DNA from: Ptychodera flava
Taxonomy: Eukaryota > Hemichordata > Enteropneusta > Ptychoderidae
Length of the DNA stretch: 64,000 bases
Direction of reading: 5' to 3'
Assembly: GCF_041260155.1 (NCBI RefSeq)
Contig: NC_091930.1
Location: 23,172,237 to 23,236,236, forward strand
The position numbers were made by a program, and so were the translations under genes. Position 1 is the stretch's first letter. Every line of letters begins with the position of its first letter. The notes under the pieces are model-generated. The model made no database searches. It saw nothing but the letters and a program-made list of their open reading frames with translations, and was not told the origin of the DNA. Below, piece by piece: positions 1 through 64,000 of this stretch.

Positions 1-2057
1 AGTTGCTCATCGGGGACACTGTTGGTGATTTTGTTTGTTTTTGCTACATCACTCACCAGTACAGTTACAATGCCGTTGGTACGTTTGTTTTCAAAATAAG
101 CGCAACATCAGTGTAGCGTATTCCTTACGTCGGCACCAGCACCAGCTGTTCGCAAAACCCACGTATTAACGTACTCGAGTAGTTAATGTGAGAGAAATAT
201 TAGGAGTTTGTCACGATATACAGTGGCATTCGTTCAGGGTACGCCAAAGTTAAAAAGGTAAGGTTTCGATCTGCCACGTACTACAATTATACATTCAAGT
301 ATAATGCCTGCCATCCACACATAATTTTAGTAAGCATGTTTAAGTTGAGTCTCATACTACTATAATATCATACGACCCTCCATTATAGATTACAGACGTA
401 TAGTTTCACGTAATTGCATTTCGCAGAATGCGTAGGTCTTTGGCATTAGATATTTAGGCATGGCGTATATTATGTATACCTACATAATGGTAGTCAGTAA
501 TTGTGCACGTATTCAGAATAAGTAGCCTGCACATCTGAATATGTTGTAAAATTTGCAACATAATTTTTTGCGGAGTTTCCTCGAGATGAATAACATGTTT
601 CAGTCGTAAGCGAACGTGTGTAAGTGCGTTATAACATTAACCTGCCTTATAAACCGATTTAAGGAAAGTTAGTATAAACTAATAGAATGTGGTCGTCAGG
701 TAAAGAAATTAACCTAATTATCCGAGTGTGCTATGCGTTAAAAATACGTTAATCTAGTAAGTATTCTCCCAAGATAGTTTAGTGTATCAGGCCTGATATC
801 CCCTTAGTTTTGCCGATATTTTGTCAACCAGCCGGATGACCTATCCGACATCGCATGAAATAGAAATTTACTTACTCAAGTTATTCATGCCAATCCTTGT
901 TTCTCTATCCGTAAGGTCAGTTTCCTCTATACTAAACAGTGTAACATCGCCATGATCGCGTGCATTCTCTAAGTTTGTCCTACTTAAACGACTGACACGA
1001 CAACAATGCAATTGCCAAGGTAAAGGTGTGAGTGAGAGATGGGCTGCAGCAAAATAAACGACGTTGGGCAAAACGCGGCCCTCTTTTGGAGGAACCGTGG
1101 TATTGGAAACGCTGTTATGCGTGTTTCAAGCGACACCTTAACTAAGCTGTACGAGTAATGTGCGATTTTCCCGGACGTATGAAACGTGTTTATCCGAGTA
1201 TGAATAACACCTTCAGCCTAGGGGTAACCAACCATTGCCAAAAGATCAACGAGTAACATTTCTGGTGTGGCAAGGATTCGTGTTCACGGAAAAGGAGATA
1301 CACTGTAACAGTTAAAAAAGTTGTTTTTCGTGCAACTATGTCTGGTTGGTAGGCAAGCGAGATAATTTTGAAAGAAGAAATTTACGTTATGTAAGCAGTA
1401 TGCTGCCAGTACCAAGAACGTACGCACAAGGGAGAAGCATTTGTTAGGTAAAAGTGTACTACTCTCCTCGATGTGTGATTCTGTCAGTTTTGAACAGTCA
1501 GATATACAACTTTTCTTCCACAAAATAGGCAACATCATGAAATTAAAAATTATCATTATTCAAATCGATGTTTTAACACGTATAATAAGAAAGTGGAAGT
1601 AGCTCAGCTCAGCCAACCACAGGCTAGCATAGCAACCTCCTGTAACGTCGTCAGTGTGGGAAATTTCAGAAAGGGTAGTATGATATCGGTTGTTTTTGTT
1701 AACGAAAATGAATAAATTATAAATTGATTTTTAGTTTTTTATTTGTAATAAAGTGTCGTTCCTCTGTACATTTATTGTCAACTAATGTTAAACGCGCTCG
1801 TACATTATAGAAAACAGCTCGTAACATATATCATCCTCGGGAAAAACTTCCCGTCATAAGAGTCTGAAGATGCACTCTCGCTCACATCCATGGCGATAAC
1901 TGCCTATACTTTAATATAATGCACGTTGCTTGTACTTTGTTGTTCATCCTGAGCGTCACGTCCGCCAGACTGTTTTGAATTTAGCTGTATTTGTAGATCG
2001 GCTTTCAGGAAGTGCCACGGTATCTCATTGCATATAGTGCGTATGAAGTAGGACGTG

Positions 2058-2092
2058 TGACGTCAGTCGTCCGTGGTCCACAGTATGCAAAT
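2058..2092 (+). promoter_or_regulatory. CRE plus octamer cluster, copy in A1
   Basis: A full palindromic CRE (TGACGTCA, 2,058-2,065) is followed 19 bases later by an octamer (ATGCAAAT, 2,085-2,092). Both motifs and their spacing are kept in the A3 copy at 48,250-48,284. The motifs are seen directly. Promoter or enhancer activity for the downstream zinc-finger gene is inferred. Confidence 0.35.
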
Positions 2093-3039
2093 ACCTCAAC
2101 TGGCCAAGCCTAGCCAGCTGCCTGCAGGCGTCCAGCAGAAGTAATAAATCTCGCGTGTCGTTCTCATTTCACATTGAAACAATACATAATGTGACAAAAC
2201 AACCCTAGAGAATTTTTAAAAGGAAACTACATGGAACATGGCGTAGACACTTTAAATGAGATGTTTTCAATATATTGATAAAAACATCATTGGTTTATAT
2301 TTGAAAAAGATATGATATGGTTAAAATGTGCACAGAAATAACAAGGCTCGTGCTGACATCACAAAACAGGTTTTGGAATTTCGTTTTGTTGTTAATAACC
2401 ATACATTTTTAAGCCAGATAATGACGCGCTTACATCGCCGTGCAAAGTTCTCACATAAATGTAGTGTAAATGATATTACCTGCCCTTTATCTGATTCTCA
2501 TTGAAACTACTTCTAACCTTGCTAGCATGAGAAGGCCATAGTGCGAAGCATATTTTCACGTAGTGCTGACATTTAATTTCTTAGGCATAACGTTTCGCTG
2601 GGTCTTTGTTTAAGGAAAAACGCACGTATAAATATTTAATCGATTGGTCTGTACGCGTTGAAACTTTAAAGTTGACACCCATGAAGACGAAAAATATTTG
2701 GCAAAGGGACGGCAAAGTCTGCGGTGTCCTATCTCACTAACGAACAGATGGTAAGCTAAACGCCAACATATCATTTGTTAACTAAAAAAATTATCAAACA
2801 CACAACCGGTTGTCACAAATGTCCGATTATGTCTGTACTTTGGATTTGATCTATGAGATCTGTAATCGAGTCAATTTTTGGTTCCCGTATTGGCTAGTTC
2901 CGATGTTTATTGCAGATGAAATATGCATTTGGATTCTCAGAAAGTATATTAAAATCAGCTGTAATATCGCATTTAGATCTATTGCGACACATCCATATAT
3001 CTTTCTGCCGCAAACTTGTTTCACTTTCATATTCTCTAG

Positions 3040-3143
3040 ACTTCTAAGTAGAGTAAACAACAACACGCGTCAATAATTCACCACTACTCATGATAACCGC
3101 GGCAGGGCTGTCATTTGCCTCAGGTCCGCAACATTGAAAACAG
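3040..3143 (+). other. Probable noncoding first exon of ZNF1 (A1 copy)
   Basis: This block ends in AAAACAG followed by the strong donor GTAAGT. Related blocks occur at the equivalent place in A3 (donor GTAGGT after 49,456) and B3 (GTAAGT after 54,694), and more decayed ones near 12,107 and 43,130. All share a core of the type 'caataatt-acc-ctgctcatgata' followed by a '(t)ctcaggtcc' segment. There is no conserved reading frame, so an untranslated exon is the simplest reading. The 5' end of the exon is not defined. Confidence 0.45.
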
Positions 3144-5226
3144 GTAAGTTCTCAGACTTCTGCTTACAATTGCATCCATGAGGTTATTTCTGGCTCGCTG
3201 CACAATTTCGGTTTAATTCAACTCAATGCACGTGTCATTAGTACAAAATTAAAATATGCATGCTTGCAACGACGCTTTTCACAGAAAGTCGCAATCCTAT
3301 TGTCTGCTGATAAAAGTAAAAATGGCGTTGTCAATGATAAAGGAGTCTTAATTTATATTGTTTTCTAGTAATGTCTCCAAAATGTATTTTTTTACTTATC
3401 GAGAGTATGACATTGGATATACTGATAGAATAAGACAAGCATTGTTAATCGTATAAAACAACTTTCCTATTACAAATACCCAAAGAGAAGTCCCAAACCT
3501 GTAAAATACACCAAGTTTCAGAGTGCGCCACTCAGAGTGTTGAAATACCATTGTTGACATGTCAATACGTAGTGTTGCGGGGCGGGCCATTGTTGTTTAA
3601 GAACAGGTCATCGCCGGGTCACGTAAGCTGCAGGTCCGACTACTTTTGTGGAAGGGCAAATTAACACTGCGGGGTCCAATAGGGCGTTGTAATGTCATGT
3701 GTACATCGTATCCTTTACTTAGCCTGCGATGTTAGTGGCTCAGGAGCCCTCGTGCGTCACTGTACGCCGATGCACCTCGGCCAATCATTGTTCACCCGGC
3801 ATGTAGGCCTAACATGCCTGCAATCATACAAACGAATCAGAATATGTTACCGAAGGGAGCAAGAATTTGCGTATCTTATATCGCAAATCAAATAACTGAA
3901 GGACCTTTTGACTTACTCAAGAAGCGACGAATGAGCTGAATACACAATAGTCTCAAGCATACCAAATAACATACCTTGTTTCCGCGTATCTTACTCAACG
4001 ACGATCTCAAAGATACACTGTAACATTAAAAACTTCAAAAAAAAAACACTTTTTTGAAACAAGATTAAAAATTATACGTACGTATATGCAAAGGAGCGAC
4101 ATACAAAAGCTATCTATATATTTTCTTACTACCTTGAACAGCTGGTATATGTGCTAAATGCCTTCGAAATAAGAATTTATTTGGTTTCAAATTCTTTCAA
4201 ACACTAGCGCAATCGTCACAAAAGTACCATCTTAATGCTCTAATGTACGTAATAAGTAAGATATGACGTAACATTGCTGTTTTCTTCGGGCTTCGTGTTA
4301 ATAAGCAAGTGGCAAGTTCCCATTTTTATGACAACTTGAAGTGGGCCGATATATTGAACGATAAAGGAAACAATGAACTTAGTAACTTCATGCGGCCAAC
4401 AAATATTTGTCCTGACATCATGATAATGCAAAAATAACCGATCGCTCAAAACATTCTCTGCTCAGTTGAAAATAGACAAAGAAAATACTGTGTACAATTA
4501 TTCGTTCTAGTTCAAGTTTGTCACGAACACATTCACGTTTATCATTAGTAAGGGGATGATTCAAACATTTATATGTTATGCAACACGTGAGTATAACGCT
4601 AACCATCCAGCCTCAGAATTCTGACTTTTGACTATTATTTCTTGACAGTTTTCAGTTGCTCAAAGTTTTGTCCATTGGTAACGCCCTCCACTATAGAGAT
4701 TTCATCTCGAAGCGTCCCTCACATGGCCAAAGCCTGTCAAGAGAAGAAGATAGGAGATAGTGTGATACTTTTAATTCATTACTTGTAGACGTTGAATGAG
4801 AACAAATGACAACGGGATATTCCATGGTGTGATATTTTTTAATCTTAAGAAACAATCAAAGACTTGCGGGAAAATTACCACGTAATAACCATAGTAATGA
4901 TGTAAGTTTAGGGATGCGTTAAACTTGGGTGCGCATTTACCCTGGAGACATTACAGATCAAAATTGTAGACCGGGCGTGCTACGCTTGCCAGCTGAAATA
5001 AAGATCTAAAGTTGTGCTACAATCTACATCTTGGTGTATTAGCGTCAGTTACTGAAAGCATTACGATTCAGACTGGTACCTCAACTCGTAATTCCCCAAA
5101 CTACAAGTGCGACAACAGCATTTTATTTCCTTCGCTCCGTGGTGTTAAGATTGTGTCAAAATCAAGAGATTTGATTTTTGAAAATATTTTATAATTGTCC
5201 CACAAAAAAAGTTTGATTGATAGGAA

Positions 5227-7291
5227 TCAGACAAACTTTTAAACAGTTTAGAAATCGCTTTTGGCGGGAGCTTGATTTTGCTTGCTCTGAATATTACAGA
5301 AACAAAGTCAATGACTGTCATGGTAATCATAAAAAGCTTTAGGGTGTAATTAACTCATTGCTAAAACCACCTTGTATTACACCTTTACCAGATCACGCCA
5401 CAAGTTTTGAGTTAGTAATAGATTCAACAGTCATTTCCTAGAAAAGTTGACAAAATCAGAGATGATCTTGATTGTCAAATGGGAAGATATGTACCGACAG
5501 TAAGGTGTACTTCTAGAGTAATTACTCAGAAATTTGAAGTTTCAAACCAGTCACGGCTGATGAAGTAAGGAAGTACATATTAAGATCACCATCAAATCAT
5601 TGTAAGAGTGATCCCATTCCAACCTGGTTGCTCAAAGAGTGTGTTGAAGAATTACTTCCTATTATCACCTGTATGATAAATTGTTCTCTTCAAAATGGCA
5701 TTTTTCCTGATAGCTGGAAAGAAGCTATTGTAATACTATAGTTGAAAAAGCCAGGTGCTGGTACAATTATCTCCAATTACAGACCAGTCAGTAACTTAAG
5801 ATTTGTTTCAAAGCTTGTTGAACGGGTCGTTGTTGACCAATTAACAGCTCGCATGCAAGCAAATGCCCCATTTCCTGTGTGTCAATCTGCATACAGGCAA
5901 TATCATAGCACTGAGACTGTACTCAGCAGGGTAACTTCTGACATATTTCAGTGTATGGGGAAACAACAGGTGGCACTAATGGTGTTGCTGGATCTCAGCG
6001 CTGCCTTTGACACAGTGGATCATCAAATCTTGCTCACACACTATGAAGGCTGAATTGGATTAGATAACACAGTTTTGCATTGGCTTTCATCTTATCTAAG
6101 TGATAGAACACAAAGAGTACTTATATCCGACAGTTTGTCTGAAAAGTGTGGTATCAGATTTGAGTTCCACAGGGATCTTGCCTTGGACCGGTTCTGTTTA
6201 CAGCTTATTCAAGTACATTGTTCCACGTCATTAACAAACATTTATTATACAGTCATGGTTATGCAGACGATACACAGCTCCTGAAAGTGTTTGCACCGAG
6301 AGCTGATGATGAGACCACAGCACTTGAATGTGTACAAAACTGTGTTTGTGATATTCAAAATTGGATGTTGGAACATAGGTTGAAACTTAATGATAACAAA
6401 ACAGAAGTTGTGATTTTTGGTACCAAACAACAGCTCGCCAAACGAACTTGTGACTATGTTCAAATTGGTAATGACAGAATCAAAATTCTTAACAAGGTTC
6501 GTAAACCAGATTAGGAGGATATCTTGATTCGACCTTGTCAATGGAGCACCATGTCAACCAGATTTGTAAAAAAGCCAGTCACAGCTTATACAACCTCCGA
6601 CGTATTCGTCATTATTTGAATCAAGACACTACTGAAATTCTTGTTCACGCTCTCATTAGCTCCCACCTCGACTACGCCAATTCAATCTTATATGGCATGC
6701 CAAAATCAGCATTTTAATAAATTACAGCGTGTTCAAAATGATGCAGCAAGAGTGGTAATGCATCTGAGAAAGTATGATGGTGTGACTGACTCACTGATCC
6801 AACTACACTGGCTTCCAGTAAAGGCCAGGGTTAATTTCAAAATTATCTTGCAGGTCTTTAAGGCTCTAAATGGTATGGCACCACAGTATATTTGTGACTT
6901 GGTAGAAAAAGTCAGCGTTAATAGGTATAATCTGCGGATAAATTCCGGTATGAATCTTGTAGTACCAAGATCTTTCAACAAGTATAATGATCGTGCATTT
7001 GCAGTCTGTGGTCCAAGGTTATGGAACTCACTCCCACTTGAATTAAAGTGCATAACAGAAATTCAACCTTTTAAATCAAAATTAAAAACTTTTCTTTTTA
7101 AACAATTTTATCAACTGCACTGATTAATTTTTAATATTTTTGGACATTTTATGAGATTTTTGTTTAAATCTTGTTTTGTATTTTTATTGAATGCAATACT
7201 TTTTATTGTTTTACTTGATGTAAAGCGCTTTTGAATATTTTATTGTAGAAAAAGCGCTATAGAAATATATTAAACATTAAACATTAAACAT
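5227..7291 (+). mobile_element. 5'-truncated non-LTR retrotransposon (L2/CR1-like LINE)
   Basis: The fragment encodes the reverse transcriptase end of a jockey-superfamily LINE. Visible motifs are SNYRPVS (about 5,773), DLSAAFDTVDH (about 5,990), the catalytic YADD (6,260-6,271) and the C-terminal thumb region ending near 7,123 (LHWLPVKAR, GPRLWNSLP). The endonuclease half is absent. The frame is broken several times, for example a stop in place of Trp near 5,332, a shift after TVDHQILL and a shift before the YADD block, so it is dead. The 3' end has the family's hairpin (AAGCGCTTTT/AAAAAGCGCT, about 7,223-7,258) and an ATTAAAC tail. The A3 copy has no insertion here. An imperfect target duplication (ATAGGA) flanks it. 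Confidence 0.9.
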
Positions 7292-7740
7292 AGGATGAAG
7301 TCTTTCAGCTTTAACTAATCTTCACAAAAACCTCTCGATGCTACACTCATTTTGATTGTCAATCATGTTTGGGGAGTAGTCTTAGTTATCGTTTATATTT
7401 AAATATAGAACGATATAATAATTCAAATTCAATAGTTGTAATAATATTGCTTGGTAAAAAAACGTTTCAAGGTGTCCATACTATTAACATGTAATCATAT
7501 TAAAATTTATGTATTAATTTCCTAAAGATGACATCTGGAAAACACGTTTCAAGTAAAAAGAGTTTGAAAATGAAGAAAAGGACTGAGGATAAATTTAATG
7601 TAGTATACACCATACGGTACTTAAAGGGCGACTATTGATTGTAATCACTGATATACAGTGACCTTTGGTTTGTCTAAATAGAGTGGGAACACTGGCATAC
7701 GAGAAGTAATATATGAGAAGTTCAAAATCAGATAATAATT
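7292..7740 (+). repeat. A1 unit continued, right of the LINE
   Basis: This matches 51,990-52,410 of A3. The last 130 bases ('cagtgacctttggtttgtcta..gagtggg') also match 56,160-56,220, just upstream of ZNF3 exon 1, so A and B units share a common ancestor. No gene is seen. Confidence 0.75.
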
Positions 7741-7944
7741 TCGACTACTTGTCGAAATTCGATGCATGATAACGGAGGCACATCGAAGTGGTGACTTATC
7801 AATTGAAAACAGGATACTAGTACATCATAATAATGGCCATCGAGTTATTAGGAATTGACGGGTACGGAATTTCTGTCGCAGTTCTCGATAACGAAGACAG
7901 TGTTGGGACGAAACCAGTGTTTCTTCCCAGTCGAGGCAGAAAAG

Positions 7945-8769
7945 GTAAGTAAGCTCAACTCAACTCCTAAAAGGAGAATACATCGAAGAAATTAATAAAT
8001 CAAGATATCAAGGAAAACAGGACTGGGCCGTGTGTTATTATTCAATCCAGTCTGTGATGCGGTTATTCTTATCAAGTAATTGCATGGCAGAGTGGATTGA
8101 TGCCGCTTCGAGATCCTCATACGAGACTAGTCATTACAATGCCGGTCAGCGGAGTGGTATTCGCATAATGTATGTTTGTTCCAAAATTAAATCGTAAAAA
8201 TTAAATTAAATCGACGTCCGTTTAATGACCGGGAGTAGCACAAAAGTATAAATGTTTCTGTAGTCATCTAAAAACCATTTCACAGGGACAACTAGACAAA
8301 AAGTTGTGACTAAATGTTTCCTACTTTTAAAAGTCATTAATTCATTATTTATTAGATATTTATTGTCATTAGTTATTAATTTCTTTATAATTACAGAATG
8401 CGTTGATGCCTCGGACATTATTAACATTCAGCTCGTTTTATCTCAATATCATAAATACAGTATTCATAGACACGCCTTGATTTAGCATCAGGAGAGCTTC
8501 TTTCGTACAAATTGTATCCTTAACTATTAGGGCATGCAAAGTATTCACATTTTCTTTTCAAATCATCAGATCAAAAGATTAAGCCTCATCAAATAGTTGG
8601 TTTTTGGTTAACAGGAAACAAGTTTTATATGATGGGTGAACTCTATAAAATTGACATTAATACATCATCAAAATTCATTTGTCAACGTATGTCCCTAATA
8701 CTGATCTGTCAACTTAACACTCGTTTCAAACAATTCTAACCAACCACAAAATGTTACATGAATTTCCAG
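7945..8769 (+). other. Intron 1 of ZNF1
   Basis: Bounded by GTAAGT and TTTCCAG. AT-rich, with no feature recognised. Confidence 0.7.
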
Positions 8770-8923
8770 ATAATAACTCGCCTAGTGAAGGAAAGAGAAT
8801 GGTCACTCTTGGACGTGGTTTTGTGAAATCAATCTCAAAAATCTACCAAAGTTATCAAAACGGAAACATTTCAAAAAGTGGTAAGATGTTTCCTTTCAAG
8901 ATATGTACATTAGTATTCCTGTG

Positions 8924-9610
8924 TTAAGGTTCCAAGACAAGAAATTGACCATTTTAAACCAACAATTCTCTAGTATTTAAGAAGCTCAGAACCCCGTAAA
9001 TGTATATTTTCGGAAAGCCTAGATATAGGGAAACAGTTTGGTTACCAAAGTGTCACCATTATTTACATAACTATCACGTGACAGGTAATTTGCATAACCT
9101 TTCAAAAATGGGTTTTCCCTATGTTTTGTTTCAATGCTTTGAGATATGTGGCTGAAATTTGTGTGAGTGCAAGCTGTCTTAAGGGTCTTCAAAAGCGTGT
9201 CTCAGAATTTTTTAAACCTTCTACAACAGTTTTTATGCCAGAAAAACTTCCAGAGCAGTGAATTTAAGCGTAGTTGATTTCTTTAAAATTGTGCTCCAAA
9301 AAACTAAGCAAGATATAAAAAATCTGAGACACACTTTGGAAGAGCGTTGTAACAGCTTGCATTCCAGCAAGTTTGAGTCAGATATTTTGAAGTATTGAGA
9401 CAAAAACATAGGGAAAACCGTTTTTTTGAAAGGTTATGCAAATTACCGTGTCACGTGATAGTTATGTAAATAATGGTGACACTGTAGTTACCAAAATGTC
9501 CCGTATATCTAGGCTTTCAGAAAATATATACTTTACAGGGGTTCTGAGCTTATTAACCGTTAGAGAATTGTTAGATTAAAAAGGTCAAATTTCTTGTCTT
9601 GGAACCTTAA
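8924..9610. mobile_element. Long foldback (inverted-repeat) element in ZNF1 intron 2
   Basis: Two arms of about 300 bases are inverted copies of each other. The left arm starts TTAAGGTTCCAAGACAAG and the right arm ends CTTGTCTTGGAACCTTAA. Both contain the 'acataactatcacgtgaca' block. There is no open frame. It is a non-autonomous DNA element; a diverged second copy lies at 38,925-39,587. Confidence 0.85.
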
Positions 9611-10152
9611 GAGCGGAGACATGCCTCTTGTATCAGTTAAGGAGCCTTTGAGTCTCTTTATCCAAGTTATTGGCAAATCACGCTCCAATTTCAAGTCCGA
9701 GGGATACGTCTTCAAAATGTAACGAAATCATGAACATTTCTATGATATCATATATCAATACTAGTTAATCATGCGGCTTATCGCTCTTATTAATGACCCT
9801 ATCGTGTATTCATTTATTTATTTGTTTGTTTGTTTTAATATCTAAGACGAAACAAATGAAGCGACAGCTATGCAATCTGACCCGTTGGTAATTACCTAAC
9901 ATGACGTGTTTAAAATGTTCATCGACGATTGTACATTCATTTTTTAGTGTCCATCAATTACGGAGCAAAAATAATAACAAATAGTTGTTTATTATTATTG
10001 TTATACAAGGTAAAATTATCTAGACTGTCCAAAATATATCATGCATCAGGTAGAATCAAAATAAAAAAGTGAAACAATGTACCCCTGAATAATAGCTATA
10101 GACCTGCGTGCTTATTATTCATATCGAAGATATGTTCTTTTCTCTTGCGTAG
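9611..10152 (+). other. Rest of ZNF1 intron 2
   Basis: AT-rich intron sequence with no recognised element. It ends in the acceptor TTGCGTAG before exon 3. Confidence 0.6.
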
Positions 10153-11728
10153 ATGTTCAACTAGTTATGGACACTTTTGCACATTTCGGTTACATATCAA
10201 TGTGGCTCTTGGATTCCCCAGAAAACAACGAAAATGATAGTGTTCACAACCAAGAAACACAGAGCTACAAACTCAATAAACCAAATATCAACTCAAACGA
10301 ACCGCGACGACCTTCACGTGTTAGAAATTTCCATGAACGAGAGAATCGAAAGAAAAAAGAGATCTATAACCATGGAAAGGCTGTGAGGAAATCCACCCTG
10401 CTTAAAGCGAGAACCAAAAACACACATTGTCATTCTGAAATCAAATCTGATATCTGTGAATCTCAAAGAAGGATGCTGAGAAACGAAAGAATGAGATCCA
10501 AGGAAGTTACATGTCAGGAAAAGAAGAGCAACAAATCCATGAAGCAGAATAACTGCCAAATGGTAAATTCAACCTACCAGCCGAAAACAATCCCGCATAA
10601 ACGTATGAAACACAGTCGGTTTTCAACACGCAAAAGTATTCTAAGAAAACATTCGAAGATGTGCAGCCCTTTCAAGTGCACGAAGTGCGGCAAGACATTC
10701 AAGCGAAAGTATAACCTTAAGATTCATCAATTAATACACACACAGAAACGACCACACTCATGCAATCAGTGTGGTAAGACATTCATTCAATCGAGCAATC
10801 TAAAGACTCATTTCAAGATTCATTCAAAAATGCAGCCATACGTATGTAAAGTTTGCGAAGACGTTTTTCTCGCAAGGCAACCTACAACTGCATCGTCGTA
10901 TCCACACAAAGGAAAAACCATACGAATGTAAAGACTGTGGTAAAGGTTTCTCTGATCCGGGCAACTTAAACAAACATCACAAAGTCCATTCAAACGAAAG
11001 GCCATACCTGTGCGATCAGTGTGGAAAAGCCTTCAGGCGAAACCACCATCTAGAGGTTCATCTCCGAACGCACAAACAGGAATAGTTGTTCTCTTGTAAT
11101 GACGATGACAAGAAATTCAAACAGCGTGCGAACCTGAAGCAGCATCAGAGGATCCACACAAATGAACGACCAAACAAGTGTGGAGACTGTGGGAAGACAT
11201 TCTCTCACAGTGGTAACCTTCGCAAACATTTCCGAATCCACTCAACAGAAAGACTGTACTCGAGCTTTACGTGAGAAAACATTCAGAGAAAAGGGTCACT
11301 TAAACACTCATCTGAAGGTCTACACCAAAGAATGCATGTACCGATACAAGACGCGCAGTTTTGCATATAAACACAGGGGCAACTTAAGATTGAATCTAAA
11401 TGTCTATTTGGAAGGAATCGAAACGTTGGACAAAGAAGGCGATTTATGTGAGTTCTCAAATGACCTGAAATAATAAACAAGAGAAGTCTTCAAAATATGG
11501 CAAAGCAGAGTAGTTGAAGTTAAGTTATTTTGCCTTTGCGCACACAAACATTTATTTGTGCCCTCTTTCTTGTTGCTATATGTGAGCAATATGGCCATGG
11601 TATATAAAGCATTCTTTTTTTTCAATTTCACCTTATCTGAGGAATTTCTGACACTTACACTCATAAAAATTAAATGCTGACACATAATATTAGTACAACT
11701 CTGCAGAAATGCATTGAATACGATATCT

Positions 11729-11756
11729 TTATATATATAATATATATATATATATA

Positions 11757-11793
<37 letters not shown>
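11729..11793. repeat. (TA)n microsatellite
   Basis: An almost pure TA run of about 65 bases just downstream of ZNF1. Confidence 0.95.
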
Positions 11794-11795
<2 letters not shown>

Positions 11796-11879
11796 TTCAT
11801 TTTTTGAAATATAATATTATAGATATTTTCATATACGAACTTTCAATAAATTATACATTTTAATTCCGTTTCAAGTTAA

Positions 11880-12107
11880 ATTAGGATTAATAGATTCGTG
11901 ATGAAATTCGCAATAAGATTTCGAGAAGTTATGCCTAAATTAACTATCAGGTCGTATTCGTAGATATATTCTATAATTCAACAACAAACTGCATTTCCCC
12001 TTGTCTTTCTCTACTCAGTGGAGTAAAGAGCAATGATAACGTCGATCTAGGGGGAATTATCACGTGATACATGCTTATTTGTCACAGATCCACTGCACTC
12101 TAAACAG
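11880..12107 (+). repeat. C1: decayed extra copy of the 5' unit and first exon
   Basis: Matches 54,440-54,694 of B3 ('ctcagtggagtaaagagca', then 'tccactgcactctaaacag'). The splice donor is changed from GTAAGT to ATGAGT after 12,107. It is therefore a relic of another tandem unit downstream of ZNF1, with its first exon disabled. Confidence 0.65.
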
Positions 12108-13820
12108 ATGAGTTTCAGGAGGCCTTCACAATTTCCTTGTCAGCAGCAAGCATTCTGAAAAACCTGGCTGACTTTGTCGGACGGCCCCCTGACAAAAAAG
12201 TCGATGATACATTAGCTTATACAAAGTTGTACCCAATATGTCACTATAAAGTAGCAAGTATTACACTTATTACATATGTACTGCAGATTATTCTATTGTG
12301 CCCACCACATAAAGTTGGTATTGAATCTCAGTAATGTGCATATGAGAAAAATAGTTCCTTTTCCAAATTTGGTTTTTGGCAGGATAAATTGCATATCATA
12401 TTGACCACACAGTTGCTTCCTACACTTTATTAATTTATCATAATAATACAAAATGTTAACAATAAACTCCTTGTCAAACAGCTAAAAACGTACTTACAGA
12501 TTGAAGGAGAATGCCACAAGCCATCAAATAACTATGCAAATTAGTCACGTGCCCATTCAATAATATTTTCGGTATTTTCACGCTAAATTATGCAAATGAG
12601 TATCAAATTTGGCGGACTACTTTATACTTTGGTAAAAACTGTCGTCTGCTGTATATTGAAACCAGCTCGATGAGGACCAGCATTACAACTGGCAAAATTG
12701 CGAATATGTTGATCATTTTGAAATTGAATTTTTTACGGAGACACAATGGAAACACCTTGTGACCCGGAGAAACAAGAATTTTTAAGGATAATGCGACGGT
12801 AGCGTCGTTGACAGTGCCGTCTGGGACTGCGAGCACAGGGATATGTGCCCGTGTCAACACAGCTGATGTCGACGTCCAAGTTTGAGCGCAGAAAAACCAA
12901 AACACGGAAATGAAAACAAGACGCGAAATGGCAGTTTTCAAGGAATGGCTTCACACCATGACAGAAGAAACTTGCGAAGTTCTGAACATTCCACTACATG
13001 AGTTAGATCAATTGCTAGCCCGTTTTTTTTTCTGAGCGACGGGACTCACTGACAAATTGAGTAATCACAGCGCTCGTAAAGCCTGCGGACAATGACTGCT
13101 CGATGCTGGCGTTACACCAACTGTGGCTTCACAACTAAGCTAAGCGGGCACAAAAACTCAACCGTTATTCTGTAGCCAGTGCAGACCAGCAGCGTCAGAT
13201 GAGCAACATACTCGCTGCGCCGGTACACAACCTGCATCCACGACCGACCGTGACCGGAAGTACAAGCCTGGTGCCGGCCGAACATACACCGCGACCGGTG
13301 ACCGGTTCGTATGCTAATATTCGAGGTCCTTGTCGTCAATGCATCAAAATGCCCTCCATCAGTTGCCGCAACTATCAGGGATGTTCTCAATTACACACAT
13401 CAGCGGTGGATCGTTCAAACTTTACCTTCAACATCACCGGAAATAATTCCCTATCTAAACAGTCTTCACCTGTATACCACGTTGCATCGCCTCCAAACGT
13501 CGCCGACCTGCAGTGATCTACTCCGATTCCGACTCAGATTGAATGATTCAACCGATAACATAATTAAACTTTCTCGTTTTGAAGTTTTACTCATTGTTCT
13601 TGTTCCAGTGTACATGAATTTCGATTATAATGATACAAAATACGAACGGTTTCGCTTGAAAACATTTTGTAGTGTCATACGTGTGAGTGACGTTGGTTGA
13701 GTGTACCAGCTGAGGGGCGAATAACTCTATTGGTTAAGTAATATCCATCCGCCGACCCGAAGAATTTACTTGCTCGACGAAGTTACCAACGTGTGTAATT
13801 TGGGAACATATGTAATAATA
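12108..13820. other. Spacer between zinc-finger units
   Basis: No supported gene. It holds two octamer-like ATGCAAAT/ATGCAAATG sites and a CACGTG near 12,531-12,600. From about 12,770 to 13,330 it is richer in G and C than its surroundings. A minus-strand open frame at 12,603-12,941 (112 codons) starts with a hydrophobic, signal-peptide-like stretch, but no family is recognised and I do not call it a gene. Confidence 0.4.
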
Positions 13821-13993
13821 ACAGAACTCCATGACCTTGCCTGACGTTTGTATGGTACGGAAGTTATTTTCACTCGTGATGCTGTATTTTCACTCGCTTC
13901 GCTCGTGAAAATACGGCCGCGGGACACACCGCATCACTCGTGAAAATAACTTCCGTACCACACAAACGTCAAGGCAAGGTCATGGAGTTCTGT
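13821..13993. mobile_element. Young foldback MITE (about 173 bp)
   Basis: Nearly perfect 61-base inverted arms (ACAGAACTCCATGACC... and ...GGTCATGGAGTTCTGT, about two differences) enclose a second small palindrome (CACTCGCTTCGCTCGTG). No coding capacity. The near identity of the arms points to recent insertion. The matching spacer near 63.2 kb lacks it. Confidence 0.88.
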
Positions 13994-14127
13994 CATATAC
14001 CGGAATATCTGTATAATTTTCTACAGCAATACGTGCAATGGTTTCACGAGATCAACACGATTTTATTGTCCCAAATTTCAAGCCAACCTTCCAAACTTCG
14101 TGATAAACACCACCAAGACAAATCAAC

Positions 14128-14155
14128 CACAGGAAAAAATTTGCAAGTTACAATG
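14128..14155 (+). repeat. Left terminal inverted repeat of the giant transposon
   Basis: Starts CACAGG, then a run of A, then TTTGCAAGTTACAAT. It pairs with 41,180-41,208 and is preceded by AAC. Confidence 0.8.
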
Positions 14156-14169
14156 TTTGTGAAACAATG

Positions 14170-14440
14170 TGACATCTTGGTAGACCATGGGAAATCATGT
14201 TACACCTTGTTTATACCCATTGTTTCCCATGATGTTGATATCATGTGTACATCCAATAGCAAATGAGAAACTTGGGAAACCATGGGAAATGTTGTGTGTT
14301 ACTAGTTGTCCCAATGTTGCCCATCATATATATTGGGTCTATTTCCCAATGAATGGGTAAATGTCGTGTGGCATTACAAAAGTAAAGTAACACATGATTT
14401 TCACAACATTTCACATGATTCATGATATTGTGGCCAAGTG
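14170..14440. repeat. Left subterminal motif cluster
   Basis: Repeated short motifs in both orientations: CCATGGGAAAT, TTTCCCATGAT, CTTGGGAAACC, CCCAATGTTGCCC, TTTCACAACATTTCAC. The same vocabulary (TTGGGAA, CCCAACATT, TTTCACAACAT) recurs only at the right end. Such clusters bind the transposition protein in plant CACTA elements; the same role here is inferred. Confidence 0.65.
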
Positions 14441-14479
14441 TCATATACTAATTGGGTATTCAGTATTCTCTGAGAAGAT

Positions 14480-14990
14480 AATTGCCATAAGATTGGATGA
14501 CTACTTCAACAGAATTTCTGGTATCTACCAAAATTTAGATCGTGAAATTATTCCCAAGTTGAACAGTTACAACCGATCATTGATCAGCATTCAAAAAAAA
14601 CCATGAAAAGCCAGTGAAAAGTTAATTAAAATTGAATTCAATTTTCAACGAGAAAATATCTGACAAGAATAGACTATGTTAGGCCAAGTACAAGAAATTT
14701 CATTACACTTGAAATTATTGAACAAAAATTGTGGCTCATGTGAACAAAAGTACTGGTAAGGAAAAAATAGACGAAATTTACAGCTGATCTGATTGAGTTG
14801 GAAAATGCCTTCTTTAAACTAAGGGGAAAATTTCCTGTAGAATATCATAACAGATTCACAAAGTCATGTTGTTCTCTGTACAAAAGATTCAGACACAACA
14901 AGAAATTTAGTACAAGGACTAGAATGCTCACTCATCAATTGTTCATACAAACGAATAATTTCTACCAACAGAGTGTTTCGTAATTTCCTG
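14480..14990 (+). other. Possible decayed coding sequence near the left end
   Basis: Two plus-strand stretches read like protein: RLDDYFNRISGIYQNLDREI (to about 14,606) and, in another frame, LIELENAFFKLRGKFPVEYH (about 14,785-14,983). No initiator or splice sites tie them together and no family is recognised. They may be relics of another element gene, or chance. Confidence 0.25.
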
Positions 14991-14999
14991 ATATGTCAC

Positions 15000-16430
15000 A
15001 TCATTCAAATAATTCTACTTAAGATGTCAATGACACAAATACATACAAGCCATGTTATAGTTAGCCTGTCTTTATTACTGATACTAATTCAAAAGTTACA
15101 GTGAAAGTTTAAATGGACTTATGCCAATGATAAAATATTCAATTCTTAAAATACTGCTTCGGAAAGAAAGAAAACTTAAAATTCAGAAAATGCTTACAAA
15201 ATTAGGCGAGTCTGAAATACAAATCATGAACACTTATTAATCTCTATCTCTGATTGTTATGTTTTATAAAAGGATCAAATATCTATACTTAAGTATGGTA
15301 CTACTACTGTAAACTCTTGACGAAGTAAGTAAATTCTGTGTTTTGCATCCACTCTGCCACTAAGTGGTTGAAAAAAACACACACAAATTTATCACACAAG
15401 TTTTATAGTACATTATAATTGTAGCAACAGGTTTGAGTTCAGAAAAGGAGCTGTGCAGTAATTTCCTATTCAAATGCACAGTGTTTTTCCTTCTTTACAA
15501 AACCTAAACCTAGACGAACCTACATCAAAAACCAGGAAGGGTGGACTCTCATACACATTACTTAAATTAACTTCAGTCTCAACGAGCGAGTAATTAACAC
15601 TTCCCTGTGTGTTCTATCCAGACACTCAAATGAGTTCGTTCTTTTTATCTGCAATGTTATCTACAAAACTTGTGTGCCATGTACTTGCTCCTGGTTCTTG
15701 TTGTACATATATTATGATGCAAAAACAAAGATTTTACTCTGGCCACCCTATTTTATACAAATAACTGAATGGATTAAATGTGTGTCTAATTTGGAAGAGT
15801 ATAATCCATTAATATTCTCGAGTGCCTGGCAACAAGTAAATCATCTGATAGTTATTCACACCAGATATTCATATATACACATGCAAGTTATTATCTTACG
15901 CAATTAATAATTCATTTCTCAAAATCAATTTTTTCATTGTTTAAAAGCACTATGATATTCACAGCAGTTTAGGACAAGAATGTTTATCATATTTGTTTGT
16001 GCTGAAGAGTTATACACAATGGTAAACAAATGCCTTGTTATGTAACAATGAAAAGCCTAACTTTTACACATGTGCTCATCACCAATAATACTAATCATTG
16101 TTTTTATAGGCCCTCATTATAACATAATAAATCTGTACAACGTTGCAATTTAAGAGCTAGAATTTCCCACCCAGAGCACATAAACTGTTGATAGGTTTAA
16201 CAGTGTGCGTTGCTTGAAGAACATTGTGTAACAGAACTCAAGGTCGGAGAGAAATATCGGCCATTTGTAACTCACAGTACATTTTTTAAAATAAATTAAC
16301 CATTAATGCAATTTTCACATATTCATAGATGATATTTGCACCAGCAAGTCATACTCAGTACTGAAGGGAGGTGTTAGGTCAAATAAACAGTGTTGCCATA
16401 ATTCAGAGTACGGTATACATAGAGAGGAAT
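15000..16430. other. AT-rich element interior, no gene seen
   Basis: No credible frame or repeat structure. It lies downstream of the transposase stop and may include its 3' untranslated region. Confidence 0.4.
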
Positions 16431-16438
16431 GTTTAACA

Positions 16439-19400
16439 TTAATCTTCCAATTGATAAAACCTATTTCTGTTTTGTCTCATGTGCACTATTTTTATGATAC
16501 TGCATAATTGAATGAGGAAAGTATGGTTGCTAAGCTGGAAACTGTTGCTACTTCGAAGCTTTCGAACATACTGTACTTTAATTCTCTCCCCAGTGGCCAC
16601 AACTTTGCCATACCAACTAGTGTTCCGACTGCCCTTAATTTCAACAAAATCTCCTTCAACAGGGAAGCATGGTACCTGATGCTCTGCAGTTTTCCAAAAT
16701 GCCTCAGAATCTATTGGAAGATAGTAAGTTGGGTTTGTAGGATTAACTGGATCAGGATACAACATAATTTTTCTTTTATTTGACTAGCTGCTTGGACACA
16801 GTCTCTGATATAGTTTCTCTTTTCCAGTTGAGGCACCTTTACCCAATCATGCAGAATTTGCCTGCTGTTTCTCAACTGTGGTACATAATAACTGCCATTG
16901 ATAAACAAATGGTATTTGTTACTGATTGGGCCATACATAAATATACTTTCCAATTCCATGTACCATTCATTGTTCTCTCTGCTGTCTATAATGCATATTT
17001 CCCCTACACGAAATAAGGTTGGCGAACATTCCCTCCACAATAAAACTGACCTACCAGTGATACAGTATGCAGGAAGATCAACATCGTATGTGTTGATTTG
17101 CAATCGTCTCTTTATATCTATCCCCTCTCTCTCTGTAATTTCTCTGTATTTTTTTGCACCAATCAAGATTCCCCGACTAAACAATCTTTGCAGTATATTA
17201 TCATGACGATGATTCTCCATGACATATGACAACAGCTCTTTACCTTCTTCAATTGATGTACAATGCAAAAATTTTGGTCCTGGTTCTAGCAATACTTCAG
17301 TCTTCCCTGACAACATATCATCTTTATCATTTTTCTCTTGTTCATCTTTTTTTGCTAAAATGCCGGTTATGAATGCTGAAAGCTTTACACGGTCACTGTA
17401 TGTTTTTTCTGGATTTTTCATGTTTGTCACTTGTTTTCTATGATATTTCACCTCTCTCTCATAACCATAGCACCAATAATTGTCCGGTGATGAATGTCGC
17501 TTGAAGTCAGATATTAAATGTGTTGAAATTTCTAAATTTTCTGTGCATTGATCTAGTCCATGGTACTCTTCAAACTTGACAGCATGCCTCCACATAAGTT
17601 CATTTAGTCTTTCAATATCACTAGTACTATTATCCCATCCATTAGTCCTCATATCATAATTGTAAACCATACTTCTAACAGCAGCTAATGTGTAAAATGA
17701 GTCATAGGCTTTAGATGGAATAACTGAACTGAACACAAAAGGTGAAACAAGTGCAAGCAAGCAGTAATCCTCTGCTTTCCATCCTCCAAGTTTATCTGTC
17801 ATACTGTTACCCTTTAAAGTTGGCTTTCTTCCTGCTTTGATTTCGGGAGTCCATTTGACTAAAGCCAGCCTTTTTTGAACTTATTTCTATTAACCAAGCC
17901 GCCAACGCGAGGGTTTCTTTGTTCCAACTGTACTTAGGAATTTTCACCTAAAGGCAACCAAATATTGCCTTGGAATTCCCGCTTCACTAAATTCAAAGCA
18001 AAACAATGCATGAAATCAATAACTAAGTCAAACACTGGATCAAAACCACACAAGAAATATAACCGAAACCAAGGACTTAGCCCAGTAACACCAAACTCTT
18101 TGGAAAGATTACGTCTTTCTGTAACAGTACCTGCATCATCGACATCCTGCCCATGTTGAAAATTACGAATGGCAGTTCTCGGTTCTTCTGGAAATCTAAA
18201 CCTTTGACTATAGTTTCCATAGTAATAATGATTGTTTTCTTCAACTTATGAGCCCTTAAGATAGCATCTCCGACAACCTTGTTTACCCCCTGCACTGGTC
18301 AATCCAATGTCTGCGTGGCCTTTCATATAACCCGTTACCAACAATGGTACATTGTACTGTCCTAATAGTGTATGTACCTGCCATGCCATTATCTGGTACA
18401 TCTAATAGAAAATATATTCCTATGCCATTGATGTACAAATCTTCAAGTTCTGTCATCAATTGGTCAAGAAAACCATGATATTTGTGAAGGCAATTACTTG
18501 GAAGTTCATGCACAGGCACAAAGAAGAATAAACAGAATGTTTCATGATGTGAGCGCTCTTTTTTGGACATGCATGCTGAGGATATTGTTATAGATGCTAA
18601 GGAATGTGAAGTTGAGTCCTTGTGAGGCAACCAGCCATCAAAATGCACTACCAGGGCCTGGTTTCTGGGATTTCCTTCCATATAATGAGGGGCATAATTA
18701 AACCTTGAGAAACAGGTTGGGCATACTATTTCTGAGACATCATCATCCTCAAAATTAGCATTTCTCTGTCTTGCTATTTGGTCTACTGATATGACTGCAC
18801 AACAAACTTGACACCTACAAGGCAGTAAAGTTTTAATTTCAGGATCCCAAAAGTATCTGAGGTCATGAAACCTACTCCCATGCCATAGTTCACATTTGCG
18901 TTGATTATTACCTTCTCTAGGGAGCCACTCATCTTTAGCCTGCCAATGCGCCATATGCTTTCTACATTCCGTTTTGTTTACAAACCAGTTCTGTAAATCT
19001 ATACCACAGACATAGTAATCAAGACAATCATCCCTAGGTCTATTACACATAGAGCAATTGTTCTCATCTTCCTTCAGACACATAGAATGGTTATTTCAAC
19101 ACATACTTTATATAGCTTTGGAGGCTTGTATCCCAAGTATTTCTGAAATTTTTCAATATCCCTCCATGTAGGGGGATCATGGTTTCCTTCTGTAAATGGC
19201 CACATAACTTTTACATGATCAATGAATTCCTCTCTTGAAAAACCATACTTTAATTTCAACCTAAGTTCTCGTAGGATAAACTCATCTACTTTCTCATTTT
19301 GGAAAAATGGTTCCTTCCCATGCAGCATAACAATATCGTCATCATTATGTGCTTCCTCTTGATTATTATCAAATCTACCTTGTCTACCACCTGTTGCATT

Positions 19401-19590
19401 ATTTTCAAGCTCACTGTCCACATCACTATTTTCACATTCATAAGTATAATTTTCACAAAGTTCACCACAGGACTCTGCTTGATCGTCATTATTGTCGGTG
19501 TCACTGGCTGTATCAGGACGAATACTTCCTTCTGCGTGTATTTCTTCATCAAGTTCAACTGTATGTGCACCTGTGAAAATGAACACATGA
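16439..19590 (-). CDS. Tnp2/CACTA-like transposase (CMC superfamily), interrupted
   Basis: Reading on the minus strand from an acceptor (TTTTCACAG) near 19,572: an acidic Asp/Glu-rich N-terminus, Cys clusters (CSMCNRPRDDC; CRCQVCC..CPTC), the Tnp2-type core VVHFDGWLPHKD (about 18,640), a GCRRC motif, a conserved block GVTGLSPWFRL..FDPVFDLVIDFMH (about 18,000-18,090), then GGWKAEDYCLL (about 17,780) and the late W-C-Y-G-Y-E-R motif (about 17,460). The C-terminal SH3-like stretch includes GDFVEIKG (about 16,650). An intron of 68 bases (17,947-17,880, GT-AG) joins WLPL to VQKRLALVKW. Breaks: a shift near 18,305, a TAA near 18,247, and one base short in an A run near 16,765. A further junction at about 19,080-19,115 is unresolved. 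The family call rests on motif order and is strong; activity of this copy is doubtful. Confidence 0.8.
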
Positions 19591-19802
19591 CATAAACATG
19601 TATGTTTCAATCTGTAATGGTAAAAGCACTTTCAAAACATATATTAATGAAAAAAGGGACACAAAAAATTCCAGAAATACATGTATACTCAAGTTGAACA
19701 AGAAACCTAGAGGCTGATAGAGCTCAGCTTTTAAATGTTGCTAAAACATAATTATGAACAGATTAGCATTCTGCATACCAAATTTACCATAAATTTATAT
19801 TA

Positions 19803-19885
19803 CTTGGAAGATTCAAACCCACACTCACAGCAACACTGCCTAGCTAATGAACAGTGCTCAAAACCACTAAGCTGTGTGCCCAAAC
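19803..19885 (-). mobile_element. tRNA-derived SINE head
   Basis: On the minus strand an A-box-like TAGTGGTTTTGAGCAC (19,869-19,854) is followed about 35 bases later by a B-box-like GGGTTTGAATCTTCC (19,820-19,806). This is the internal RNA polymerase III promoter spacing of tRNA-like SINEs. The cloverleaf is degenerate, so it is not a functional tRNA. The tail towards 19,700 is undefined. Confidence 0.5.
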
Positions 19886-20229
19886 GATGTCATACAGACT
19901 GTGTTAGATGTTACATTCTGTGTGCCTACCACTAACACAGTATGAGAACCAGTCAGGTACAAAAGTACACAAACATACATAGCAATGGAAAGCATAAAGG
20001 TTTTTACTGAGCTACCAGAGAGACTCAGGGGCAAGTTAATGTCCATCTGCAGAACTGCCATGTTGGGCTGTTTACATCATCATGACACACTTGGCAAGCC
20101 ATGTGGGCCGTCTTACTTTTCATTACATACATGTAGTGTCAGTTAACTCGATCATGCAATATGATTGGTTCCAACAAGATTTTGTTGGAGAACGGGTTTT
20201 CAACAGCGTGCCTCTTCAGTCATAGTAAC

Positions 20230-20700
20230 GGTCAGCATTAAAATGCAAATTTGCATATTTCTGCACAATTTGAACAAATCTGAAATAGATCATCTCTAAG
20301 GACCTATGTACCAAATATCAAAGCTATCTGACTGGTAGTTTTGACAAAGATTTGTAAAGATTTTTTACCAAAAATGAAAAAAATTGCCTTAAAGATACAA
20401 ATATGCAAATTTCACCAAAATTTGAACAAATCTAATTGAAATCACCCTAAGTAAACTGCATATCAAATTTCAAAGCAATCAGACAAGAGGTTTCAGAGAT
20501 TTTTTTACCAAAAACAGCAAAAAATGCCCTAAAAACACAATATGCAAATTTCACCCTGATTTGAACAAACTTAAGTGAGGTCACCCCAGGTGAACTGCAT
20601 ATACAATTTCAAAGCAATTGGACTTGCGGTTTCAGAGGAGAAGGCAATTGTTGATGGACAATGGACCGCCGACGGAAAAATCAACCGATTTGATAAGCTC
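20230..20700 (+). repeat. Degenerate monomer array (about 130-bp unit), plus orientation
   Basis: About three tandem diverged monomers with the recurring phrase 'atgcaaatttcacc..atttgaacaa' then 'tttcaaagcaat..gac' then 'tttcagag..ttttttaccaaaaa'. The same monomer recurs at 22.7, 23.9-24.15, 24.94-25.4 and, inverted, 36.76-37.45 kb. Confidence 0.75.
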
Positions 20701-20797
20701 TGCGTCGATGACAGCAGAACTGAAAATAGAGTTGTTTGCTACAACGCCATGCTGCATGCGTGCTTGATCAAGAGCATGATGCGATGACCATGCAGTT

Positions 20798-21021
20798 GGC
20801 ATTTAATGTGTTGCAACATTTCTGTCAATCACCGTGTCATCAGTTTTAGAAACAATCGTTTGTCTGAAAATTAGCAACGTATTTCATAGGCACAGCTGAC
20901 ATGATAATGTGCCTTTGAACAACAGTGCCAATGCCAATTTTTCAGACTTTGCCCAGAGAATCGAAATCTTTCCATACAAAATGAGTGATTGACAGAAATG
21001 TTGCAACAAATTTAATGTCCA
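20798..21021. mobile_element. Small foldback element
   Basis: Inverted arms of about 35 bases: TTGCAACATTTCTGTCAATC at the left and GATTGACAGAAATGTTGCAA at the right. It sits next to the monomer array. No coding capacity. Confidence 0.6.
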
Positions 21022-23860
21022 GCGGGCACTCATCTCGTCTGATTGTAGCCTAAGCTCAGTCGCGGGGAGTGCTTTGGGAAACATTTTACTGTTACCTTTT
21101 GCATATAAAAAAAGCATAACAATGAAAAAGTGCGAGAGTGTCAGTTTCAATGCGTAAATCAGTGTTGCAGCCAGGAGTTTTAAGCAAGGGGACGCTGTGT
21201 CCCACTACCGTTTACTTTTGGGGACATATTGCAAACTTGAGGACAAGATACGTCAGTTGTCAACAAATTTTGTTTTATTTTCTAATAAATTAGTTTCACT
21301 GAACAAAATTCAAGCTACCAGGATCGCGTCGCTGTGCCTAAATTTCAGGTAATTGTAGCATTATACTTATCTGCCGCCAATAAGAGCTTAGACGGACTAC
21401 AGTCAAGCAAATGATGATATATAGTGCAGCGTTTTAATATTACATTTAATCATAGCTAGCTCCGAAAGTAAATAAACAAAGGTCATTGTCAGTAACAGAT
21501 ATTATTTCCAGACTACATGAGAGCACCCAAAGTGACCAGCAGTATGCAAGAATGTGGGACAACGGGTTCTGTTTTGGGACATTGTCGCAAGGGCGGCAAC
21601 ACTGCGTAAATACGCATTTGTTGCGTAAACGTGAACACTGATATGTATAGCAGCTAAAAATGAAATTATATCTGGAGGTGTCTGCATGAAACTATTTTTC
21701 ATACCTGAGTTAGTGGGTAAATGTTTTCTGTGGGATCTTTCTGTTCTTACGTCACGAAGATGTCCTTTACATAAGGGGCAGATACACGGTACACATCTCC
21801 TTTTCCATTGATTACTCTGTAAAGATTGGATACAACCTTTATTAAACAGGTGTATTATTTAAAGTGAATTTTACATCGATATTTCATTTCTGTCATGATT
21901 ACATACATTTCATTTCTACAAATTGCATTATTTGTCCATGAGTAACATCTATAGAAATTATTATGCATGATCAACAGATTTATGAACAATAAAAATACCT
22001 TATGCCACCATGAAATTCATCATTTTGTCACAAACTTTGAAAACAATACCATCAGTGATATGGTGTTCCTCACATAAGTATTGGTACACCGGAAAACTTA
22101 TTTTCGACACAAACTATGGATACTGCTGACTTCAAGGTGTTATTCCTACTATTTTTAGTAAAAACCAAATATTCCCGACAGGTATGTAGCCAACTTCAAC
22201 CTAATTTGATTCTTAAACTTTCTCAAGCATAACACACTAACAATTGCAATTCAACTTTCAAACCATAATGAAAAGGTATTCCCAAGTTATGTTCCATTTT
22301 GCACAGTATCACTTGAGATGTACCAACCTATGACTGCATATTTCACCAACCCTTATCGCAACTTTCCAAAAGGAACAACCAAACACTTTGGAAGCATTTC
22401 TCTATATTTACAAACTGTGTCAGTCTCTAACTATGAACAGCTGTGTAGTCTGATGTATAAGTACACAAACAGAACACAGATATCTACCAGTTACATGTAA
22501 AAATAATTACCAAAAATATATGATATCCGTATTTCACCATAATTTTATAAACATCATAACAAGAACACCCTTTCATAATAACACATAGACAATGCCAAAT
22601 ATCAGTTCAAATGTGAAAAAACATTTAACCATTTAGAATCTGCATACGAATGTTCAAAGCATTCTAACCAGTGGTTATTGGGTTTGAAAGTTTTACACCA
22701 ATTTTACATTTTATCAAGCTCATTTGCATGTTTTGGGTAATGATAAATTCATTTGAACAAAATCTCACCTGCAGTTCTGCCTGCAGATACACACCAAGGT
22801 GGAATTTTTAATTTTTGCTGAAGATTGACAGACATGCATGCATACATACATACATGTACACACACAGAAGTGGAAAAATACTGTTAAAAATGGTGGCTAT
22901 ATGGGTCATATTAGTTGTGACATTGGGTGGTCTTTTTTAAGCATTTATATTGAATTTATGAGTGACTAACACTTTCTAAAGCTACCTCCAATACCACGCT
23001 AATATGCCAACTATCCTGCTTGATTCCAACAAAGTCTGGATATGAATAATTACCATTGCCATTATTCACATAGGAATTTGAGTTCTGACTTGAATTCAAT
23101 TTTCATCAAAAAATGTTCAGCAAAACCCTTGTCACGTCACTGTAGTACAACTAACGAATGAATACTACAATCTGATTCCCTATATCAGAGATGTAAGAAA
23201 ATATTTACTTTCTAGGGCTTAAATGGTCTGTAATTGACAGAAAAAGAAAATTCTGAAAGGGTTTACTTTGTATGTCACATTAATTCATTAAAACATAAAA
23301 TACAAGTCATCACTGATGACACAATCACCACTTGGTTAACTCTTTGAATCGTCATTGTCTTGATTACTTGACTGGCAGTCATGTTTTATTATTTCAGCAT
23401 GGCACGTACTTGCAATTGTGTTAGTACAAGTTGTCGCTTGGAACTCCTAGACTACTTTGCCTCCACAGAATATCTCTGCGAGATCAAAGTCCTATGCACA
23501 TCTAAAGGCAATGGGCAAAGCAGATCCCTACATTTTCTGACCAAAATGAAGCAAATGACCCTAACATTAAGAAAATCAAGGTACATGTAATACCACACAA
23601 AAAAACAACCAACCTAGATACTCATGCATAGTCCACCACATTTACAATTACATGCAAACCAATTAGTAGTTCTTAATTATGACAATTTTCATTTTTTGTT
23701 TCAGCTCCTTTACATAGTGTAAGATTTTCACAGTACACCTGCATATAGACAACAGATGCTGACTGATCCCATGAGCTTCTAATGCTATACATGTACCAGA
23801 ACAAGCATCAATGACACTTGGCTTACATTTGGTTCAATGTGGCAGGCCAGAGTGGATATA
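21022..23860. other. Element interior without a recognised gene
   Basis: AT-rich sequence containing a partial monomer (about 22,690-22,830), a short (CATA/CATG) run at 22,832-22,866 and no supported exon. It separates the transposase from the kinase gene. Confidence 0.4.
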
Positions 23861-23869
23861 CTTAACTAA

Positions 23870-25420
23870 GTTTACCCCTGGGAACATCGTTACCAAGTTT
23901 CAAAGCATTCAAACAAGCAACTTCAGGGGAAATGAATTTTTGACCAAAAATGCGAGAAATTGCTGCAATAAATTTTATCAAATCTAACAGAGGCCAACCC
24001 TAGGATCATGCATACAAAGTTTCAAAGCAATGGGACGAGCGCTTTCAGAGAAGTAGATTTTTTGACCGAATTGGGAAAAATTGTCCTAAAAATACAAATA
24101 TGAAAAATTCACCAATTTTAACAAACCTGACAGAAGACAACAACAGGATCAAGAGTCTTAAGGTGAAAGTACTACGAATTACGTCAAAATTAAGTTGTGG
24201 TGTCATTTTCTTGAAACTTTGCACAATATTCTTGGAAGTTGTGCAAATGCAAAAATAAAAATAAAAATCGGGGTCACCACGCTCGTTTCCATGGAAACGG
24301 ACGTTAAAATGGCGTCGTTAGATATAAATAAAAATGATAGAATTCACTTAAACTAAAGAAAGCAATTATAAAAGCTTAGCAAATGAGTTAATTTTAATAA
24401 ATACCAAGACTTAAGATCCATATCTCGAATGTATAGTTTTCATGATGTTTGTAAAGAAATTTTAACATAAGTATCGATTACAAAATGACGATATCGTAAC
24501 TATATCACTACATAATTTTCGAACTTTCTTCCTATCGCTTTGAATGGTGTCATTTTGACCAAACTTGGCGAATAAAATCCCGACATAATACCATTTAGTT
24601 TACACTTTAATAAAAGAGTGTTACCACGCTACATTTACAATATCTCCAGGTGAATAGGTAATATGCGCCATGTAAATGGGAGAGAAATGTTAATTTTTCG
24701 CTCATATTGAATAAAAACCAGCTTCCTAGGGGGTCAAAATATGACAAGGTTATAGGTCACATGTATTTCTAAGAGACTGGGTCAAAAAATTAGGTAAAAG
24801 CGCAATTTCAACAATGACAGGTAATGTTAAATACATGCGCTACAAAGTAACCCATTTGCGACAGGCTGGAGTTAAATCTGCGCAGAAACGTTCTAAAGCG
24901 TGTGCGCGTCCGAATTCGTCGCCCTTTACCTTAAGTGTTAAAGCAATCCAACGAACATTTTGGGAGAATATAATTTTTTGACCAAAACTTGGAAAAATTG
25001 CCCCCAAAATACAAATATAACAGTTTCACAACAATTTAAACACCTTTGACAAAGGCAAACCCCAGGATCATGCATACCAAGTTTCAAGGCGATGGGATGA
25101 AGATTTTTTGACCAAAAAAGGAAAAAAACTGCCACAAAATACCACTATGGAAATTTCATCACAATTTGAGCATATCCAACTAAAGTCATCTGAAAGAACC
25201 TGCATACCAAGTTTCAACCAAATTTGGCCTGTGGTTGTAGAGTTTTGGCAATTTGCTGGATTCCCCTTATTTACCTCATTGCATATTGTTGAAACTGACA
25301 TGTTCATTTGAACAAATTCACATCTCTATCCCTGGCCATGGGTGCACCTGTACACCAAACACTTAGTTTGCAGGTGCTGCAGTTTTAGAGTTTTGGTATG
25401 GATGGACGTACATCCAAACA
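23870..25420 (+). repeat. Degenerate monomer array split by a MITE
   Basis: Monomers with 'accaagtttcaaagcaat' and 'gattttttgaccaaaa' phrases lie at 23,870-24,156 and 24,936-25,420. The intervening 24,157-24,935 is a separate insertion. The array ends in the family's head-like stretch 'ttcatttgaacaaattc...tggatggacgtac'. Confidence 0.75.
24157..24935. mobile_element. MITE of about 780 bp inside the monomer array
   Basis: Imperfect terminal inverted repeats: CTTAAGGTGAAAG...ACGAATT at the left against AATTCGTCGCCCTTTACCTTAAG (inverted) at the right. It interrupts a monomer whose two halves abut it. Its interior ('aaaatcggg.tca', 'aaaatggcg') resembles 53,090-53,470, so the two may be relatives. 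Confidence 0.65.
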
Positions 25421-25752
25421 AACTAACATATATACATACGCCGTCGACCCACCATATAAGCTGTCTTTGGTATATATACAGATACCAAATGTGAGCTACT
25501 GAGAGCTAACAAATAGAGGTCAGATATCTGGGCTAGAACTTTAATAAGTTAGGTCGGAATCACACACAACACACAAACAGATTCAACACAGAATATTTAC
25601 AGATTCACATTCTGAATGTGTTTCTTATTTATGTTGTAAATCAACAAGGTAAACATAATTCATGCAAGCCTCAAAAGAAAATTATATCCACCATGATTGA
25701 CAGGACAGGAGAGACAGGAGTCAGTCTACAACTTCTCTTTGTTACTTTGTTA

Positions 25753-27102
25753 CTAACACCACAGAGCTAAAGTAGCAGCTACTGCGCATGCAAAGGGTCT
25801 TTGCTTTGGGTCAGTTTGGAGACATGATTTGCTTAGATTAACAATTTCCTGGTTCCTGAGTAATTTACCTACATCTGACAATAGTCTTCCAAAAGCATAC
25901 ACATCACCAGCCTCATAAAATTGCATTTTGCCTTCCCTAACTTCAGGTGGAATGTGTGGATATTTTTCTTGGTATTTTTTTCTCTCATCTCTACTAAGTG
26001 TATAGTACATTCCCTGTCTTCTGTTGGGCCTTACCAAAGTCAATTATTGTGGGAAACCATTCATCATTTTTTTTTGCAACAAGAATATTGTCACCTTTTA
26101 TATCACAATGAATGTAATGGTGATCATGCATATGCTGGATGGCATCTGCTGTTAGTTTACAAAGCCTAATCCAAGTCAGCTCATCTATGTCTTTTTCACA
26201 TTCAACCCTTTGTGCCTTTTTCTGGCACATATTAATTGCCTTGTTCCATGTCATTGAAATATATTTACCTCCGGAATATGTTCCTCTGAATTCTGACACT
26301 AGTAACCAGTCCTTCTTATCCTTAACAACTCCAAAAATAAATGGAAACACTGGATGTTGGAGAGACTGCAAAACACTAACTTCTCTTTCAATCTCATATA
26401 TAGAATTTTCTTTGAGTTTGTATTGTTTTACAGCGACAGGAATCTTAGTATCAGAAATTCTTGTGAAAGCAACTTTCACAAAGCCAAATGACCCCTCTCC
26501 AATAACTGCTGCATTATCATACCCTTCCAACAAACTCTTGCATATAATTTTAATATTTTTTAATTTGCCTGTTAACTTTTGTTGCTTTGAAGGTTGACAT
26601 TTCATATGTTTTTTTCTCATATGTTCCTTTTGTTTAAGTTGCATTTTCAAATTTTTTATTTCCCTCATTTGTTCCATTGCTTTTTCCTCTCTTTCTTTCT
26701 CTCTCTTTGTGCTTTAACGTCAGCTTACTCCTCAATTTCTTTCTTCTTTGTTGACGCTTTTCCGAGATCGCCTTCTTTTTCTACCCTTCAAAAGATTATA
26801 CACAGCACTGCATAAGCTACATGACTTACATACACACATGCCTGCATGCACACATATATACACAAACATGTGTGCATAAAAACATACACACAAAAATATC
26901 CACATACACATATAAGTGTAAAACACACAAACACACACCAAGACAAAAATGTTGGGTGGCAAATGGTTTGAATTAGGATGATACATGCCTGTTTGAATAT
27001 CATAAATTTCTTTTATTTGGTAAGTCCCTGATATACATACCTCTGTATTGGCACCTGCTTCTTGTCTTTCCATGTTGATAAATTCTTTATTATTATTACC
27101 TG
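25753..27102 (-). CDS. Protein kinase gene carried by the element, interrupted
   Basis: One exon at about 27,102-27,043 (acceptor ACTACAG, donor GTATGT; NNKEFINMERQEAGANTE) precedes a large exon starting at 26,780. The latter begins with a Lys/Glu/Arg-rich coiled-coil-like stretch (KKKAISEKRQQRRKKL..LKMQLKQKEH), then a full kinase domain: glycine loop GEGSFGFVK, VAVK lysine, ERE in helix C, HPVFPFIFG, catalytic loop HCDIKGDN (non-RD, Cys before Asp), DFG, PPE in place of APE, DVYAFG, and DPKQRP. All catalytic residues are present. The frame slips in the purine run near 26,700 and by one base just after DFG (about 26,010). Earlier exons are not identified; the minisatellite lies in the expected upstream intron. 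The family resembles expanded marine-invertebrate kinases with a HP-lPflFGV motif. Substrate unknown. Confidence 0.75.
26815..26945. repeat. CA/CATA-rich low-complexity stretch
   Basis: Imperfect (CA)n, (CATA)n and (ACAC) runs in the kinase intron. Any frame across it is low-complexity. Confidence 0.85.
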
Positions 27103-27329
27103 TAGTTATACTGATAAAGTAAACACCATAAAGTGCCATTAAAATTCAATCTTCTAATGATACAGAAATAAAGCTGTATCCTTACAAATATAATTACTTT
27201 GGTTTTTTACAGAAATATCCTGTAATAGCTGTTCTTCTATACTGTATCACACCTTATGCTAGTGAAACACATACAGTTACAATCTAAGAAAATGGCATAT
27301 TGAATTGTAGATGGAGAGAAAAAAAAGAC

Positions 27330-29400
27330 CAATATTCTGAAAAGGCTTCCCTGTTTGCAACTCACTGACAACTACAGTGTAATGCACCATTTGCCGCTGA
27401 TGTGAAACACAGCTATAGTCTGACACTGCCTTCAAAAAATATTGTGAATGTGAGTGTGATTTGTACACAGGAAAATGAAAAGACCAATATTCTGTAAAGG
27501 CTTTTCTGTTTGCCGCTTTGTGACAGCTACAGTGTAACAGACTATTTGCCGCTACGAGACAGCTATAGTCTGATACTGCCTTCAAAAAATATTGTGAATG
27601 AAAGTGTGAATTGTAGACAGAAAAATGAAAAGACCAATATTCTGTGGAGGCTTTTCTGTTTGCCGCTTTGTGACAGCTACAGTGTAACAGACTATTTGCC
27701 GCTACAAGACAGCTATAGTCTGATACTGCCTTCAAAAATATTGTGAATGAAAGTGTGAATTGTAGACAGAAAATATGAAAAGCCCAATATTCTGTAAAGG
27801 CTTTTCTGTTTGCCGCTTTGTGACAGCTACAGTGTAACAAACTATTTGCCGCTACAAGACAGCTATAGTCTGATACTGCCTTCAAAAAATATTGTGAATG
27901 AAAGTGTGAATTGTAGACAGAAAAATGAAAAGCCCAATATTCTGTGGAGGCTTTTCTGTTTGCCGCTTTGTGACAGCTACAGTGTAACAGACTATTTGCC
28001 GCTTAAAGACAGCTATAGTCTGATACTGCCTTCAAAAAATATTGTGAATGAAAGTGTGAATTGTGGACAGAAAAATGAAAAGACCAATATTTTGTAAAGG
28101 CTTTTCTGTTTGCGCTTTGTGACAGCTACAGTGTAACAGACTATTTGCCGCTACAAGACAGCTATAGTCTGATACTGCCTTCAAAAAATATTGTGAATGA
28201 AAGTGTGAATTGTAGACAGAAATATGAAAAGCCCATATTCTGTAGAGGCTTTTCTGTTTGCCGCTTTGTGACAGCTACAGTGTAACAGACTATTTGCCGC
28301 TAAAAGACAGCTATAGTCTGATACTGCCTTCAAAAAATATTGTGAATGAAAGTGTGAATTGTAGACAGAAAATGAAAAGCCCAATATTCTGTGGAGGCTT
28401 TTCTATTTGCCGCTTTGTGACAGCTACAGTGTAACACATATTTGCCGCTACAAGACAGCTATAGTCTGATACTGCCTTCAAAAAATATTGTGAATGAAAG
28501 TGTGAATTGTAGACAGAAAAATGAAAAGCCCAATATTCTGTGAGGCTTTTCTGTTTGCCGCTTTGTGACAGCTACAGTGTAACAGACTATTTGCCGCTAA
28601 AAGACAGCTATAGTCTGATACTGCCTTCAAAAAATATTGTGATGAAAGTGTGAATTGTGGACAGAAAAACGAAAAGACCAATATTCTGTAAAGGCTTTTC
28701 TGTTTGCCGCTTTGTGACAGCTACAGTGTAACAGACTATTTGCCACTAAAAGACAGCTATAGTCTGATACTGCCTTCAAAAAATATTGTGAATGAAAGTG
28801 TGAATTGTAGACAGAAATATGAAAAGCCCAATATTCTGTGGAGGCTTTTCTGTTTGCCGCTTTGTGACAGCTACAGTGTAACAAACTATTTGCCGCAACA
28901 AGACAGCTATAGTCTGATACTGCCTTCAAAAAATATTGTGAATGAAAGTGTGAATTGTAGACAGAAAAATGAAAAGCCAATATTCTGTGGAGGCTTTTCT
29001 GTTTGCCGCTTTGTGACAGCTACAGTGTAACAAACTATTTGCCGCTACAAGACAGCTATAGTCTGATACTGCCTTCAAAAAATATTGTGAATGAAAGTGT
29101 GAATTGTAGACAGAAAAATGAAAAGACCAATATTCTTTAAAGGCTTTTCTGTTTTGCCGCTTTGTGACAGCTACAGTGTAACAACTATTTGCCGCTACAA
29201 GACAGCTATAGTCTGATACTGCCTTCAAAAAATATTGTGAATGAAAGTGTGAATTGTAGACAGAAAAATGAAAAGACCAATATTCTGTGGAGGCTTTTCT
29301 GTTTGCTGCTTTGTGACAGCTACTTTGTAACACACTACTTTCCGCTGAGGTGAAACAGAGCTATATAGAATGATACAGCCCTTCAAGAGAATGTTGTTGA
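27330..29400. repeat. Minisatellite: 150-bp unit, about 14 copies
   Basis: The phrase 'gccgctttgtgacagctac' recurs every 147-151 bases from about 27,511 to 29,306. A diverged first copy lies at about 27,350 and a diverged last at about 29,300, about 14 in all. Inner copies are nearly identical and the edge copies are diverged, as expected from unequal exchange. Each unit itself holds two related halves (TTGCCGCTTTGTGACAGCTA and TTGCCGCTACAAGACAGCTA). Because 150 is a multiple of three, long frames stay open on both strands, but indels of 1-3 bases show that no frame is kept. It sits between the kinase exons and the start of the divergent gene. Confidence 0.95.
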
Positions 29401-30626
29401 AGTGTGAATTGCAGACACAGAAATAAAAAGTCTAACTCTTCCTTAAATTGTGGGTAGTGAGAAAGTGAAATAGTTAAACTTTATATTGAATTCTTCAGAT
29501 TTAATTTGCTCCCTATGTGTACAATGCAGAATATATGAAAAACAACTGTACAACCACAGACAATAGAACATCATTACGTGATCTCTGGAGAATAAAGTGC
29601 TAAAATGTTTGTTAAAAAGGGAAAGGTTCGCAATCGGCGGGGTCAATGCCTCATACATTCAGTCAAGAATGGCAATGACCTTGGCACTTAATGTTATCTT
29701 TCTATCAAGCGCGCGTGTACTTACCAAACTATTATATAAGAAGGGACAGTGACCTTGCTGGAAGTAGAGAATAGTGTCCGCAGCCTGTATGTGAGTTTTT
29801 GAAAATGGGATATATATCCGTTTTCACACAACAAAAATCAACGGCCGAATTTCACTCCTATTGTTCTGAAATAATCGGAAACACGAAATGTTAGAGGAAC
29901 TGATAACAGCACGATCTCACGCACATGATTCAGTATGCGAATGAACAAAGAAATGAGTTAACACGTAATAAGCTTACACCTAGCGCCTGTATACATTAGT
30001 GTTGGCATATAAGACGAGCTAGGCGCGGCATGCTTGACTGAAACAATCATATTGTGGACGAAATATATTTAAATCATTTCATTTACCTGCGCTTTTATTG
30101 CATCGGCAAGCTGTGAAGTACCTTCCTCTTCAGTACAGTAAAGCCGAGTCCAGCGTGCATCTCGGGAATGCCTACTTTGTAGCCAATCACATGGTTCCTG
30201 TGTTATCAGTGATTATCCAAGTATGGAAAGTTTCCACGGGTTCATAGGTCATGTAGGCTAGTCTCGCCCCTTGTTCAATTATTTTGGTGACACGTAACGT
30301 GGCCCTGTTTTGACCTTTTCACGTGATTTTTCATCATAAGGCTTTTAAAATGTTACTTACTATAAATATCTTGTCCAGAAAATCTATGTCTGACAGATCT
30401 CGTTTAATTTTACACATATCCATAAGGTTTTATCGTTGACGGAGGGTACGGTGAACAGCTGATAAAGGTCAGATATGCAGTATGTAAGAAGATGAACAAA
30501 CAGAGGCGCGACGCGCTTACTTTTGAAATTATGTTTATCATACAGCTGAGCTCTCGTTGTTTCCGGAGGTTCATTCACTTTCTGGACTTCTTCTTGGCGT
30601 ATATCCATCTCATTGGCACAACAACG
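29401..30626. promoter_or_regulatory. Divergent upstream region between the kinase and the third gene
   Basis: The kinase (minus) and the third gene (plus, ATG at 30,627) point away from this interval. It is locally richer in CpG and G+C (for example 29,990-30,290) than the surrounding introns and has CACGTAACG and TGACGTC-like sites. A shared or paired promoter is inferred. No TATA box or start site can be fixed, and first exons of the kinase may lie here unseen. Confidence 0.35.
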
Positions 30627-33600
30627 ATGTCTACATCAAGTGAAACCGACGTCAAAATACTCGTAAATGCGTATTTAGATGGCCACAGCGTTTTTGTCAG
30701 GCCATTAACGCTCAATGGCTCAACTTCTGGCGAGATGATAAGTGCAGTAAGGCAGGTGGATGAAAAGCTTGTCTGTGACTCTACCAAAATGGAGAGAGTT
30801 TTAGTATTTGACCCCGACTGGGACGATTTCGTTGACCACGATGGTTGTGTCGATAGTGGACGGAAGTACCGAGTATTCTTCGTGTCGAAAGGTAATATTC
30901 ATTAAATTTTGCCCATTTTATATCATGCTCAACAGACACATCTTTGTTTAAACTGTTTACATTAACTAAAAACGCGGTAAATGTCTAATTAGGCAAAGTG
31001 ATGCAATGGCACATGGGTAATTAAATCATAGACAGTGGAAGGCTCAACCACACTATGATTAAATTGCTCTTATCCGGTGATTACACCAAACATTGTGTTG
31101 ACAAGTATTGAATTAACCCGCATACTTACTAGTAGTTTAGTTACATGGACAAAGTATGGTACATGTTGGGGAGGGAGGGGTACTTTGAATAATTTTCCAC
31201 GGAGGTAACCTCATGATACAATGTGCTTATGTATTTTCTCCAAAACAGACCTATTTTCAGGGACAGTGCTCCTCCAAATGGGGATTTTTACATATTTTAC
31301 AGTTATGCTAGCACACTTGAAGTTTTGGGGATTAAAAGTCAGTGGAACCATGTTTAGGGATTTTTCCATGAAAAAGTGACACATCATCCACATGGCACAT
31401 ACTTGTACACCTTCCTATCAGAGCACACCCCCACCCCCACACCCCGCTACATGCATGGCTATGATGCTGAATTTTGTTTGGTTTGAAGCTGTGACCTGAT
31501 ATATTGTCAGATTTTAGCTCCAAACTTTGATATGTATTCTTGTACTGATAAGAAATCACAAACCACATTTTTCTTTATTTCAGGAAAACCTCACAATTTG
31601 TCTGCTAATATTGAAAACAGAATGACCAGAAAAGAGCTGGATAAAGAAGCCAGGACCGATTCAACAGCAAGAGAAGCCCAGTTATATTGGAACAATTTCA
31701 ACATAACTGTGGCTTCTCTTCTTCGGACAAGGTGGCATGAGGTTTGTTGAATAATGTAATTCATAAAAAGTTTTAGAGATGGGTACTTAAAAATCAAACC
31801 AAAAGAGAAAGAACAACAAGAGGTGGTGTGGGTAAGAACTTGCTTGTCCCTTCTCAAAAATCAAGGTATGATTAAACTCACAAGTGAAAAACTTTTGATA
31901 ATAGTGATTAGTACACTTTTGATGGAATAGATCTGCCCACATTTAATTTTTATACTAACATAGTGTATTGATTGTATTTCTGTTTTAGCTCCAAGGATCA
32001 CGAGGCCTAAAACGATGTGCTGGGACATCTATTGGTGAAGCAAAAGTGAATCAAAATATCATTCAAGAAATCTGTAAAGAAGCAGAATCATTGCATAAAA
32101 CATTCACCCTTGGAGACAAGGTTGTTTGTTTTGACAATATTACTGTGTTGAAATACATAAAAACACACATCAATGAATCAAAAAGGCCAGAATCAGGTAG
32201 AGTACATTCCTTATTCTTAAACATTCACCCATAATCCATTTTCTTTCTTGAAGTGTCACAAAAAGTCTAATGTTGGAGCAAAATTTTCCTACACATACCA
32301 GAACTAATCTGGTTTTCTCCACAATGATGTAAGTACAAAAGGTTTTCATTAAATGTCAAATATCCGACAGTGACAGAATTAGTTTTAATAGATATGAAGG
32401 TGGTGTCATAGGTACTAATGACTGTTTTTTAAAGTACATTACATTGAGCTGTATCTTTGGTATTTTTCTTAGCATTGTTGTTCTGTGGTCACCTACAGTA
32501 CTGGTTTACTCCCAATGCTTCAAAAATTGCCCGCGTTCTGACTTTCAATATAGCCTCATAATAATGGCAGTGGTATTTCTAACGAACAGAATCAAGTCCT
32601 TCATTAAAATTGACTTAACACTATTTGCATTTCATCACATGTCATAGAACATGAAATAAATATGCTGAAATTGAATCCAACAATGCTAAGAAAAATACCA
32701 AAGATACAGCTCCATGTAATGTACTTTAAAAAACAGTCATTAGTACCTATGACACCACCTTCATATCTATTAAAACCAATTCTGTCACTGTCAGATGTAA
32801 GCAAAAGCATCTTTTCTTTCAGAGATTAAGTCATTAATTTCCATTTCATTGTATTGAATTGAACTTTAGGGCAGAAAATACCACTCATGCATGAAACAAG
32901 TGAAAAAGTAGCCTGCACAAATAGGCATGGTAAGGAATCAGAATTCTCATTGTTAAATCATAGTCAAACTTTTTGTATATGAATGTTGTAAGCAAAACTC
33001 ACAAGATTTATCAGTGAATTGAATATAATTTCCTCAAAGGCATTGTTGTCATTATTGTAAAAACATGTCATAATTCTGACCATATTAACATGCGTTATAG
33101 AAAAGGAAATTATCAGATCATTATAACCAAATCACAAACTGAAGAGAACACATTGAGTGATGTGTCATGATTCAGCAAACTTCAGTGCATTTCCAAATTA
33201 TGTGGACATGGAACCCTATGAGTGGCATGTGAGACATTGTGTAGATTATATTCCTGTAAAAATTACATGTATATTCAAAATCTTGTGTGACTTCGTCTAT
33301 TGACCATGAATAAACCCAATTGCTTTTGCTATCATGTTCTAATAAGCAAATGCTACAGGACAGAAAGTGGTGACATCAACAAATGTGTCTCAGTGTATGC
33401 ATGATTAGTGAGATATTTTATTCTCCGTTTATATCAACAGAAAAAAAAGAAAGCTGAGAATTTCACTGTTAAAGAAAGCAAAGGTAGCCATTTTTCAGGA
33501 ATAGAATTCTGAGTTCTTGTGCTCTTATCATGTGTGTCTCAAAGCATTTTAATGTGTTAATATTTACTGACTTCAGTTGGGAAACATGATTATGAACAAT

Positions 33601-36600
33601 GTGACTCAAAGACAAAATGCCTTATATATATTTAGGTTTTACAGGGTAAGTCAATACATGTTTAATAAGTACACTAAAGTATTCTGAGGCACTATTACAT
33701 CTAAAGAATTTCAAATCATAACCCTGTTTGAATAGTTTTTTTTCGTATACTATTTTACTAAATCTGAGATGAAACACCCAAAATATAAAAAATCAACAAA
33801 CAGATTTTAGGACTACAGATCCCTGTTGTAGGCTGCAAGTTAAAGTTAGTTGTATCTGCCAGTGTTGTGCCAGTGTCTGAAAATTCTGCCTGTCCAAGCT
33901 TTTATTATATGTACAGTGCTGTGAGCATATACTCATTACAGGGTCTGAATATTTTTCAGTGTACATGCAGTTATGCATGTGTTTACTTCTATCATGAAAA
34001 CTTTATGCATTTTTCAGAAATTCTAAGAATTAGGAAATTTTATTGAAAGTCACATTTGCAGTCTATTTACAAATGGATATTATGTGTTCTAAGTTATTTA
34101 AGGTGATAATCTTTCCCCAGGTGAAACAGAGATATCAGAGAGAAGTAATTATGTACTAAAACACCTCTCAGTACATCAGTCATCAGCCAATATCAGATGA
34201 GAGTGCCGATGACAATTGTGTAAGTAATAATCACTGTAAACCTTTGATTATAATTTTATAGAAGGAAGTTAAAAGATATCAGCAGTAAATGGAACATCAT
34301 AAATTTTGCTGTTGTGTTCTGCCTGTTTCCCAAGAGGATTTTACAATTCAGTGTAGGATTTAAAGTAATGATCAATTTTCAAAATAGGCAACACCCATGT
34401 TGTGATTTGAATTTCAAGTTTCACTGCAGTTCCTTTTTAAAATCTATTCCAAATGCAGTGGATTCTTCCTAAATGTTGTGGCCAATTGTGCAACCATGCA
34501 TTATTAATTATCATGACATATGTGACAGCTTTGTTTACCGTTTGAACAAGTTCTTCCATATGTGTTTTCTGTTTAGGAACAAGAAAGTTATGAAACAAGA
34601 AGACTGAAAAACATTGAAATAAACAGAAAGGAGTTAGCAGAAAAATTTCAAGGAGAAGGAATAGACAACTATCAAGAGGAAGCTGTAAGTGGACAAGTTT
34701 CTATCTGTGTTTAACAATACTGATGACAGTGTAAATCATGCAGATAAAGACTACTGCATTTCTGTTATAATGAAGTTATTTTTCGCAATTTCAATATATT
34801 GGAAACAAAAGCAAGCAACTTACATACCTTCTTTATCTTCATCGCACAGAATAATTTTTTTATCAAGACAAGAAAGACTAAGGTAATTTTGCCACTATTG
34901 ATAATTAAGCAATAAAGGACACCCAGCGACGGTATACCACGAGATTTTGACCAGTTCACGACATATATGCACGAGCGATAGTGAGTGCATATACGAAGTG
35001 AACTGGTCAAAATCGAGTGGTATACTGTCGCTGGGTGTGATTTATTGCTATTATATCATAACAGTATATTGAAATTTAGGCATGGAACATCAAAAATTGA
35101 TTTTTGCTCAAGCTGAGAGCTCGCGCGTGTGCCAGCCGTGGTATATTGCCAATATACCACGGTTCCTTTCGCATCTCGACCAATGAGATCGCTGTATTTA
35201 TGCCATCAATACTGGTATGATATAATTTACAATATATGGTATGTGTTAGCACAGAGAAGACATTGGAATAAATTAAGACAAAAGCAATCACAATGAAATT
35301 TCCAATTAAATTTCTACATCTTGTTATAAAATCACATTTCTTGATTTTTGATTATTTGTTGAGTCAGAGACAGGCTTAGAATAGGTCATCTCTTCCTTTC
35401 TGTTTCCATTCTGATTGCACATGCAGTGAACCACTCACTACTTGAAACTTTTGAATAGGTTTTTCTTTTTGATGGAAGGTTATGAATTATAAATATCTTT
35501 TGTAAAATTGTTTCTCTTGCACTAATGTGTACATCTGACTGGTCCATTGAAAATGATAAATTTTGAGATTTTTACAGGCAATATTTAAAGTTGCTAGGTG
35601 GTATTGCCTCAAAGTTGTGTGTTTTAGCATGTTCAACACCAGGGAATATAATTCAGGTGTTTTGCTGTTTACCAAAACATTTGCGTTGTTTATTATTTAC
35701 AGAGTAATGGTAATAACTTGACCAAAAAGAGAGCTAATAAACAGGTAAGAGTATAGAACTTTTATGCTGGCTATGAAGGTTATTGGAAATTGATATTTAT
35801 CACTTGGATTACGGGAAAAATATGTTAACAGTTTAATTTCGAATGAGCTTTAATTTTGCTATTAAACGGGAAGTTACAGGACTGTGGGTGCACGGTAGGG
35901 GATTACTGATGACAAAGCCATTTGCATACACTGGATGGGAGCTTTTGAATTACCAGAGCTTTGCTTTGACTGTATGAGAATTTTGAATAATCACGATGGG
36001 AATTTTCGTGACATGCAAAGAGGGGTCAAATGGTTGCACAGGGAACACAGTTTGAAACATATGCATTCTCAGAACATTTTTTCAGTTTATTTTCGATTCA
36101 AGTTTAGTTGCCATATATTCACAGACATCATATGCAAGATTCAATAACAATGAACGCCTAAATCATGACAAACTTGTGGGATTCTGGGACTAAACACGGC
36201 ATGCCTTTTCAGTAGCGTGGCTTTTTACATTTTCATAGATTTACAATAATCCAGCTTTTATAGGGGAAGTTCCTGTCAAAGAAACATGCATTTATGTTAT
36301 TTCAATACTTAAATACACAGAAAGTCCAGAAGATGCCGGCAAGGAAGCGTCTTCAGGTAGGTGTTAGCTTCACTCATTCACGTAAGCTTATGACATGTAA
36401 ATTGTTTTTCTTCATCTGTGTAATACCATCAGATTGCTCCCTGCAAAATCTTGAGTGTGTGCTGCATGTTCTGTCTTAATATCAGTCTGAGTAGGAAATG
36501 TCAATTTGCTCAAATAATATCCTATAGTAAAATACATCCAATTTAGTAAAATAAAACACAGAAAACAGAATTAAAGTCTCACAAAGCACTTATCTGAATA

Positions 36601-39600
36601 CTACACTTTTTAGCTGACATTTGGTCTACCAATGGGAGCTAATAATATTAGTCTGCATCTGTCCTCTGTATGTATGTACAAATGTATGTATGTGTGTATG
36701 TTATGTATGTCCTTCCACTGCAAAAACTTGAAAACCACTACACATTTCACGTTGATATTTTGTGTGCTGATGCATTCTGGACTGTAGATGGGATTTTCTT
36801 CAAATGAAGTTGTCATCACCAAAATATGCAAATGGGCTTAAGAAATTTAAAAATGATCAAAAATTAGAAACCAAAGAACCACAGGTCAGATTGCTTTGTA
36901 AATCGGTTTGCAAGTTTGTGAGGTGGACCTTATATAGTTATATTCATTTGTGTCTTCTTCGTTTCTTGGTCAAAAGTCATCTTCTTTGAAGCCACGTGTC
37001 CTATTGCTTTGAAATTTGATATGGAGGTTCCTGGGGATGACCATAGTCAGGTTTTTTTTAATCATGATGAAAGTTACATGTATGTAGTTTTGGGACAATA
37101 TTCCCCATTTTTGGTCAAAAAATTATTATCTCTGAAACCACTTATCTGAATGCTTTGGAATGTGATTTGCATATTCCTAGGTTAAGTAACCTCAGTCCAA
37201 TTTGAACAAATCATGGTGGTATTGGCATATTTGTATTTTGGGGTAATTTTTTCCGTTCTTAGTCAAAAAAATATTTTCTCTGAAACTGTTGATCCGATTG
37301 CTTTCAAATACAATATGCATGTTCCTAGGGATGACCTTAGTCTGTTTTCCTCTAATTGTGGCAAAATTTTGCATATTTGTCTTTTTTGAATAATTGGTCC
37401 CATTTTTTTTGTAAAAAAATGTTTTCGAAGAAGTTTTCAGGTTGCAGGTTATCACTCTTGCTTTTTCTGGTGTATAAATGAATGTACTAATTCAAAACAA
37501 ATGTGAGCACAGTGTCCCTGACACTATTTTTTATGAAGATTCATCAAATATCATTATAGTCTCATATAGTATTCATAGTTTACATTGATATCTGCCTTTT
37601 GATATTTCACAAATATTTTTAAGAGTAAAATAATGAAGCAATAAAACACACCCAGTGACGGCATACCACAAGATTTTTACCAGTTGACGACATATATACA
37701 CAATGGTAGCGAGTGCATATATGAAGTGAACTGGTCAAAATCGAGTGTTACACTGTCGCTGGGTGTGATTTATTGCTATTATATCATAACAGTATATTGA
37801 AATTCTGGTGTGGAACATCAGGAAAGGACTTGCTCTAGCCAAAATCTCGTGCGTGTGCCAACCATGGTATATCGCGAATATACCACGGTTCTTTTTAAGT
37901 CTCGACCAATCAGATCACTGCATTTGTGCCATCAATATACTGGTATCATATAATTTTTTTTTTATCATTAAAGGGGAATGATACGCTCAATTTCATAGAT
38001 GATGTAAAGAAGTAAGGTTAAAAATGCAGTAAAAGACATTGGCTTGAATGACTTTTAATGGCACATATCTGACTATTGGCCTCAAGCATTTCTGCAAATA
38101 GTGGATGTGACATTAGCAAATCCGTGATAAAAAATTTATCACAATTTTCCCATTCATCTGTTAACACAGTCTTTTACGCACATAAATGTTACATTTGTTT
38201 GTAGTTGATCAGCACAAAAACCAAACACTTGCGTCACTGAAAAGGTATACTCCAAGAGTATACTGTGTGTTGACTGCTTAACAAGTCACATGTCTTTTCT
38301 TTTTACATTTTGCAAGGTTGTAACCCCGTCAGTGGCCACAACCATCATATTATAACAATTTCTTACACTTGTTGCAAACTCTGATAATTGAATTGCTGAT
38401 CTTATTGCATTGAAGTGATGACTGAAGTAGGTAACTCCATTAAAAATTTTCATATAGTTATGAGACACTTTAAAAAACGTGCAAGATTACTACTGCAAGT
38501 TTTTCATTTCAGTTTTTGTTATTTATTTCAGTTAGATAAAGAAATTGTGGATTTCTGTACAAAAAGTGATACTGAGGTATGTATTTTCCTTCTATATAAT
38601 TCCAACAAAGTCAGTCCAGTCAGATGCTATGTAACATTGTAGTGCATTTTTCAATACAATGGGCAAACAAAGTCTTCTCTGTAAGTGATGTGCTCTCTTT
38701 TATTGATTCAACAGGAAGATGAGGACGATGAAAAAAGGAATGACAGTGGGGTAGGTTGAAAGATTTATATTATATTTTCAAGCAAGGATACAATCATACA
38801 TGAACTATTTTATTTAATGCAGAGATGGTCAGTATGAGAGGTTCCACCCTGACGTCCTCTGTGCTTACACTGTCTAACCTCAGAAGGCATTGTTGAGTTA
38901 GGGAAAAAATGGTTAGAATTGCAGTTAATGTTCCGGTACAAGTAATTGACCCTTTTAATCTAACAATTCTTTAGTGATTAATAAGCTCAGAACCCCCTGA
39001 AATTATATATTTGCTTAAAACCTAGATATTGATGAACATTTTGGTTTCTCAGGTGTCACCATTATATACATAACTGTCACAGGACAGGTAATTTAAATAA
39101 CCTTCCAAAAACTGGTTAATGCTTTGAGATATCTTGCTCATATTTGCATGAAGGCCAACTGTCATCACAATCTTCCAAAGGTGTCTTGGAATATTTTTAA
39201 ACCCTAGATTGATTTTTATAATGTGACAACTTCCAGAGCTGTGAATCTGTCACCTTGAACACTGTGCTACAAAAACTCTGATCAAGATAAATAAAATCCA
39301 GAAACACTTTGGAATTTGTCACAACAGCTTGCATTTGTGTGAAATTGAGCCCGATATCTCAAAGCATTAACAGAAGACGTTGGGAGAACCAGTTTTGGTA
39401 AGGTTATTTAAATAACCTGTCATGAAACAGTCATGCAAGCAATGTTGACACTGTAGTAACCAAATCGTTCCCCCATATCTAGGCTTTTAGAAAAATATGT
39501 AATTTGGGGAAGTGGCGGTTTCTGAGCTTATTAACCACCAATGAATTGTTGGATAAAAAGCGTCAATTACTTGTACAGGAACCTTAAACCATGGATTTAC

Positions 39601-40309
39601 TCTATTTTATGTGCACGTATTTTATTGTTAGCCTCAAGTGTGAAAACCGGAAGTGGTGTTGACTTTTAACGCCATCATCTACATAACTATTTTCTAGTCT
39701 GGAAGATTCAGTCATGTGTGGGTCAAGGCTGTGTCACACTGCAACTTCTGACCATCACTACGACTAAAGGCAAATTGTTAACAAACCTGTCCTCCAACAA
39801 AATAATGATGAATTCATGTTCAAAGCTGTGTTCCAAATAGACATATTTCTCTAAAATGGGACAATGAAATCATCGTCTGCAAAGTTCTGTTAAGTAGCTA
39901 CAGAGTAATCCACCCTCTCAACCTTTTGATAGATTATCTTCCCTGGGTGTAATATTCTGGCATGTTTAGATACACTTTATCGTACAACGCCTTAGAGTGT
40001 GACGGAACAATCTGAACCATACGTGGAATGTACTAATAAGATTATTAATAATTCAATTTATGTTTTTCAGCTTACCAAAGAAGATGCACATGCAATAATA
40101 TGCATGTGGTTTGGCAAGAAGAGGATAGTAGACATTGATTATAAACAATTGAAACTAGAATACAATCCATGATGATTGGCGAAAGCCCATCATCGAAATG
40201 TAGACTAATTGAAAATTTGTCACAATTTCTCGTGGCAAAAAAGTTTGTCATAATTTCAGACAAGCGACCATTGTCAAGAGATGACATAAAATCATGGAAT
40301 AGCTTTTAA
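30627..40309 (+). CDS. Unrecognised gene of about twelve exons carried by the element
   Basis: Exons with GT-AG borders: 30,627-30,891; 31,584-31,741; 31,989-32,196; 32,870-32,929; 33,441-33,483; 34,121-34,219; 34,577-34,684; 35,703-35,744; 36,321-36,356; 38,532-38,576; 38,715-38,750; 40,071-40,309. Phases agree at most joins. Exon 1 (MSTSSETDVKILVNAYLDGH...KYRVFFVSK) is a compact 88-residue module that could be a beta-grasp fold (PB1/ubiquitin-like guess only). The middle is charged and Lys-rich, with 36-45-base exons, an acidic EDEDDEKRNDSG patch and a KMPARKRLQ basic patch. The end reads LTKEDAHAIICMWFGKKR... and SDKRPLSRDDIKSWNSF before TAA, with AATAAA at 40,374. Frame slips occur in exon 5 (A run), exon 6 and exon 12 (about 40,165). 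I do not recognise the family. It could be a TnpA-like accessory protein or captured cargo. Confidence 0.65.
32364..32794. mobile_element. Foldback element in intron 3 of the third gene
   Basis: Arms of about 117 bases (32,364-32,481 and 32,678-32,794) are inverted copies ('gacagtgacagaattagtt' against 'aaccaattctgtcactgtc'), with a loop of about 195 bases. No coding capacity. Confidence 0.85.
34905..35234. mobile_element. Composite palindromic MITE, copy 1
   Basis: The first half is a palindrome of about 143 bases (AGCAATAAAGGACACCCAGC ... GCTGGGTGTGATTTATTGCT). The second half is bounded by ATTATATCATAACAGTAT and its inverse ATACTGGTATGATATAAT, with an inner palindrome (CCGTGGTATATTGCCAATAT...). 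The same two halves occur together at 37,635 and 63,772, so they form one composite unit. It lies in an intron of the third gene. Confidence 0.85.
36660..36715. repeat. TGTATG-type short tandem run
   Basis: Imperfect tgta/tgtg repeats within an intron of the third gene. Confidence 0.8.
36760..37455 (-). repeat. Degenerate monomer array, inverted orientation
   Basis: The reverse complement of the monomer seen at 20.2-25.4 kb ('ggtcaaaa..tctctgaaac..attgctttgaaat'). About five diverged monomers. It lies in an intron of the third gene. Confidence 0.75.
37635..37965. mobile_element. Composite palindromic MITE, copy 2
   Basis: Same layout as 34,905-35,234 ('cacacccagtgacggcata' ... 'tatactggtatcatataat') with more substitutions in the palindromic half. 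Confidence 0.85.
38925..39587. mobile_element. Long foldback element, second copy
   Basis: A diverged relative of 8,924-9,610: it shares 'aagctcagaacccc', 'cctagatat', 'gtgtcaccattat.tacata' and the inverted right arm ending in 'aggaaccttaa'. More substitutions between arms suggest it is older. Confidence 0.8.
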
Positions 40310-40849
40310 GAAGGAGGCAGTCTTTTAGTTATTTAGTGAATCATTGTTGATGTGAGAGTTCTCTTGTTTTTTTAATAAACATTTTTTTAAATCTGTACCA
40401 GAATAATGTAGTGTGTGAATAAGGTGTATGCTTCTTGAATGATTGTGGTGAACAGTCCGGAAAAAAAACTGTTTCCAGTTACCTGACTTTCTAGGGGCTG
40501 TAATGGTTTTTATCTCCAACATGACATTATGCAATAATAAGTAAAAATATGAAATCAAATGCAGTTTAATTATGTCATACAATCCAACATGAAAGATGAC
40601 ACTTGGTCAATTTTAGAACACAAATGCAATTATTTTTACGTATTTAACTGGGTCACGAAAAACAAGTTCCATCTACGGAACCTATTTCTTCAAGGCCCGT
40701 TACAGGAAACACATATTACACACTTTTTATGTAAAATGGTATTGTCTCTGTCAATCCTGTATTTCAAAATCAGTGAATCAAAAGTCTCTCGATGAGCCGC
40801 CTTATGAAATGATAAATTAAATGTCCACAATAATATCTATTGTGCAAGT

Positions 40850-41175
40850 ACCTGGGTCGGATGTAGTTATACCCACAATGCACTGTTCACAATACTGATA
40901 TTTCCCTGATTCCCAACATTTCACAAGCATTGAGAATGTTGGATAATACCATTGTTTCCCCATGAAATACCCAAGGTTTCACAACATACACGCGCTAGTA
41001 GTACCCAAGATAAATGTTGTGAATAGCCAATCTTTGGGATTTCCCAACATTGGGGAGTGTACAATTATGTTGGGAATACCATGGGTGTCAGAAAACCAAT
41101 ATCTTGGGAATGGCCAAGGTCTGTACATTATTCCACAATATATTCCCATCATCTCACAACATATCTCATATATCC
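40850..41175. repeat. Right subterminal motif cluster
   Basis: Repeated CCCAACATT, TTTCACAACAT, TTGGGAATACC, CCATGGG and CTTGGGAATGG motifs in both orientations, mirroring the left-end cluster. Confidence 0.65.
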
Positions 41176-41179
41176 CTAT

Positions 41180-41208
41180 GATTGTAACTTGCAAATTTTT
41201 TTCCTGTG
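41180..41208 (-). repeat. Right terminal inverted repeat of the giant transposon
   Basis: Inverse of 14,128-14,155 with one extra A in the run. It is followed by AAC. Confidence 0.8.
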
Positions 41209-44200
41209 AACCGTCGAAGTTATGGGGTTAGAAAGCGATCTTTAGTGACAGATTCATGTAAATTGTGAACAAAAAGTACCCGAAATTCGTAAGTTCTCTA
41301 AACAGCATAGTGCAATATTCCTGAAATGAACTTGAACAGTGAATATATTTTTTACTACGGAAAGAGTAGGACACCTTACTACCACCAGACGGGCGAGAAA
41401 TCACGTGCTACTGTACCTAGCTGTTATGAGGAAGAACACCGACGCTCTGGCCAGTGCGACGTGATCGCGCATTGTCTAGAGTTGAGCAGCAAGTGAATAG
41501 ACTACAGCGTAGATTCTTAATCTAAGCTGTTATCATTTTGCAGTTGTTTAAGTGGTAGTGATGATATAACCGAGGAATATTGATACATCAATCAAACACT
41601 TCATTCTAGGAAATAATTTGTACAATTGAAAATGTACAGAAAGGAATGGTTCAAGTTGCCAAGCAAAACACATAGTCTCGTAAAACACTGCAAAACACAG
41701 CAAGTTTCGGTGTTTCGTTTAATTGTCCATCGACATACCTTTGTTAGCAACCCGTATTGTACACAAAGTGGTCCAAAGGTCAGGCATTCTGTCACGATTA
41801 CTTACTTTATCTTATGGCTCCGGTCCGAAAACCCTTGAGTGACTCAACCTTTGACCCAGGTGAATTGACAACAGCGAGTGAAGTAAACAATAACTTATTA
41901 GCATGCTATGGCGTAGCACGTTTGCACGTAGTGCCTGCCTCGAAAGTCCGAAGACTAAAGTTCCGCTTCATTGAGGAAGAATGATAATCAGTGGTTACAA
42001 TACCAAAAATGTGGGATGCCAAACAAGCTATGATACCAATGATTAATGGATGGGTCTAGGCAGGTACAACCTTTTAAGATGTCACTTTAAATACGAAAAT
42101 GAGAATACGTGGCCGAGCAGTGATAGTGTCTGCGACACCCTGCCGTTGTTACCAACGGTTTGCATGCTACAAGCAAAAAAAAATATTCGATATTTTTAGA
42201 ATTTTATCGAACGCTGATTCGATTGTCAGAAATGTTCCATGGTGCTATCTGAACTGACGGATAAAGTAACCTTAAGTTGAACTTTATCAAGTCATGTTAA
42301 TGTAATCGTCCTGTCCTGTTGTTTGTTCTCTATCCAGAGGGCGCATTGCGGCCTCCTTTGATCGACAATTTGTATCTGTATTTAACAAAAAAACGGAACT
42401 TATGGCTGCCTTTACACAGAAACATTTGATAAAATGGGCAATATATTCAGTTTTGATCGTTATTTACTAGGGTTAGGCAAACAAAGATGTGCTACACATT
42501 TGGAGCCAAATCGTGAGAAAGATATATCGACCATAAATCAAACATGCCCGACACTTGCAAAGAGTGGTTTTTTAATAATTTACTTCTGGTACATATTTTT
42601 TCTAAATATATCTGTTGTAAAGTAATTTAATATATACTTGAACGCATAATGGTCAGAGCCCTAACCCGACGATATTGTTATTCCAAGCGACAGTCATCTA
42701 GACCTAAAATGCTCTACTGCCGAAAAAAGCCTTGGTCTAACTTCTAAACCTAAAGAATACTGACACGGCCTGACCAAAGAACAGTTTATGTTTTGTGAAT
42801 ATTATCTGCACCAGAATTAGTGTGTATTCATACGTTGGACTTCTTCTTAAAAGGCTGGCACTTTTATATTGGTCGTTGTCTTTCGTTTTCGTAATTTCTG
42901 GCGTCCTGTAAATTACGATTTCTTACACCCCAGGGAAAGTTCGCCAATCGACTTTGAAGAAGTTATGCGAAGTTAACTTTTAGATTGTATTCTCAAGCAT
43001 TCTATATTTCGGCGACAAACGGTATTACACATGGCCACTCTACTCTATCAGTGGAGTAATGTGCAATAATTCACGGCTACTTTACGATAACGTCCGTCTA
43101 CTGGGAGTTATCACGATATACGTTTCAAGGACAGGCTATTGTTTAAAATAGGTTTATCCGATGGTCACGCCAGCCAACGCTCATACTGATTGCGGTCATG
43201 AGACGCTAAAGTAATTCTGCTTTATCTTTTGACGCGATTCGACATCGAGAGTTGATACGTGAAGATTGGAAAGAGGTTCCAATGGATTGAATTATGCCTG
43301 CATGATGAGCGATAATAAACAAAATATCATCAGCCACTCTTTTCCTCTCACATTGATATTGCTTTTATAGAGGTCAATGATCTTAGTTCCTTATTGAGCT
43401 TTTGTTGAAAAGCTGGCGGATCTAAATCGAAAGTAAAAGTGAATGCATAGGATTATATCTGTTTTGATCAAAATACAATTCTTAACAGCTGCTTTCTCTA
43501 ACAATGGATGGTACCTTCCATATCTAAATATTCTGATTTTACACTGAGTTAACTGTTGGAAGGCTGGTGGGACAGGAGATCACCATCACCATGAATTTCT
43601 CGCCCAAACTATAGCTCCGCGCCGCCTTAGGGGCCGTCTCAGATTGTCGCATAAGTTCAAACCGAAATTCCTTTGTTTACATCAAGGCCCCTCTCCCTCT
43701 CCCTCCCCCTAACAGAAGTTCAAAAGTGCGAATGTTGATGTCTGCCTGAGAGTACAATGGAGCATTTTGCTAGCTACGCGACACTGTGTATCCTCTGACC
43801 ACATTACATGTACATCGTCAAGTAATTACTCAACTTTGAGTACTATTAACCATAGCATAACATCAACGAGTTGGAAACATTTACGCAAAAATTGTCGGTA
43901 CGAGTGTGCAGTTTTTGTTAATTTTTGCGTACAATGTAAAGAGAACTTAAGATCACAATATAAATGAACGAAAGTGAATGCGACAATCTGAGACCGTCCT
44001 TTAGTATGGCGTTGTATCTATTGCTAGGCATTATGAGTTAATGTAATAAAAAACCTGATGTCGATCACACGGTTCAAAGGATGAAGTAAACGAGGGCCAA
44101 TATTTTTTGAGTCTTACATCGCAATTTGTAAATCAATAAATGCAGGACTGTTACATCTCTTCAGAATATAACACATCGGCGAATAAACGTTTGTCATCAA

Positions 44201-45090
44201 GAATGTATAAAGGTGTAGCATGCGTTGAAGTGTACCGTCTGCAACAACGATTTAAAAACTTCAATTAGGCTTTGAAATTAGTCTATATAAACAAAACTGA
44301 AATCCAGGCATTGGCGGGCAAGATCTGGAACACAGGATCATTTTCAGGATAATTGAAACAAGGGAAGGCATATTTAAAAAAAAAAAAAAAAAACCGTGTC
44401 CTATATATTGAAGTAGAAGATTGTGCCTGCAGCCACAATGAAGCACCTGCAATACGCATCTCCTGGCGTTGTAGTATCTTTGTATCCGACAAGTAGTCTC
44501 GAGGTATGACAGCCTTTTCACATGTGACAATATTTCATTTGTGCAAATGATTTTTGTAAATATGATATTTATTTATGCATCTAGAGCTAGCCGATGTTGA
44601 CATTATGAGGTAAAATTGACCAAGGGGCGTGTAATGCGTGTGGCATTACTTTATCCAGAACTAAATTGGTAATACGCTGGTTATAATCATTTATTGATAA
44701 TAAAAAGCGACCTTCGGTTTGTTTCAATAGAGTTGCATACGAAACTTACGTGGCAGTCTGGAACTGGTGTACCTTTTTTGTCGAGGAGGACTACATATGT
44801 AAGTATGTCATCTTCACTTAACACTTTAAGCAGCATATATAAGATTAGTAAATTAATCGATGCAACGGGGAAACATATTCGAGACAAAGGGATCGCTATG
44901 AACAGTCAAGTCGGTTGATACCATGCCTATCACCGAAGGCATACTTAGCCGTTTTGGTGTGATTGTTATCGCTTTAAATTGTGTGAAATAAGTTAAAATT
45001 GACATCTGTTCAACAGACGACAGCTTGATAAAAGCCTCTATTTCATGGAAATATTAAGGGAAAAGTTTATCGCTGATGATAATCGCGATG
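41209..45090 (+). repeat. B2: partial zinc-finger 5' unit right of the transposon
   Basis: 41,212-41,420 continues the spacer cut by the transposon (matches 63,395-63,760). 41,600-45,090 matches 52,500-56,730 of B3 with internal deletions. One deletion fuses the first-exon core (43,041-43,130) to sequence lying about 500 bases further on in B3 (near 55,150), removing the splice donor. No exon 2 or finger exon follows. The unit is a relic. Confidence 0.75.
44750..44805 (+). pseudogene. Stump of zinc-finger coding exon 1 in B2
   Basis: 'aactggtgtacctttttt..tcgaggaggactacatatgtaagt' matches the end of ZNF3 exon 1 ('aaccggtgtttctaccgag..'), including the donor region. The part with the start codon is deleted. 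This marks a third, lost zinc-finger gene copy. Confidence 0.65.
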
Positions 45091-46253
45091 TTTGAAGATT
45101 CGATATCTTGGTGCCTGTCGCCATTTTAATTATCTGAGTACGGTTGTTTTGTCATGTTTTGCATGTTCAAGTTCAAAGGACAACCCACCGCATCAAAAAA
45201 TAGGCAACGAAAGATAATGAATATCAGTGTACAAGAACAACTTCAGAGTCAATTTTCTAAAAGCCTACTTAGCTTAATAAATTTCTCCTGTTTGTTTTTC
45301 TTGAATAAATTATCTCGGGACTTAGGAGATATTTCGTATTTCATATATTTCAGAATAAATATGCCAAATAACGAGTCATTATTTTGGTGAAAGGAAGACT
45401 GGGCTTGATTTTTTCTCCATTTCCAGTAGCTTGCAAGGTATCGTTTATTGCTAAGTTGATAGTTTAACAGGACTGTTTGTTGACAAAAGTAACAAAAAAT
45501 AAATAAATAGATGACTGGATACAACATCCTTTCTTGGAATGTTAATTTCGGACATGATTGCGACCTGATATCTTCGTTTTAAATGAAGTTCACATAGTCG
45601 TGTGACACGTGCTGGAACGGGGATGCAGTGAAAAGGACTGCCACCACTGTAATGTCTTTGTGCGAGCTTGACAATAACGCGCGTAAGTACTCAAGATTTG
45701 CTACTTTGCAAAACTAAAGTAACACAGTGTCTAAGTCAGTGTACGCTTGTATGTTAAAATCTTATTGAACACGTATGTGTTGGATTTAATACAAATCGTC
45801 AATTGATGAATGCTTTGCTGCTAAATCATTTGAAATATTGACATCGTGGAAAATTCCAGAGGGGCAGGTGCCCCTCTTACCTCCCCCCAGACTTGGGGTT
45901 ATAGTGCTCGAGTATGTTCATGCGTGGGAGGCAATTTTTTATTAATCATTCAAGAGAGAGCTTATCAATATTCATGAAAAAAAAACAATTGACGTATGGA
46001 TATTCGTGAGTTCGCGTGAACAAACACACCCTAAATCACTGAGGTAAAGGGGCATCGGCGAAGTTTCAGGATTAAAGGCCTGTGTTGGAGCCATATTGTT
46101 TCATTAGAAAATTTACCCACAAGTTTACAATTTCAATGGAAAAAACAAAAGGCTATCACACTTCCATGATCCTCTTACAGACTAGAATAAAGGCGATCCC
46201 AGGGATCTGGAAAAGTGCCTTTAAGCATGACTGCACAACATCAGCTGCACTCT
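45091..46253. other. Junction between B2 and A3
   Basis: No gene or recognisable repeat. It holds a G/C-rich patch ('ggggcaggtgcccctcttacc', about 45,863) and otherwise AT-rich sequence. The A3 match begins abruptly at 46,254. Confidence 0.45.
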
Positions 46254-48249
46254 AGTTGCTCACCGGGGACACTGTCGGTGATTTTTTTTTGTTTATGCGA
46301 CCTCACTCACCAGTATAGTTACAATGCCGTTGGTACGTTTGGTTTCAAAATAAGCGCAACATCAGTGTAGCGTATTTCTTGCATCGGTACCAGCACAACC
46401 TGTGCGCACAATCCATTTATTCCCGTACTCGAGTAGTTAATGTGAGAGAAATATTAAGAGTTTGTGACGATATACAGTGGCATTCGTTCAGGGTACGCCA
46501 AAGTAAAAAAAGTAAGGTTTCGATCTGCCATGTACTACAGATATACATTCAAGTATCATGCCTGCCATCTACACATAATTTTAGTAAGCATGTTTAAGTT
46601 GAGTCTCATACTACTATTATTATATCATACGACCCTCCATCATAAATTACAGACGTTTAGTTTCACGTTATTGCATTTTCAGAATGCTTAGGTGTTTGGA
46701 GTTAAATATTTATACATGACGTATGTCATGTACACCTGCAATATGGTAGGCAGTAATTGTGCACGTATTCAGAATAAGTAGCCAGCACATCTGAATATGT
46801 TGCAAAATTTGCAACAGAAATTTTTGCGGAGCTTCCTCGAGATGAAAAACATGTTTCAGTCGTAAGCGAACGTGTGTAAGTGCGTTATAACATTAACCTG
46901 CCTTATAAACCGATTTAAGGAAAGTTGGTATAAACTAATAGAATGTGGTCGTCAGGTAAAGAAATTATCCTAAATATTCGAGTGTGCTATGCGTTAAAAA
47001 TACGTTAATGTATTAAGTATTCTCCCAAGATAGTTTAAGTGAATCAGGCCTGATATCTCCTTGTTTTTGCCGATATTTTGTCAACCAGCCGGATGACCTA
47101 TCCGATATCGCATGAAATAGAAATTTACTTACTCAAATTTTTCATGCCAATCCTTGTTATTCTATCCGTAAAGCTAGTTTCCTCTATACTAAACAGTGTA
47201 ACATCGCCATGATCGCGTGCATTCTCTAAGCTTGTGCTACTTAAGCGACTGACACTACAACAATGCAATTGCCAAGGTAAAGGTGTGAGTGAGAGATCGG
47301 TTGCAGTAAAATAGACGACGTTAGGCAAAACGCGGCCCTCTTTTGGAGGGATCGTGGTATTGGAAACGCTGTCATGCGTGTTTCAAGCGACATCGTAACT
47401 AAGCTCATACGAGTAATGCGCGATTTTCCAGGACGTATAAAACGTGTTTATCCGAGAATGAATAACATCTTATTGCCACTGTAACGATTGAAAAAGTTGT
47501 TTTTCGTGCAGCATCGTCGGACTATATCTGGTTGGCCCGTAGGCAAGCGAGATAATTATGAAAGAAGAAATTTGCAGTATGCTGCCAGTACCAAGAACGT
47601 ATGTACAAGGGAGAAGCATTCTTAGGTAAGAGTTTACGACTCTCTTCGATGTGAGATTCTGTCAGTCTTGAGCAGTCAGATATACAACTTTTCTTCCACA
47701 AAACAGGCAACATCATGAAATTTAAAATTATCATACTGAAATCAATGTTTTAACACGTATAATAAGAGCGTGGAAGTAGCTCAGCTCAGCCAACCACATG
47801 CTAGCATAGCAACCCCTGTCACGTCGTCAGTTTGGGAAATTTCAGAACGGATACTATGATATAGGTTGTTTTTGTTAATGAAAATGAATAAACTATAAAT
47901 TGATTTTTTAAAATTAGTTTTTTATTTGTAATAAAAGTGTCTTTCCTGTGTACATTTAACGACAACTTATGTTTAACGCGCGCTGTACAATATATAAAAC
48001 AGCCAATAACACATATCATCCTCGGGAAAAAAATCCCGTCATAAGAGTTTGAAGATGCACTGTTACTCACATCCATGGCGATAACTGCGTATATTTTAGT
48101 ATGATGCACGCTGCTGGTACTTTGGTGTTTATCCTGAGCGTCAGGTCAGCCAGACTGTTTTGATTTTTAGCTGTATTTGTGGACCGGCTTTCAGGAATTG
48201 TTACGATATCTCGGTGCATTTCCGTATAGTGCATATAAAGTAGGACGTT

Positions 48250-48284
48250 TGACGTCAGTCGCCCGTGGTCCACAGTATGCAAAT
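48250..48284 (+). promoter_or_regulatory. CRE plus octamer cluster, copy in A3
   Basis: TGACGTCA (48,250-48,257) and ATGCAAAT (48,277-48,284), same order and spacing as in A1. Confidence 0.35.
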
Positions 48285-49349
48285 ACCTGAACTGGCCCAG
48301 CCCAGCCAGCTGCCTGCAGCCCGTCCTGCAGAAGTACTAAATCTCGCCAGTCGTTCACATTTCACATCGACACAACACATAATGTGACAAAACACCACTA
48401 GGAAAGTTTTTAAAGGAAACTGCTTGGAACATGGCATAGACACTTTAGCTGAAATGTTTTCAATGTATTGATGACAAACGTCATTGGTTTTACATCCTTT
48501 TGATATATTTGTAAAAAATATGAAATGGTCAAAATGTACATAAAAATAAGAAGTCTCCTGTCGGCATTACAAAACAAGCTTTGGTATTTCGTTATATTGT
48601 TGATAGCAACACACTTTTAAGCGAAGATGATAACTCGCTAGCAACGCCGTTTAAAGTTCTCACATTCAGTGGCAAATATAGCGTAAATGATAGTACCGAT
48701 CCTTCATCTGATTTTCATTGAAATTTCATTTGACCTAGCTAGCAGGAGAAAACCAAAATCCTTCATCTGATTCTCATTGAAACTACTTTTGACCTGGCTA
48801 GCTTGAGAACGCCATAATGCACACAGTGCTAGCTCGAGGCTTAACGTTTTGCTAGGTCTTTGATTAAGGAAAGTTTCATTTACCTCGTACGTAGAGAAGA
48901 AAAAACAACATGGAATGCCAAACTCATTTATCCATAATTAATCACTCGGTTTGTACGCGTTGAACCTTTAAACTTGACACTCATGAAGAAGGAAAGTATT
49001 TGGCCAAGGGACGGCAAAGTCTGCGGTGTCCTGTCTCACAAACGAACAAATGGTACGCTAAACGCCAACATATCATTCATTAACCATACAATTTTATCAA
49101 ACACACAACCGGTTGTCACAAATATACGATAATGTCTGTACTTTGGATTTGATCTATGAGATCTGTAATTTTCTTTCGAGTCAATTTTTGGTTCCCGTAT
49201 TAGCTAGTTCCGATGTTGCTTACAGATGAAGTTCGCATTTTGATTCTCAGAAAGTATATTAAAATCAGCTGTAATATCGCATTTAGATCTATTGCGACAC
49301 ATCCATATATCTTTCCGCCACAAACTTGTTTCACTTTCATATTCTCTAG

Positions 49350-49456
49350 ACTTCTAAGTAGAGTAAACAACAACAACACGCGTCAATAATTCACCACTGC
49401 TCATGATAACCGCGGCAGGGCTGTCATTTGTCTCAGGTCTGCAACATTGAAAACAG
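49350..49456 (+). other. Probable noncoding first exon (A3 copy)
   Basis: Matches 3,040-3,143 and ends in AAAACAG before the donor GTAGGT. It could splice to ZNF3 as an alternative first exon, since no coding exon lies within A3. Confidence 0.4.
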
Positions 49457-52400
49457 GTAGGTTCTCAGTCTTCTGCTCACAATTTCATCCATGAGGTTAT
49501 TTTTGGGTCTATGGACAATGTCTGTGTAATTCAATTCATTGCACGTGTCATTGGTACAATCAAAATCAAAATATGCATGATTGCCACGACGCGTTTCACA
49601 GAACGTTGCGATCCAATTGTCTGGTGATAAAACTAAAAATGGCGTTGTCAATGATAAAGGAGTCTGGATTTCTATTGTTTTGTTGTTATGTCTCCAAATT
49701 GCATTTTTTGACTTATTTAGAGCATGACATTAGATATACTGAGAGAATAAGACATGCATTGTTAATCGTGTAAAATATTTTCTTACTACAAAACCCCCCA
49801 AAAAGTCCCAAACCTGTAAAATACACCAAGTTTCAGATTGCGCCTCTCAAAGTGTTCACATACTATTGTTTACCTGTCAATATGCAGTGTTGCGGGGCGG
49901 GCCATTGTTGCTTAAGAAGAGGTCATCGCCGGGTCACATTAGCTACAGGTGCGACTACTTGTGGTGGAAGCCTGAGGGCAAATTAACTCTGCAGGGTTCA
50001 TAAGGGCGTTGTGATGTCATGTATATATCGTATTCTTTACTTAGCCTGCGATGTTAGTGGTCCAGGGACGCTCGTGCGTCACTTTACGCCGATGCACCCA
50101 CGGTCAATCATTGTTCGCCTAGTCCGTAGGCCTAACATATCGAAGGGAACAAGAATTTGCGTATCTTATATCGCAAATCAAGTAACTGAATGACCTTTTG
50201 ACTTATTCAGGAAATGATGAATGTGCAGAATACACAATCGTCTCAAGCATACCAAATGACATACCTTTTTTCCACGTATCTTACTCAACAACGATCTCAA
50301 AGATGCATTTTAACATTAAAAATTTTAAAATACACTTTTTTAAACAAGACTAAAAAATTATACGTTAGCATACAAAAGCTATCTATATATAATCTTACTA
50401 CCTTGAACAGCTAGTATATGTGCGTAATGCTTTCAAATTAAGGATTTATTTTAGGTTTCAAATTCTATGAAACACCAACGAAATCGTCACAAAAGTACCA
50501 TCTTGCTGTTCTAATGTATGTCATTACAATAAGTAAGATATACATAACATTGCAGTTTTCTTCTGGCTTCGTGTTAATAAGCGAGTGGTAAGTTCCGATT
50601 TTTATGACACCTTGAAGTTGGCTGATGGATTAAACAATAAAGGAAAAAACAAAGTAAGTAACTTCTTGCGGCCAACATATATTTGCCCTGACATCATGAT
50701 GATTCGAAAATTAACCAGTCGATCGCTCATGGCATTCTCTGCTCAATTGAAAATCGACAAAGAAAATATTATGTACCAATGATTCGTTTCTAGTATGTCA
50801 CGAATACATTCACGTTTATCATTAGGCAAGACCCCATTAAACATTTTTATATTATGCAACAAGTGAGTATAAGAATTATCCAGCCTTCAGACGTTTGACC
50901 GTTATTTCTCGACAGTTTATATTTTGTTCCAAATTTTGTTCATCGGTAACGCCCTCCCTGTATAGATGTTTTTCTCGATACGTCCCTCATGTGGCTAAGG
51001 CCTGTCAAGATCGTACGATAAGGAATCGGAATATAGTGTGGTACTTTTAATTAATTATTTGTAGACGTTGAATGAGAACAGTCGAGAACGTGATATTTCA
51101 TGGTTTCATCCTATTTAATGTAAAGAAACAATCAAAGACTGGCAGGAAGATTACCACGTGATAACCATAGAATAGATAACCATAAGTTTAGAGACATATT
51201 TAACGTTGTAGAACGTTGTAGAGAACATAGACATTACACATCAGAATTGTAGACAGGGCGTGATACGCCTGCCGTCTAAATCTAAATTTGTGCTACAATC
51301 AACATCTTGGTGTGTCAGCTTCAGTTACTGAAAGCACTACGAATAAGACTGGTACCTCAACTTGTAATTCCCTTAACTATGAGCGCGACACATTGTAGCT
51401 GTTGTGTTTTCTTTGCTCAGTGTTGGCAAAGCACTTGTTACCTGTAGAACCTGTGTAAGTATCCGTGCATTTAGTCAGACATTCAGTCATTTTGCCTGTC
51501 TGCCTGTGATCACGATCGCATGCGTGTCCTATACTATCACATATATGTATGCTAATATTCACTTACGAACATCAATGCGTACAGCTGACAACTTCTGCAC
51601 GCTCAGTGACATTTGCTTGGTATTTGTATCGGTTGGAAATTCAATTGTTCACTTGAATTTTTGAATACAAAGTCAAGAATTTAGTGTTAAATCGAAAAAT
51701 TAAAAAAAATGACCAGACAAATATTAAAAGTTACTTTATAGGTTTTGCAGGTACGTTACTGCAGTTGCTTCTAATTATATAAATGATATATTTAAATCGC
51801 TTTTAGCGAGCATTAATCATGGTTTTGTGATTGGTTGAATGTTGTTCTTATTGGATCAATATATAGTTCAAATTAAATTGAAATTTCGCAATTTGGTCCT
51901 TTTCAGATTGGGTCAAAACCACGAGATTTGAGTTTTGAAGATATTTTATAATTATCCCACTAAAAGTGTTGTTTGTTGATTAATAGGAATATAGTCTTTC
52001 AGGTTTAACTAATATTCACAAAAGGTATCGATGCTACTCTCATTTTTATTGTCAATTATGTTTGAGAAGCAATTTTAGTTATTTTTTTATATTGACATAG
52101 AAAGATGTAATCATACCAATTCAATAGTTGTAATAGTATTACCCGGCAAAAAAGTCTAAAGGTATCACATACCGTTAACATGTAATAATATTAAAATTTA
52201 TGTATTAATTTCTTAAAGATTATTACTGAAAAACACGTTTCAAGTAAAAAGAGTTTGAAAATGAAGAAAATGACTAATAGTATACACCATACAGTACTTA
52301 AAGGGCGATATATTGATTGTAATCACTTATGTACAGTGACCTTTGCTTTGTCTAGATAGAGTGGGAACACAAGAACATACAAGAAGTAATATATACGAAC

Positions 52401-53087
52401 GACACGATCGCAAATTGTAGATATTTGAGCAAAGACCGTGTCAATTGCAGAGTAGATTTTAGCTGGTGTCATTTTGCGTTTTGTTTTGGTAATATACTAC
52501 TTACAGTTCAATTAAAAAACGTCATTTTAGTAACAAACTTGTAAAATTTAAATCGTTCAGAAATGGAAATGCTTCAGATGTCAAACTAGGTAAGTTTGTT
52601 AAACACAGCAACGTTGGGTATTTGGTTTCATTGTCCATCGACATACCTTCGTCAGCAACCCATACTGTAAACAAAGACGTCCACGGGTCAGATATTCTGT
52701 GACGATATTTAGCTTATCTTATGACCGCCGTCCGTTATCACTTGCAATGGGTGACTCATTTAATAATATGTTCGACCCAGTTGCACAGAGATAAGTGGTA
52801 GAAGTAACAATAATGGAGCAGAACACCATAGAACATGGTGTGTTCGCTCGTGGAGCCCACATCGAAAGTCAAAGGAGTTAAGTTTTGCCCTATTCTTTAG
52901 CGATTATTGAAAATCAGTTGTTACAAAGCGAAAAAAGTGTAACATAAAACGAGCTGACCCATGATTGACAGATGTGTGAACAAGTGGAAGCTTATAAAGG
53001 TGTCATTTACGAAGAAGTACAATATTTGGCAAAGCAATGACAGTGTCTGCAACATCCGGTCACTGTTACGAACATTTTTTTTTATGT

Positions 53088-53470
53088 TAAGGTAGCATGC
53101 ACTTCGAAAGTGAAAGTCTTAAACTTTTGCTCAAACTTTCCCAAATGAAACTTTCGACCATTCTCTTACCAAATTAAGAATTAAAATCGGGAGTCGCCGT
53201 GCAAACGTTGGTACGAGAGAGATAAATTACCTGAGATTTCCCGATACTTGAAATTCAAAATGGCCGCCATCGCTGTGTTAAATCTGTTGGGAAAATACAA
53301 TTTTCGACTTTTAAAAACTGAGACCGTAAAAAGTTTTGTTATACCAAAAGCTTTAAAGTGAGCCCCCGCAAGTAGTAGATCAGAAAAGAATTGTAAAAGT
53401 TTGAGAGTTAAAATATCTGTTTCAGAGGCACGTTCTATCTAAAAAATTGACAAATCATTGTTTATCCTAA
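53088..53470. mobile_element. Insertion in B3 absent from B2
   Basis: B2 runs without interruption from 'aacggtttgcatgctac' to 'gattgtcagaaatgttcca' (about 42,155-42,240), where B3 has about 380 extra bases starting 'ttaaggtagcatgcactt'. Its interior ('aaaatcgggagtc', 'aaaatggccgcc') resembles the MITE at 24,157-24,935. The ends are not exact. Confidence 0.5.
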
Positions 53471-54559
53471 AAATATCTCGACCAACGTTGAACCGATTGT
53501 CACAAATGTTCCACACGACCGTCTTACTTAACGTATAAAGTGACCCGCAAGTATAACTTATTCAGGCAATAAAATTTTATTGTCCAGGACCTGTCTCTTA
53601 CTTTGTGTGTGCTTCTCTTCGTCGTTTGTGCTTAATCAAGAGGGCGTATTGAAACTTCTTTGATCGACAAGTGTTATCTTTATTTCACAAAAAAATTTAG
53701 TACTAAACTTACGATTGTCTTAATATGAAGGAATTTGATTAATCGGGCTGTATATTCAGATTTGTTGGATATTTACTGGGGTCAGGTGTGCTGAGCATTA
53801 TGCTACGCCTTATAGACTTCCTCATCAAAAGAGGAAAAATGTTGAACATAAGTTAAACGGTGTTTAACCAAATTAAACTTGCCCGACAACTGCAAAGAGT
53901 GATTTTGAAAATCATTTACTGTTTGGTGCATATTATTTCCAAATATTTACGTTGCAAAGCAATGTAATATGCCTTTGAACGCATGATGGGTTGATCAGAG
54001 CCCCTCGATCCCGAGGAGATTGTTATCGATATTTTCAAGAGAGGGTCAACAAGACCGCAAGTGATCTACATTCGAAATCAACCTTGGTCGAGCTCATAAA
54101 CCAAACGATCAATATCTCGCCTTGACATTACAGCTTTTTATGTTCTGTGAATATTATCTGCACCGGCATTTCTATTTTTTTTTCGGTAGGTACGTCTTCC
54201 TAAAAGGCTAACAACTTATAAGATATTGTATTGATATTTACTTTGCATTAAGTCACTTAGAGTGAGTTTGAACGTACTTTTACAAAACTTCTCTTTGTTA
54301 CCCTCAAAGGCACCGTAAACGTATATTGTGAGGCTTTATCAAATGACTTTAATTTTGGTCCATGATAACTGCATTTTATTTGCCGACAATGTTCGGTCAT
54401 TATCTCTCATTTTCGTAATTTCTGGTATCTGATAAATTAAGATTTCATACATTCCAGATAAAGTTCGCAATACGATTTTAGAGAAATTACTCCCAAATTA
54501 TCTTTTAGCTCGTATTCTTAGATGCATTCTATAATTTAGCACCAAACTGCATTTCGCAT

Positions 54560-54694
54560 TGTCATTCTCTGCACTCAGTGGAGTAAAGAGCATTGTATAT
54601 CAATAATTTACCGCTGCTTAATGATAGCGGTGGTCTAAAGGGAGTTACCACGATACAAGGCTCAGTTGTCTCAGGTCCACTGAACTCTCAACAG
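54560..54694 (+). other. Probable noncoding first exon of ZNF3 (B3 copy)
   Basis: The block 'ctcagtggagtaaagagca...tccactgaactctcaacag' ends at the donor GTAAGT and is the best candidate for the ZNF3 5' untranslated exon. The relation to the A1 and A3 exons is clear in the last 90 bases. Confidence 0.5.
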
Positions 54695-56325
54695 GTAAGT
54701 TCAATAGTTTTCAGCATATGCTCATGTGCCCTCGAGATTCTGCATGGCCCTCCTGATAATTTTCCTGGGATAGCTTATCCTCATAATGAAGTCGACTATC
54801 AATTCATATAACCCACCATTAAACATGAAAAGTATGCATTACGTTGCATCGACACCATTGCCGGATCGCTTCGTTGATTTTTTCATTGATAAGCAATGGT
54901 GTTGTTAAACCTTTCAACGCTAATGAGCGTTTATCCGGGTAGGCTTTTTCAGTAATGTCTCCAGAACTTGGTGGATCATGAGTTCTGTTTAATTGAAGCG
55001 TTTGGATATATTAAGAAAACAATCATGTGGAATATCTGCACATAAAGGGTGCACAAAGGAGAAGTCAAATCCCGGTAACATACACCATATTTCTAATTTG
55101 CTGTTTCACAATGCGTCAACGTACTACTGTGTACCTGCGAGTTTAAGCAGCGTTTCAGGGAGAGGCTATTGTTTAGAGTGGGTTATCCCTGGGTCACGCC
55201 AGGCAACGCTCACACGAGTTGCAGTCGTCAGAGGCCGGTCTAACACTGATATTTAGTTTATTATCGCCTACACATTATATCATCAGCTGCTATTGTCTTA
55301 TCACATTGATATCGCTTTTATAAAAGTCAATAAATTGAGTTCTTTATGGAGCTTTTGTCCGGAAGGTGGAGGATCTGTGTCGCGAATAAACACACTAAAT
55401 CGAAAGTAAAAGTAAATGCGTGGAATTATATCTGCCTGATCAAAATACAATTCTTGACAGCTGTTTTTCTACCTTGATCGTACCAGACAAATCTAATACG
55501 ACTGATTTTACATTGAGTTATTGTTGGTAGGCTGGCGGGACAAGAGACTGCCCAAGCACTCACCATAAATTTCCCGACCCGAACAATAGCTCTGCGCCAC
55601 TTTAGTACGGCGTTGTATTCACAGGTAATCACTTTGAGTTAAGCTAATAACAAACATGAGGTCGAACTAAAGGGTCAAAGGGTGGTATAAACGAGTGTCA
55701 ATAATTTATGTCTTATTGCGCCATATGTAAATCAACAAATGCAAGACGTTTAACTCTCTTCAGAACACAATATATGGGCGAAATAAACACTTGTCTGTAA
55801 GAATGTCCAAAGGTGTAGTACGTCTAAGCATATCATCTGCAGCAACGATATATAAATGTCAATTAGGCTTGAACATTACAGTCTACTGTAAACAACAAAT
55901 AAAATCCAGGCAATAGCGTGCAAAATGTGGAACATAGGACAATTTTGAAAGTAATTGACACAGGAAAAAGCATAGCTAAATATACGTTGTGTCCCATATG
56001 TTGAGGTAGAAGATTGCGCCTGCAGCCACATCTAGAGCTTGCCGATTTTGACATATGTAAGGTAGAATTGATTAAGGGTGCGTGTAATGCATGTAATATT
56101 ACTCCCTCCAGTGCTAAAAGGGAAACAAGCTGATTATAATCTCATTATTTTCTGATAAAGTGACCTTTGGTTTGTCTAGATTGAGTGGACACACTGGCAT
56201 ACTCAACTCATGTGACAATCTGAACCACAAGTATTTTCGACTATATGTGATGTTGGGCTCATAACACAGAGTCGAAACCACACCGATGCGACAGCTTATC
56301 CCTCGGAACCTGTCCAACTAAAGAG

Positions 56326-59300
56326 ATGGCCATGGAATCCTTAAAAGTTGATGGGCTTAATATTTCCCTAGAACTTCTCGATGCCGAAGACATCGTTCGA
56401 ACGAAACCGGTGTTTCTACCGAGTCGAGGCGGACTACATGTAGGTATGTAAGCGTAACTTAACACCTCGAAGCCGCAAATATCGGATTAATTAATTAATT
56501 GATGCATCCGGGAAACATAATCGAGACGATCGTTATCGACTGTCCAGTCGGTCAATACCATGCCTATTAATGTAGGCATACTTAGCCGCGTAGGTGTGAC
56601 TGATTCCACTTAAAATCGTGTGAAATAAAATAAAACTGGCATCTGTTCAACAGCCGACAGCATGATAAGTCTCTGTAATTATTGGAGGAATCGTTGAACA
56701 GAGATATTCGGGGACAAGTTTATCGCCTTTATGTGATTCACTGTTTTTTTTGTAAGAAGTAACTTTGATAACAACAGACTGATTTGAACATGGGCATTAC
56801 CTAGTTTTCTTTCAACATCAAAGATGCAGTATTCTAGGACTCGGACACTGCAGCTGTAAACAGATGGGGGAATATGTTCTCTTGTACGTAATCGCAGAAT
56901 TGATAGTGTCAGGTATCGAAATTAATGCTTTATGTTTTGAAATTAATGCTTCAGTTTTTGTAAGTTTTTGTATACCATATACAGCGGCATTTTGTAGGAT
57001 TTTGGTTGTTTTTTACAACAAATGACGGCATAGCAAGATTACAGTCACTAGCCAGAGCAAGAACGACTTATTGGCTGGCATTTATATTACCACCACCTTA
57101 TCTCTGATTGATTTGTTTTAAGGGGTCACTAAAAAGACCTAAATATTGACTTGAGGAGGTTGTCCCTTGCCTAGGCAAATCGCCTGTTTACAAAACAATA
57201 CAATGGTCCGTTTTATGTCAATGGTAGAAGTAAATATTTAGCTCCACAAATACAGGTTAAGGTGGAACTGCACATTGCCAATACAGTTTGTTTTTCAAAG
57301 GAATATTCCTCATCTAAGATGACAAGGTATGGTATGGTAGCAACAATTTCCCTTTAGGCTGAAGGGCTTCATATTGCAGAAAAAACCTTAATTTTGGTAT
57401 TAATAGTAAAACTTAATTTAAGTAAAAAACTTGATACTAATTTCTGAAATGAAATATGTCACTTGAAACAAGACCATATGTAGAAAAAATTATTTTACTT
57501 TGCATTATGCATTATCATTTTAAAATGGTATCGGTCGAAAGGCTGACACTCAAAAATGTGATTAAAAACATGACTAGCAAAATTATAAGGCCTCTGATTC
57601 AAATGTTAGAACTTCCTTGGCAAAGAAAAATGTCATTTTATTATATTATAGCATTTAAAGAACATAATGTGAAGAATTCGGAAAATTTGACCAAGCCTGA
57701 GTGGAGTTAAATTCTTTGGAAATCTTGAAATTGGGAAGAGAAGCAAGGAAATCGGGTGATTTGCATACATTTGCAAAACTTAACTTCTTTATCACGCAAC
57801 GTACGATTGCTTGACAAGCTGAGAGGTGAATCCGATCGATATTTCAATCTTGGCTTAACAAGTTGATTTTGAGCAAAATACGCTGTGTTGGGTGCAGCGC
57901 CCCCTTAAGTCTCATCAATTTTGTTGTGGCTAGAGTAACATGTGTTTATGTGAGCTGAAAGTTACGGAAAACAAGTGTTACATATTCTGTTATCTCTATC
58001 AAATTGAAAATGATAAATCAAAATTCATTTTATCAACATACGTCGCTCACTGCACATTGTTAATGTAACGCTCCGTTCGACGAATTTTAACCTAAGACAA
58101 ACTACATGATGAATTTCCAGAAAATGGTAATTGTGAAGGATTACGGCGTGGCTTTGAAAAATCAATCTGGAAAATTGACGAAAGGTATCGTGAAGGAAAT
58201 CTTTCAAACACTGGTAAGAAACATTCTTTCAAAGATATAGTTATCTTCTTTTGGTAAGTGGTAAGACATCCTCTAAGTATCTTTATAGTGCTTTTTGTTT
58301 TCGTTAAGCTAACTGACAATTCCAACATAAAATTCGAGGGATACATGCTAAAGTCCGTAGGTTCAAGATGTTTTCACCTAAACCGAAACATCTTCAAAAG
58401 TTAAATAAGTCATTTGCATTTCTACGACGTCACATTTCCATGGTAATCAATCACGCGGCCACGAGCTCTTATTATGTGTCTATTTAGATAATAAATAACG
58501 GAAAGCAAAAGCAGCGAATGCTGTGCAATTTGTTTTCTGGATAAGCTCCTGAATCTTTTGAAAAAAATGACCTTTGCAAGGATGGTGCTACATTCGTCTT
58601 AAAAGTTTGTAAATTACCCTCTAAAATAACAATTCAACGGTTGTGCATAAAAGTCCCCACACATGGCAAAAAGTAGTTTATCTAAAATGTTTAACGGTAA
58701 TAAACATATGCTGGAGGCAAAGTAAAATTTTAGAGACTCAGTATGTCGTATACAGTGCGTAGTGAATATACGTACATTGTTCTCATTCACAGGGAAGATA
58801 TATTCTTATCTCTTTCATAGATATTCGAATAATTATGGACACTTTTGAACATTTCGGTCACATCTCATTGTGGCTTTCGTATTCCCAAGAAAACAAAGAA
58901 AATGATAGTGTTCGCACCAAAGAAATACCAAGCCCCAAACTGAATAACAAACTTATCAATTCAAACCGACCGCGACGTCATTCAAGTGAACATGACACTG
59001 AACGAGCAAATCGAAAGACAAAAGAAATTTCCAAGAAGGCTGTGAGGGCATCCACTCGGCTTATGGCGAGAGCTAAAGGCACATATCATCAGTCAGAAAA
59101 CAAATCGAATACCTGCGAATCTCAAAGAAGGGTACTGAGACACGAAAGGTTGAGATCTAAGGAGGTCACACGTAAAGTAAACAACAGCAACAACTCAATT
59201 ATTAAGAAGCAGCATAATAACCAAAAGGCAAACTCAACCATTAAGCGGAAAAGAATCCCACGTAGGTCCATCAAACGCAGTCGTTTTTCTACACGCAAAA

Positions 59301-60091
59301 GCATTTTAAGGAAATATTTGAAGATTCGCAGACCTTTCAAGTGCACGGAGTGCGGCAAGACATTCAAGCGAAAGTATCATCTTAAGATTCATCAATTAAT
59401 ACACGCACAGAAACGACCACACATATGCAATCAGTGCGGCAAGACATTCACTCAATCTAGCAATCTAAAGACCCATCTCAAGACTCATTCGAAAATACAG
59501 CCATATTCATGTAAAGCTTGCGGTAGACGATTTTCTCGCAAAGGCAACCTACAGCGCCATCGTCGGATGCACACAAAGGAAAAGCCATTCAAATGTAAAG
59601 ACTGTGGTAAACGTTTCGCTGATCCGGGCAACTTGAACAAACATCAAAAAGTCCATTCGAACGAAAGGCCATACCTGTGCCACCAGTGTGGAAAAGCCTT
59701 TAAGCGTAAACACAACCTAGATGTCCATCTCCGGGTCCACTCACAAGAATATTTGTACTCGTGTAAGGACTGTGGTAAGAAATTTAAACTGAGTTCAAAC
59801 ATGAAGCAGCATCAGAGGATCCATACAAACGAACGACCAAACAAGTGTGGAATCTGCGAGAAAACGTTTACTCACAGTCGCAAACTTCAAAAACACTTAA
59901 CAATCCACTCAAAAGAGAGACTTCTCTCCTGCACAACGATCACCGAAAAAGGAAACCTTAAACATAATTTGAAGGTCAACACCAATGAAAGGAGGGACCG
60001 ATACGAGACCCGCAGTTTCGCCAATAAGCAAAGGGACAACTTGAGATCGAGTGCACTGATCCACACGAAAACAACCAAACCGTCCGACTAG
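56326..60091 (+). CDS. ZNF3: intact C2H2 zinc-finger protein (493 aa)
   Basis: Three coding exons: 56,326-56,443, 58,121-58,213 and 58,821-60,091. All introns are phase 1 with GT-AG borders, and the frame is open to TAG. Residues 1-75 (MAMESLKVDGLNIS...) are a novel N-terminal module conserved in ZNF1. Then comes MDTFEHFGHISLWLSYSQEN, a Lys/Arg-rich stretch with nuclear-signal character (about residues 95-235), and seven good C2H2 fingers (about 240-437) with linkers such as HTKEKPF and HSNERPY. Two degenerate repeats lacking zinc ligands follow. Known for the family: sequence-specific DNA binding in the nucleus, often transcriptional control or element silencing. Fingertip residues differ between fingers (RKYHLKI, QSSNLKT, RKGNLQR, DPGNLNK, RKHNLDV). 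No KRAB, SCAN or BTB domain is seen. I chose the exon 1 ATG because it is shared with ZNF1. Confidence 0.92.
56444..58120 (+). other. Intron 1 of ZNF3
   Basis: Donor GTATGT, acceptor TTTCCAG. The first 290 bases match B2 (44,830-45,090). The rest shows no feature. Confidence 0.75.
58214..58820 (+). other. Intron 2 of ZNF3
   Basis: Donor GTAAGA, acceptor TTTCATAG. It lacks the foldback element present in ZNF1 intron 2, so that insertion followed the duplication or was lost here. Confidence 0.75.
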
Positions 60092-62930
60092 GAAGGTAGT
60101 GCACGTAAGACGTTCAGTGACATGACATAACCAACGTTAGAAGTGTTGAAATTAAGGCAATGCTAGAATTGTAGAAAGCTGTCTGTTCTTTGCCTGCACA
60201 AACCACAAGTTTTGGCCATGTCGTCTTTCGTTTGCCGAAGACTATAATTGAAATGACATACAAAATAGAAGATTTTGCATATTCATACTTTTGCAGTATT
60301 CAGCTAAAATGTCTCTATTGCCAATACAATTGGAATTTCCTTGTCGGTTACATGAAAACCGAAGATAGGTAGCCGTTTTTATTACTTTCGACTGGACAGT
60401 GGTTTCGATACTTCAGATAACTCATGCGCAGCCTAGCAAAATCCGACCAAAACAAGCTCCTATTCGCTATCCACTCCAATCTTGCCTAAAGCATGCGTAA
60501 GCTGCCCTAGCTTGTTATATATTGTTATCTGTTAATATCTTAAAACAAACACACTTCCTACATTGGCAAGTATAGCCAAGGTGCATCAATAGAGGTTTTG
60601 TCTTATCCGGAGTCTGATGGCACTGGAATGGTACAGAGTAGGTAGTGCAACATCTACCACTTCACGTTGATTCCAGAATAATAGTGAAAATTCGGAACAA
60701 TGAGTCGGGATAAGGATTCGTGACATTAATATTCAATGCATAAAAATAAGCTGCTGACAGATTATTTCAAATTCACACATTGATCGATTGATGTTTGTTC
60801 TTGGTATCATTCTTGGAGATCCTAAATAATGTGCTAATGAGAGTAAAAAAATTGAAAAATTTCATGCCAATGAACTTTGTTATTGCCGTACATTTGGTGC
60901 ATGGTCTGAAAGCTCCCTCTTTGCATATAGTTAGTTTGACCTCCAAGCATTGATCGGTTTTACTCATCTTTTATGACTCTACTTCTTCAGTATGTACAAG
61001 TTTGTACATATTATTTCTAAAATTACGAAGGGTGTAAATATTGGTCAATTCCGTCGTAATTTGCACTAAGTGTTTATGATAATTAGTTTCTGTCCTTATA
61101 TATGCAACTGCGTAGTTATCGTAATGATTGCTTTCAGACAGAATCTTGAGATTTCTTTGCCTTCTTAATGGCACGTATTTACTTTGTAAATAAATTTTAA
61201 AATTATAGATATTGGATTTCCATGAATATTTATTGTCAAACAGTAGTATAAGAAGGACCGACTTATAAAACAGTCTCATTATAGCAAACGTTATATGATT
61301 GAAACAGGAAAGACCCTTGAGTAAATAATGAGTGTTGGCTCATTCATCTAAAAATACAATATTTTGTTTATAAAACGCGATTGAAACTAATTTTGGAGAA
61401 TTGGAAGTCAATATTATCCAAATTCCTCCAAAGTGTTTTGTGCCCTATAGCTGAATATAGCAATATTATAAATTGCTCATAAGCACAAATATATATATAT
61501 AAAAGGTTTAAAAAAAGCAAATGAGCTTACATTTCTAGATTAAACAACATTACCTTTCTGTCCAATAATCCGAAATTAGTTCAAATCGTGTTATGATGTA
61601 ATTACGCCATTTGTGTACATCAGGATCATGTAATGTATATTCCAATACAGTGTATAAACTGTTAAATATTTTGTAGGATGTTGATACTGAATTCCGAGAC
61701 TTTGTAAATTTTCTTCAAAAGTGGATATGATAAAATTGTTTAAGTAAGAAATGTGAAAGGTGTTTGTATTGTTTTTGATATGTTGATTATTATTACCGCT
61801 TTCGAATGCTTTACCTCTCCTACATGTCTTCGACTCTTATGGTGTAAGAAATTTCGTCTTCATATACGCGATAATAAATCAGCAGATACATACATACATA
61901 CATACATACATACATACATACATACATACATACATACATACATACTGTCAATAATTTGTTAATATACCAATTGTCGTTTTTTACTGTTATATCAGCTCTT
62001 CCGCGTTTTAAATTCAGTAAACGGAAAGAAACTGCACCTATTGTGATGTATTTTGAATGAAGACACTTTGAAAGGATGATGTGCAATAAAAACACTAAGT
62101 TTTACAAATCCCCTGTAACTTTTATGCATTGCAATGTATTCTGCAGGTGCTTAAACCATTCTCTTGGCTTGATTGAATTATCGGTTGTGTAGCTAAGAGA
62201 GTGAAACCACGGCCAGACATTAAATAATTCTAATTGTATGTACATGTTGAATAACGGTGCGGGTAATAGCAGATTCGCAAGCCATAAAGTGAATGAAATA
62301 GACTGTGTGGAGTGATGCACAAGCCCAAGGGAACACAACAAACCATGTTGTCCCAAATATTGGCATCTAAATAATTATGAGCATTGTAACACAAGGCAAG
62401 TACTTGCTTGCCGATATAGCGACAGATTCGTCACAGTTATTCGTTTTCTTCCAGACGACGAAGCGATTTTCATTGCTGTTATAATTATCTGGGATGTGCG
62501 CTTAAGCTTTTTGCAATTACATACTTACAGAGGTAACGTTTATTCTTCTGAAGTTTCATGGTATTGTCCTGCAAACCAAAATTAACATTAAAAGGCACTT
62601 CTCGAGGATTAATTTAGCAATATTGAAAGCAGAATAAATTAAGGGTGACAATTCAACACCAGGTGACTGAATAGTACTTACATGTGCGGTGAAGCAGTCG
62701 ACACATTACGATACACTACACAATGCCAGAAAACACTAGACGTCGAAAAAATTGCCACTGTAATCAAAGGTCATGGTACTGTCTACTCAAAGAATAACAA
62801 CGTGACATGAGTAACAACGACGAACAACTATTGTATTCCCTCTTCAGAAGAGTTGGGAGTGATTTAGGCCAGTCAATAATTCACTTCCAGGAAACGTTAC
62901 AACACTAATTGGAGTCAGTCTAAATATACA
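60092..62930. other. Downstream of ZNF3, no gene seen
   Basis: AT-rich sequence with a (CATA)n run at about 61,886-61,945 and no supported coding region. Confidence 0.5.
61886..61945. repeat. (CATA)n microsatellite
   Basis: About 14 tandem CATA tetramers. Confidence 0.95.
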
Positions 62931-62994
62931 GTAGCGTTTGTCGCTGGTACTAACGCCAAATTGAGACAGGCAATGTTTCAGTCCTCCATGCACG

Positions 62995-63100
62995 TGATGT
63001 CTATATAAATATTCCCGGCCGTTTGTATAATTTAGCTTAGCTACACGTCAGTTAACGGCGATTATGGCATCGTCATTAAGAAGTGGAGACGTCTAATCAC
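62995..63100 (+). promoter_or_regulatory. TATA-like site ahead of a short frame
   Basis: CTATATAAATA (about 63,001) lies about 60 bases before ATGGCATCG (63,064), whose frame closes after ten codons (MASSLRSGDV). It looks like a core promoter by spacing alone. No downstream exon is identified. Confidence 0.2.
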
Positions 63101-63199
63101 ACTGCAGTAAGCGTAGGTCTTTCTCAATTGATAATCAAACACTGCGTACGTATGCTCGGCATTTTTAGTCAGAATAATATCTGGTATTTTTCTTATTCT

Positions 63200-63770
63200 T
63201 TGACGTTTTCAATTTGCTTAGACAAACACACTGGAAATATGTCATTTGAAAGTAGTCAGTGTTATAATACTAACGTGAATAACTTGTGTGATATGGAATA
63301 GACATACGTGCCATGGTTTCTCGAGACAAACACGACTTTGTTCTTCCAGATTTCAAGCGACCCTTCCAAACTCCGTGATGACACCTCGAAGACAAATCAT
63401 AGTAAGACAAAGTTGTTATAAGTTAGAAAGTGGTCATCAGAGACAAAGTCATATTAGTGCTGAACGAAAAGTATCAGAAATTCGTATATTCTGTTTACAG
63501 TTTGTAATCGTGCAAAGTTGTCCGAAATGAAATTACACCCTAAAAATAAAAATTGCAATTGAAACGAATAAGATATCCCACTGCCGCAAGACACTTCGTG
63601 CAACATGCAAGGTGGATAAGTATTTATATTTAAAAACTATTTTAATTAGCATTTTGTTTCGGTATTAAAATTTTATTTTATTCCTCGCTAATAATATTCA
63701 TGTACCTCGCATCTTGCATTGTATACCGCCAGATGGACGGGGAATCACGTGTCACTGAACCTGGCTATTA
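63200..63770 (+). repeat. Spacer homologous to both flanks of the giant transposon (empty site)
   Basis: 63,290-63,400 matches the left flank (14,030-14,127: 'tacgtgc.atggttt', 'ccttccaaact.cgtgat', 'gacaaatca'). 63,400-63,765 continues without break into the right flank (41,212-41,420: 'ggttagaaag', 'acccgaaattcgtaa', 'aatcacgtg'). Identity is about 70-77% by eye. Confidence 0.75.
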
Positions 63771-63771
63771 T

Positions 63772-64000
63772 TTAAGCAATAAAGCACACCCAGCGATGGT
63801 ATACCACGGGATTTTGACCAGTTCACGGCATATATGCACGAGCGATATCATAGCAGTATATTGAAATTCTGGCGTTAAACGTCATGAACGGATTTTTGCT
63901 GAAGCTGAGATCTCGCGCGTATGCCAGCCGTGATATATCGCCAATATACGACGGTTCTTTTCGCGTCTCGACCAATCAGATCGAAGTTTGCACCATCAAC
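63772..64000. mobile_element. Composite palindromic MITE, copy 3 (cut by the window end)
   Basis: Starts 'ttaagcaataaagcacaccc' like the copies at 34,905 and 37,635, but the right arm of the first palindrome is deleted, so 'cacgagcgat' joins 'atcatagcagtatattg' directly. It sits at the edge of the empty-site spacer. Confidence 0.8.

Follow-up and report, generated by a model that had tools for sequence, protein, structure and literature searches.

A unit of 27,081 bases framed by terminal inverted repeats was found in the window (the whole 64-kb stretch of DNA analysed). It lies inside a unit of a tandem zinc-finger-gene array and carries a broken transposase reading, a broken protein-kinase reading and a multi-exon third gene. 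We consider it probable that this is a single, old and inactive giant DNA transposon of the CACTA type (EnSpm). The features of the element and of the corresponding empty site are listed in Table 1.

Table 1. Positions in the window of the element, its parts and the empty site
Feature	Position	Strand	Remarks
Target-site duplication AAC, left copy	14125..14127		
Left terminal inverted repeat	14128..14154	+	27 nt, starts CACAGG
Left subterminal region	14155..14477	+	5 TGGGAA/TTCCCA motifs
Tnp2-like transposase reading	16440..19571	-	without clear intron
Degenerate ~139-bp repeat, two tandem copies	20235..20643		
CpG-richer stretch upstream of transposase	20401..21900		o/e 0.74
CpG-rich stretch between two ~139-bp repeat copies	24001..24900		o/e 1.16
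Protein-kinase reading	25756..26713	-	kinase domain without intron
150-bp tandem repeat, 13.6 copies	27301..29346		
CpG-rich island at third-gene start	29430..30930		o/e 1.00
Third gene, exon 1	30627..30891	+	ATG at 30627
Third gene, exon 2	31584..31741	+	
Third gene, probable exon 3	31989..32196	+	open, splice sites; chosen at lowest of five intron penalties only
Nested fold-back element	32362..32796		119-nt arms, 97% complementary
Third gene, predicted exon	34577..34684	+	
Nested repeat	34899..35228		common to 37630-37956 and host DNA 63769-63983
Third gene, predicted small exon	35703..35744	+	
Third gene, predicted exon	36264..36356	+	
Nested repeat, second copy of 34899-35228 type	37630..37956		
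Third gene, predicted acidic exon	38715..38750	+	
Nested palindromic repeat	38924..39587		common to host DNA 8923-9610
Third gene, predicted last exon	40071..40172	+	with stop; AATAAA at 40374
Right subterminal region	40859..41180	-	5 TGGGAA/TTCCCA motifs
Right terminal inverted repeat	41181..41208	-	28 nt
Target-site duplication AAC, right copy	41209..41211		
Paralogous empty site, next tandem unit of host locus	63304..63534	+	junction 63399/63400

Element ends and insertion site

The reverse complement of the right end differs from the left end only by one additional A. At up to three mismatches, a 21-mer common to both ends, AAAAAATTTGCAAGTTACAAT, occurs exactly twice in the window, once at each end and in opposite orientation; none of 100 shuffles yielded two matches. 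The motif TGGGAA/TTCCCA is present five times in the first and five times in the last 350 bp of the element; 350-bp windows elsewhere contain 0.14 copies on average and two at most. Matching terminal inverted repeats, a flanking 3-bp duplication and subterminal motif clusters had been the basis of the original prediction of one inserted 27-kb unit with CACTA-like ends, and all of them were recovered. Beyond the terminal repeats the two ends have no clear homology, and thus the age of the element cannot be read from them. One copy of the element is present in the window and no second one was found, so that joint movement of its three genes is a presumption.

The next tandem unit of the host locus, also within the window, is a diverged copy without the 27 kb. 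The joined flanks of the element align across the junction of this empty site with a score of 161. With the right flank alone the score is 67, compared with 20-30 in 10 shuffles. No kinase or third-gene exon was found in 63304-64000, of which only about 600 bp lie past the empty site. Matches to the element are limited there to two nested repeats, at 34.9-35.2 and 37.7-37.9 kb, which fall within the span of the third gene and are also present in host DNA. The observation named beforehand as speaking against the unit, namely the kinase and the third gene at the site of a relative lacking the ends, was therefore not made at this paralogous site in the same window. Possibly, the element was once present in the neighbouring unit as well and was precisely lost from it.

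Transposase, kinase and third gene

The Tnp2-like transposase expected in the element was identified mainly by its motifs. The minus-strand reading contains HFDGW, IDFMHC and YGYERE, which we take to be candidates for the acidic triad; their order and the wording around the three acidic residues presumably match those of Tnp2 proteins. The Pfam family Transposase_21 matched the piece 18283-19095 far under the cut-off (E=0.046, 13.3 bits, cut-off 28.6) and did not match the joined read-through. The reading changes frame four times and contains two in-frame stops.

The kinase is the real oddity among the three genes of the element. Pfam Pkinase matched 25994-26713 with E=1.5e-19, and PK_Tyr_Ser-Thr matched the joined reading with 7.1e-23. 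The motifs GEGSFGFV, VAVK, HCDIKGDN, IDFG, PPE and GDVYAFG presumably represent the glycine loop, VAxK, HxD, DFG, PPE and GDV, respectively. Most kinases have HRD; the kinase of the element has HCD. Directly past the DFG motif the frame changes once, and a coiled-coil reading upstream of the kinase is likewise broken. Hence the full protein kinase of the original prediction was confirmed in its identity, not as an intact gene. Since the readings of both the transposase and the kinase are broken, this copy of the element looks dead, and thus it is no working carrier. The frame changes in the two readings could partly be assembly errors. These broken frames go beyond the original prediction, as do the empty paralogous site and the change in CpG at the ends of the element.

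The third gene lies on the plus strand and extends from 30627 to about 40172. Its exon chain scored 22.4; when the DNA downstream of exon 1 was shuffled 100 times, the score never exceeded 14.6. Two further exon candidates were discarded: 32648-32796, obtained at the lowest penalty, lies within the nested fold-back repeat, and 38532-38576 was predicted at penalties 6-8 in one run and absent from another. Neither piece of the gene matched a Pfam family, and no match was found among PDB sequences at E up to 10. The lone weak match in NCBIfam, to a bacterial pseudouridine synthase (E=0.053), was taken as chance. The prediction of a spliced third gene stood up in its multi-exon structure. Instead of being extra cargo, the gene may encode the usual second CACTA protein (ORF2/TnpA type).

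No confirmed relatives were found in the viral contig collection for two transposase pieces, the kinase and exon 1 of the third gene, or in bacterial and archaeal genome contigs for one transposase piece and the kinase; for an element of an animal, a negative result in collections of this kind carries little weight. The exact 24-nt end sequence had no match among the viral contigs. Ten further ORFs overlapping the element gave no Pfam family at E up to 0.1, and no virus-specific Pfam family was present among the element ORFs scanned.

CpG composition and nested insertions

The 27 kb form a compositional unit. Blind segmentation of the window by CpG content with two breakpoints placed these at 14100 and 41200, at the ends of the element. 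The CpG o/e is 0.424 within the element and 0.975 outside (Mann-Whitney p=5e-15, 54 versus 73 windows of 500 bp). It is 0.33 in the transposase, 0.22 in the kinase and 0.19 in the part of the third gene from 30931 to 34800, which is mostly intron; just upstream of the kinase, in 26791-27300, it falls to 0.00. In the flanks the kilobase 57001-58000 is CpG-poor too (o/e 0.54), and no transposon is known there. As low CpG is common to the transposase, the kinase and the third gene, the kinase and the third gene seem to have been resident for as long as the transposase.

Three internal stretches are richer in CpG. The stretch upstream of the transposase is a candidate for its promoter region, and the island at the start of the third gene is a candidate promoter common to this gene (plus strand) and the kinase (minus strand). 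The stretch between two copies of the ~139-bp repeat is possibly a later nested insertion. All three (20.4-21.9, 24.0-24.9 and 29.4-30.9 kb) could be later insertions as well as promoters.

Flank-like CpG in some internal stretches also fits a different history, in which a CACTA element of ordinary size, with a transposase and the usual second gene, was inserted and only later enlarged. The kinase stretch would then be one of several separate insertions and would never have travelled. Three copies of repeat types from the host flanks are indeed nested in the element, together with the fold-back element, and a tandem array of 2 kb lies next to the kinase. However, the CpG of the kinase and of the DNA just upstream of it is near that of the transposase and unlike that of the nested repeat at 34899-35228 (o/e 1.26). 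This comparison is weakened by the nested repeat at 38921-39590, which is also low in CpG (0.28). Moreover, the kinase is decayed, as is the transposase, and it lacks convincing terminal repeats bounding it: none of the 23 inverted pairs listed within the element resembles the terminal repeats of an inner element with the kinase.

The degenerate ~139-bp repeats, which lie inverted on either side of the kinase, are a further point for later enlargement. Relatives of this repeat occur at 23.9-24.15 and 24.93-25.22 kb and, inverted, at 36.97-37.42 kb; at E 1e-5 there was no match outside the element within the window. Five inverted pairs (I2, I4, I7, I9 and I11; 71-82%) consist of these repeats at 20.4-24.1 and 37.0-37.2 kb, with the kinase and the beginning of the third gene between them. 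The possibility that they are ancient terminal repeats of an inner kinase element was rejected, since more copies, in direct orientation, are present near 24 and 25 kb and no perfect ends were seen. Another inverted pair (I17, 27 nt, 85%), one arm of which lies within the kinase, was taken as chance. Altogether, we regard a later enlargement as unlikely.

Other origins of the unit

The kinase and the third gene might also be a host locus that was caught between two CACTA ends and mobilised once, by a pack-type event or macro-transposition, leaving no lasting family. Pack-type capture by inverted-repeat transposons is described for animals in the available text of PMC8277862, and a single copy of the element is in view. 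Yet the median length of the captured stretches in that study is 224 bp, and here the transposase gene lies inside the same unit as the kinase and the third gene, with one CpG signature throughout. A one-off capture therefore appears improbable.

An element of another superfamily with 3-bp duplications appears equally improbable. The Transposase_21 match is weak and disappears in the joined reading, and the ends begin with CACAGG, that is with CAC, not with CACTA. The order and wording of the transposase motifs nevertheless fit Tnp2 proteins, and the 3-bp duplication and the short subterminal repeats at both ends agree with the descriptions of CACTA elements in the available parts of PMC2613891 and PMC4158355. 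A chance inverted repeat around an ordinary cluster of host genes, which the kinase and the third gene could be, can practically be dismissed in view of the empty paralogous site, the AAC duplication, the CpG breakpoints at the ends and the lack of a continuous match between the kinase/third-gene region and the neighbouring tandem unit.

Relation to known elements

The following comparisons refer to the accessible parts of the cited papers. The element resembles CACTA/En-Spm transposons (type element En-1) and especially Tgmt* of soybean, which has 20.5 kb (PMC2613891). Common features are the large size, the terminal inverted repeats and subterminal repeats, the 3-bp duplication and, presumably, a Tnp2-type transposase and a second spliced product. 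The present element differs from them in the CACAGG ends, the 27 kb, the animal host and a transposase without clear introns. It also seems to differ from Tgmt* in its kinase gene; the word kinase appears once in PMC2613891. Giant EnSpm elements are known from algae, with 16-20 kb and 4-5 ORFs in Chondrus crispus (PMC6431247) and up to 15.2 kb in Ectocarpus, where most giant families contain nested insertions and the transposase is frequently a pseudogene (PMC12477816). They share with the present element the enlargement and the accessory genes and, in Ectocarpus, the nested insertions and pseudogene transposases, whereas the present element is larger and has an animal host. The word kinase is absent from the main text of both papers.

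Invertebrate CACTA relatives are represented by SmTRC1 (PMC1636069), which has a Transposase_21 domain, and by CACTA elements of Daphnia (PMC2884549). Unlike in the present element, the end of SmTRC1 is CCC, and 7 of 14 copies show a 2-bp direct repeat. Relatives of SmTRC1 in Tribolium and Aedes have about 5.2 and 9.2 kb, and the word kinase is absent from PMC1636069. Pack-TIRs of animals (370 cases in 100 genomes, mostly hAT and Tc/mariner; PMC8277862) likewise hold non-transposon sequence inside transposon ends; in contrast to their short captured stretches, a whole kinase domain lies beside the transposase here. Teratorn, a fusion of piggyBac and a herpesvirus in fish (41-182 kb, PMC6431247), is also a giant animal DNA transposon with extra genes, but its transposase is piggyBac-like and it carries about 90 other genes, including herpesvirus genes.

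The gene load of the element is larger than usual for its kind. A kinase-bearing CACTA/EnSpm element of an animal, predicted to be undescribed, was indeed not among the literature matches listed (titles and abstract starts, with Repbase and most subscription journals outside this set). According to the accessible text of PMC12477816, a long haploid life is common to the taxa in which giant transposons are found (fungi, green and red algae, Ectocarpus). If true, a 27-kb kinase-bearing CACTA element in an animal would extend giant EnSpm elements to diploid hosts, and elements of this type would be a concrete vehicle for copying signalling genes around a genome. From the terminal sequences and the empty paralogous site, the claim can be tested directly in the source genome.

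Possible mode of action

A giant CACTA-type transposon would have worked as follows. While the element was active, the Tnp2-type DDE transposase encoded by the left gene would have cut at the CACAGG ends, and transposition would have been of the cut-and-paste type, with a stagger of 3 bp. The transposase was probably aided by a protein that binds the subterminal TGGGAA repeats, most likely the third-gene product, acting as TnpA/ORF2. The kinase would be a resident gene of the element, probably expressed together with the third gene from the common bidirectional CpG-rich promoter at about 30 kb. It could either be host-derived cargo, acquired long before the present insertion, or regulate transposition. 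The loss of CpG would reflect germline methylation before or after the present insertion, and the copy would afterwards have gathered nested repeats and decayed.

A more far-reaching interpretation is that an animal lineage of giant CACTA elements has a kinase of its own, which shares a promoter with the protein binding the subterminal repeats and controls transposition, and that this lineage seeded kinase genes in invertebrates. We put this forward only tentatively, as it is more probably wrong than right. The original suggestion that elements of this type explain the multiplication of kinase families in invertebrates was not supported by the present results. Control of transposition by the kinase could, for example, take place through phosphorylation of the transposase or of host factors.

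Probable insertion into a tandem array

We read the element at 14128-41208 as a dead, old, giant CACTA-type (EnSpm) transposon with three genes, a transposase, a kinase and a spliced third gene. The original prediction had described terminal inverted repeats, a 3-bp flanking duplication and subterminal motif clusters, all of which were recovered. The left terminal repeat CACAGGAAAAAATTTGCAAGTTACAAT (14128-14154) has its inverted counterpart at 41181-41208, with one extra A in the right copy, and AAC is present outside both ends (14125-14127, 41209-41211). A 21-mer common to both ends occurs nowhere else in the window, even when up to three mismatches are allowed. TGGGAA/TTCCCA occurs five times in the first and five times in the last 350 bp of the element, against a mean of 0.14 (maximum 2) in other 350-bp windows. 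Directly outside the left end lies a long palindrome of about 180 bp with CpG-rich arms (13822-14003, by eye), possibly a fold-back element.

Self-comparison of the window resolves the host DNA (1-64000) into diverged units of about 17 kb, insertions discounted, which are arranged in tandem and carry C2H2 zinc-finger genes. The left flank (14029-14125) matches 63304-63399 in the next unit by 83.5%; the match breaks off at the duplication and is carried on by the right flank as far as 63534. Joined without the element, the flanks align to this paralogous site as a single stretch with a score of 161, compared to 112 for the left and 67 for the right flank alone (20-30 for ten right-flank shuffles). 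Because the alignment runs through the junction, the neighbouring unit represents the locus without the 27 kb. Matches of the element to 63304-64000 are limited to nested repeats at 34.9-35.2 and 37.7-37.9 kb. This is the paralogous counterpart of the comparison with relatives lacking the ends that had been proposed at the outset. The empty site supports insertion of the element as a unit. Conceivably the neighbouring unit once had the element and lost it by precise excision.

Coordinates of genes, exons and array matches
Feature	Position	Strand	Remarks
Transposase reading	19571 to 16440	minus	~1,000 residues, no clear intron
Kinase reading	26713 to 25756	minus	Pkinase E=1.5e-19
Third gene, exon 1	ATG 30627, to 30891	plus	phase matches exon 2
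Third gene, exon 2	31584-31741	plus	phase matches exon 1
Third gene, probable exon 3	31989-32196	plus	
Third gene, predicted further exons	starts 34577, 35703, 36264, 38715	plus	
Third gene, predicted last exon	40071-40172	plus	AATAAA at 40374
Array match	1-5.2 kb vs 46.25-52 kb		81-92%, self-comparison
Zinc-finger ORFs	10.1-11.4 vs 58.8-60.05 kb		79% match, self-comparison
Array match	41.7-45.0 kb vs 52.6-56.7 kb		67-79%, self-comparison

CpG composition

The CpG observed/expected ratio is 0.424 inside the element (362 CpG in 27,081 bases) and 0.975 outside (1,256 in 36,914 bases; p=5e-15 for 54 vs 73 windows of 500 bp). Two-breakpoint segmentation of the whole window by CpG, blind to the ends and with a resolution of 100 bp, placed the breakpoints at 14100 and 41200. 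Within the element, ratios are 0.33 in the transposase, 0.22 in the kinase and 0.19 at 30931-34800 of the third gene (mostly intron). Clear exceptions are 20.4-21.9 (0.74), 24.0-24.9 (1.16) and 29.4-30.9 kb (1.00) as well as the nested repeat at 34.9-35.2 kb (1.26); 37.6-38.9 kb (0.48) and 39.6-40.4 kb (0.53) are intermediate. Two copies of a degenerate repeat of about 139 bp flank the 0.9-kb stretch 24001-24900.

A LINE reverse-transcriptase-like fragment (5228-7289, named by eye) is CpG-poor like the giant element (0.46) and missing at its own paralogous site (~51.98-51.99 kb), indicating that CpG loss marks transposon DNA in this window. However, the flank kilobase 57001-58000 is also low in CpG (0.54) and holds no recognised transposon. 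Most simply, transposon DNA would have lost CpG through germline methylation.

Transposase and third gene

The transposase reading shifts frame near 19090, 18440-18380, 17875 and 16765 and runs into in-frame stops close to 18245 and 17935. Transposase_21 weakly matches the piece 18283-19095 (E=0.046) and does not match the joined read-through. The three acidic motifs of the reading, with their surroundings, resemble Tnp2 proteins.

For the third gene, an exon-chain predictor with a codon table built without this gene and generic splice-site values gave a score of 22.4. Shuffling the downstream DNA 100 times never gave as high a score with exon 1 kept (maximum 14.6), nor did another 100 shuffles with exons 1-2 kept (maximum 16.9). 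When other real DNA was substituted downstream, 14 of 17 pieces stayed below 22.4, with maxima of 17.1 and 16.5 in the two designs, and three exceeded it. A labelled rerun showed that these three draw on zinc-finger ORFs or the LINE reading, i.e. real coding stretches largely within the predictor's training set. No convincing family or PDB match was found for the third gene.

Its start falls inside the CpG island at 29.4-30.9 kb, which we read as an unmethylated promoter, perhaps common to the third gene and the opposite-strand kinase. In this island (29430-30930) an ORF on the minus strand starts near 30600, as judged by eye, head to head with the start of the third gene.

The standard CACTA make-up comprises terminal repeats, transposase, ORF2 and a 3-bp duplication (PMC4158355, excerpt), and Tgmt* has a second, DNA-binding product (PMC2613891, excerpt). 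The predicted third gene would fit the usual second CACTA protein, which leaves the kinase as the sole unexpected part.

The kinase

The joined kinase reading matches PK_Tyr_Ser-Thr (7.1e-23). All core motifs are legible, with HCD in place of the HRD of most kinases, and the domain has no intron. There is one frame change after the DFG motif, and a coiled-coil reading upstream has one stop and one frame change. By sequence, the best PDB match of the unbroken piece is a Cryptosporidium calcium-dependent kinase (6.9e-12) and that of the joined reading CDK-like 2 (2.2e-14), so that no single kinase group is indicated. Adjoining the gene, a 150-bp unit is repeated in 13.6 tandem copies (27301-29346) that have no counterpart in the rest of the window at E 1e-5.

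Excerpts of the literature describe enlarged EnSpm elements of 16-20 kb with 4-5 ORFs in red algae (PMC6431247) and of up to 15.2 kb in brown algae, where nested insertions and pseudogene transposases occur among the giant families (PMC12477816), and a 20.5-kb CACTA element in soybean (PMC2613891). Among the papers listed in literature searches, none showed a kinase-carrying CACTA/EnSpm element in an animal. Here the C2H2 zinc-finger genes, the LINE, spliced genes and a mosaic pattern of CpG depletion point to an animal host. Among the inverted pairs of the element, no convincing terminal repeats belong to the kinase itself. Since the kinase is moreover CpG-poor and decayed like the transposase, long residence in the element is favoured over later insertion.
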